In this document: piece after piece, positions 1-64,000 of the stretch
How the letters are laid out: every line of letters begins with the position of its first letter
Position numbering within the stretch: the stretch's first letter is position 1
Source: Chamaelirium japonicum
Taxonomy: Eukaryota; Streptophyta; Magnoliopsida; Liliales; Melanthiaceae
Direction of reading: 5' to 3'
DNA length: 64,000 nt
NCBI GenBank assembly: GCA_947650365.1
Contig: CANTAL010000200.1
Location: 372,001 to 436,000, forward strand
Program-made: the position numbers and the translations under genes
The notes under the pieces: generated by a model
Seen by the model: the letters and a program-made list of their open reading frames with translations, nothing else
Databases searched by the model: none
What the model was told of the DNA's origin: nothing

Positions 1-2421
1 TCCTTGATCTTGGCCTTGAGAGATTGTTTCTTCGAACTCAGGAGCTCCCTCAGCCCATCTCTTTCCTCGCTCACAGCTTTCAGTTCAGCTGTCAAACGGG
101 TTACCTCAGAGGCGGCTTCCCGTTCTCCTGCCTTCCTGGAGAGCTTGCTTGCGATTCTCAAACAGGCTGAGTTCTGTAAATAGACAAAGAGTTAGAATTA
201 TTCTGAAGATACAATTTGAACAATTGATCAAAGCATATGCACATACCACTACTTCAAGCCGATCGAAGGCTTCTTCAAAAGTAGCTTCAGGAAGATTGCA
301 AAGCTTTCGGAGCGTGTTAGTAGGATGGTTGATGTCAACATCACCCAAACTCCTTATCTTCTTAGCCGGGCCAGCAGGTGTACCTACAATCCATGTAGCA
401 ATTCTAAGTGTTAGTATATTTTCAAGCTTCAAAGACAAGACAGTCAATCAAAACAGGTTAGTACAGATACCTGAAGCCTCGACTTGGGGAGCCTTTCCCT
501 TCCCACTGCCGGAGCTCTTACCCTTGAGGGTCGATTTCTCCTTGGTGGGGGTTGACTCTGGCAAGGGTTGAGGAGTAGCTTCACCAACCCGACTTCCTCT
601 CTCCAAATTAGCAGGAGAGGGAACGTCTCGAGGAGGTGAAGCTCCCCCTTCGTCCTCGTGCCCGCTCGAATGGTCTAGCCCTGCCACCATGGCAGCCACC
701 TCTTCAGCCAGAGATAGTGAGGGGGGTGGGGGTTGTTCAACCTCCACACCCCCACTTGTAGTTGCCCCTTCCAGGCGGGGAACCTCAGGAGGTATCTGAT
801 CGAGGGGTGTGGGGTTGCTTCCAACCCCACCACTCCCCGATATCCTGATCTTGAAGCGGAGGGGGTTCTTCTTCAACTCCCCAAAGTCGTAGGTGGGAAT
901 CACCTTGGGGCCATCGCCCGTTGCATCCAAAACTTCCTCCATCTTGCGAGCCTTATCCTCGTTTATGAGGATAGGCTGCGATTCCTCGTCAGCACCACCA
1001 GTGGGGGTGGGAGGAATTTCTTCCTCACCACCCCCATATCCTTGACCACCATCAGTGGGGGTGGGAGGACGAAATTCCTCACCACCCCCATCTTCATCAT
1101 CCTCATCTTCATCTTCCCCATCTTCTTCGTCTTCCCCATCGCTACCTGTGCCTTCATCCTCCTCATCTCCGCCCTCCTCCTCCATCTCTACCTCTTCTTC
1201 GTCATCTTCATCATTCTTTTTCTCCTCATCCTCCTCCTGCTTGATGAGGACTTTTCTCTTCTTCTTCGCCGGCCCTTTTGGAATTACCAGCTTCTCCTTC
1301 GGGGGCAAGTTGCGCCATGCTCCATAAACCTTCTTCTCGAATCGAAGCCTTCTGACAATTTTTCCAGACTGAGGGTCTTCCTCGTAATCAGAGTAGATGA
1401 CCTCATTGTCTTCGTATCGAAGCTTCGATCGATGGAGGAGGTTGGCCTTGCCGTGTCGGACCGGGCAGTTCGAGAACTGCTTCCAAGATCGGGTCCCACA
1501 GGTCAACTCCAGGAAGAGATTATCGAGAGACCCCACCTGCTTCGGAGGCCACGCGAGAGCTCCTCCTGCACAGAACATGTCCGTCTCTTCTTGTACCTTG
1601 TACCGAGGAACCTCCGGGACTGACATAGGAGTCCAGGCACCCGACACCGACAGCGGCCAGTCCGTGTATAGCTTGTCGGAGCCGATGGTATCGATGATTG
1701 GGCGCAGGGCAGAGACACCCGTCATATAATAGAAGGGGCTATCTTTCCTCCAGGCCCATCGGTAATGGTAAAAGAAATATCCAAACTCAATCCGAGCTTC
1801 TTCAACTTCGGGAAGGCTGGAGTAGCATTTCCTCAGCTCCTCCTGGAAGTCTGACTCTACGCGACAGAAAGCGTAGATGATCCTCCAGGAGTTTCCAGTC
1901 ACCTGCCCGGGACAGAGACCAGAAATATTCAATAACCTCGCAGCAAAAGGAGGCAGTGGAAGGCGCAGTCCACAGTTAAGCTGGCCAATCGTAACGATAG
2001 TTCCCATCACTTGCTCCTTGCTCGCCCATGAAACGAAGACTGTCCGCCTGTCAATACCAAAAGCTGACATAATTCCTGGAAGCGCTGGCCGGGACTTCCC
2101 CTCAGTAAAACATGCTAGCAGCTTATGCAGTTTCTCCCTCTTCGCATCTGTGAGTTTGCCCCCTATGTTATACCCAAATTCTGGTTCCACCGATAGAGGT
2201 AGTTGAGGGCTGAGGACAAACTTTGCTTTAGGGATCTGCTCTGGCCTTGATGGGGCTGAAGCAAACCCAACTCCCTGATGCCTTTTACCAAGTTGACCAA
2301 GTTCGATCAATTCGGCCCTGCCTTTGCCACGGCCCTTCGAGACAGTCGTTTCCTCGACAACTTCCTTCCCCTTTCTCTTGGATGGAACAGCACCCTTCTT
2401 CGAACTGCCCGAAGATGCCAT
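1..2421 (-). CDS. E1 antisense gene, spliced, gypsy-type transposase-like domain; runs off the left edge
   Basis: Three exons are visible on the minus strand: 2421-471, 383-247 and 173 to beyond base 1. Both introns have GT and AG ends and keep phase. The ATG at 2421 is chosen because a TATA box lies 105 bp upstream and the next protein (E2) also starts MASS. Residues about 135-275 carry the shared domain: LRLPL near 152-156, GLCPGQ near 168-173 and GNSW near 176-179, all matched in the E2 gene. This resembles the plant 'putative gypsy type transposon' family (recalled, not searched). A lysine-rich signal PAKKKRKV sits at 384-391, followed by an Asp/Glu tract at about 396-450 and Pro/Ser-rich sequence. 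The second exon encodes a short module, and the third begins a Leu/Glu/Lys-rich likely coiled coil. Function is unknown; a nuclear protein is plausible. It is antisense to the LTR transcript. Confidence 0.8.
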
Positions 2422-2520
2422 TTGACTGATCGAAAGGAAATGAACAAGAAATGGGAAGCAAAGAATCTAGACTTCGAAAATTTTTGGAAGCGCGAGGCGA
2501 AAAATGACAGCCAGTGAAAC

Positions 2521-2607
2521 TTATATCCCCAGGGTAAAACAGGTGCGCAAATCGAGAAGACACGTGTCTTTACCATATCAAATCGCGTGTTTTTCTAGGT
2601 ACACGTG
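2521..2607 (-). promoter_or_regulatory. Promoter of the E1 antisense gene
   Basis: Read on the minus strand, a TATA-like GATATAAG lies over 2520-2527, about 105 bp before the ATG at 2421. Upstream are two CACGTG boxes. One is inside the 12-bp palindrome AGACACGTGTCT at 2558-2569. The other is at 2602-2607 in the context GCCACGTGT. Both fit the ACGTGTC/ACGTGGC type bound by plant bZIP (G-box/ABRE) factors. The same 12-bp palindrome occurs in the E2 antisense promoter. That it is an active promoter is inference. Confidence 0.6.
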
Positions 2608-2863
2608 GCATCCATCCGTAGCAAGCGCAAAACCAGGCGAACAGTCGCGACCAGGCGAAACGTCAGACCACCGGTCCAAGCAAACCACCGGTCCAAGTGA
2701 ACCAGACCGTCTGTTCAGAAGAACCATTCAAAAAAAAAAAAGAAGACCAATGATGCAAAAACAGAAAAAATCAAACTCCATCGATATTCAAAACTGCCAA
2801 AGATCAAAAGAGTAGAACAAGCTATGCCACTTCAAAAGTACAGGTTCAACTCAAACTTTTACT
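2608..2863. other. E1 unique spacer between antisense promoter and tandem array
   Basis: Non-coding and AT-rich, with a run of A near 2730. A direct repeat of ACCACCGGTCCAAG occurs twice near 2667-2697. No gene or other signal is seen. Confidence 0.5.
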
Positions 2864-4325
2864 GGCTGATTTTAGCCGAACGGTCAAATATGACCGTTCG
2901 GCCGAAATCAACCGATCGGTCGATTTTCTACTAGATCCGGCGAAAAACTAAGGTTTTTTACCGATCACCCAAACCTTGACCGCCTGATTTTAGCCGAACG
3001 GTCAAATATGACCGTTCGGCCGAAATCAATCGATCGGTCGATTTTCTACTAGATTCGGCGAAAAACTAAGGTTTTTTGCCGATCACCCAAACCTTGACCG
3101 GCTGATTTTAGCCGAACGGTCAAATATGACCGTTCGGCTGAAATCAATCGATCGATCGATTTTATACTAGATCCGGCGAAAAACTAAAGTTTTTTGCCGA
3201 TCACCCAAACCCCGACCGGCTGATTTTAGCCGAACGGTCAAATATGACCGTTCGGCCGAAATCAATCGATCGGTCGATTTTCTACTAGATCCGGTGAAAA
3301 ACTAAGGTTTTTTGCCGATCACCCAAACCTCGACCGGCTGATTTTAGCCGAACGGTCAAATATGACCGTTCGGCCGAAATCAATCGATCGGTCGATTTTC
3401 TACTAGATCCGGCGAAAAACTAAGGTTTTTTGCCGATCACCCAAACCTCGACCGGCTGATTTTAGCCGAACGGTCAAATATGACCGTTCGGCCGAAATCA
3501 ATCGATCGGTCGATTTTCTACTAGATCCGGCAAAAAACTAAGGTTTTTTGCCGATCACCCAAACCTTGACCGGCTGATTTTAGCCGAACGGTCAAATATG
3601 ACCGTTCGGCCGAAATCAATCGATCGGTCGATTTTCTACTAGATCCGGCGAAAAACTAAGGTTTTTTGCCGATCACCCAAACCTTGACCGGCTGATTTTA
3701 GCCAAACGGTCAAATATGACCGTTCGGCCGAAATCAATCGATCGGTCGATTTTCTACTAGATCCGGCAAAAAACCGAGGGTTTTTTGTCGATCACCCAAT
3801 CCTTGACCGGTTGAAATTGACCGTTCGGTCAAATTTAACCGATCAGTCAAATTTAACCGATCGGTCAAAATCAACCGATCGGTCAAAATTCCACTGGATC
3901 GGTCAAAAAACCATGTTTTTTGACCGATCACTCAATCCTCGACCGGTTGAAATTGACCGTTCGGTCAAATTTAACCGATCGGTCAAATTTGACCGATCGG
4001 TCAAATTTGACCGATCGGTCAAATTTGACCGATCGGTCAAAATCAACCGATCGGTCAAATTTCCACTGGATCGGTCAAAAAACCATGTTTTTTGACCGAT
4101 CACTCAATCCTCGACCGGTTGAAATTGACCGTTCGGTCAAATTTGACCGATCGGTCAAAATCAACCGATCGGTCAAATTTCCACTGGATCGGTCAAAAAA
4201 CCGTGTTTCTTGACCGATCACTCAATCCTCGACCGGTTGAAATTGACCGTTCGGTCAAAATTAACCGATCGGTCAAATTTGACCGATCGGTCAAAATTGA
4301 CCGATCGGTCAAAATTGACCGACTA
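2864..4325. repeat. E1 internal tandem array, 118-bp base period, two subfamilies
   Basis: Twelve head-to-tail copies. Eight type A copies start at 2864, 2982, 3100, 3218, 3336, 3454, 3572 and 3690, so the step is 118 bp. Four type B copies start near 3807, 3943, 4115 and 4233, with lengths 136, 172 and 118, that is 118 plus one, three or zero extra 18-bp blocks; the last copy is partial. Each type A copy has a perfect hairpin with 12-nt arms GCCGAACGGTCA and TGACCGTTCGGC and a 4-nt loop. Type B copies carry serial palindromes GACCGATCGGTC. Both types share the GATCAC(C/T)CAA...GACCGG segment. Open frames here are by-products of the repeat. Hypervariable tandem arrays before the 3' LTR are known in Tat/Ogre-type elements. 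Confidence 0.92.
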
Positions 4326-4433
4326 ATCTTTTTTGTGCTAACACTCGACAAGCTTCTTCGTGCCTTTTTTCGACAGGGGATTGCTATTTTTTGCACCAAA
4401 TCCAAGCCAGCCAGAACGAACTCTAGCTAACTT
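4326..4433. other. E1 unique segment before the polypurine tract
   Basis: About 108 bp of single-copy, T-rich then A-rich sequence linking the tandem array to the polypurine tract. No gene is seen. Confidence 0.5.
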
Positions 4434-4444
4434 GGAGGGGGTAA
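4434..4444 (+). promoter_or_regulatory. E1 polypurine tract (plus-strand primer)
   Basis: GGAGGGGGTAA lies two bases before the LTR's first TG at 4446. An identical 11-nt tract abuts the LTR of E2 on the minus strand. In LTR retroelements this site primes plus-strand DNA synthesis. It fixes the plus orientation of E1. Confidence 0.75.
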
Positions 4445-4483
4445 CTGTGGGTGCAAATTTTGGCAGAAGTATACCGACTACCG

Positions 4484-4698
4484 CGGGACCCATCGGCCCT
4501 GCCTGGTGGGCCCACGAAGACTACCACGGGACCCACCGGCCCTGCCTGGTGGGACCACGAAGACTACCACGGGACCCACCGGCCCTGCCTGGTGGGCCCA
4601 CGAATACTACCACGGGACCCACCGGCCCTGCCTGGTGGGCCCACGAGGGCCACCGCGGGACCCATCGGCCCTGTCCGATAGGCCCACGAGCCTGTAGA
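4484..4698 (+). repeat. 43-bp tandem repeat inside the E1 LTR (about five copies)
   Basis: Copies start at 4484, 4527, 4570, 4613 and 4656, a constant 43-bp step. Each contains CGGGACCCA and GGCCCTGCCTGGTGGG. It lies about 100-320 bp upstream of the LTR TATA box, where U3 enhancers usually sit. The period is not a multiple of three, and open frames across it on both strands are by-products. Confidence 0.9.
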
Positions 4699-4801
4699 AA
4701 CCCCCAAAAGACGGCAGCGGAGCCCACCAGCTTTACCTGGAGGATCCCCAGATACGATAGCAAAAACCGCCATTTGCCCCGGAATTCCTCCCCGGGAATC
4801 C

Positions 4802-4809
4802 TATAAATA
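4802..4809 (+). promoter_or_regulatory. E1 LTR TATA box
   Basis: TATAAATA in the middle of the LTR, expected to start the element's sense transcript about 30 bp further right. Since this is the right-hand LTR, transcription from it would leave the element and enter the satellite. Confidence 0.65.
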
Positions 4810-5216
4810 GCAGAGCCTTCGAATGTAAAAGGATCGAAATCTGAGATCGAACTCTCAGTTCTAAAAAACCAGAGCTGTGGGATTTCCAACTTCCCATCAT
4901 CCACCTCTCTTCGATCTTCTTTTTCTCTCGGAGAGATTAGAGTTTTCAGTGATACTCGGCCTGTCGAGATCACTTCAACATAAGTGTTAGTGAATTCGGG
5001 TTGCTCCCTATAGCACGGAGACGTAGGCTTCGGCTGAACTCCGAGATCACATCTCCTGTGTCAAACTCTCTCTCTGATTGCCTCTCTGTTTACATATCGA
5101 AAGAGGTAACTTCAACTCCAATCAACAGATCGACCAACGATCTTCGACGTCAACTTCAACTCCAATTGACTGGTGCTGCGAGAGTCTTCGGGTCGGCACG
5201 AAGATTTTCCCCCACA

Positions 5217-8200
5217 TGAATGAATAAGAATGGATCGTACGAATGAATTAGAATAGATCGTATGAATGAATTAGAATGGATCGTGCGAATGAATTAGAAT
5301 GGATCGTACGAATGAATTAGAATGGATACATTCGTGCGAATGAATTAGATTGGATCGTACGAATGAGTAAGAATGGATCGTACGAATGAAATAGAATGGA
5401 TCGTACGAATGAATTAGAATGGATCGTGCGAATGAATTAGATTGGGTCGTGCGAATGAATTAGAATGGATCGTACGAATGAGTAAGAATGGATCGTACGA
5501 ATGAAATAGAATGGATCGTATGAATGAATTAGAATGGATCGTACGAATGAAATAGAATGGATCGTATGAATGAATTAGAATGGATTGTATGAATTAGAAT
5601 GGATCGTATGAATGAATTAGAATAGATCGTGCCAATGAATTAGAATGGATCGTACGAATGAATTAGAATGGATCGTACGAATGAATTAGAATGGATCGTA
5701 CGAATGAATTAGAATGGATCGTGCAAATGAATTAGAATGGATCGTACAAATGAATTAGAATGGATATATTCGTGCAAATGAATTAGAATGGACCGTACGA
5801 ATAAGTAAGAATGGATCGTACGAATGAAATAGAATGTATCGTACGAATGAATTAGAATGGTTCGTGCAAATGAATTAGATTGGATCGTGTGAATGAATTA
5901 GAATGGATCGTACGAATAAATTAGAATGGATACATTCGTGCGAATGAATTAGAATGGATCGTACAAATGAGTAAGAATGGATCATACGAATGAAATAGAA
6001 TGGATCGTACGAATGAATTAGAATGGATCGTGCAAATGAATTAGATTGGATCGTGCGAATGAATTAGAATGGATCGTACGACTGAATTAGAATGGATACA
6101 TTCGTGTGAATGAATTAGAATGGATCGTATGAATGAAGTAGAATGGATCGTATGAATGAATTCGAATGGATCGTACGTATGATATAGAATGGATCGTACG
6201 AATGAATTAGAATGGATCGTATGAATGAATTAGAATGGATCGTGCGAATGAATTAGAATGGATCGTACGAATGAATTAGAATGGATACATTCGTGCGAAA
6301 GAATTAGAATGGATTGTATGAATGAATTAGAATGGATCGTGCGAATGAATTAGAATGGATCGTACGAATGAATTAGAATGGATCATAAGAAGGAATTAGG
6401 GTGGATCGTACGAATGAATTAGAATAGATCGTGCGAATGATTTAGATTGGGTCGTGCGAATGAATTAGAATGGATCGTACGAATGAGTAAGAATGGATCG
6501 TGCGAATGAAATAGAATGGATCGTATGAATGAATTAGAATGGATCGTACGAATGAAATAGAATGGATCGTATTAATGAATTAGAATGGATCGTATGAATT
6601 AGAATGGATCGTATGAATAAATTAGAATGGATCGTGCCAATGAATTAGAATGGATCGTACGAATGAATTAGAATGGATCGTACGAATGAATTAGAATGGA
6701 TCGTATGAATGAATTAGAATGGATCGTGCAAATGAATTAGAATGGATCGTATGAATGAATTAGAATGGATACATTCGTGCGAATGAATTAGAATGGACCG
6801 TACGAATAAGTAAGAATGGATCGTACGAAAGAAATAGAATGTATCGTACGAATGAATTAGAATGGTTCGTGCGAATGATTTAGATTGGATCGTGCGAATG
6901 AATTAGAATGGATCGTACGAATGAGTAAGAATGGATCATACGAATGAAATAGAATGGATCGTACGAATGAATTAGAATGGATCGTGCGAATGAATTAGAT
7001 TGGATCGTGCGAATGAATTAGAATGGATCGTACGAATTAATTAGAATGGATACATTCGTGTGAATGAATTAGAATGGATCGTATGAATGAATTAGAATGG
7101 ATCATATGAATGAATTCAAATGGATCGTACATATGATATAGAATGGATCGTACGAATGAATTAGAATGGATCATATGAATGAATTAGAATGGATCGTGCG
7201 AATGAATTAGAATGGATCGTACGAATGAATTAGAATGGATACATTCGTGCGAAAGAATTAGAATGCATTGTATGAATGAATTAGAATGGATCGTGCGAAT
7301 GAATTAGAATGGATCGTACGAATGAATTAGAATGGATCATAAGAAGGAATTAGGGTGGATCGTACGAATGAATTAGAATGGATCGTACGAATGAATTAGA
7401 TTGGGTCGTGCGAATGAATTAGAATGGATCGTACGAATGAGTAAGAATGGATCGTACGAATGAAATAGAATGAATCGTATGAATGAATTAGAATGGATCA
7501 TACGAATGAAATAGAATGGATCGTATGAATGAATTAGAATGGATCGTATGAATTAGAATGGATCGTATGAATGAATTAGAATGGATCGTGCTAATGAATT
7601 ATAATGGATCGTACGAATGAATTAGAATGGATCGTACGAATGAATTAGAATGGATCGTGCAAATGAATTAGAATGGATCGTGCAAATGAATTAGAATGGA
7701 TACATTCGTGCGAATGAATTAGAATGGACCGTACGAATAAGTAAGAATGGATCGTGCGAATGAAATAGAATGTATCGTACGAATGAATTAGAATGGTTCG
7801 TGCGAACGAATTAGATTGGATCGTGCGAATGAATTAGAATGGATCGTACGAATAAATTAGAATGGATACATTCGTGCGAATGAATTAGAATGGATCGTAC
7901 GAATGAGTAAGAATGGATTATACGAATGAAATAGAATGGATCGTACGAATGAATTAGAATGGATCGTGCGAATGAATTAGATTGGATCGTGCGAATGAAT
8001 TAGAAAGGATTGTACGAATGAATTAGAATGGATACATTCGTGTGAATGAATTAGAATGGATCGTATGAATGAATTAGAATGGATCGTATGAATGAATTCG
8101 AATGGATCGTATATATGATATAGAATGGATCGTACGAATGAATTAGAATGGATCGTATGAATGAATTAGAATGGATCGTGCGAATGAATTAGAATGGATC

Positions 8201-11200
8201 GTACGAATGAATTAGAATGGATACATTCGTGCGAAAGAATTAGAATAAATTGTATGAATGAATTAGAATGGATCGTGCGAATAAATTAGAATGGATCATA
8301 CGAATGAATTAGAATGGATCATAAGAAGGAATTAGGGTAGATCGTACGAATGAATTAGAATGGATCGTACAAATGAATTAGATTGGGTCGTGCGAATGAA
8401 TTAGAATGGATCGTACGAATAAGTAAGAATGGATCGTACGAATGAAATAGAATGGATCGTATGAATGAATTAGAATGGATCATACGAATGAAATAGAATG
8501 GATCGTATGAATGAATTAGAATGGATCGTATGAATTAGAATGGATCGTATGAATGAATTAGAATAGATCGTGCTAATGAATTAGAATGGATCGTACGAAT
8601 GAATTAGAATGGATCGTACGAATGAATTAGAATGGATCGTACGAATGAATTAGAATGGATCGTGCAAATGAATTAGAATGGATCGTACTAATGAATTAGA
8701 ATCGATACATTCGTGCAAATGAATTAGAATGGACCGTACGAATAAGTAAGAATGGATCGTACAAATGAAATAGAATGTATCGTACGGATAAATTAGAATG
8801 GTTCATGCGAATGAATTAGATTGGATCGTGCGAATGAATTAGAATGGATCGTACGAATAAATTAGAATGGATACATTCGTGCAAATGAATTAGAATGGAT
8901 CGTACGAATGAGTAAGAATGGATCATACGAATGAAAAAGAATGGATCGTAAGAATGAATTAGAATGGATCGTAAGAATGAATTAGATTGGATCGTGCGAA
9001 TGAATTAGAATGGATCGTACGAATGAATTAGAATGGATACATTCGTGTGAATGAATTAGAATGGATCGTATGAATGAATTAGAATGGATCGTATGAATGA
9101 ATTCGAATGGATCGTACGTATGATATAGAATGGATCGTACGAATGAATTAGAATGGATCGTATGAATGAATTAGAATGGATCATGCGAATGAATTAGAAT
9201 GGATCGTACAAATGAATTAGAATGGATACATTCGTGCGAAAGAATTAGAATGGATTGTATGAATGAATTAGAATAGATCGTGCGAATGAATTAGAATGGA
9301 TCGTACGAATGAATTAGAATTGATCGTATGTAAGAATTAGAATGGATCGTGCGAATGAATTTGAATGGATCGTACGAATGAATTAGAATAGATACATTCG
9401 TGCGAATGAATTAGAATGGATCATCCGAATGAGTAAGAATGGATACATTCGTGCGAATGAATTAGAATGGATCGTACGAATGAGTAAGAATGGATCGTAC
9501 GAATGAGTAAGAATGGATCGTATGAATGAATTAGAATGGATCGTACGAAAGAATTAGAATGGATCGTGCGAATGAATTAAAATGAATCGTACGAATGAAT
9601 TAGAATGGATCGTACGAATGAATTAGAATAGATTGTATGAATGAATTAGAATGGATCGTATGAATGAATTAGAATGGATCGTGTGAATGAATTAGAATGG
9701 ATCGTACGAAAGAATTAGAATGGATCCATTCGTGCGAATGAATTAGAATGGATCGTACGAATGAGTAAGAATGGATCGTACGAATGAAATCGAATGGATC
9801 ATATGAATGAATTAGAATGGATCGTGCGAATGAATTAGATTGGATTGTGCGAATGAATTAGAATGGATCGTACGAATGAATTAGAATGGATACGTTCGTG
9901 CGAATGAATTAGAATGGATACATTCGTGCGAATGAATTAGAATGGATCGTACGAATGAATTAGAATGGATGCATTCGTGCGAATGAATTAGAATGGATCA
10001 TATGAATGAATTAGATTGGATCGTATGAATGAATTAGAATGGATCGTACGTATGAATTAGAATGGATACATTCATGGGAATGAATTAGAATGGATCGTAG
10101 AAGGAATTAGAATGGATCATACGAATGAAATAGAATGGATCGTACAAAGGAATTAGAATGGATCGTACTAAAGAATTAGAATGGATCGTTCGAAGGAATT
10201 AGAATGGATCGTACGAATGAATTAGAATGGATACATTCGTGCAAAAGAATTAGAATGGATTGTATGAATAAATTAGAATGGATCGTGCAAATGAATTAAA
10301 ATTGATCGTGCGAATGAATTAGAAGGGATCGTACGAATGAATTAGAATACATTGTGCGAATGAATTAGAATGGATCACACGAATGAATTAGAATGGATAC
10401 ATTCGTGCGAATGAATTAGAATGGATCGTATGAATGAATTAGTATGGATCGTATGAATGAATTAGAATGGATATATTCATGGGAATGAATTAGAATGGAT
10501 CGTACGAAGGAATTAGTATGGATCGTACGAATGAATTAGAATGGATACATTTGTATAAAAGAATTAGAATGGATTGTAAGAATGAATTAGAATGGATCGT
10601 ACAAATGAATTAGAATGGATCGTGCGAATGAATTAGAATGGATCGTACGAAGGAATTAGAATAAATTGTGCGAATGAATTAGAATGGATCGTATAAATGA
10701 ATTAGAATGGATACATTCGTGCGAATGAAATAGAATGGATCGTATGAATGAATTACAATGGATCGTATGAATGAATTCGAATGGATCGTACGAATGAATT
10801 AGAATGGATTGTATGAATGAATTAGAATGAATCGTATGAATGAATTAAAATGGATCATGCGAATGAATTAGAATGGATCGTACGAATGAATTAGAATGGA
10901 TCGTATGAATGAATTAGAATGGATCGTGCGAATGATTTAGAATGGATCGTGCGAATGAATTAGAATGGATACATTCGTGCGAATGAATTAGAATGGATCG
11001 TACGAATAAGTTACAATGGATCGTACGAATGAAATAGAATGAATCGTATGAATGAATTAGAATAGATCGTGCGAATGAATTAGATTGGATCAGGCGAATG
11101 AATTAGAATGGATCATACGAATGAATTAGAATGGATCGTATGAATGAATTAGAATAGATCGTATGAATGAATTCGAATGGATCGTACGAATGAATTAGAA

Positions 11201-12381
11201 TGGATACATTGATGCGAATGAATTAGAATGGATCTTATGAATGAATTAGAATGGATCGTATGAATAAATTCGAATGGATCGTAAGAATGAATTAGAATGG
11301 ATACATTAGTACGAATGAATTAGAATAGATCATACGAAGAAATTAGGGTGGATCGTACGAATGAATTAGAATGGATACATTCGTGTGAAAGAATTAGAAT
11401 GGATTGTATGAATGAATTAGAATGGATCGTATGAATGAATTAGAATGGACCGTGCAAATGAATTGGAATGGATCGTACGAATGAATTAGAATGGATACAT
11501 TCGTGCGAATAAATTAGAATGGATCGTACGAATGAAATAGAATGAATCGTATAAATAAATTAGAATGGATCGTGCTAATGAATTAGAATAGATCGTACGA
11601 ATAAATTAGAATAGATTGTGCGAATGAATTAGAATGGATCGTACAAATGAATTAGATAGGATACATTCGTGCGAATGAATTAGAATGGATCGTATGAATG
11701 AATTATATTGGATCGTATGAATGAATTAGAATGGATCATACGTATGAATTAGAATGGATACATTCGGGCAAAAGAATTAGAATGGATTGTATGAATGAAT
11801 TAGAATGGATCATGCGAATGAATTAGAATGGATACATTCGTGTGAATGAATTAGAATGGATACATTCGTGCGAATGAATTAGAATGGATTGTATAAATGA
11901 ATTAGATTGGATCGTATGAATGAATTAGAATGGATCTTACGTATGAATTAGAATGGATACATTCATGGGAATGAATTAGAAAGGATTGTATGAAGGAATT
12001 AGAATGGATCATATGAATGAAATAGAATGGATCGTACGAAGGAATTAGAATGGATCGTACGAATGAATTAGAATGGATCGTACGAATGAATTAGAATAGA
12101 TTGTGCGAATGAACTAGAATGGATCATACAAATGAATTAGAATGGATATATTCGTGCGAACGAATTAGAATGGATTGTATGAATGAATTAGAATGCTTAC
12201 ATTCGTGCGAAAGAATTAGAATGGATTGTATGAATGAATTAGAATGGGTCGTATGAATGAATTAGAATGGATTGTGCGAATGAATTAGAATGGATCGTAC
12301 GAATGAATTAGAATGGATCGTATAAATTAATTAGAATGGATCGTGCGAATGAATTAGAATGGATCGTATGAATGAATTAGA
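5217..12381 (+). repeat. Satellite array, orientation F, 23/28-bp units
   Basis: Uninterrupted tandem array. The 23-bp unit contains GAATTAGAATGGATC followed by GTACGAAT. A 28-bp unit has five extra bases, giving GGATACATTCGTGCG. Frequent variants read GTGC or GTAT in place of GTAC, and AGTAAG or AAATAG in place of AATTAG. No gene is visible. The part from about 5.4 to 9.4 kb is organised in higher-order copies of 954-1005 bp. Confidence 0.97.
5436..9390 (+). repeat. Higher-order repeat block within the satellite (four copies, 954-1005 bp)
   Basis: The rare variant ATTGGGTCG recurs at 5441, 6446, 7400 and 8382 (steps 1005, 954, 982). A second rare variant, GATATAGAATGG, recurs at 6181, 7135, 8117 and 9122 (steps 954, 982, 1005). 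A third, ATAAGAAGGAATTAGGGT, follows the same steps near 6384, 7338 and 8320. The length steps of 28 and 23 bp equal one unit of each type. Confidence 0.88.
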
Positions 12382-15300
12382 GTATCCATTCTAATTCGTT
12401 CGTATGATCTATTCTAATTCATTCGCAAGATCCATTCTAATTTATTCATACAAACCATTCTAATTCATTCGTATGATCCATTCTAATTCATTCATACAAT
12501 CCAACCTAATTCTTTCGCACGAATGTATCCATTCTAATTCATTCGTACGATCCATTCTAATTTATTCGCACGATCCATTCTAATTCATTCATACGATCCA
12601 TTCTAATTCATTCGTACGATCCATTCTAATTCATTCGTACAATCCATTCTAATTCATTCGTACGATCCATTCTAATTCATTCACACGATCAATTCTATTC
12701 CATTCGTACGATCCATTCTAATTCATTCATACGATCCATTCTAATTCATTCGCACGAATGTATACATTCTAATTCATTCGTACAATCCATTCTAATTAAT
12801 TTGCACAATCTATTCTAATTCATTCGTACGATCCATTCTAATTCATTAACACGATCCATTCTAATTCATTCGTACGATCCATTCTATTTCATTCGTATGA
12901 TCCATTCTTACTCATTCGTATGATCCATTCTAATTCATTCGCACGAATGTATCCATTCTGATTCATTCGTACGATCCATTCTAATTCATACGATACATTC
13001 GTGCGAAAGAATTAGAATGGATTGTATGAATGAATTAGAATGGATCGTGCGAATGAATTAGAATGGATCATACGAATGAATTAGAATGGATCGTGCGAAT
13101 GAATTAAAATGGATCATACGAAGGAATTAGGGTGGATCGTACGAATGAATTAGAATGGTTACATTCGTGCGAAAGAATTAGAATGGATTGTATGAATGAA
13201 TTAGAATGGATCGTATGAATGAATTAGACTGGATCGTGCGAATGAATTAGAATGGATACATTCGTGTGAATGAATTAGAATGAATACATTCGTGCGAATG
13301 AATTAGAATGGATCGTACGAATGAATTAGAATGTATCTTATGAATGAACTAGAATGGATCGTATGAATGAATTCGAATTGATCGTACGAATGAATTATAA
13401 TGGATACATTCGTGCGAAAGAATTAGAATGGATCATACGAAGAAATTAGGGTGGATCGTACGAATGAATTAGAATGGATACATTCGTGAGAAAGAATTAG
13501 AATGGATCCATTACAATTCATTCGCACGATCCATTCTAATTCATTCATACGATCCATTCTAATTCATTCATACAATCCATTCTAATTCTTTCACACGATC
13601 CATTCTATGTCATTCGTACGATCCATCCTAATTCATTCCCATGATCTATTCTTATTCAATCGTACGATCCACCCTAATTCATTCGCACGATCTATTCTAA
13701 TTCATTCGTACGAGCTATTCTAATTCATTCGTACGATCCATTCTAATTCATTCGTATGATCCATTCTAATTCATTCGCATGATCCATTCTAATTCATTCA
13801 TACAATCCATTCTAATTCTTTCACACGAATGGATCCATTCTAATTCATTCATACGATCCATTCTATTTCATTCGTACGATCCATTCTTACTCATTCGTAC
13901 GATCCATTCTAATTCATTCGCACGATCCATTTAATTCATTCATACGATCATTCTATTTCATTCGTACGATCCATTCTTACTAATTCGTGCAAATTCATTC
14001 TAATTCGTTCGCACGATCCATTCTAATTCATTCACACGATCCATTCTAATGGATTCATACGATCCATTCTAATTCATTCATACGAAGGAATTAGAATGGA
14101 TTGTGCGAATGAATTAGAATGGATCGTGCAAATGAATTAGAATGGATATATTCGTGCGAATGAATTAGAATGGATCGTATGAATGAATTAGATTGGATCG
14201 TATGAATGAATTAGAATGGATCGTACGTATGAATTAGAATGGATACATTCATGGGAATGAATTAGAATGGATCATACGAAGGAATTAGAATGGATCGTAC
14301 GAAAGAATTAGAATGGATCGTACGAATGAATTAGAATGGATACATTCGTGCAAAAGAATTAGAATGGATTGTATAATAAACTAGAATGGATCGTACAAAT
14401 GAATTAGAATGGATCGTGCGAATGAATTAGAATAGTTCGTACGAATGAATTAGAATAGATTGTGCGAATGAATTAGAATAGATCGTACGAATGAATTAGA
14501 ATGGATACATTCGTGCGAATGAATTAGAATGGATCGTATGAATGAATTAGAATGGATCGTATAAATGAATTCGAATGGAACATACGAATGAATTAGAATG
14601 GATACATTCGTGCGAATGAATTAGAATGGATCGTACTAATGAGTAAGAATGGATCGTACGAATGAATTAGAATGGATCGTGCGAATGAATTAGAATGGAT
14701 CGTACGAATGAATTAGAATGGATACATTCGTGCGAATGAATTAGAATGGATCGTATGAATGAGTAAGAATGGATCGTACGAATGAAATAGAATGGATCGT
14801 ACGAATGAATTTGAATGCATTATACGAATGAATTTGAATGGATCGTATGAATGAATTAGAATGTATTAGGAATTAGAATGGATCGTATGAATGAATTCGA
14901 ATGGATCGTACGAATAAATTAGAATGGATACATTCGTGCGAATGAATTAGAATGGATCATACGAAGGAATTAGGGTGGATCGTACGAATGAATTAGAATG
15001 GATACATTCGTACGAATGAGTAAGAGTGGATCGTATGAATGAATTAGAATGGATCGTACGAATGAATTAGAATGGATCTTGCGAATGAATTAGAATGGAT
15101 CACACGAATGAATTAGAATGGATCGTACGAATGAATTAGAATGGATCGTACGAAGGATTTAGAATGGATTGTACGAATTTATTAGAATAGATTGTATGAA
15201 TGAATTAGAATGGATCGTATGAATGAATTTGAATGGATCATGTGAATGAATTAGAATAGATCGTACGAATGAATTAGAATGAATACATTCGTGCGAATGA

Positions 15301-18300
15301 ATTAGAATGGATCGTACGAATGAGTAAGAATGGATTGTACGAATGAATTAGAATGGATCGTACGTATCAATTAGAATGGATCGTATGAATGAATTAGAAT
15401 GGATCGTGCTAATGAATTAGATTGGATCGTACGAATGAATTAGAATAGATTGTGCGAATGAATTAGAATGGATCGTACGAATGAATTAGAATGTATCGTA
15501 TGAATGAATTAGAATGGATCGTGTGAATGAATTAGAATGGATCGTACGAATGAATTGGAATAGATACATTCGTGCGAATGAATTAGAATGGATCGTACGA
15601 ATGAGTAAGACTGGATCGTACGAATGAATTAGAATGGATGGTACGAATTAATTAGAATGGATACATTCATGCAAAAGAATTAGAATGGATTGTACGAATG
15701 AGTTAGAATGGATCCATTCTAATTCATTTGCACGATCCATTGTAATTCATTCGCACGTATGTATCCATTCTAATTCATTCATACGATCCATTCTAATTTA
15801 TTCATACGATCCATTCTAATTTATTCGTACGATCTATTCTAATTCATTTGTAGGATCCATTCTAATTCATTCGCACGAATGTATCCATTCTAATTCGCAC
15901 GAATGTATCCATTCTAATTCATTCGTACGATCCATTCTAATTCTTTCGCACGATCCATTCTAATTCATTCATACGATCCATTCTAATTCATTCGCATGAT
16001 CCATTCTAATTAATTAGAATGGATACATTCATGTGAATGAATTAGAATGGATCATAAGAAGGAATTAGGGTGGATCGTACGAATGAATTAGAATAGATAC
16101 ATTCGTGCGAAAGAATTAGAATGGATTATATGAATGAATTAGAATGGATCGTATGAATGAATTAGAATGGATCGTGCGAATGAATTAGAATGGATCGTAC
16201 GAATAAATTAGAATGGATCGTATGATTGAATTAGAATGGATCGTGCGAATGAATTAGAATGGATCGTATGAATGAATTAGAATGGATACATTTGTGCGAA
16301 TGAATTAGAATGGATCGTACGAATGAGTAAGAATGGATCATACGAATGAAATAGAATGGATCGTATGAATGAATTATAATGGATCGTGCTAATGAATTAG
16401 AATGGATCGTACGAATGAATTAGAATAGATTGTGTGAATGAATTAGAATGGATCGTACAAATGAATTAAAATGGATACATTCTTGCGAAGGAATTAGAAT
16501 GGATCGTATGAATAGATCATACGAAGGAATTAGAATGAATTAGAATGGATATATTCGTGCGAATGAATTAGAATGGATCGTGCTAATGAATTAGAATGGA
16601 TACATTCGTGTGAATGAATTAGAATGGATCGTATGAATGAATTAGATTGGATCGTATGAATGAATTAGAATGGATCGTATGAATGAATAAGAAAGGATCA
16701 TACGAATGAATTAGAATGAATTAGATTGGATCCATTCTAATTCCTTCGTACGATCCATTCTAATTCATTCCCATGAATGTTTCCATTCTAATTCATACGT
16801 ACGATTCATTCTAATTCATTCATAACGTACGATCCATTCTAATTCCTTCGTACAATCCATTCTATTTCGTTCGTATGATCCATTCTAATTCCTTCGTACG
16901 ATCCATTCTAATTCATTCCCATGAATGTATCCATTCTAATTCATACGTACGTTCCATTCTAATTCATTCATACGATCCAATCTAATTCATTCATACAATC
17001 CAATCTAATTCATTCGCACAAATGTTTCCATTCTATTTCATTCGTACGATCCATTCTAATTCATTCGCACAATCTATTCTAATTCATTCGTACGATCCAT
17101 TCTAATACATTCTAATTCATTTGCACGATTGTATGAATGAATTAGAATGGATCGTACGAATGAATTAGAATAGATTGTGCGAATGAATTAGAATGGATCG
17201 TACGAATGAATAAGAATGAAGGAATTAGAATGGATCGTACGAATGAAGATAGATTGTGCGTATGAATTATAATGGATCGTACGAATGAACGGATCGTACG
17301 AATGAATTAGAATGGATACATTCGTGCGAATGAATTAGAATGGATCGTACGAATGAGAAAGAATGGATCATACGAATGAAATAGAATGGATCGTACGAAT
17401 GAATTAGAATGGATCGTGGTAATGAATTAGAATGGATCGTACGAATGAAGTAGAATAGATTGTGCGAATGAATTAGAATGGATCGTACTAATGAATTAGA
17501 ATGGATACATTCATGCGAATGAATTAGAATGGATCGTATGAATGAATTAGATTGGATCGTATGAATGAATTAGAATGGATCGTACGTATGAATTAGAATG
17601 GATACATTCATGGGAATGAATTAGAATGGATCGTACGAAGGAATTATAATAGATCATACGAATTAATTAGAATGGATATATTCGTGCAAAAGAATTAGAA
17701 TGAATGAATTAGAATGGATCATGCAAATGAATTAGAATGGATCGTACGAAGGAATTAGAATGGATCATACGAAGGAATTAGAATGGATCGTACGAATGAA
17801 TTAGAATGGATACATTCGTGCGAATGAATTAGAATGGATTGTATAAATGAATTAGAATGGATCGTATGAATGACTTCGAATGGATCGTACGAATGAATTA
17901 GAATGGATACATTAGTGCGAATGAATTAAAATGGATCGTACGAGGGAATTAGATTGGATTGTACGAAGGAATTAGAATGGATCGTATGAATGAATCAGAA
18001 TGGTTGGTACGAAGGAATTAGAATGGATCGTACGAATGCATTAGAATGGATACATTCGTGCCAATGAAATAGAATGGATCGTATGAATGAATTAGAATGG
18101 ATCGTATGAATGAATTCGAATGGATCGTACGAATGAATTAGAATAGATACATTCGTGTGAATGAATTAGAATGGATCGTACGAAGGAATTAGAATGGATC
18201 GTACGAAGGAATTAGAATGGATACATTCGTGCAAAAGAATTAGAATGGATTGTATGAATGAATTAGAATGGATCGTGTAAATGAATTAGAATGGATTGTA

Positions 18301-19221
18301 CGAATGAAATAGAATGGATCGTACAAATGAATTAGAATGGATCGTGCAAATGAATTAGATTGGATCGTGCAAATGAATTAGAATGGATCGTATGCATGAA
18401 TGAATGAATTAGAATGGATCATACGAATGAATTAGAATGGATCGTACGTATGAATTCTAATAATTTGAATGGATCTATTCTAATTCATTTGCACGATCCA
18501 TTCTAATTCATTCGTACGATCCATTCTAATTCATTCGCACGAATGTATCCATTCTAATTAATTCGTACGATCCATTCGAATTCATTCATACGACCCATTC
18601 TAATTCATTCATACCATCCATTCTAATTCATTCGCATGAATATATCCATTCTAATTCATTCGTACGATGCATTCTAATTCCTTCGTACGATCAATTCTAA
18701 TTCATTTGCACGATCCATTCTAATTCATTCGCACAATCTATTCTAATTCATTCGTACTATCCATTCTATTTCATTCGTAAGATCCATTCTTACTCATTCG
18801 TACGATCCATTCTAATTCATTGCACGAATGTATCCATTCTAATTCATTCGTACGATCCATTCATTCGTACGATCTATTCAAATTCATTCGTACGATCCAT
18901 TCTAATTTATTCGCACGAATGAATTAGAATAGATTGTGTGAATGAATTAGAATGGATCGTACGAATGAATTTGAATGGATACATTCATGCGAATGAATTA
19001 GAATGGATCGTATGAATGAATTAGATTGGATCGTATGAATGAATTTGAATGGATTGTATGTATGAATTAGAATGGATACATTCATGGGAATGAATTAGAA
19101 TGGATCGTACGAAGGAATTAGAATGGATCATACGAAGGAAATAGAATGGATCGTATGAAGGAATTAGAATGGATCGTACGTTATGAATGAATTACAATGG
19201 ATCGTACGAAGGAATTAGAAT
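12382..19221. repeat. Satellite mosaic with alternating orientation
   Basis: The same 23/28-bp units switch direction about every 0.3-1.6 kb. Approximate blocks: R 12382-12988, F 12989-13506, R 13507-14082, F 14083-15713, R 15714-16012, F 16013-16731, R 16732-17130, F 17131-18470, R 18471-18916, F 18917-19221. F means GAATTAGAATGG on the plus strand; R means CCATTCTAATTC on the plus strand. No gene or other element is seen inside. Confidence 0.9.
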
Positions 19222-22200
19222 GGATCCATTCTAATTCATTCTAATTCATTCGTACGATCCATTCTAATTCATTCATACGATCCATTCTAATTCATTCATA
19301 CGATCCAATCTAATTTATTCATATGATCCATTCTAATTCTTTCGCACGAATGTATCCATTCTAATTCATTTGCACGATCCATTCTAATTCATTCATACGA
19401 TCCATTCGAATTCATTTGCACGAATGTATCCATTTTAATTCATTCTAATTCCTTCGTACGATCCATTCGTACAAACCATTCTAATTCCTTCTCACGAATG
19501 TATCCATTCTAATTCATTCGTACGATCCATTCTAATTCATTCGCACAATCTATTCTAATTCATTCGTACTATCCATTCTAATTCATTAGCACGATCCATT
19601 CTAATTCATTCGTACGATCCATTCTATTTCATTCGTATGATCCATTCTTACTTATTCGTACGATACATTCTAATTCATTCGCACGAATGTATCCATTCTA
19701 ATTCATTTGTACGATCCATTCTAATTCATTCGCACGATCCATTCTAATTCATTCATACGATCCATTCTAATTCAATCGTAAGATCCATTCTAATTCATTC
19801 GCACGATCCATTCTAATTCATTCATACGATCCATTCTAATTCATTCATACAATCCATTCTAATTCATTCGCAGGAATGTATCCATTCTAATTCATTCGTA
19901 CGATCCATTCTATTTCATTCGTACGATCCATTCTAATTCATTCGTACGATCCATTCTATTTCATTCGTATGATCTATTCTAATTCATTCGCACGAATGTA
20001 TCCATTCTAATTCATTCGTACGATCCATTCTAATTCATTCGCACGATCCATTCTAATTCATTCGTACGATCCATTCTAATTCATTCACAAGATCCATTCT
20101 AATTCATTAATACGATCCATTCTAATTCATTCATACAATCCATTCTAATTCATTCGCACGAATGTATCCATTCTAATTCATTCGCATGATCCATTCTAAT
20201 TCATTCATACGATCCATTCTAATTCATTTATACAATCCATTCTAATTCATTCGCAAGAATGTATCCATTCTAATTCATTCGTACGATCCATTCTATTTCA
20301 TTCGTACGATCCATTCTATTTCATTCGTATGATCCAATCTAATTTATTAGCACGATCCATTCTAATTCATTCGTACGATCCATTCTATTTCATTCGTATG
20401 ATCCATTCTTACTCATTCGTACGATCCATTCTAATTCATTCGCACGAAGGTATCCATTCTAATTCATTCCTATGATCTATTCTAATTCATTCACACGATC
20501 CATTCTAATTCATTCGTACGATCCATTCTAATTCATTCGCATGAATGTATCCATTCTAATTCATTCGTACGATCCATTCTAATTTATTCGCACGATCCAT
20601 TCTAATTCATTCATACGATCCATTCTAATTCATTCATATGATCCATTCTAATTCATTCGCACGATCCATTCTGATTCATTTACACGATCCATTTTAATTC
20701 ATACAATCCATTCTAATTCTTTCACACGAATTTATCCCTTCTAATTCATTCGTACGATCCACCCTAATTCCTTTGTGTGATCCATTCTAATTCATTCGCA
20801 CGAATGTATCGTACGAGAATTAGAATGGATCGTACGTATGAATTAGAATGGATCATACGAATGAGTAAGAATGGATCGTACGAATGAATTAGAATGGATC
20901 GCACAAAGGAATGAATTAGAATGGATACATTCGTACAATCCATTCTAATTCATTCGTACGATCTATTCTAATTCTTTCGCACGATCCATTCTAATTCTTA
21001 CGCACGAATGTATCCATTCTAATTCATTCGTTCGATCCACCATATTTCCTTCGTATGATCCATTCTAATTCATTCGTACGATCCATTCTAATTCATTCGT
21101 ACGATCCATTCTAATTCATTCATGCGATCCATTCTAATTCATTCATACGATCCATTCTAATTCATTCGCACGAATGTATCCATTCTAATTTATTCGTACG
21201 ATCCATTCTAGTTCATTCGCACAATCTATTCTTATTCATTCGTATGATCCATTCTTATTCATTCGCACGGTCCATTCTAATTCATTCATACGATCCATTC
21301 AAATTCATTCATACGATCCATTCTAATTCATTCGTACGATCCATTCTAATTCATTCGCACGATCCATTCTACGTACGACCCGTTCTAATTCATTCCCATG
21401 AATGAACCATTCTAATTCATTCGTACGATCCATTCTTACTCATTCGTACGATCCATTCTAATTCATTCGCACGAATGTATCCATTCTAATTCATTCGTAC
21501 GATCCATTTTAATTCATTCGCACGATCCATTCTAATTCATTCGTACGATCCATTCTAATTCATTCATACAATCCATTCTAATTCTTTCGCACGAATGTAT
21601 CCATTCTAATTCATTTATACGATCCATTTTAATTCATTCGCACGATCCATTCTACTTCATTCATACGATCCATTCTAATTCATTCGTACGATCCATTCTA
21701 ATTCATTCGCACAATCCTTTCTAATTCCTTCGTACGATCCATTCTAATTCATTCGTACGACCTATTCTATTTCATTCGTACGATCCATTCTTACTCATTC
21801 GTACGATCCATTATAATTCATTTGCACGAATGTATCCATTCTAATTCATTCGTACGATCTATTCTAATTCATTCGCACGATCCATTCTAATTCATTCATT
21901 CGATCCATTTTAATTCATTCATACGATCCATTCTAATTCATTCGCACGATCCATTCTAATTTATTCATACGATCCATTCTAATTTATTCAGACGATCCAT
22001 TCTAATTTATTCGCACGAATGTATCTATTCTAATTCATTCGTATGATCCATTCTATTTCATTCGTACGATCCATTGTTACTCATTCGTACGATCCACTCT
22101 ATTTCATTCGTACGATCTATTCTTACTCATTCGTAGGATCCATTCTAATTCATTCGCACGAATGTATCCATTCTAATTCATTTGTACGATCCATTCTAAT

Positions 22201-23486
22201 TCATTCGTACGATCCATTATAATTCATTCATATGATCCATTCTAATTCATTCGTACGATCCATTCCAATTTATTCGCACGATCCATTCTAATTCATTCAT
22301 ACGATCCATTCTAATTCATTCAAACAATCCATTCTAATTCATTCACACAATCTATTTTAATTCATTCGTACAATCTATTATAATTCATTAGCACGATCCA
22401 TTCTAATTCATTCGTTCGATCCATTCTATTTCTTTCGTACGATCCTTTCTTACTCATTCGTACTATCCATTCTAATTTATTTATACGATCCATTCTAATT
22501 CATTAGCATGATCCATTCTAATACATTCGTACGATCCATTTTATTTCATTCATACGATCTATTCTTACTCATTCGTACGATCCATTCTAATTCATTCGCA
22601 CGAATGTATCCATTCTAATTCTTTCATACGATCCATTCTAATTCATTCGCACGATCCATTCTAATTCATTCGTACGATCCATTCTAATTCATTCATACAA
22701 TTCATTCTAATTCTTTCGCAAGAATGTATCCATTCTAATTCATTCGTACGATCTTTTCTAATTCATTCGCACAATCTATTCTAATTCCTTCGTACGATCC
22801 ATTCTAATTCATTCGTACGATCCATTCTTACTCATTTGTACGATCCATTCTAATTCATTCGCACGATCCATTCTAATTCATTCATACGATCTATTCTAAT
22901 TCATTCATACGATCCATTCTAATTCATTCGCACGATCTATTCTAATTCATTCATATGATCCATTCTAATTCATTTGGACGAATGTATCCATTCTAATTCT
23001 TTCGTACGATCTATTCTATTTCATTCGTACGATCCATTCTTACTCATTCGTACGATCCACTCTATTTCATTCTTACGATCCATTCTTACTCATTCGTACG
23101 ATCCATTCTAATTCATTCGCACGAATGTATCCATTCTAATTCATTCATACGATCCATTCTAATTCATTCGCACGATCCATTCTAAATCATTCATACGATC
23201 CATTCTAATTCATTCGTATGATCCATTAAAATTCATTCGCATGATCCGTTCTAATTCATTCATACGATCAATTCTAATTCATTCAAACAATCCATTCTAA
23301 TTCTTTCGCACGAATGTATCCATTCTAATTCATTCGTTCGATCCACCCTAATTCCTTCGTACGATCCATTCTAATTTATTCGCACGAATGCATCCATTCT
23401 AATTTATTCGTACGATCCATTCGAATTTATGCATACGATCCATTCTAAATCATTCATACGATCCATTCTAATTCATTCATATGATC
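19222..23486 (-). repeat. Satellite array, orientation R, left of E2
   Basis: Continuous R-oriented array of 23/28-bp units except for a short F island at about 20815-20935. It runs directly into the E2 target duplication TGATC at 23482-23486, and the same array resumes right of E2. Confidence 0.95.
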
Positions 23487-23682
23487 TGTTTGGGGGATTT
23501 TTCCTGGTCCTTGCGAGCCACCTGTAAGATCAAGAAAAGAGAAACGTGAGAACGGCTGGCTCCCTTAGGAGCGCAGACCCTCCGACGCTCAAGTCAGTTA
23601 TGTAACACAACGGAGAACTGTTGTATACCAAAGAGGTAGTGAAAGGGATTTCGAACCTGTACTTTGGAGCCTGGGGGTGTGC

Positions 23683-23689
23683 ATTTATA
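23683..23689 (-). promoter_or_regulatory. E2 LTR TATA box
   Basis: On the minus strand the sequence reads CTATAAATGC, about 195 bp before the LTR end. It would drive transcription leftward, out of the element and into the R-oriented satellite. Confidence 0.5.
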
Positions 23690-24089
23690 GACATGGGCGA
23701 CCTATCGAGCTACGACGCGTGGAGGCTCTTTCCGGCACCTTCTAGGCCCCCACGTTCTAGCCTTCAATAGTTTCTGACAGTTCTTGGAACTTGGACTCCT
23801 GACATTCTTTGTCGTCTAGCTCTTCTGACACAGTAGTGGGGGACAGCATCTGCTATTCTGTTGCCGCCATAGGGATCTTCCAGAATGTTCAAGTCTAGGA
23901 GGTCTCAAACCGACTCTGACTGGTTTCCATGGACTGCAATCGTCCACGTAGCTTTAGTGGGTTCTCGACACCTGGCAATCTCAGGGAAAAAGCAAAGGCC
24001 AGCTCGCCCAATACTGCTCCGTCCTTTCGCCCATATTTATCAAGAGTTGGACCTCGCGGGAGCAACCTCTTCGATAAACAGGGGTCTAG

Positions 24090-24500
24090 GCGAGCTGCTG
24101 GGCGAGCTTCTGAGCGAGCTTGGGCGAACTCCTGGGCGAGCTTGGGCGAGCTCCTGAGCGAGCTAGGCGAGCTCCTGAGTGAGCATGGCGTGCTCCTAAA
24201 TGAGCTTGGGCGAGCTCCTATGCGAGCTAGGCGGGCTCATTAGTGAACATGGCGAGCTCCTGGACGAGCTAGGCGAGCTCCTGAGCGAGCATGGCGAGCT
24301 CCTGGACGAGCTAGGCGAGCTCCTGAGCGAGCATTTCGAGCTCCTGGACGAGCTAAGCGAGCTCCTGAGCGAGCATGACGAGCTCCTGGACGAGCTTGGG
24401 CGATCTCCTTCGCACTCTTTGTCTAAGCCATTTATCGAATATGGGCGAGTATGGCGAGCTCCTGGATGAGCTTGGGCGAGCTCCTTCGCGCTCTTTGTCT
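24090..24500. repeat. 42-bp tandem repeat in the E2 LTR
   Basis: Regular copies start at 24251, 24293, 24335 and 24377, a 42-bp step, flanked by less regular half-units. Each holds GCGAGCTCCTGGACGAGCTA or a close variant, rich in the palindrome GAGCTC. Since 42 is a multiple of three, long frames stay open by chance. The right-hand LTR copy carries the same block at about 29506-29660. Confidence 0.88.
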
Positions 24501-24664
24501 AAGCCATTTATCGAATTTGGGCGTGCTTCTGTGGGGGACTGGAGGTGTGAGCTGTACTCAGATACAAGGTGTCCATCCCGCTCCATGTGAAGGCGAGCCC
24601 CTGACGAGGGTTCCAACTTCTGGGCGGGCTATCCAAGATATGTGGTTTTTAACTACCCCCAACA

Positions 24665-24676
24665 TTACCCCCTCCT
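24665..24676 (-). promoter_or_regulatory. E2 polypurine tract
   Basis: On the minus strand AGGAGGGGGTAA directly precedes the LTR start TGTTGGGGG. Eleven bases (GGAGGGGGTAA) are identical to the tract of E1. This gives the element's orientation independently of the TATA box. Confidence 0.75.
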
Positions 24677-24779
24677 GAGGGAGTGATCGAGGAAACTCGA
24701 CACTTGCTCAGGAATCTTAGCGAGTTCCTATCCCTCGTAATGTGCCTGATATCAATGTCTGCTGCAACAGTTTCCTGAC

Positions 24780-26027
24780 GGGGCGGAGATAGTAGCTACG
24801 GGCGATCTGCACCGAGAGTTTTGACTGCCAGTTTTTCAACGAACGCTGGTCGGGCCGGAAGCATCAGCCACGAGCAATCTCCTTCTGGTGGTCGCTTTAT
24901 CTTGAATGCGATGCGAGGCTGCGAGCATCTGCTATGAGCTATCTCTCCTTAGTGAAACCTCGAGAACGATGTTGTTACAACAATCGCTGGGCGGGCCTGG
25001 AGCATCAGCCGCGAGCGATCTCCTTCCGATGCAAGCATGTCACACGCGGTCAGGGTCTGCGTCGGGCGAGCTGCGGGCACCTGCCGTGAGCGATCTGCGC
25101 CGAGAGCTTTGACTGCCTGTACTTCACAAACGCTGGGCGGGCCACGAGCGTCAGCCACGAGCGATCTCCTTCCGGTGCAAGCATGTCACACGCGGTCAGG
25201 GTCTGCGTCGGGCGAGCTGCGGGCACCTGCCGCGAGCGATCTGCGCCGAGAGCTTTGACTTGGCGTCTCATGGGTGAGACCTCGAGGACGATGCTGCTAT
25301 GTCCAAGGAACGCAGCTATCCGCTACTGCAAGCGTCGGGCGGGCCAGGAGCACCTTCCGCGGGCGGCCTCCTTCCGGTGCGAACTAGCCACGAGCGTCAG
25401 CCACGAGCGATCTCCTTCCGATGCGAGCTTGTCACATGCGGCCAGGGTCTGCGTCGGGCGAGCTGCGGGCACCTGCCGCGAGCAATCTGCGCCGAGAGCT
25501 TTGACTCGGCGTCTCATGGGTGAGACCTCGAGGACGATGCTGCTATGTCCAAGGAACGCAGCTATCCGCTACTGCAAGCGTCGGGCGGGCCAGGAGCACC
25601 TTCCGCGGGCGGCCTCCTTCCGGTGCGAACTAGCCACGAGCGTCAGCCACGAGCGATCTCCTTCCGATGCGAGCTTGTCATATGCGGCCAGGGTCTGCGT
25701 CGGGCGAGCTGTGGGCACCTGCCGCGAGCAAACTGCGCCGAGAGCTTTGACCGCCAGTTCTTCTCAAAAGCTGGGCGGGCCACGAGCGTCAGCCACGAGC
25801 GATATCCTTCCGATGCGAGCTTGTCACATGCGGCCAGGGTCTGCGTCGGGCGAGCTGCGGGCACCTGCCGCGAGCAATCTGCGCCGAGAGCTTTGACTGC
25901 CAATACTTCACAAACGCTGGTGGGCCACGTGCGTCAGCCACGAGCGATCTCCTTCCGATGCGAGCTTGTCACATGCGGCCAGGGTCTGCGTCGGGCGAGC
26001 TGCGGGCACCTGCCGCGAGCGATCTTG
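24780..26027. repeat. E2 internal tandem array, 146-bp and 246-bp units
   Basis: The anchor GGGTCTGCGTCGGGCGAGCT starts at 25053, 25199, 25445, 25691, 25837 and 25982 (one copy has GAGCTGTG after it). Steps are 146, 246, 246, 146 and 145, so the long unit is the short one plus 100 bp. More diverged copies precede the first anchor back to about 24.8 kb. Frames of up to 237 codons across it are repeat by-products. It occupies the same place as the 118-bp array of E1 but shares no obvious sequence with it. Confidence 0.88.
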
Positions 26028-26132
26028 TGACTTGGGTATCGCACCAAATCTCCAACGGTCGCTTTGTCTTAAATGCGACGCGAGACTCAATGCTGATACA
26101 GCGAATCTCATCATGAGATCCCGATCGGCGCG

Positions 26133-26339
26133 AGACACGTGTCTCCTCCTCATTTGTTCTTCTTCTGTCAGAAATGACAGTGTCGGCGCCGGCGCAGCTT
26201 TTTCCACGCGTGGCCCACGTGGCGCTTGACGATTGGAAGGGAACGAGCTGTCGCTTCACCTGTCGTCACGTCGCCTCGCTGAGCGCGCTCGGGCATTAAC
26301 TGCGGCCCGATTCACCTTTCTTTCATTTGCCTATAAATA
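26133..26339 (+). promoter_or_regulatory. Promoter of the E2 antisense gene
   Basis: TATAAATA at 26332-26339 lies 104 bp before the ATG at 26436. CACGTG boxes occur at 26136-26141, inside the 12-bp palindrome AGACACGTGTCT (26133-26144), and at 26216-26221 in the context CCCACGTGGC. These are plant bZIP (G-box/ABRE) type sites. The palindrome and the TATA-to-ATG spacing match the E1 antisense promoter. Activity is inferred. Confidence 0.65.
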
Positions 26340-26435
26340 GGGGAAGGGGGACGATTTTTTACCGCTGCGTGAAAACAGCTCTCCCTTCTCCCCTAACCTT
26401 CTCAACTCGCAGCTCGCTTGCGCCCTCTTGCTCTC

Positions 26436-27545
26436 ATGGCTTCCTCTGCTGCTGCTTCTTCTTCAGCCACTGCTGCTGCTGCTGCGATCTCCCGGGAGGA
26501 GCCTCTCAATGTCGCCCCCATCTCGGTGCGTGCTCCGGGCACCGAGAAAGAGGCTCCTCCCAAGGTGCCCGCCGTCCTCTGGTTCAACGACATCGGGGGC
26601 GTGCCGGTCCCCGAGAGTCTACGGACAGCGGCGGGCATCCCCCAAGAGCTCGACATCCTTCCTTTCCCGAGATCGGGGAGACCGCTCTCCGGAACTGCGG
26701 TCTCCGTGGGGCAAATATGGTCAGGGCTCCGACTGCCCCTGAACCATCTAGCCAGCGAGCTCCTGGAGCTGGCGGGCTTATGCCCCGCTCAGCTCCCAGG
26801 CAACTCGTGGGGGATTCTCTACGGGCTTTCTCAAATCGAGGAAGCCCTTAACGTGAGGATCCCCCTGGCCTATCTCCTGAAGAAGTGGTCCCTCAAGCCA
26901 GGGACAATCTTCAGCGAGGTCGACTGCGGCCACTACTACCTCGCAGGCCGCCCTGGCGAGGTGCTGCCCTTCTCCGCGGTCGAGAACAAAGACCGATATT
27001 GGAAGGAGTATCCATTCGTGATCGAGGGCAACTGGCGAGGTCCCTGCGCCGGAGTCCGCTCCTTTCCCGGCAGACCGCCTCTGCCGGTCTTCAAGGAGAT
27101 CGCGGAGTATCGCTCTATGGGGAAGAAGTGTATCTCGGCAGCCCGAGAGAAATCTCTCGATGAGGCGATCCTGGAGTTCCTCGGCGGGCGGACTCCGGAC
27201 AAGGTCCTGGCCCCGGACTTCTCCTTCCTCTGGAAGGATCTCCGGACGGGCACCATCATGACCCGCCAGAAGATCATGCGCAAGAAGGTGGCGGTCTCTC
27301 GCCGCACCGGGGCGACCTCCCAGGCTGCTGCCGCGCCCGCCGGTGTCGGCACTTCTTCGGCGAGGAAGGGGAAGAAGAAACGAGCTTCTCCGATCAGTCT
27401 CGCCGATGTAGACACCATCGACATGCTCCGCGAGGAGGATATTCCCTCGCCGCCGCCTCCATCCCGCGAGGTTGCCCCAGGTCAGGCGAACTCCCCCTTC
27501 GTTTCCAATCCCCTCATGCACTCCTCAGTTTCGGAACCTCCATGA
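26436..27545 (+). CDS. E2 antisense gene region A: gypsy-type transposase-like domain
   Basis: An open frame of 369 codons starting MASSAAASSS at the first ATG after the TATA box. After an Ala/Ser-rich start, residues about 93-205 hold the domain shared with E1: LRLPL near 98-102, GLCPAQ near 114-119 and GNSW near 122-125. A basic ARKGKKKRA stretch lies near the end. Codon third positions are GC-rich, unlike the satellite around it. The best family guess is the plant 'putative gypsy type transposon' domain (recalled). Its job is unknown. It runs antisense to the element's LTR transcript. The E2 gene as a whole is treated as a fossil. Confidence 0.7.
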   Translation: MASSAAASSSATAAAAAISREEPLNVAPISVRAPGTEKEAPPKVPAVLWFNDIGGVPVPESLRTAAGIPQELDILPFPRSGRPLSGTAVSVGQIWSGLRLPLNHLASELLELAGLCPAQLPGNSWGILYGLSQIEEALNVRIPLAYLLKKWSLKPGTIFSEVDCGHYYLAGRPGEVLPFSAVENKDRYWKEYPFVIEGNWRGPCAGVRSFPGRPPLPVFKEIAEYRSMGKKCISAAREKSLDEAILEFLGGRTPDKVLAPDFSFLWKDLRTGTIMTRQKIMRKKVAVSRRTGATSQAAAAPAGVGTSSARKGKKKRASPISLADVDTIDMLREEDIPSPPPPSREVAPGQANSPFVSNPLMHSSVSEPP

Positions 27546-27557
27546 CGTCAAGTTGTG

Positions 27558-29485
27558 ATGGTCGACCCCGAGGACCCGCGCGTCGAGCTCCTTCTTGGCA
27601 TGGCGGAGGTGGAAACCCCAATGGCCGAGATACTGATGCGGGAGTTCCCGGGCGACCTTTCTAAACCTCTTTATGTCGCGGTAATGACCCCAGAGATGGA
27701 GGGCGCCCATATAAAGAAGAAGAAGAAGAAGGCTCCAGCAGCCCGCCCAATGGCGGAGGACGACGCCGTTCGCAAGGCTCGTGAAGCCTATGCACGAGCC
27801 ATTGAGGACAGGAAGAAAGCCGCCCTCGAGGAAGCGGGCTTGCCATCGGGCGAGGATTCCAGCGATGAGTCCAGCTCGGAAGAAGAGGAGCCGCGGTCTC
27901 TCGAGGACGAGCCCGCTTCTACGACAGCGAGGCCTCCCCTGCCCTTCGAGGGACCGGCGCCAATGAGCCCGCTACCTTCTGCACCTGCTCCGGCCAAGAC
28001 CTCGGTACCGGCCGCTCCTGCCCCTAGCATGCCCGCGCAGGAACCTGCTCCCGAGCCCTCGCCTGTGCCTGCGCTTGCGCCCGAGCTCGGACCCGTGTCC
28101 GAGCCTGCGCCCGCGCAGGAACCTGCTCCTGCGTCCAGGCTCGCGCCTGCGCCCGCGCCCGAGCCCGCGCTTGCGCCTGAGCCCGCGCCTGCGCACGAGC
28201 CCGCGCCTGCTCCCGAGCCCGCGCGTGCGCCCGAGCCCGCGCCCGCGTCTGAGCCCGCGCCTGCGCCCAAGCCCACGCCTGCTCCCGAGCCCGCGCTCGC
28301 TCTCGAGACTGCGCTTGCGCCTGAGTCTGCGCCTGCGCCCGAGCCCGCGCCTGCTCCCGAGCCCGCGCCTGCGCCCGAGCCCGCGCCTGCTCCCGAGCCC
28401 GCGCCTGCGCCCGAGCCCGCGCTCGCGCCCGAGCCCGTGCCTGCTTCCGAGCCCGCGCCTGCGCCCGAGCCCGCACTCGCGCCTGAGTCCGCGCCCGCCA
28501 CTCTTGAGGTTCCCCCTCTCCCTGAGCTGGGCAGGTTGGCCTATTGGTCTCCGGATCTAGGGGCCATCCTGGACGACTTTCCGAGCTCCAGCTCGGAAGC
28601 CTCGGACCCGGACCTGCCGGGGCGAAGGGGAGCCGCCGCGCCTTCCCCTACCAACGAAGGAATTGCCGGCGCTCAAGAGGCCGAGCCTGCTGCTGCCTCC
28701 ATCAGTGCGCCCCCTCCAGCTGCTCCCACCGAGGCGAGCCAAGCGGGCTCCTCCACTGGCGGTCCTGAGCGCGCCCCTTTCTTCATGCGGGAGATCCTGG
28801 GGCGCAATATCTTTGCCCAAGCTCCCTACGTCGATATCATTAACCGACTGCTCGAGGTAAGGCCGCCTCCATACTCCTTTATCTCCAAACCCCCGCTTCA
28901 ACTTCTAACTTAATCTGCTCGCTTTCTCCGTAGGTAGAGCGGGTCGGCCGGGCTCTTGTTGACGAGGTCGCAGAAGTCGCGGGGAACACCGTTGCTCTCT
29001 ACGATGACACTCTCCATGACTCGGAGAGGAGAGTAGACGAGTACATTCTTCGAATCCGCCAAATGGACCAGTCAGGCGAGCTGCGGGCTGAAGTGGACCG
29101 ACTGCGCCAGCAGGTCGCCTCCTCTAACACGGAGGTCAACGAACTGCGCCAGCGGGCTGCCACCTTCACCACCACGCTAGCTTCGGTTGAGGATGCCCGC
29201 GACCGCGCCCTATCCGATGCGGAGGCCGCCCAGAAGGAAGTCTCCGAGCTTCAACGTCAGTTGGCGGCCTCCAGGGATGAGATCGCGTCTCTGAAGGAAA
29301 CGCATCTCCAAGACCTCCACTCCCAGCAACGCCGCCTCCAGGCGCAACTCAACGAGCTTCTGCAGAAAGGCGCAATCGACGCCATCGAGAAGTACAAGGC
29401 CGAAAGGTCGAAAAAGAGGAAGCGCGGCGGTGACGACGAGGGCGCTGGCGCGGGCCCAGTTTGGGCGAGCTCCTATGCGAGCTAG
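27558..29485 (+). CDS. E2 antisense gene region B: acidic, Pro/Ala/Glu-repeat and coiled-coil parts
   Basis: Directly downstream of region A on the same strand. The first exon part (27558-28856) encodes a lysine run near 27713-27736, a Ser/Glu acidic stretch, a long EPAPAP-type repeat and a short module ending near NRLLE. A GT-AG intron is visible at 28857-28933. The part after it (from 28934) encodes a heptad-like Leu/Arg/Glu/Gln-rich coiled coil of about 140 residues, then a basic KKRKRGG. The order (acidic tract, short module, intron, coiled coil) mirrors E1. The last codons run into the right-hand LTR copy, so the natural C-terminus is not seen. Function is unknown. Confidence 0.6.
28026..28500 (+). 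repeat. Minisatellite coding Pro-Ala-Glu repeat
   Basis: Units of 18 bp (GAGCCCGCGCCTGCGCCC and variants) encode EPAPAP and close variants, about 25 times. The opposite strand stays open for 150-237 codons because of the repeat. Low-complexity hinge-like protein is the likely outcome if translated. Confidence 0.85.
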
Positions 29486-29919
29486 GCGGGCTCATTAGTG
29501 AACATGGCGAGCTCCTGGACGAGCTAGGCGAGCTCCTGAGCGAGCATGGCGAGCTCCTGGACGAGCTAGGCGAGCTCCTGAGCGAGTGTTTCGAGCTCCT
29601 GGACGAGCTAAGCGAGCTCCTGAGCGAGCATGACGAGCTCCTGGACGAGCTTGGGCGATCTCCTTCGCGCTCTTTGTCTAAGCCATTTATCGAATATGGG
29701 CGAGTATGGCGAGCTCCTGGATGAGCTTGGGCGAGCTCCTTCGTGCTCTTTGTCTAAGCCATTTATCGAATTTGGGCGTGCTTCTGTGGGGGACTGGAGG
29801 TGTGAGCTGTACTCAGATACAAGGTGTCCATCCCGCTCCATGTGAAGGCGAGCCCCTGACGAGGGTTCCAACTTCTGGGCGGGCTATCCAAGATATGTGG
29901 TTTTTAACTACCCCCAACA
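29461..29919 (-). repeat. E2 right-hand LTR copy, 459 bp
   Basis: Aligns without gaps to 24206-24664 of the left-hand LTR, with four substitutions in 459 bp, all at CpG positions. It ends CCCCCAACA before the target duplication TGATC. It is shorter than the left-hand copy. Confidence 0.92.
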
Positions 29920-32900
29920 TGATCCATTCTAATTCATTCGCATGAATGTATCCATTCTAATTCATTGTACGATCCATTCTAATTCATTCGCACAACCTAT
30001 TCTAGTTCATTCGTACGATCCATTCTAATTCATTCGCACGATCCATTCTAATTCATTTGCACGATCCATTCTAATTCATTCATACAATTCATTCTAATTC
30101 TTTTACACGAATGTATCCATCCTAATTCATTCGTATGATCCATTCTAATTCCTTCGTATGATCCATTCTAATTCATTCGCACAATCTATTCTAATTCATT
30201 CGTACGATCCATTCTAATTCATTAGCACGATCTATTCTAATTCATTCGTACGATCCATTCTATTTCATTCGTACGATCCATTCTTACTCATTCGTACGAT
30301 CCATTCTAATTCATTCATACGATCCATTCTAATTCATTAGCACGATCCATTCTAACTCATTCGTACGATCCATTCTATTTTATCCGTACGATCCATTCTT
30401 ACTCATTCGTACGATCCATTCTAATTCATTCGCACTAATGTATCCATTCTAATTCATTCGTACGATCTATTCTAATTCATTCGCAAGATCCATTCTAATT
30501 CATTCGTACAATCTATTCTAATTCATTCATACAATCCATTCTAATTCTTTCGCACGAATGTATCCATTCTAATTCATTCGTACGATCCATTCTAATTCAT
30601 TCGCACGATCCATTCTACTTCATTCATACGATCCATTCTAATAAATTCGTACGATCCATTCTAATTCATTCGCACAATCCATTCTAATTCCTTTGTAAGA
30701 TCCATTCTAATTCATTCGTACGATCTATTCTATTTCATTCATACGATCCATTCTTAATCATTCGTACGATCCATTCTAATTCATTCGCACGATTGTATCC
30801 ATTCTAATTCATTCGTACGATCCATTCTAATTCATTTGCACGATCCATTCTAATTCATTCATACGATCCATTCTAATTCATTTGCACGATCCATTCTAAT
30901 TTATTCATACGATCCATTCTAATTCATTCATACGATCCATTCTAATTCATTCGCACAAATGTATCCATTCTAATTCAATCGTACGATCCATTCTATTTCA
31001 TTCGTACGATCCATTCTTAATCATTCGTACGATCCACTCTATTTTATTCGTACGATCCATTCTTACTCATTCGTATGATCCATTCTAATTCATTCGCACG
31101 AATGTATCCATTCTAATTCATTCGTACGATCCATTCTAATTCATTCATACGATCCATTCTGATTCATTCGTACGATCCGTTCTAATTCATTCACACGATC
31201 CATTCTAATTCATTCATACGATCCATTCTAATTCATTCAAATAATCCATTCTAATTCATTCACACAATCTATTCTAATTCATTCGTATGATCTATTCTAA
31301 TTCATTAGCATGATCCATTCAAATTCATTCGTACGATCCATTCTATTTCTTTCGTACGATCCTTTCTTACTCATTCGTACTAACCATTCTAATTCATTCA
31401 TACGATCCATTCTAATTCATTAGCACGATCCATTCTAATTCATTCGTACGATCCATTTTATTTCATTTGTACCATCTATTCTTACTCATTCGTACGATCC
31501 ATTCTAATTCATTCACATGAATGTATCCATTCTAATTCATTCGTACGATTCATTCTAATTCATTCGCACGATCCATTCTAATTCATTCGTACGATCCATT
31601 CAAATTCATTCATACAATCCATTCTAATTCTTTCGAACGAATGTATCCATTCTAATTCATTCGTACGATCCTTTCTAATTCATTCGCACAATCCATTCTA
31701 ATTCCTTCGTACGATCCATTCTAAATTATTCGTACGATCTATTCTATTTCATTCGTACAATCTATTCTTACTCATTCGTACGATCCATTCTAATTCATTC
31801 GCATGAATGTATCCATTCTAATTCATTCGTACGATCCATTCTAATTCATTCACACGATCCATTCTAATTCATTAATACGATCTATTCTAATTCATTAATT
31901 TGATCCATTCTAATTCATTCTCACGATCCAATTTAATTCATTCATACGATCAATTCTAATTCATTCATACGATCCATTCTAATTCATTTGCACGAATGTA
32001 TCCATTCTAATTTATTCGTACGATCCATTCTATTTCATTTGTACGATCCATTCTTAATCATTTGTACGATCCATTGTTACTCATTCGTACGATCCATTCT
32101 AATTCATTCGCACGAATGTATCCATTCTAATTCATTCGCACGAATGTATCCATTCTAATTCATTCGTACGATACATTCTAATTCATTCGCACGATCCATT
32201 CTTAATCATTCATACGATCCATTCTAATTCATTCATACGATCCATTCAAATTCATTCGCATGATCCGTTCTAATTCATTCATACGATCAATTCTAATTCA
32301 TTCAAACAATCCATTCTAATTCTTTCGCACGAATGTATCCATTCTAATTCATTCATATGATCCACCCTAATTCCTTCGTATGATCCATTCTAATTCATTC
32401 GTACGAATGTATCCATTCTAATTTATTCGTACGATCCATTCGAATTCATTCATACGATCCATTCTAATTCATTCATACGATCCATTCTAATTCATTCAAA
32501 TGATCCATTCTATTTCATTCGCACGAATGTAACCATTCTAATTCATTCGTACGATCCATTCTAATTCATTTGCACAATCTATTCTAATTCATTCGTACGA
32601 TCCATTCTAATTCATTCGCAGAATCTATTCTAATTCATTCGTACGATCCATTCTAATTCATTAGCACGATCCATTCTAATTCATTCGTACGATCCATTCT
32701 ATTTCATTCGTACGATCCATTCTTACTCATTCGTACGATCCATTCAAATTCATTCATACGATCCATTCTAATTCATTAGCACGATCCATTCTAATTCATT
32801 CGTACGATCAATTCTATTTCATTCATACGATCCATTCTTACTCATTCCTATGATCCATTCTAATTCATTCGCACGAATGTATCCATTCTAATTCATTCGT

Positions 32901-35900
32901 ACGATCCATTCCAATTCATTCACACGATCCATTCTAATTCATTCATACGATCCATTCTAATTCATTCATACGATCCATTCTAATTCATTCGCACGATCCA
33001 TTCTAATTTATTCATACGATCCATTCTAATTCATTCATACGATCAATTCTAATTCATTCGCACGAATGTATCCATTCTAATTCATTCGTACGATCCATTC
33101 TATTTCATTCGTACGATCCATTCTTACTCATTCGTACGATCCATTCTAATTCATACGCACGAATGTATCCATTCTAATTCATTCGTACGATCCATTCTAA
33201 TTCATTCATACGATCCATTCTAATTCATTCATACGACCCATTCTAATTCATTCGTACGATCCATTCTAATTCATTCGCACGATCCATTCTAATTCATTCA
33301 TATGATCCATTCTAATTCATTTAAATAATCCATTTTAATTCATTCACACAATCTATTCTAATTCATTCGTACGATCTATTCTAATTCATTAGCACGATCC
33401 ATTCTAATTCATTGGTACGATCCATTCTATTTCATTCGTACAATCCTTTCCTACTCATTTGTACTATCCATTCTAATTCATTCATACTATCCATTCTAAT
33501 TCATTAGCACGATCCACTCAAATTTATTCGTACGATCCATTCTATTTCATTCGTACGATCCATTCTTACTCATTCATACGATCCATTCTAATTCCTTCGC
33601 ACGAATGTATCCATTCTAATTCATTCATACGATCTATTCTAATTCATTCGCACGATCCATTCTAATTCATTCGTACGATCCATTCTAATTCATTCATATA
33701 ATCCATTCTAATTCTTTCGCACGAATGTATCCATTCTAATTCATTCGTACGATCCTTTCTAATTCATTCGCACAATCCATTCTAATTCCTTCGTACGATC
33801 CATTCTAATTCATTCGTACGATCCATTCTATTTCATTCGTACGATCCATTCTTACTCATTCGTACGATCCATTCTAATTCATTCGCACGATCCATTCTAA
33901 TTCAATCATACGATCCATTCTAATTCATTCATACGATCCATTCTAATTTATTCATACGATCCATTCTAATTCATTTATACGATCCATTCTAATTCATTCG
34001 CATGAATGTATCCATTCTAATCCAATCGTACGATCCATTCTATTTCATTCGTACGATCCATTCTTACTCATTCGTACGATCCACTCTATTTCATTCGTAC
34101 GATCCATTCTTACTCATTCGTACGATCCATTCTAATTCATTCGCACGAATGTATCCATTCTAATTCATTCGTACGATCCATTCTAATTCATTCGTACGAT
34201 CCCTTCTAATTCATTCTCATGATCCATTCTAATTCATTCATACGATCCATTCTAATTCATTCAAACAATCCATTCTAATTCATTCACACAATCTATTCTA
34301 ATTCATTCGTACGATCTATTCTAATTCATTAGCATGATCCATTCTAATTCATTCGTACGATCCATTCTATTTCTTTCGTACGATCCTTTCTTACTCATTC
34401 ATACTATCCATTCTAATTCATTCATACGATCCATTCTAATTCATTAGCACGATCTATTCTAATTCATTCGTACGATCCATTCTATTTGATTCGTATGATC
34501 CATTCTTACTCATTCATACGATCCATTCTAATTCATTCTCATGAATGTATCCATTCTAATTCATTCATACGATCCATTCTAATTATTTCGCACGATCCAT
34601 TATAATTCATTCGTACGATCCATTCTAATTCTTTCGCACGAATGTATCCATTCTAATTCATTCGTACGATCCTTTCTAATTCATTCGCACAATCCATTTT
34701 AATTCCTTCGTACGATCCATTGTAATTCATTCGTACGATCTATTCTATTTCATTCGTACAATCCATTCTTACTCATTCGTACGATCCATTCTAATTCATT
34801 CGCACGAATGTATCCATTCTAATTCATTCGTACGATCCATTCTAATTCATTTGCACGATCCATTCTAATTCATTTATACGATCTATTCTAATTCATTCAT
34901 ATGATCCATTCTAATTCATTCGCACGATCCATTCTAATTCATTCATACGAGCCATTCTAATTCATTCATACGATCCATTCTAATTCATTTGCACGAATGT
35001 ATCCATTCTAATTCATTCGTACGATCCATTCTATTTCATTCGTACGATCCATTCTTACTCATTCGTACGATCCACTCTATTTCATTCGTACGATCCATTC
35101 TTACTCATTCGTACGATCCATTCTAATTCATTCGCACGAATGTATCCATTCAAATTCATTCGTACAACACATTCTCATTCATTCGCACGATCCATTCTAA
35201 ATCATTCATACGATCCATTCTAATTCATTCGTACGATCCATTCAAATTCATTCGCACGATCCGTTCTAATTTATTCATACGATCAATTCTAATTCATTCA
35301 AACAATCCATTCTAATTCTTTCGCACGAATGTATCCATTCTAATTCATTCGTACGATCCACCCTAATTCCTTCGTATGAACCATTCTAATTCATTCGCAC
35401 GAATGTATCCATTGTAATTTATTCGTACGATCCATTCTAATTCATTCATACGATCCATTCTAATTCATTCAAACGATCCATTCTAATTCATTCATATGAT
35501 CCATTCTAATTTATTCGCACGAATGTATCCATTCTAATTCATTCGTACGATCCATTCTAATTCATTCGCACAATCTATTCTAATTCATTCGTACGATCCA
35601 TTCTAATTCATTCGCACGTTCCATTCTAATTAATTTGCACGATCCATTCTAATTCATTCATACAATCCTTTCTAATTCTTTTGCACGAATGTATCCATTC
35701 TAATTCATTCGTACGATCCATTCTAATTCCTTCGTACGATCCATTCTAATTCATTCGCACAATCTATTCAAATTCATTCGTACGATCCATTCTAATTCAT
35801 TAGCACGATCCATTCTAATTCATTCGTACGATCCATTCTATTTCTTTCGTACGATCCATTCTTACTCATTCGTACGATCCATTCTAATTTATTTATACGA

Positions 35901-38900
35901 TCCATTCTAATTCATTAGCATGATCCATTCTAATTCATTCGTACGATCCATTCTATTTCATTCGTACGATCCATTCTTACTCATTCGTACGATCTATTCT
36001 AATTCATTCGCACGAATGTATCCATTCTAATTTATTCGTACGATCCATTCTAATTCATTCGCACGATCCATTCTAATTCATTCGTACGATCCATTCAAAT
36101 TCATAAATACAATCCATTCTAATTCTTTCGCACGAATGTATCCAGTCTAATTCATTTGTACGATCCATTCTAATTCTTTCGCACGATCCATTCTACTTCA
36201 TTCCTACGATCCATTCTAATTCATTCATACGATCCATTCTAATTCATTCGCACAATCCATTCAAATTCCTTCGTACGATCCATTCTAATTCATTCGTACG
36301 ATCTATTCTATTTCATTCGTACGATCCATTCTTACTCATTTGTACGATCCATTCTAATTCATTCATACGATCCATTCGAATTCATTCGCATGATCCATTC
36401 TAATTTATTCATACGATCCATTCTAATTCATTCATACGATCCATTCTAATTCATTCGCACGAATGTATCCATTCTAATTCATTCGTACGATCCATTCTAT
36501 TTCATTCGTACGATCCATTCTTACTCATTCGTACAATCCACTCTATTTCATTCTTACGATGCATTCTTACTCATTCGTACGATCCATTCTAATTCATTCG
36601 CACGAATGTATCCATTCTAATTCATTCGTACGATCTATTCTAACTCATTCGTACGATCCATTCTAATTCATTCATACTACCCATTCTAATTCATTCGTAC
36701 GATCCATTCTAATTCATTCGCACGATCCATTCTAATTCATTCATACGATCCATTCTAATTTATTTAAACAATCCATTCTAATTCATTCACACAATCTATT
36801 CTAATTCATTTGTACGATCTATTCTAATTCATTAGCACGATCCATTCTAATTCATTCGTACGATCCATTCTATTTCATTTGTAGGATCCTTTCTTACTTA
36901 TTTGTACTATCCATTCTAATTCATTCATACGATCCATTCTAATTCATTAGCACGATCCATTCTAATTCATTTGTACGATCCATTCTATTTCATTCGTACG
37001 ATCCATTCTTACTCATTCGTACGATCCATTCTAATTCATTCGCACGAATGAATCTATTCTAATTCATTCGTACAAACCATTCTAATTCATTCGACAATCC
37101 ATTCTAATTCATTCGTACGATCCATTCTAATTCATTCATATAATCCATTCAAATTCTTTCGCATGAATGGATCCATTTTAATTCATTCGTACGATCCTTT
37201 CTAATTCATTCGCACAATCCATTCTAATTCCTTCGTACGAACCATTCTAATTCATTCGTACGATCCATTCTATTTCATTCGTACGATCCATTCTTACTCA
37301 TTCGTGCGATCCATTCTAATTTATTCGTAAGATCCATTATATTTCATTCATACGATCCATTCTTACTCATTCGTGCGATCCATTCTAATTCATTCATACG
37401 ATCCATTCTAATTCATTCGCACGATCCATTCTAATTCATTCATACGATCCATTCTAATTCATTCATACGATCCATTCTAATTCATTTGCACGAATGTATC
37501 GATTCTAATTCATTCGTACGATCCATTCTATTTCATTCGTACGATCCATTCTTACTCATTCGTACGATCTATTCTTTTTCATTCGTACGATCCATTCTTA
37601 CTCATTCGTACGATCCATTCTAATTCATTAACACGAATGTATCCATTCTAATTCATTCGTACGATCCATTCTAATTCATTCGCACGATCCATTCTAAATC
37701 ATTCATACGATCCATTCTAGTTCATTCGTACGATCCATTCAAATTCATTCGCACGATCCGTTCTAATTCATTCATACGATCAATTCTAATTCTATCAAAC
37801 AATCCATTCTAATTCTTTCGCGCGAATGTATCCATTCTAATTCATTCGTACGATCCACCCTAATTCCTTCGTATGATCCATTCTAATTCATTCGCACGAA
37901 TGTATCCATTCTAATTTATTCATACGATCCATTCGAATTTATTCATACGATCCATTCTAATTCATTCATACGATCCATTCTAATTCATTCATATGATCCA
38001 TTCTAATTCATTCGCACGAATGTATCCATTCTAATTCATTCGTACGATCCATTCTAATTCATTCGCACAATCTATTCTAATTCATTCGTACAATCCATTC
38101 TAATTCATTCGCACGATCCATTCTACTTCATTTGCACGATCCATTCTAATTCATTCATACAATCCATTCTAATTCTTTTGCACGAATGTATCCATTCTAA
38201 TTCATTCGTACGATCCATTCTAATTCCTTCGTACGATCCATTCTAATTGCTTCGTACGATCAATTCTATTTCATTCGTATGAACCATTCTAATTCCTTCG
38301 TACGATCAATTCTAATTCATTCCCATGAAGGTATCCATTCTAATTCATACGTACGATCCATTCTAATTCATTCGTACGATCCAATCTAATTCATTCATAC
38401 GATCCATTCTAATTCATTCGTACAATCTATTCTAATTCATTCGTACGATCCATTCTAATTCATTAGCACGATCTATTCTAATTCATTCGTATGATCCATT
38501 CTATTTCATTCGTACGATCCATTCTTACTCATTCGTACGATCCATTTTAATTCATTCGCACGAATGTATCCATTCTAATTCATTCGTACGATCCATTCTA
38601 ATTCATTCGCACGATCCATTCTAATTCATTCGTACGATCCATTCTAATTCATTCGTACGATCCATTCTAATTCATTCGCACGATCCATTCTAATTCATTC
38701 ATACGATCCATTCTAATTCATTCATACAATCCATTCTAATTCTTTTGCACAAATATATCCATTCTAATTCATTCGTGCGATCCACCCTATTTCCTTCGTA
38801 CGATCCATCCTAATTCATTCGCACGAATGTATCCATTCTAATTCATTCGTACGATCCATTCGAATTCATTCATACGATCCATTCTAATTCATTCATACGA

Positions 38901-39029
38901 TCCATTCTAATTCATTCGCACGAATGTAACCATTCTAATTCATTCGTATGATCCATTCCGATCCAATCTAATTCATTCATACGATCCATTCTAATTCATT
39001 CGCACGAATGTATCCATTCTATTTCATTC
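29920..39029 (-). repeat. Satellite array, orientation R, right of E2
   Basis: Continuous R-oriented 23/28-bp units for about 9.1 kb, the longest same-direction block. Rare variant clusters recur, for example ATT(C/T)AAA(C/T)AATCC at 31235, 33319, 34259 and 36762, showing higher-order structure. No gene is seen. Confidence 0.97.
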
Positions 39030-42000
39030 CATTTGTGCGAATGAATTAGAATGGATCATACGAATGAATCGTGCGAATGAATTAGAATGGATTGTGCGAA
39101 TGAATTAGAATGAATCGTATGAATGAATCATGCAAATGAATTAGAATGGATCGTACGAATGAATTAGAATGGATCGTACGAATGAATTAGAATGGATTCA
39201 TTCCCATAGATACATTCGTGCAAACGAATTAGAATGGATCGTATGAATGAATTAGATTTGATCGTATCAATGAATTAGAATGGATCGTACGTATGAATTA
39301 GAATGGATACATTCGTGCGAATGAATTAGAATGGATCATACGAAGGAATTAGGGTGGATCGTATGAATGAATTAGAATGGATACATTCGTGCGAAAGAAT
39401 TAGAATGAATTGTATGAATGTATTAGAATGGATCGTATGAATGAATTAGAATGGATCGTGCGAATGAATTAGAATAGAATGGATCCATTCTAATTCATTC
39501 GTACGATCCATTCTAATTCATTCATACGATCCATTCTAATTCATTCGCACTATCTATTCTAATTCATTCATACGATCCATTCTAATTCATTAGCATGATC
39601 CATTCTAATTCATTCGTACGATCCATTCTATTTTATTCGTACCATCCATTCTTACTCATTCTTTCGATCCATTTTAATTCATTCGCACGAATGTATCCAT
39701 TCTAATTCATTTGTACGATCCATTCTAATTCATTCGCACGATCCATTCTAATTCCTTCATACGATCCATTCTAATTCATTCATACGATCCATTCTGCTTC
39801 TTTCGCACGAATGTATCCATTCTAATTCATTCGTACGATCCATTCTAATTCATTCGAACGATCCATTCTAATTCATTCATACGATCCATTCTAATTCATT
39901 CGTACGATCCGTTCTAATTCATTCGCACGATCCGTTCTAATTCCTTCATACAATCCATTCAGATTCCTACGTACGATCCATTCTAATTCATACGATCCAT
40001 TCTAATTCATTCATACGATCCATTCTAATTCATTCGCTCTAATTCCTTCGTACGATCCATTCTAATTCTTTTGTACGATCCATTCTAATTGCTTCGTACG
40101 ATCCATTATATTTCATTCGTATGATCCATTCAAATTCCTTCGTACGATCCATTCTAATTCATTCCCATGAATGTAACCATTCTAATTCATACATACGATC
40201 CATTCTAATTCATTCATACGATCCATTCTAATTCATTCGCACAATCTATTCTAATTCATTCGTACGATCCATTCTAATTCATTCCCACGATCCATTCTAA
40301 TTCATTCGTACGATCCATTCTAATTCATTCATACGATCCATTCTAATTCATTCATACAATCCATTCTAATTCATTCTTATTGATTTGCACGATCTATTCT
40401 TATTCATTCGTACGATCCATTCAATCTAATTCATTTGCACGATCCAATCTAATTCATTCGCACGATCCATTCTAATTCATTCATACGATCCATTCTATTT
40501 CATTCGTACGATCTATTCTTACTCATTCGTACGATCCATTCTAATTCATTCGCATGAATGTATCCTAATTCGCACGATCCATTCTAATTCATTTGCACGA
40601 TCCATTCTAATTCATTCATATAATCCATTCTAATGCATTTACACGAATGAATTAGAATGGATCGTACGAATTAATTAGAATGGATAAATTCGTGCGAATG
40701 AATTAGAATGGATCGTATGAATGAATTAGAATGGATCGTATGAATGAATTAGAATGGATCGTATGAATGAATTAGAATAGATCGCATGAATGAATTAGAA
40801 TGGATCGCATGAATGAATTAGAATGGATCATGCGAATGAATAAGAATGGATCGTACGAATGAAATAGAATGGATACATTCGTGCGAATAAATTCGAATGG
40901 ATCGTACGAATGAGTAAGAATGGATCGTATGAATGAAATAGAATGGATCATACGAATGAATTAGAAATTATCGTGCTAATGAATTAGAATGGATCATACG
41001 AATGAATTAGAATAGATTGTGCGAATGAATTAGAATGGATCGTATGAATGAATTAGAATGGATCGTGCGAATGAATAAGAATGGATCGCACGAATGAATA
41101 CATTCTAATTCATTAGCACGATCCATTCTAATTCATTCGTACGATCTATTCTATTTCATTTGTACGATCCATTCTTACTCATTTGTACGATCCATTCTAA
41201 TTCATTCGCACGAATGTATCCATTCTAATTCATTCGTACGATCCATTCTAATTCCTTCGTACGATCCATTCTATTTCATTCATACGATCCATTCTAATTC
41301 ATTCATATAATCAATTCTAATTCTTTCGCACAAATGTATACATTCTAATTCATTCGTACGATCCACCCTAATTCCTTCATATGATCCATTCTAATTCATT
41401 CGCACAAATGTTTCCATTCTAATTCATTCGTACGATCCATTCGAATTCATTCATATGATCCATTCTAATTCATTCGCACGAAGGAATTAGAATGGATCGT
41501 ACGAATAAATGAATTAGAATGGATCATACATACGAATGTATTAGAATGGATACATTCGTGCGAAAGAATTAGAATGGATTGCATGAATGAATTAGAATGG
41601 ATCGTACGAATGAAATAGAATGGATCGTACGAAGGAATTATAATGGATCGTACGAATGAATTAGAATGGATACATTCGTGCGAATGAATTAGAATGGATC
41701 GTACGAATGAGTAAGAATGGATCGTTCGAATGAAATAGAATGGATTGTACGAATGAATTAGAATGGATCGTGCTAGTGAATTGGAATGGATCGTACGAAT
41801 GAATTAGAATAGATTGTGCGAATGAATTAGAATGGATCGTACGAATGAATTAGAATGGATCGTATGAATGAATTAGAATGGATCGTGCGAATGAATTAGA
41901 ATGGATAGTACGAATGAATTAGAATGGGTACATTCGTATGAATGAATTAGAATGGATCGTATGAATGAATTAGAATGGATCGTGCGAATGAATTAGAATG

Positions 42001-43606
42001 GATCATACGAATGAATTAGAATGGATCATACGAATGAATTAGAATGGATCGTGCGAATGAATTAGAATGGATCGTACGAATGAATTAGAATGGATACATT
42101 CGTGCGAATGAATTAGAATGGATCATATGAATGAGTAAGAATGGATCGTATGAATGAAATAGAACGGATCCTACGAATGAATTAGAATGGATCGTGCTAA
42201 TAAATTAGAATCGATCGTACGAATGAATTAGAATGGATCGTACGAATTAATTAGAATGGATCGTATAAATGAATTAGAATGGATCGTGCGAATGAATTAG
42301 AATGGATAGTACAAATAAGTAAGAATGGATCGTACGAATGAAATAGAATGGATGGTACGTACGATCCATTCTAATTCATTCATATGATCCATTCTAATTC
42401 ATTCGCACGATTGAATCCATTCTAATTCATTCGTACGATCCATTCTAATTCATTCGCACAATCTATTCAAATTCATTCATACGATCCATTCTAATTCTTT
42501 CGCACGATCTAATCTAATTCATTCGTACGATCCATTCTAATTCATCATTCACACAATCTATTCTAATTCATTCGTACGATCCATTCTAATTCATTAGCAC
42601 GATTCATTCTAATTTATTTGTACGATCTATTCTATTTCATTCATATGATCCATTCTTACTCATTCATAAGATCCATTCTAATTCATTCGCACGAAAAATG
42701 TATCTATTCTAATTCATTCATACGATCCATTCTAATTCATTCAGACGATCCATTCTAATTAATTCGTACGATCCATTCTAATTCATTCATACGATCCATT
42801 CTAATTCATTCGCATGAATGTATCCGTTCTAATTCATTCGTACGATCCATTCTAATTCATTCACACAATCTATTCTAATTCATTCGTACGATCCATTCTA
42901 ATTCATTCTCACGATCCATTCTAATTCATTCATACAATCCATTCTAATTCTTTCACACGAATGTATCCATTCTAATTCATTCTACGATCCATTCTAATTC
43001 ATTCACACAATCTATTCTAATTCATTCATACGATCCATTCGAATTCATACATACGATCCATTCTAATTCATTCGTATGATCTATTCTAATTCCTTCGTAC
43101 GATCCATTCAAATTCATTCTCATGAATGTATCCATTCTATAGAATGGATCGTACGAATGAATTAGAATGGATCGTATAAATGAATTAGAATGGATCGTGC
43201 GTATGAATTAGAATGGATCGTACGAATGAATTAGAATGGATACATTCGTGCGAAAGAATTAGAATGGATCGTACGAATGGGTAAGAATGGATCGTACGAA
43301 TGTAATAAACTGGATCATACTAATTAATTAGAATGGATCGTGCTAATGAATTAGAATGGATCGTACGAATGAATTAGAATAGACTGTGCGAATGATAAAT
43401 TAGAATGGATCGTGCGCATGAATTAGATTGGATCGTGCGAATGAATTAGAATGGATCGTACGAATGAATTAGAATGGATACATTCGTGCGAATGAATTAG
43501 AATGGATCGTATGAATGAATTAGATTGTATCGTATGAATGAATTAGAATGGATCATATGAATGAATTAGAATGGATCGTACGAATGAATTAGAATGAATT
43601 AGAATG
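39030..43606. repeat. Satellite mosaic, alternating orientation
   Basis: Approximate blocks: F 39030-39484, R 39485-40642, F 40643-41098, R 41099-41471, F 41472-42357, R 42358-43138, F 43139-43606. The units are the same as elsewhere. Switches fall on GGATCC, CCATTCTATAGAATGG or GTACGTAC-type palindromes in several cases. No gene is seen. Confidence 0.9.
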
Positions 43607-46600
43607 GATCCATTCTAAATCCTTCGTACGATCCATTCTAATTCATTCCCATGAATATATCCATTCTAATTCATACGTACGATCCATTCTAATTCATTCA
43701 TAACATACGATCCATTTTAATTTTTTCGTACGATCCATTCTATTTCATTCGTATGATCCATTCTAATTCCTTCGTACGATCCATTCTAATTCATACGTAC
43801 GATCCATTCTAATTCATTCATACGATCCAATCTAATTCATTCATACGATCCATTCTAATTCATTCGTACGATCCATTCTAATTCATTCGCACAATCTATT
43901 TTAATTCATTCGTACGATCCATTCTAATTCATTAGCACGATCCATTCTAATTCATTCGTACGATCCATTCTATTTTATTCGTTCGATCCATTCTTACTCA
44001 TCGTACGATCCATTCTAATTCATTCGCACGATCTATTCTAATTCATTCGTACGATCCATTCTAATTCATTAGCACGATCGATTTTAATTCGTTCGTACGA
44101 TCCATTCTATTTCATTCGTACGATCCATTCTTACTTATTCATACGATCCATTCTAATTCATTCGCACGAATGTATCCATTTTAATTCATTCGTACGATTC
44201 ATTCTAATTTATTCGCACGATCCATTATAATTCATTCGTACAATCCATTCTAATTCATTCATACAATCCATTCTAATTCTTTAGCACGAATGTATCTATT
44301 CTAATTCATTCGTTCGATCCATTCGAATTCATTCGCACAATCTATTCTAATTCATTCGTACGATACATTCTAATTCATTAGCACGATCCATTCTAATTCA
44401 TTTGTACGATCACTTCTATTTTATTCGTTCGATCCATTCTTACTCATTCGTACGATCCATTCTAATTCATTCGCACGATCCATTCTAATTCATTCATACG
44501 ATCCATTCTAATTCATTAGCACGATCGATTTTAATTCATTCGTACGATCCATTCTATTTCATTCGTACGATCCATTCTTACTCATTCATACGATCTATTC
44601 TAATTCATTCACACGAATGTATCCATTTTAATTCATTCGTATGATTTATTCTAATTTATTCGCACGATCCATTATAATTTATTCGTACAATCCATTCTAA
44701 TTCATTCATATAATCCATTCTAATTCTTTCGCCCGAATGTATCCATTCTAATTCATTCATACAATCCATCCTAATTCTTTCGTATGATCCATTCAAATTC
44801 ATTCGCACGAATGTATCCATTCTAATTCATTCGTACGATCCATTCGAATTCATTCATACGATCCATTTTAATTCATTCATACGATCCTTTCTAATTCATT
44901 CCTACGATCCATTCTAATTCATTCGCACGAATCTATCCATTCTAATTCATTCGCACGATCTATTCTAATTCATTCGCACAATCTATTCTAATTCATTAGT
45001 ACGATCCATTCTAATTCATTAGCACGATCCATTCTAATTCATTCGTACGATCCATTCTATTTCATTCGTATGATCCATTCTTACTCATTAGCACAATCCA
45101 TTCTAATTCATTCGCACGATCCATTCTAATTCATTCATACGATCCATTCTAATTAATTTATACAATCCATTCTAATTCTTTCGCACGAATGTATGCATTC
45201 TAATTTATTCGTACGATCCACCCTAATTCCTTCGTATGATCCATTCTAATTCATTCGCACGAATGTATCCATTCTAATTCATTCGTATGATCCATTCGAA
45301 TTCATTCATACGATGCATTCTAATTCATTCATACGATCCATTCTAATTCATTCGCACGAATGTATCCATTCTAATTCATTCGTACGATCCATTCTAATTC
45401 ATTCGCACGATCCAATCTAATTTACTCGCACGATCCATTCTAATTTATTCGTACGATCTATTCTATTTCATTCGTACGATCCATTCTTACTCATTCGTAC
45501 GATCCATTCTAATTAATTCGCACGAATGTATCCTCATTCGCACGATCCATTCTAATTCATTTGCACGATCCATTCTAATTCATTCATACAATCCATTCTA
45601 ATTCATTCATACAATCCATTCTAATTCATTCATACGATCCACCCTAAATCCTTCGTATGATCCATTCTCATTCATTCGCACGAATGTATCCATTCTAATT
45701 AATTCGTACGATCCATTCGAATTCATTCATACGATCCATTCTAATTCATTCATACGGTCTATTCTAATTCATTCGCACAAATGTATCCATTCTAACTCAT
45801 TCATACGATCCATTCTTATTCATTCGCACAATCTATTCTAATTCATTCGTACGATCCATTCTAATTCATTCGCACGTTCCATTCTAATTCATTTGCATGA
45901 TCTATTGTAATTCATTCAGACAATCCATTCTAATTATTTTGCACGAATGTATCCATTCTAATTCATTCGTACGATCCATTTTAATTCCTTCGTACGATCC
46001 ATTCTAACTCCTTCGTACGATCCATTCTAATTCATTCGTATGATCCATTCTAATTCATCGTACGATCCATTCTAATTCATTCCCATGAATGTATCCATTC
46101 TAATTCATACGTACGATCCATTCTAATTCATTCATATGATTCAATCTATTTCATTCATACGATCCATTCTAATTCATTCGCACGAATGTATCCATTCTAA
46201 TTCATTCGTATGATCCATTCTAATTCATTCGCACAATCTATTCTAATTCATTTGTACAATCCATTCTAATTCATTAGCAGGATCCATTCTAATTCATTCG
46301 TACGATCCATTCTATTTCATTCGTACGATCCATTCTTACTCATTCGTACGATCCATTCTAATTCATTCGCATGAATGTATCTATCCTAATTTATTCGTAC
46401 GATCCATTCTAATTCATTCGCACGATCCAATCTAATTCATTTGCACGATCCATTCTGATTGATTCGTACGATCCATTCTAATTCTATTATACGATCCATT
46501 CTAATTCATTCGCACGAATGTATCCATTCTAATTCATTCTAATTCCTTCGTACGATCCATTCGTGCGATCCATTTTAATTCCTTCGCACAAAAATATCCA

Positions 46601-47171
46601 TTCTAATTCATTCGTACGATCTGTTCTAATTCATTCGCACGATCCATTCTAATTCATTCATAAGGTCCATTCTAATTCATTCGTACGATCTATTCTAATT
46701 CATTCGCACGATCCATTCTAATTCATTCATACGATCCATTCTAATTCATTCATACAATCCATTCTAATTCTTTCGCACGAATGTATCCATTCTAATTCAT
46801 TCGTACGATCCACCCTAATTCCTTCGTATTATCCATATTAATTCATTCGTACGATCCATTCTAATTCATTCGCACGATCCATTCTAATTCATTCATACGA
46901 TCCACTCTAATTCATTCGTACGATCCATTCTAATTCATTCGCATAATCTATTCTAATTCATTCGTACGATCCATTCTAATTCATTAGCACGATCCATTCT
47001 AATTCATTAGTACGATCCATTTTATTTATTCGTACGATCCATTCTTACTCATTCGTACGATGCATTCTAATTCTAATTCATTCTTACGATCTATTCTAAT
47101 TCATTAGCACGATCCACTCTAATTCATTCGTACGATCTATTCTATTTTATTCGTACAATCCATTCTTACTC
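43607..47171 (-). repeat. Satellite array, orientation R
   Basis: R-oriented 23/28-bp units, about 3.6 kb without a switch. No gene is visible. Confidence 0.95.
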
Positions 47172-49596
47172 AATGAATTAGAATGGATCGTGCGAATGAA
47201 TTAGAATGGATCGTACGAATGAATTAGAATGGATACATTCATGCGAATGAATTAGAATGGATCGTTTGAATGAGTAAGAATGAATCATACGAATGAAATA
47301 GAATGGATCGTACGAATGAATTAGAATGATTCGTGCTAATGAATTTGAATGGATCGTACGAATGAATTAGAATAGATTGTGTGAATGAATTAGAATGGAT
47401 CGTACGAATGAATTAGAATAGATACATTTGTGTGAAGGAATTAGAATGGATCGTACGAATGCGTATGATCCATTCTAATTCATTCGCACGAATGTATCCA
47501 TTAAAATTCACTCGTACGATCCATTCGAATTCATTCATACGATCCATTCTAATTCATTCATGCAATCCATTCTAATTCATTCGCATGACTTTATCCATTC
47601 TAATTTATTCGTACGATCCATTCCGATCCAATCTAATTCATTCATACGATCCATTCTAATTCATTCGTATGATCCATTCTTACTCATTTGTACGATCCAT
47701 TCTAATTCATTCGCACGAATGTATCCATTCAAATTCATTCGTACGATCCATTCTAATTCATTCGCATGATCCATTCTAACTCATTCATACGATCCATTCT
47801 AATTCATTCGTACGATCCATTCTAATTCATTCGCACGATCCATTTTAATTCATTCATACGATCCATTCTAATTCATTCATACAATCCATTCTAATTCTTT
47901 CGCACGAATGTATCCATTCTAATTCATTCGTACGATCCATTCGAATTCCTTCGTACGATACATTCGAATTCATTCAAACGATCCATTCTAATTCATTCAT
48001 ACGATCCATTCTAATTCATTCGCACGAATATATCCATTCTAATTCATTCATACGATCCATTCTAATTTATTCGCACGATCCAATCTAATTAATTCGCACG
48101 ATCCATTCTAATTCATCATTCGCACAATCTATTCTAATTCATTCGTATGATCCATTCTAATTCATTAGCACTATCCATTCTAATTCATTTGAATAATCCA
48201 TTCTAATTCATTCACACGATCCATTCAAATTCATTCATACGATCCATTCTTATTCATTCGTACGATCCATTCTATAGAATGGATACATTCATGGGAATGA
48301 ATTAGAATGGATCGTACGAACGAATTAGAATGGATCATACGAATGAAATAGAATGGATCGTACGAAGGAATTAGAATGGATCGTACGAAGGAATTAGAAT
48401 GGATCGTACGAATGAATTAGAATGGATACATTCGTGCAAAAGAACTAGAAAGGATTGTATGAATGAATTAGAATGGATCGTGCAAATGAATTAGAATGGA
48501 TCGTGCGAATGAATTAGAATAGATCGTATGAATGAATTAGAATAGATTGTGCAAATTAATTAGAATGGATCGTATGAATGAATTAGAATGGATACATTCG
48601 TGCGAATGAATTAGAATGGATCGTATGAATGAATTAGAATGGATCGTATGAATGAATTCGAATTGATCGTACGAATGAATTAGAATGGATCGTACGAATG
48701 AATTAGAATGGATCGTATGAATGAATTAGAATGGATCGTATGAATGAATTCGAATGGATCGTACGAATGAATTAGAATGGATACATTCTAGCGAATGAAT
48801 TAGAATGGATCATACGAAGGAATTAGGGTGGATCGTACGAATGAATTAGAATGGATACATTCGGGCGAAAGAATTAGAATGAATTGTATGAATGAATTAG
48901 ATTGGATCGTATGAATGAATTAGAATGGATCATGCGAATGAATTAGAATGGATCGTATGAATTAGAATGGATCATGCGAATGAATTAGAATGGATCGTAT
49001 GAATGAATTAGAATGGATCGTATGAAGGAATTAGAATGGATCATATGAATAAATTCGAATGGATCGTACGAATGAATTAGAATGGATACATTCATGCGAA
49101 TAAATTAGAATGGATCATATGAAGGAATTAGGGTGGATCGCATGAATGAATTAGAATGGATACATTCGTGAGAAAGAATTAGAATGGATTGTATGAATGA
49201 ATTAGATTGGATCATATGAATGAATTAGAATGGATCGTGCGAATGAATTAGAATGGATCGTACGAATGAATTAGAATGGATACATTCGTGCAAATGAATT
49301 AGAATGGATCTTATGAATGAATTAGAATGGATCGTATGAATGAATTCGAATGGATCGTACGTATGAATTAGAATGGATCGTATGAATGAATTAGAATGGA
49401 TCGTATGAATGAATTAGAATGGATCATGCGAATGAATTAGAATGGATCGTACGAATGAATTAGAATGGATACATTCGTACGAAAGAATTAGAATGGATTG
49501 TATGAATGAATTAGAATAGATCGTTTGAATAAATTAGAATGGATCGTATGAATGAATTAGAATGGATCGTGCGAATGAATTAGAATGGATCGTGCT
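47172..49596. repeat. Satellite mosaic, alternating orientation
   Basis: Approximate blocks: F 47172-47462, R 47463-48274, F 48275-49596. The open frame at 47560-47769 is a by-product of the repeat: its translation is a cycling Ile/His/Ser pattern. Confidence 0.9.
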
Positions 49597-52235
49597 AATT
49601 CATTCATACGATCTATTCTAATTCATTCGTACGATCCATTCTAATTCATTCGCACAATCTATTCTAATTCATTCGTATGATCCATTCTAATTCATTCGCA
49701 CGATCCATTCTAATTCATTTGCAGGATTCATTCTAATTCATTCATACAATCCATTCTATCTCTTTCGCACGAATGTGTCCATTCTAAATTATTCGTACGA
49801 TCCACCCTAATTCCTTCGTATGATCCATTCTAATTCATTCGTATGATCAATTCTAATTCATTAGCATGATCCATTCTAATTCATTCGTACGATCCATTCT
49901 AATTCATTCGTACGATCCATTCTAATTCATTCACACGATCCATTCTAATTCATTCGCACAATCTATTCAAATTCATTCGCACGATCCATTCTAATTCATT
50001 CATACGATCCATTCTAATTCATTCATACAATCCATTCCAATTCATACGATCCATTCTAATTCATTCCAATGATCCATTCTAATTCATTCATACGATCCAT
50101 TCTAATTCATTCGCACGATCCATTCTAATTCATTCGCACGATCCATTCTAATTCATTCATACAAGCCATTATAATTCTTTCGCATGAATGTATCCATTCT
50201 AATTCATTCGTACGATCCACCCTAATTTCTTCATATGATCCAATCTAATTCATTCGCACGAATGTATCCATTCTAATTCATTCATACGATCCATTCGAAT
50301 TTATTCATACGATCCATTCTAATTCATTCATATGATCCATTCTAATTCATTCGTACGATCCATTCTAATTCATTCGCACGAATGTATCCATTCTAATTCA
50401 TTCGTCGTACGATCCAATCTAATTCATTAGCACGATCCTTTCTAACTCATTCGTACGACCCATTCTATTTCATTCATACGATCCATTATTACTCATTCGT
50501 ATGATCCATTCTAATTCATTCGCACGAATGTATCCATTCGAATTCATTCATACGATCCATTCTAATTTATTCGCACGATCCATTCTAACTCATTCATACG
50601 ATCCATTCTCATTCATTTATATGATCCATTCTAATTCATTCGCACGATCCACTCTAATTCATTCATACCATCCATTCTAATTCATTCATTCATTCCATTC
50701 TAATTCTTTCGCACGAATGTATCCATTCTAATTCATTCGTACGATCCACCCTAATTCCTTCGTATGATCCATTCTAATTCATTCATACGATCCATTCTAA
50801 TTCATTCGCACGATCCATTCTAATTCATTCATACGATCCATTCTAATTCATTAGTACGATCCATTCTAGTTCATTCGCACAATCTATTTTAATTCATTCG
50901 TACGATCCATTCTAATTCATTAGAACGATCCATTCTAATTCATTCGTACGATCCATTCAATTTCATTCGTACGATCCATTCTTACTCATTCGTACGATCC
51001 ATTCTAATTTTAATTCATTCGTACGAACCATTCTAATTCATTAGCACGATCCATTCTAATTCATTCATACGATCCATTCTATTTCACTCGTACGATCCAT
51101 TCTAATTCATATGATCCATTCTAATTCGTTTGTACGATCCATTCTAATTCATTCATACAATCCATTCTAATTCTTTTGCATGAATGTATCCATTCTAATT
51201 CATTTGCACGATCCATTCTAATTTATTTCATTCGTATGTTCCATTCTAATTCATTCTAATTCATTCATACGATCCATTCTAATTCATTCATATGATCCAT
51301 TCTAATTCATTCGTACGATCCATTCTAATTTATTCGCACGATCCATTCAAATTCATTTGCACGATCCATTCTAATTTCTTCGTACGATCCATTCTATTTT
51401 ATTCGCATGATCCATTCTAATTCCTTCATACGATCCATTCTAATTCATTCCCATGAATGTATCCATTCTAATTCATACGTATGATCCATTCTTACTCATT
51501 CGTACGATCCATTCTAATTCTTTCGCACGAATGTATCCATTCTAATTCATTCATACGATCCACCCTAATTCCTTGGTATGATCCATTCTAATTCATTCGC
51601 ACGAATGTATCTATTCTAATTCATTCGTACGATCTATTCTAATTTATTCATACGATCCATTCTAATTCATTCATACGATCCATTCTAATTCATTCGCACG
51701 AATGTATCCATTCTAATTCATTCGTACGATCCATTCTAATTCATTCGCACAATCTATTCTAATTCATTCGTACGATCCATTCTGATTCATTCGCACAATC
51801 CATTCTAATTCATTTGTACGATCCATTCTAATTCATTCATACAATCCATTCTAATTCTTTTGCACGAATGTATCCATTCTAATTCATTCGTACGATCCAT
51901 TCTAATTCCTTCGTACGATCCATTCTAATTCCTTCGTACGATCCATTCTAATTCATTCCCATGAATGTATCCATTCTAATTCATACGTACGATCCACGAT
52001 CCTTTCTAATTCATTCATAAAATCCATTCTAATTATTTCGCACGAATGTATCCATTCTAATTCATTCGTACAATCCACCCTAATTCCTTATTATGATCCA
52101 TTCTAATTCATTCACACGAATGTATCCATTCTAATTCATTCGTACGATCCATTCGAATTCATTTATACGATCCATTCTAATTCATTCATACGATCCATTC
52201 TATCTCATTCATACGATCCATTCTAATTCATTTGT
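49597..52235 (-). repeat. Satellite array, orientation R, ending at a non-satellite segment
   Basis: R-oriented 23/28-bp units, about 2.6 kb, with small irregular junctions near 50.04 and 51.1-51.25 kb. No gene is seen. Confidence 0.93.
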
Positions 52236-52340
52236 AGAATCACACAGGGTTTCCCCACGATCAACTAACGTTCAAAGGTGCACCTTTCTATTCAACCAAA
52301 TACAAAGTCTGAGGCCGCAATCTAAACACCTGAATGATCA
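52236..52340. other. Non-satellite segment, copy 1, at an R-to-F switch
   Basis: About 28 bp of unique sequence (from AGAATCACACAGGG) is followed by a 77-bp core (about 52264-52340) that recurs at 57519-57595 with two differences. The core holds the palindrome AAAGGTGCACCTTT and, right after it, a near-perfect inverted repeat around CAACCA. The array is R on the left and F on the right. No coding potential or known family is recognised. Confidence 0.85.
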
Positions 52341-52636
52341 TGTGAATGAATTATGAATGAACTAGAATAGATTCTGCGAATGAATTAGAATGGAACGTGC
52401 GAATGAATTAGAATTGATCGTACGAATGAATTAGAATCGATACATTCGTGCGAATGAATTAGAATGGATCGTACGAATGAATTAGAATGGATAAATTAGT
52501 GCGAATGAATTAGAATGGATCATACGAATGAATTAGAATGGATCGTATGAATGAATTAGAATGGATCATATGAATGAATTAGAATAGATCGTATGAATGA
52601 TCGTATGAATGAATTAGAATGGATCATACATATCGT
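52341..52636 (+). repeat. Satellite array, orientation F
   Basis: A short F block of about 300 bp between the non-satellite segment and a switch at a CGTACGTACG palindrome. Confidence 0.9.
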
Positions 52637-55600
52637 ACGTACGATCCATTCTATTTCATTCGTATGATCCATTCTAATTCATTCGCACGATCCATTCTAA
52701 TTCATTCGTACGATCCATTCTAATTCATTCGTACGATCCATTCTAATTCATTCGTACGATCCATTATAATTCATTCGTACGATCCATTCTAATTTATTCC
52801 CATGAATGTATCTATTCTAATTCATTCGTATGATCCATTCTAATTCATTCGCACGATCCATTCTAATTCATTCATATGATCCATTCTAATTCATTCACAC
52901 GAATGTATCCATTCTAATTCATTCGTACGATCCATTCTAATTCATTCGCACAATCTATTCTAATTCATTCGTACGATCAATTCTAATTCATTCACACGAT
53001 CCATTCTAATTCATTTGCACGATCCATTCTAATTTATTTATATAATCTATTCTAATTCTTTTGCACGAATGTATCCATTCTAATTCATTCGTACGATCCA
53101 TTTTAATTCCTCCGTACGATCCATTCTAATTCCTTCGTACGATCCATTCTATTTCATTCGTATGATCTATTCTAATTCCTTCGTACGATCCATTCTAATT
53201 CATTCCCCTGAATATATCCATTCTAATTCATACGTACGATCCATTCTAATTCATTCATACGATCCAATCTAATTCATTCATACGATCCATTCTAATTCAT
53301 TCGCACGAATGTATCCATTCTAATTCATTCGTACGATCTATGATCCATTCTAATTCATTTGCACAATCTATTCTAATTCATTCGTATGATCTATTCTAAT
53401 TCATTAGCACGATCCATTCTAATTCATTCGTACGATCCATTCTATTTCATTCATACTATCCATTCTTACTCATCCGTATGATCCATTCTAATTCATTTGC
53501 ACGAATATATCCATTCTAATTTATTCGTACGATCCATTCTAATTCATTCGCACGATCCATTCCAATTCATTCGTACGATCGATTCTAATTCATTCACAAG
53601 ATCCATTCTAATTCATTCATACGATCCATTCTAATTCATTCGTACGATCCATTCTAATTCATTATCACGATCCATTCTAATTCATTCGTACGATCCATTC
53701 TATTTCATTCGTACTATCCATTCTTACTCATTCGTACGATCCATTCTAATTCATTCGCACGAATATATCCATTTTAATTTATTCGTACGATCCATTCTAA
53801 TTTATTCGCACGATCCATTCTAATTCATTCATACGATCCATTCTAATTCATTCACAATATCCATTCTAATTCATTCATACGATCTAATCTAATTAATTCA
53901 TACAAGCCATTCTAATTCTTTCGCATGAATGTATCCATTCTAATTCATTCGTACGATCCACCCTAATTCCTTCGTACAATCTATTCTAATTCCTTCGTAT
54001 GATCCATTCTATTTCATTCGTATAAATTCATACGATCCAATCTAATTCACTCATACGATCCATTCTAATTCATTCCCACGAAAGTATCCATTCTAATTCA
54101 TTCGTACGATCCATTCTAATTCATTCGCACAATCTATTCTAATTCATTCGCACGATCCATTCTAATTCATTCGCACGATCCATTCTAATTTATTTGTACG
54201 ATCCATTCTAATTCATTCATTCAATCCATTCTAATTCTTTTGCACGAATGTATCTATTCTAATTCATTCGTACGATCCATTCTAATTCCGTCGTACGATC
54301 CATTCTAATTCATTCCCATGAATGTATCCATTCTAATTGATACGAACATTCCATTCTAATTCATTCATACGATCCAATCTAATTCATTCATACGATCCAT
54401 TCTAATTCATTCGCACGAATGTATCCATTCTAATTCATTCTAATTCCTTCGTACGATCCATTCGTATGATCCATTCTAATTCCTTCGCACGATCCATTCT
54501 AATTCATTTGCACAATCTATTCTAATTCATTCATACGATCCATTCTAATTCATTAGCACGATCCATTCTAATTCATTCATACAATCCATTCTAATTCATT
54601 CGCACGAATGTATCCATTCTAATTCACTCGTACGATCAATTCTCATTCATTCGCACGATCCATTCTAATTCATTCATACGATCCATTCTAATTCATTCGC
54701 ACGAATGTATCCATTCTAATTCATTCATACGATCAATTCTAATTCATTCGCACAATCTATTCTAATTCATTCATACGATCCATTCTAATTCATTCGCACG
54801 ATCCATTCTAATTCATTTGCACGATCCATTCTAATTCATTCATACAATCCATTCTAATTCTTTTGCACCAATATATCCATTCTAATTCCTTCATACGATC
54901 CATTCTAATTCCTTCGTACGATCCGTTCTAATTCCTTCGTATGATCCATTCTATTTCATTCGTATGATCCATTCTAATTCCTTCGTACGATCCATTCTAA
55001 TTCATTTCCATGAATGTATCCATTCTAATTCATACATACGATCCATTCTAATTCATTCATACAATCCAATATAATTGATTCAAACGATCCATTCTAATTC
55101 ATTCGCACGAATGTATCCATTCTATTTCATTCGTACGATCCATTCAAATTCATTAACACGATCCATTCTAATTCATTCGTATGATCCATTCTATTTCATT
55201 TGTACGGTCCATTCTTACTCATTCGTACGATCCATTCTAATTCATTCGCACGAATATATCCATTCTAATTCATCGTACGATCCATTCTAATTCATTCGTA
55301 CGAATGTATCCATTCTAATTCATTCGTAAGATCCATTCTAATTCATTCGCACGATCCATTCTAATTCATTCATATGATCCATTCTAATTCATTCGTACGA
55401 TCCATTCTAATTCATTCGCATGATCCATTCTAATTCATTCATACGATACATTCTAATTCATTCATACAATCCATTCTAATTCTTTCGCACGAATGTATCC
55501 ATTCTAATTCCTTCGTACGATCCATTCTAATTCATTCGTACGTTCTATTCTAATTCATTCATACGATCCATTCTAATTCATTCATACAATCCATTCTAAT

Positions 55601-57518
55601 TCTTTCGCACGAATGTATCCATTCTAATTCATTCGTATGATCCACCCAAATTCCTTCATATGATCCATTCTAATTCATTCACACGAATGTATCCATTCTA
55701 ATTCATTCGTACGATCCATTCGAATTTATTCATACGATCCATTCTAATTCATTCGTAGGATCCATTCTAATTCATTCATACGATCTATTGTAATTCATTC
55801 GTACGATCCATTCTAATTCATTCGCACGATCCATTCTAATTCATTCGCACGATCCATTCTAATTCATTCGCACGATCCATTCTAATTCATTCATATGAAC
55901 CATTCTATTTTATTTGTACGATGCATTCTTACTCATTCGTACGATCCATTCTAATTCATTCGCACGATCCAATCTAATTCATTCGCACGATCCATTCTAA
56001 TTCATTCATACGATCCATTCTATTTCATTCATACGATCCATTCTTACTCATTCGTACGATCCAGTCAAATTCATTCGCACGAATGTATCCATTCTAATCC
56101 ATTTGTACGATCCATTCTAATTTATTCGCACGATCCATTCTAATTCATTCATACGATCCATTCTAATTCATTCGTATGATCCATTCTAATTCATTCATAC
56201 AATTCAGTCTAATTCTTTCGAACGAATGTATCCATTCTAATTCATTCGTATGATCCATTCTAATTCATTCACACGATCCATTCTAATTCATTCATATGAT
56301 CCATTCTAATTCATATCATACAATCCATTCTAATTCTTTCGTACGAATATATCCATTCTAATTCATTCGAACGATCCACCCTAATTCTTTCGTATGATCC
56401 ATTCTAATTCATTCGGACGAAAGTATCCATTATAATTCATTCGTACGATCCATTTGAATTCATTCATACGATCTATTCTAAATCATTCATACGATCCATT
56501 TTAATTCATTCATATGATCCATTCTAATTCATTCGCACGAATGTATTCATTCGCACAATCTATTCTAATTCATTCGTACGATCTATTCTAATTCATTAGC
56601 ACGATCCATTCTAATTTATTCGTACGATCCATTCTATTTCATTTGTACGATCCATTCTTACTCATTCGTATGATCCATTCTAATTCATTCGCACGAATAT
56701 ATCCATTCTAATTCATTCGTACGATCCATTCTAATTCATTCGCACGATCCATTCTAATTCATTCGCACGATCCATTCTAATTCATTCATACGAACCATTC
56801 TAATTCATTCGTACGATCCATTCTAATTCATTCGCACGATCCATTCTAATTCATTCGCACAATCTATTCTAATTCATTCATAATTCATTCGCACGATCCA
56901 TTCTAATTCATTCGCACGATCCATTCTAATTTATTTGTACGATCCATTCTAATTCATTCATACAATCCATTCTAATTCTTGTGCATGAATGTATCCATTC
57001 TAATTCATTCGTACGATCCATTCTAATTCCTTCGTACGATCCATTCTAATTCTTTCGTACAATCCATTCTAATTCATTCACATAAATGTATCCATTCTAA
57101 TTCATTCGTACGATCCATTCTAATTCATTCACACAATCTGTTCTAATTCATTCGTACGATCCATTCTAATTCATTAGCACGATCCATTCTAATTCATTCG
57201 TACGATCCATTCTATTTGATTCGTACGATCTATTCTTACTCATTCGTACGATCCATTGTAATTCATTCGCACGATCCATTCTAATTCATTCATACGATCC
57301 ATTCTATTTCATTTGTATGATCCATTCTTACTCATTCGTACGATCCATTCTAATTCATTCGCATGAATGTATCCATTCTAAGTCATTCATACGATCTATT
57401 CAAAATCATTCGCACGATCCATTCTAATTCATTCTAATTCATTCGCACAATCCATTCTAATTCATTCGTACGATCCATTCTAATTCATTCGCACGATCCA
57501 TTCTAATTCATTCTAATT
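52637..57518 (-). repeat. Satellite array, orientation R
   Basis: R-oriented 23/28-bp units, about 4.9 kb, ending at the second non-satellite segment. The open frame at 55075-55290 is a repeat by-product. No gene is seen. Confidence 0.95.
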
Positions 57519-57595
57519 CAACTAACGTTCAAAGGTGCACCTTTGTATTCAACCAAATACAAAGTCTGAGGCCGCAACCTAAACACCTGAATGAT
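57519..57595. other. Non-satellite segment, copy 2, at an R-to-F switch
   Basis: A 77-bp segment matching copy 1 with two substitutions. It contains the 16-bp palindrome CAAAGGTGCACCTTTG and a perfect hairpin with 9-nt arms CTTTGTATT and AATACAAAG around CAACCA, the two overlapping by four bases. The array again changes from R to F across it, and the first ~40 bp of the right flank resembles that of copy 1. Confidence 0.88.
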
Positions 57596-60500
57596 ACTGC
57601 GAACGAATTACAAATGAATTAGAATAGCTTGTGCGAATGAATTAGAATGGATTGTGCGAATGAATTAGAATGGATCATACGAATGAATTAGAATGGATCG
57701 TATGAATGAATTAGAATGGATCGTTCGAATGAATTAGAATGGATCGTACGAATGAATTAGAATGGATACATTAATGCAAATGAATTAGAATGGATCGTAC
57801 GATTGAATTAGAATGGATCGGGCGAATGAATTAGATTGGATCGTGCGAATGAATTAGAAAGGATCGTATGAATGAATTAGAATGGATACATTCGTGCGAA
57901 TGAATTAGAATGGATCGTATAAATGAATTAGAATGGATCGTATGAATGAATTCGAATAGATCGTACGAATGAATTAGAATGGATACATTCGTGCGAATAA
58001 ATTAGAATGGATCATATGAAGGAATTAGGGTGGATCGTACGAATGAATAAGAATGGATACATTCGTGCGAAAGAATTAGAATGGATTGTATAAATGAATT
58101 AGAATGGGTCGTATGAATGAATTAGAATGGATCGTAGAATGAATTAGAATGGATCGTGCGAAGGAATTAGAATGGATCGTATGAATGAATTCGAATGGAT
58201 CGTCCGAATGAATTAGAATGGATACATTCGTGCGAATGAATTAGAATGGATCAAACGAAGGAATTAGGGTGGATCGTACGAATGAATTAGAATGGTTACA
58301 TTCGTGCAAAAGAATTAGAATGGATTTTATGAATGAATTAGAATGGATCATATGAATGAATTAGAATAGATCGTGCGAATGAATTATAATGGATCATACA
58401 AATGAATTAGAATGAATCGAATGAATGAATTAGAATGGATCGTGCGAATGAATTAGAATGGATCGTATGAATGAATTAGAATGGATACATTCGTGCGAAT
58501 GAATTAGAATGGATCGTACGAATGAGTAAGAATGGATCGTACAAATGAAATAGAATGGATCATACGAATGAATTAGAATGGATCGTGCTAATGAATTAGA
58601 ATGGATCGTACGAATGAATTAGAATAGATCGTACGAATGAATTAGAATGGATCGTACGAATGAATTATAATGAATCGTATGAATGAATTAGAATGGATCG
58701 TGCGAATGAATTAGAAAGGATCGTACGAATAAATTAGAATGGATACATTCGTGCGAATGAATTAGAATGGAGTGTACGAATGAAATAGAATGGATCGTAC
58801 GAATGAATTAGAATGGATCGTGCTAATGAATTAGAATGGATCGTACGAATGAAATAGAATGGATCGTACGAATGAGTACGAATGGATCATACGAATGAAT
58901 TAGAATGGATACATTCGTGCAAAAGAATTATAATGGATTGTATGAATGAATTAGAATGGATCGTGCAAATGAATTAGAATGGATCGTATGAATGAATTCG
59001 AATGGATCGTACGAATGAATTAGAATGGATACATTCGTGCGAATGAATTAGAATGGATCATACAAAGGAATTAGGGTGCATCATATGAATGAATTAGAAT
59101 GGATACATTCATACGAAAGAATTAGAATGGATTGTATGAATGAATTAGAATGGATCGTATGAATGAATTAGAATGGATCGTGCGAATGAATTAGAATGGA
59201 TCGTACGAATGAATTAGAATGGATCGTATGAATGAATAAGAATGGATCGTCCGAATGAATTAGATTGGATTGTATGAATGAATTCGAATGGATCGTACGA
59301 ATGAATTAGAATGGATATATTCGTGCGAATGAATTAGAATGGATCATACGAAGGAATTAGGGTGGATCGTACGAATGAATTAGAATGGATTGAATAAATG
59401 AATTAGAATGGATCGTATGAATGAATTAGAATGGATCGTGCGAATGAATTTGAATGGATCATACGAATAAATTAGAATGGATCGTATGAATGAATTAGAA
59501 TGGATCGTGCAAATGAATTAGAATGGAACGTACGAATGAATTAGAATGGATACATTTGTGCGAATGAATTAGAATGGATTGTACGAATGAGTAAGAATGG
59601 ATCGTAAAAATGAAATAGAATGGATCGTACGAATGAATTAGAATGGATCGTGTTAATGAATTAGTACGGATAGTACGAATTAATTAGAATAGATTAAGCG
59701 AATGAATTAGAATGGATCGTACGAATGAATTAGAATGGATCGTATGAATGAATTAGAATGGATCGTGCAAATGAATTAGAATGGATCGTGCGAATGAATT
59801 AGAATGGATACATTCGTGCGAATGAATTAGAATTGATCGTATGAATGAATTAGAATGGATCGTACGAATGGATTAGAATGGATACATTCGTGCGAATGAA
59901 TTAGAATGGATCGTACGAATGAGTAGGAATGGATCGTACGAATGAAATAGAATGGATCGTACGAATGAACTAGAATGGATCGTGCTAATGAATTAGAATG
60001 GATAGTATGAATGAATTAGAATAGATTGTGCGAATGAATTAGAATAGATCGTACGAATGAATTAGAATGGATCGTGCTAATGAATTAGAATGGATCATAC
60101 GAATAAATTAGAATGGATTATGCGAATGAATTAGAATGGATACATTGGTGCGAATGAATTAGAATGGATCGTATGAATGAATTAGATTGCATCATATGAA
60201 TGAATTAGAATGGATCGTACGTATGAATTAGAATGGATACATTTATGGGAATGAATTAGAATGGATCGTACGAAGGAATTAGAATGGATCATACGAATGA
60301 AATAGAATGGATCGTACGAAGGAAATAGAATGGATCGTACAAATGAATTAGAATGGATCGTACGAATGAATTAGAATAGATTTAGCAAATGAATTAGAAT
60401 GGATCGTACGAATGACTTAGAATGGATACATTCGTGCGAATGAATTAGAATGGATCGTATGAATGAATTAGAATGGATCGTATGAATGAATTCGAATGGA

Positions 60501-61935
60501 TCGTACAAATGAATTTGAATGGATACATTCGCGCGAATGAATTAGAATGGATCATACGAAGGAATTAGGTTGGATCGTACAAATGAATTAAAATGGATAC
60601 ATTCGTGAGAAAGAATTAGAATGGATTGTATGAATGAATTAGAATGGATCGTATGAATGAATTAGAATGGATCATGCGAATGAATTAGAATGGATCGTAC
60701 GAATGAATTAGAACGGGTCATATGAATGAATTAGAATGGGTCGTGCGAATGAATTAGAATGGATCGTACGAATGAATTAGATTGGATACATTCGTGCGAA
60801 TGAATTAGAATGGATCGTACGAATGAGTAAGAATGGATCGTACGAATGAAATAGAATGGATCATACGAATGAATTCGAATGGATCGTGCTAATGAATTAG
60901 AATGGATCGTACGAATGAATTAGAATAGATTGCGCGAAAGAATTAGAATGGATCGTACGAATGAAATAGAATGGATCGTATGAAGGAATTAGAATGGATC
61001 GTGCGAATGAATTAGAATGGATCGTACGAATGAATTAGAATAGATACCTTCGTGCGAATGAATTAGAATGGATTGTACGAATGAGTAAGAATGGATCTTA
61101 CGAATAAAATAGAATGGATCGTACGAATGAATTAGAATGGATCGTGGTAATGAATCAGAATGGATCGTATGAATGAATTAGAAAAGATTGTGCGAATGAA
61201 TACATTCGTGCGAATGAATTAGAATGGATCGTATGAATGAATTAGAATGGATCGTATAAATGAATTAGACTGGATCGTATGAGTGAATTAGAATAGATCG
61301 TATGAATGAATTCGAATGGATCATAGGAATGAATTAGAAAGGATACATTCGTGCGAATGAATTAGAATGGATCGTACGAATGAAATAGAATGTATCCATT
61401 CTAATTCTAATTCATTCATAGAAATGGATCGTACGAAGGAATTAGAATGGATCATACGAATGTATTAGAATGGATCGTATGAATGAATTAGAATGGATAC
61501 ATTCGTGCGAATGAATTAGAATGGATCGTACGAATGAGTAAGAATGGATCGTACGAATGAAATAGAATAGATCGTACGAATGAATTAGAATGGATCGTGC
61601 GAATAAATTAGATTGGATCGTGCGAATGAATTAAAATGGATCGTACGAATGAATTAGAATGGATACATTTGTGCGAATGAATTAGAATGGATCGTATGAA
61701 TGCTTCGGAATGGATCTTATGAATGAATTTGAATGGATTGTACGACTGAATTAGAATGGATCGTGTGAATGAATTAGAATGGATCGTACGAATGAATTAG
61801 AATGGATCGTATGAATGAATTAGAATGGATCGTGCGAATGAATTAGAATGGATCGTACGAATGAATTAGAATGGATACATTCGTGCGAATGAATTAGAAT
61901 GGATCGTACGAATAAGTAAGAATGGATCGTACGAA
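57596..61935 (+). repeat. Satellite array, orientation F
   Basis: F-oriented 23/28-bp units, about 4.3 kb, with one tiny R island at about 61392-61421. No gene is seen. Confidence 0.95.
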
Positions 61936-62134
61936 TGTATCCATTCTAATTCATTCGTACGATCCATTCTAATTCATTCGCACGATCCATTCTAATTCAT
62001 TCATACGATCCATTCTAATTCATTCACACGAATATATCCATTCTAATTCATTCGTACGATCCATTCTAGTTCATTCGCACGATCCATTCTAATTCATTCA
62101 TACGATCCATTCTAATTCATTCACACGATCCATT
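61936..62134 (-). repeat. Satellite island, orientation R
   Basis: About 200 bp of R-oriented units bounded on the right by CCATTCTATAGAATGG. Confidence 0.9.
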
Positions 62135-64000
62135 CTATAGAATGGGTACATTCATGGGAATGAATTAGAATGGATCGTACGAAGGAATTAGAATGGATCG
62201 TACGAATGAATTAGAATGGATCTTGTGAATGAATTAGAATGGATCTTACGAATGAATTAGAATAGGTTGTTCGAATGAATTAGAATGGATCGTACGAATG
62301 AATTAGAATGGATAAATTCGTGGGAATGAATTAGAATGGATCGTATGAATGAATTAGATTGGATCGTATCAATGAATTAGAATGGATCGTACGTATGAAT
62401 TAGTATGGATACATTCATGGGAATGAATTAGAATGGATCGTACGTAGGAATTAGAATGGATCGTACGAATGAAATAGAATGGATCGTACGAAGGAATTAG
62501 AATGGATCGTACGAAGGAATTAGAAAGGATCGTACGAATGAATTAGAATGGATACATTCGTGCAAAAGAATTAAAATGGATTGTATGAATGAATTAGAAT
62601 GGATCGTGCAAATGAATTAGAATGGATCATGCGAATGAGGATACATTCGTGCGAATGAATTAGAATGGATCGTACGAATGAGTAAGAATGGATCATACGT
62701 ATGAATTAGAATGGATACATTCGTGCGAAAGAATTAGAATGGATTGTATGAATGAATTAGAATGGATCGTACGAATGAATTAGAATAGATCTTACGACTG
62801 AATTAGAATGGATCGTGCAAATGAACTATAATGGATCGTATGAATGAACTCGAATAGATTGTACGAATGAATTAGAATGGATACATTAGAGCGAATGAAT
62901 TAGAATGGATCATACGAAAGAATTAGGGTGGATCGTATGAATGAATTAGAATGGATCGTATGAATGAATTAGAATGGATCGTGCGAATGAATTAGAATGG
63001 ATCGTACAAATGAATTAGAATGGATCGTATGAATGAATTAGAATGGATCGTGCGAATGAATTAGAATAGATCGTACGAATGAATTAGAATGGATACATTC
63101 GTACGAATAAATTAGAATGGATCGTACGAGTGAGTAAGAATGTATCGTACGAATGAAATAGAATGGATCGTACGAATGAATTAGAATGGATCGTGCGAAT
63201 GAATTAGAATGGATCGTACGAATGAATTAGAATAGATTGTGCGAATGAATTAGAATGGATCGTACGAATGAATTAGAATGGATCGTATGAATGAATTAGA
63301 ATGGATCGTATGAATGAATTAGAATGGATACATTTGTGCGAATGAATTAGAACGGATTGTACGAATGAGTAAGAATGGATCGTACGAATGAAATAGAACG
63401 GATCGTACGAATGAATTAGAATGGATCGTGCTAATGAATTAGAATGGATCGTACGAATGAATTAGAATAGATTGTGCGAATGAATACATTCGTACGAATG
63501 AATTAGAATGGATCGTATGAATGAAATTAGAATTGATCGTATGAATGAATTAGAATGGATCGTATGAATGAATTCGAATGGATCGTACGAATGAATTAGA
63601 ATGGATATAGTCGTGCGAATGAATTAGAATGGATGATACGAAGGAATTAGGGTGGATCGTACGAATGAATTAGAATGGATATATTCGTGCGAAAAAATTA
63701 GAATGGATTGTATGAATGAATTAGAATAGATCGTATGAAAAAATTAGAATGGATCGTACGAATGAATTAGAATGGATACATTTGTGCGAATGAATTAGAC
63801 TGGATCGTACGAATGACTAAGAATGGATCGTACGAATTAAAGAGCATGGATCGTAAGAATGAATTAGAATGCATCGTACAAATGAATTCGAATGGATCGT
63901 ACGAATGAATTAGAATGTATTAGGAATTAGAATGGATTGTATGAATGAATTCGAATGGATCGTATGAATGAATTCGAATGGATCGTACGAATGAATTAGA
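62135..64000 (+). repeat. Satellite array, orientation F, running off the right edge
   Basis: F-oriented 23/28-bp units to the window end. A rare variant cluster near 63.9 kb matches one near 14.86 kb. No gene is seen. Confidence 0.95.

Follow-up and report, generated by a model that had tools for sequence, protein, structure and literature searches.

An antisense gene of Retand-like Ty3/gypsy elements in Chamaelirium japonicum is under purifying selection and has a history partly separate from that of pol

Two Ty3/gypsy retroelements of C. japonicum, here termed E1 and E2, each carry an intron-containing gene that adjoins the 3' LTR and runs antisense to gag-pol. To judge from the sequences, these genes are homologous and represent the Transposase_28 (TRP28) antisense ORF published for Retand elements, their shared domain is under purifying selection, and the more closely related elements have traded the gene or its flanks. 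We place the probability that the identity of the gene, the selection and the exchange all hold together at roughly 0.8. The basic fact of Retand-type antisense ORFs was previously in print (excerpts of PMC11963269, PMC6317226 and PMC7264820), as the preliminary description of this DNA had said of antisense genes in such plant elements; what is added here is the selection on the domain, the conserved introns and the mosaic evolution of the gene relative to pol.

Results

Both elements form islands within a 23-bp satellite in the window, the stretch of 64,000 nucleotides that was analysed. E1 (1..5216, plus strand, boundaries taken from the sequence) is the right part of a full-length element that continues leftward beyond the window into L039, where its 5' LTR (L039:2164-2934), gag-PR, RT-RH-second RH and INT are found. 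Its 3' LTR (4446..5216, plus strand) is 98.8% identical to the 5' LTR and is preceded directly by a polypurine tract (about 4434-4445), and the TSD TGAAT is present on both flanks (L039:2159-2163 and window 5217-5221). An unstranded tandem array (2852..4322) consists of 118-bp units grading to 18-bp units, in which the palindrome ACCGATCGGT is abundant: with at most one mismatch it occurs 24 times in the array, once in E1 gag-pol and not at all in the LTR or in exon 1 of the antisense gene. E2 (23487..29919, minus strand; TSD TGATC at 23482-23486 and 29920-29924), set against the copies L044 to L049, is an internally deleted relative that has lost gag, pol and some of the 5' LTR. Its 3' LTR (23487..24664, minus strand) contains 21/42-bp GGCGAGCTCCTG repeats and has the polypurine tract directly to its right, its unstranded array (24980..26025) is built of 146-bp units, and the 5' LTR remnant (29459..29919, minus strand) is joined to the end of the antisense gene. 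Per kb, the word GCGAGC occurs 15.3 times in the E2 array and 18.6 times in the E2 LTR, as against 2.3 times in the antisense gene and 3.8 times in the L048 gag-pol. Both motifs were picked after the commonest words had been viewed and, as the words of a repeat unit will abound in any tandem array of it, such counts alone are no sign of binding.

RVT_1, RT_RNaseH, RVT_3 (a second RNase H-like domain) and rve follow each other in that order in E1 (L039) and in the E2 copy L048, and a long region with an antisense ORF between pol and the 3' LTR, a Retand/Tat trait, is present. By these features, E1 and E2 are two families of one dual-RNase-H, Tat/Retand-like Ty3/gypsy lineage. The view that most of their coding sequence is unrelated had to be given up, as gag-PR is 33%, RT-RNase H 56% and INT 51% identical, with the E2 gag and pol taken from another copy because the window E2 is deleted there.

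The E1 antisense gene lies on the minus strand and starts at ATG 2421. Exon 1 (471..2421) encodes a MASS start, the Transposase_28 domain, an NLS-like AKKKRKV cluster and an acidic tract, and is followed by intron 1 (384..470, GT..AG, 87 bp, phase 1), exon 2 (247..383, 137 bp), intron 2 (174..246, GT..AG, 73 bp, phase 0) and the C-terminal part in exon 3 (1..173), which extends into L039, where a stop ends it at about L039:9625. The E2 gene, on the plus strand, starts at ATG 26436; exon 1 (26436..28856) encodes a MASS start, the E1-homologous domain and a Pro/Ala/Glu repeat that makes up the middle of the protein, and is separated by one intron (28857..28933, GT..AG, phase 0) from exon 2 with the heptad-rich C-terminal part (28934..29458). 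The internal deletion cuts the last codon of this exon, and the frame runs through LTR sequence to 29485. The window copy also has a premature stop at 27543-27545, leaving a frame of 382 aa, and the remaining 110 E2 copies among the matches listed have longer frames of at least 461 aa. In an E2 copy retaining gag-pol, pol lies on the strand opposite the antisense gene.

Homology of the two antisense genes is shown by BLASTP of the proteins (68.9 bits, E=3e-17 as a single comparison, 26% across 256 aa) and by hhalign of the domains (probability 98.8%). The preliminary description, which had located both genes correctly and asked for such a check of domain similarity, had ascribed one full plan to them. 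This plan is only partly common property: the MASS start, the domain and a phase-0 intron that directly precedes the final exon (intron 2 in E1, the single intron in E2) are shared, but E1 has two introns and E2 one, the acidic tract reaches 75% D/E over the best 40 aa in E1, where it is strong, against a weak 37.5% in E2 (copy L013), and the heptads expected of a coiled coil are clear in the E2 tail (observed value reached by 3/200 shuffles) but not in that of E1 (32/200).

Against the cut-off of 26.2 bits, the PF04195 profile scores 26.6 with the trimmed E1 protein, 25.7 with the longer one and 12.7 with E2 alone, which we count with Transposase_28 through its BLASTP homology to E1; all eight members of the trimmed E1-type alignment are matched at E up to 1. 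The plant mobile domain PF10536 was rejected, being unmatched in 8 members at E up to 1 and in 9 members at E up to 10, and three PDB matches with E of 0.05 or worse were judged to be chance. NCBIfam profiles gave no match to two E1-type proteins and one low-complexity match, far under the cut-off, to the E2 protein, and a motif scan of the retrieved loci for additional domain types found none. AlphaFold models of the two window proteins were discarded (mean pLDDT 31), and the fold gives DNA binding no support. With its position, its orientation and a PF04195 score that in E1 lies about the cut-off, the gene is taken to be the Retand TRP28/Transposase_28 antisense ORF, a kind already known.

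Promoter-like sequences precede both genes, in E1 at 2520..2607 on the minus strand (TATAAG at 2520-2525, CACGTG at 2561-2566 and 2602-2607) and in E2 at 26136..26339 on the plus strand (CACGTG at 26136 and 26216, TATAAATA at 26332). The TATA element stands at -104 from the ATG in both, each ATG has two CACGTG boxes at most 430 bp away (shuffle P of 0.001 and 0.006), and both regions contain the 12-mer AGACACGTGTCT, whose length was equalled in 6/300 shuffle pairs; promoter-like features are common to both genes, as proposed earlier. Among eight upstream regions scanned, that of L057 has no TATA and that of L055 no CACGTG.

Selection was assessed in nine genes, the window's gene and 8 of 137 matches picked for long frames, a choice that biases omega low, as does the ranking of E2 copies by protein similarity. 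The 36 domain pairs comprise 12 that are saturated and 24 with a finite omega, 23 of which lie between 0.042 and 0.133 (dS 0.26-3.2, unreliable above about 2); L054-L056, which are too similar (dS 0.02), fall outside at 0.30. Bootstrap upper bounds are at or below 0.203 in five domain pairs, and the tail gives 0.16-0.35 in the 28 pairs that have one. Omega is 0.118 among E2 copies (29/30 loci, one lacking the exact start word being dropped) and 0.36 in the young E1 family (5/8 loci, three with broken frames being dropped). These values show purifying selection on the antisense domain, and the comparison of synonymous and non-synonymous rates supports the earlier suggestion that the product matters to the elements. 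In the E2 protein search, which gave at least 111 matches, every copy is 96-100% identical and at least 106 are stop-free over the matched stretch; no E2-side intermediates occur among the matches listed.

Exon 2 is 137 nt long in five of six genes measured and 136 nt in L053. It is gap-free in 10/10 pairwise alignments of five genes, with 1-16 gap columns in intron 1 and 0-3 in intron 2; L052, L053, L055 and L057 were left out as too short, broken at the acceptor or unalignable there. Acceptors in these alignments were located by pattern, which makes the AG partly a matter of construction, and a separate display shows them without it. Donors and acceptors are seen in the relatives, with one acceptor broken (L053); at sequence level, most of the relatives examined retain the introns together with their splice sites and the exon frame.

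Antisense dN exceeds pol dN in all ten pairs compared. The ratio is 1.79-2.35 in the seven pairs that include the L055 element or E2, for which pol came from L048 and the antisense gene from the window, i.e. from different copies. This range shows that, on the deep time scale, the antisense gene and pol evolved in step, and the gene would most simply have been inherited from a common ancestor of E1 and E2. Among closer relatives, the ratio reaches 8.1 for E1 and the L057 element (bootstrap 4.5-17.6; pS 0.38 in pol, 0.86 in the antisense gene), and is 3.5 (2.04-7.09) for E1-L050 and 3.2 (1.64-9.01) for L050-L057, the last two intervals overlapping the deep range. Upstream of the gene, E1 and L057 are 94% identical in the -200 to -100 bin and 78% in the -100 to 0 bin, and the first twenty coding bins range from 52 to 79%.

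The antisense genes of E1 type and L057 type are 72% identical and synonymously saturated. RTs at least 97% identical to that of E1 nevertheless occur with both, in at least 14 RT-antisense pairs, at least 10 of them E1-type (E1 included) and at least four L057-type; the other 117 of 131 E1-RT matches listed have no partner among the matches listed and are uninformative. The L059-type RT (131 listed) is paired with L057-type antisense genes (128 listed) at least 31 times, 5.52-5.73 kb apart, and with E1-type genes (129 listed) 0 times among the matches listed. Since these searches score the best candidates, all counts are lower bounds. Three pol partners were sequenced (L058-L060), and a pol match sought at a fourth expected site, L061, was absent. 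One candidate swap, the C22 copy, whose RT is 98% identical to that of L059, was dismissed, as its antisense gene is L057-like (92% aa). L054 and L056 are near-identical in exon 1 and exon 3 but only 71% and 82% identical in the intervening intron 1 and exon 2, and the replaced tract of L056 resembles L051. How far pol and the antisense gene disagree varies with pair and segment. Gene and pol histories thus differ among these closer relatives, and the comparisons show that elements have swapped the antisense gene or the sequence flanking it.

Discussion

Could the discordance reflect faster mutation or substitution of the antisense gene on some branches, with no exchange? The antisense gene does outpace pol in all ten pairs, and the E1-L050 and L050-L057 intervals overlap those of the deep pairs. 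We regard this explanation as unlikely, however, because the E1-L057 ratio stands far outside the range of the seven deep pairs, synonymous sites are hit as well, the pattern differs by pair and segment, and L054 and L056 differ mainly at one internal, L051-like tract. An independent capture of two genes that converged on one plan is scarcely conceivable: middle regions, intron number and G-box spacing do differ, but position, orientation and the phase-0 intron ahead of the last exon are alike, pol is homologous between the elements, and the significant BLASTP and hhalign homology contradicts an independent origin of the antisense genes.

It is also very improbable that the antisense transcript matters rather than the protein, pairing with sense RNA to feed small-RNA silencing and limit copies, with the frame incidental. 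The gene is antisense to the element, has a promoter-like sequence of its own, and a dsRNA idea has been voiced (excerpt of PMC7264820). An RNA function gives codons no protection, however, which disfavours it as the sole function given the low domain omega, an exon 2 of constant length in five of six genes between introns that vary, and an E1-E2 amino-acid similarity that persists despite saturated synonymous sites. As to what the protein does, it may, at what we hold to be somewhat below even odds, bind DNA and repress or limit the element that encodes it, similar to HBZ, or be a helper of nuclear import or integration, and not an anti-silencing factor. The NLS-like clusters, the heptad-rich tail of E2 and the antisense position, for which a retroviral parallel has been drawn (excerpts of PMC11963269 and PMC7264820), suit such roles. 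In the comparisons made, a positive link to integrase or capsid did not emerge. The family-specific arrays adjoining the gene fit a DNA target better than import, and sequence cannot separate repression from activation.

The closest known system is the Retand TRP28 ORF (excerpts of PMC11963269 and PMC6317226), which shares with E1 and E2 the antisense orientation, the position between pol and the 3' LTR, PF04195 and a tandem array in the same region; the LTRs of E1 (771 bp) and E2 (1,178 bp) also fall within the Retand range of 315-1,194 bp, although E2 alone stays under the Pfam cut-off. In the survey of PMC11963269, 97% of the Retand clusters with recent activity are reported to have antisense TRP28 genes. 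The main text of that paper nowhere uses the words intron, selection, synonymous or G-box, and its mentions of recombination are confined to a domain name and to descent from an unknown virus. Grande gene23 of maize, RIRE2 and Silene Retand likewise have an antisense gene between pol and the 3' LTR, a likeness drawn from description, and for the maize Grande homologue a promoter of its own and a nuclear protein are reported (both from excerpts of PMC7264820). The plant mobile domain ORF is also an extra domain in Ty3/gypsy elements, and its host relatives MAIL1/MAIN act in silencing (excerpt of PMC5418596), but PF10536 gives no match here, at E up to 10, to any of nine members scanned. The HTLV-1 gene HBZ, to which PMC11963269 refers, is an antisense retroelement gene with a nuclear product, again alike by description, and no homology is claimed.

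We propose that the TATA/G-box promoter would drive transcription of the antisense gene toward pol. Its introns could outlast transposition because the packaged RNA would be the sense strand, in which they are no introns. The product may be a nuclear protein with NLS-like clusters, an acidic or Pro/Ala-rich spacer and, in E2, a coiled-coil-like tail, and could act upon the DNA or chromatin of its own element. Its likeliest action, which we advance tentatively, would be that of a sequence-specific regulator on family-specific motif arrays that keeps the element transcribable. The logic would resemble that of VANC, an element-encoded protein of VANDAL transposons whose targets are often tandem repeats that vary among related elements (excerpt of PMC5735166), although VANDAL elements are DNA transposons, a different class, and the arrays here are seen as sequence alone. 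One might further speculate, and we consider this rather doubtful, that the protein is a self-recognition factor of Retand elements, whose domain reads the adjoining array (in E1 the palindromes of GACCGATCGGTC type, in E2 the GCGAGC-type repeats) and thereby gives the element protection or activation, with specificity swapped as elements exchange antisense-gene alleles by template switching and pol as common property. The low omega counts against rapid coevolution with a target, for which it is unexpected, though constraint and changing specificity can coexist.

Taken together, the constraint at codon level implies that the antisense protein is used, and the passage of the gene between elements with a common pol implies that it acts as a functional unit of its own. 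The arrays adjoining the gene offer a concrete candidate for its DNA target. If the protein is indeed a self-recognition factor, it would be the retrotransposon counterpart of VANC anti-silencing.

Results

The stretch C212:372001-436000 of the 1.52-Gb genome consists mostly of a satellite with a 23-bp unit, interrupted by two islands, the elements E1 and E2. The strand of this satellite flips often, with 28 changes between successive runs among the 32 runs of at least five motif copies (window 5218-23481 and 29925-64000). The E1 island is the right-hand portion of a full-length element of the Ty3/gypsy type; the remainder, which includes the 5' LTR, gag-PR, RT-RNase H and integrase, is in L039, the DNA left of the window. 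The E1 LTRs are 98.8% identical, and TGAAT is read from the sequence as the 5-bp target duplication. E2 is a relative of E1, inserted between copies of a TGATC duplication. Its window copy retains the 3' LTR, the array and the antisense gene, but gag and pol have been lost together with a portion of the 5' LTR. At the break of this internal deletion, window 29459, LTR sequence follows directly on the final codon of the antisense gene, so that little of the element's interior remains besides this gene and the array. E2 copies with gag and pol were found elsewhere in the genome (L044-L049). On contig C266 (L044-L046), three E2 antisense copies at 208009, 220368 and 232727 are spaced by exactly 12,359 bp, and because two of the E2 LTR regions recur at the same spacing, these elements seem to stand in tandem, with LTRs common to neighbours.

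In both families, a single TAG interrupts the frame that gag-PR and pol share (L039:5556-5558 for E1; L048:7246-7248, minus strand, for E2). It is followed by CAATCA in E1 and CAATTA in E2, which is the context of tobamovirus-type readthrough, UAG-CAR-YYA. This arrangement was present in all six loci examined (L039, L041, L058, L059, L048 and L045). In E1's own pol, a further TAG lies in frame after the RNase H part and before integrase (L039:7653-7655); a 1126-aa pol frame occurs in many of the 131 RT matches listed, and many related copies have this frame without that TAG. At L061, the expected pol place of the L051 element, a pol match was absent, for which a deletion derivative, a nested insertion or a different spacing are possible causes.

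The E1 antisense gene lies on the minus strand, with exon 1 at 471-2421, exon 2 at 247-383 and exon 3 from 173 leftward, and that of E2 on the plus strand, with exons at 26436-28856 and 28934-29458. In the window E2 gene, exon 1 contains a premature stop, leaving a 382-aa frame; in each of the other 110 matches listed, the frame is 461 aa or longer. The preliminary description had proposed a similar domain in both genes, and indeed the two proteins are homologous across approximately 250 residues (BLASTP E=3e-17; hhalign 98.8%). PF04195 was found in all eight members of the trimmed E1-type alignment (E up to 1) and matched the E2 protein weakly (12.7 bits, E=0.16). The same description held most other coding sequence to be unrelated, which is incorrect: E1 and an E2 copy are 56% identical in RT-RNase H, 51% in INT and 33% in gag-PR, next to 28% over the best stretch of the antisense protein. 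Their LTRs gave no useful alignment (43% identity when a global alignment was forced). As E1 and E2 are relatives, their common antisense gene requires no special transfer between strangers.

Purifying selection, in line with the suggestion that the product matters to the elements, was seen in pairwise comparisons of exon 1 among the window E1 gene and eight E1-type genes (L050-L057), taken from 137 matches for long frames and spread, a choice that favours working genes. In the domain, omega (Nei-Gojobori) ranged from 0.042 to 0.133 for 23 of the 36 pairs, whose dS spans 0.26-3.2 and is unreliable at its high end. Another 12 pairs were saturated; the last one, L054-L056, gave 0.30 at a dS of 0.02. 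The upper bootstrap limit was at most 0.203 in five domain pairs. Values were 0.16-0.35 for the exon 1 tail and 0.04-0.07 for pol (three pairs). Among E2 copies omega was 0.118, a figure from 29 of 30 loci that is biased low because the loci had been ranked by similarity of the protein. Among E1 copies it was 0.36 in the five left after three were dropped for broken frames.

Counterparts of both E1 introns are present in the E1-type genes extending that far. Exon 2 measures 137 nt in five of six genes and 136 nt in L053, in which the intron-1 acceptor is broken. In the ten pairs of five genes, exon 2 is always gap-free, and introns 1 and 2 have 1-16 and 0-3 gap columns, respectively. Introns of a retroelement are expected to persist only where the transposing RNA leaves them unspliced, and their persistence would fit the antisense orientation of the gene.

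Upstream of both window genes, a TATA lies at -104 and CACGTG boxes at -145 and -186 (E1) or -220 and -300 (E2). Two such boxes are rare in dinucleotide shuffles (P 0.001 and 0.006), and the length of a 12-mer common to both upstream regions was equalled in 6 of 300 shuffle pairs. At least one CACGTG is retained in 29/29 E2 and 7/8 E1 copies, and TATAAG in 5/8 E1 copies; of the eight upstream regions that were fully scanned, that of L055 lacks CACGTG and that of L057 the TATA word. The pattern is no more than suggestive of an antisense promoter.

For five elements with both genes, E2's being drawn from different copies, we divided dN of the antisense domain by that of RT-RNase H, taken over 118-153 codons of its frame. 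The ratio was 1.79-2.35 in seven pairs involving the L055 element or E2, and 8.1 (bootstrap 4.5-17.6) for E1 and the L057 element; the other two pairs gave 3.5 (2.04-7.09) and 3.2 (1.64-9.01), overlapping the range of the deep pairs. Synonymous divergence between E1 and the L057 element agrees (pS 0.38 in pol, 0.86 in the antisense gene). Upstream, these two are 94% identical from -200 to -100 and 78% from -100 to 0; over the first twenty coding bins, identity is 52-79%. L057-type antisense genes lie 5.52-5.73 kb from L059-type pol in at least 31 pairs, and therefore belong with it to one element. Among the 131 matches listed for the E1 RT, all 97-100% identical, ten (E1 included) stand beside an E1-type and four beside an L057-type antisense gene. 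Between L054 and L056, exon 1 is almost identical and the opening 120 bases of exon 3 fully so; the tract between them is diverged (intron 1 71%, exon 2 82%), and there L056 resembles L051 (exon 2 91%).

Discussion

We read this discordance as recombination, most simply as template switching, a process reported for other plant LTR elements (PMC1950507). Antisense TRP28 ORFs are known from 97% of Retand clusters, where the region also contains tandem arrays and the product is suggested to bind DNA (PMC11963269); Transposase_28 is listed for 23% of Retand elements in PMC6317226. The words intron, selection, synonymous, silenc-, VANC and G-box are absent from the main text of PMC11963269. A link of the TRP28 gene to anti-silencing was not found in the titles and abstract openings of papers listed for Retand together with anti-silencing, nor in passages of two of these papers, a weak negative with few subscription journals covered.

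The presence of basic NLS-like clusters, of a spacer and of a tail that is heptad-rich in E2 suggests that the antisense product is a nuclear protein; for the maize Grande gene, a review (PMC7264820) reports that the product is nuclear and that the gene has its own promoter. Each antisense gene adjoins a family-specific array. Within its 1,471 bp, that of E1 holds 24 copies of a palindrome resembling ACCGATCGGT, which occurs once in the 5.7-kb gag-pol and in neither exon 1 nor the LTR; in E2, the density of GCGAGC is 15-19 per kb across the array and the LTR compared with 2-4 in gene and gag-pol. As tandem arrays are by nature rich in their own words, these motifs are candidate targets, nothing more. 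The VANC proteins of VANDAL transposons often have tandem-repeat targets, differing between related elements (PMC5735166). Due to this likeness to the family-specific arrays beside the E1 and E2 genes, we place first among single mechanisms, with a probability of about 0.3, that the antisense protein may be a VANC-like regulator. The combined probability of an HBZ-like repressor or a helper of import is about the same as that of the VANC-like regulator.
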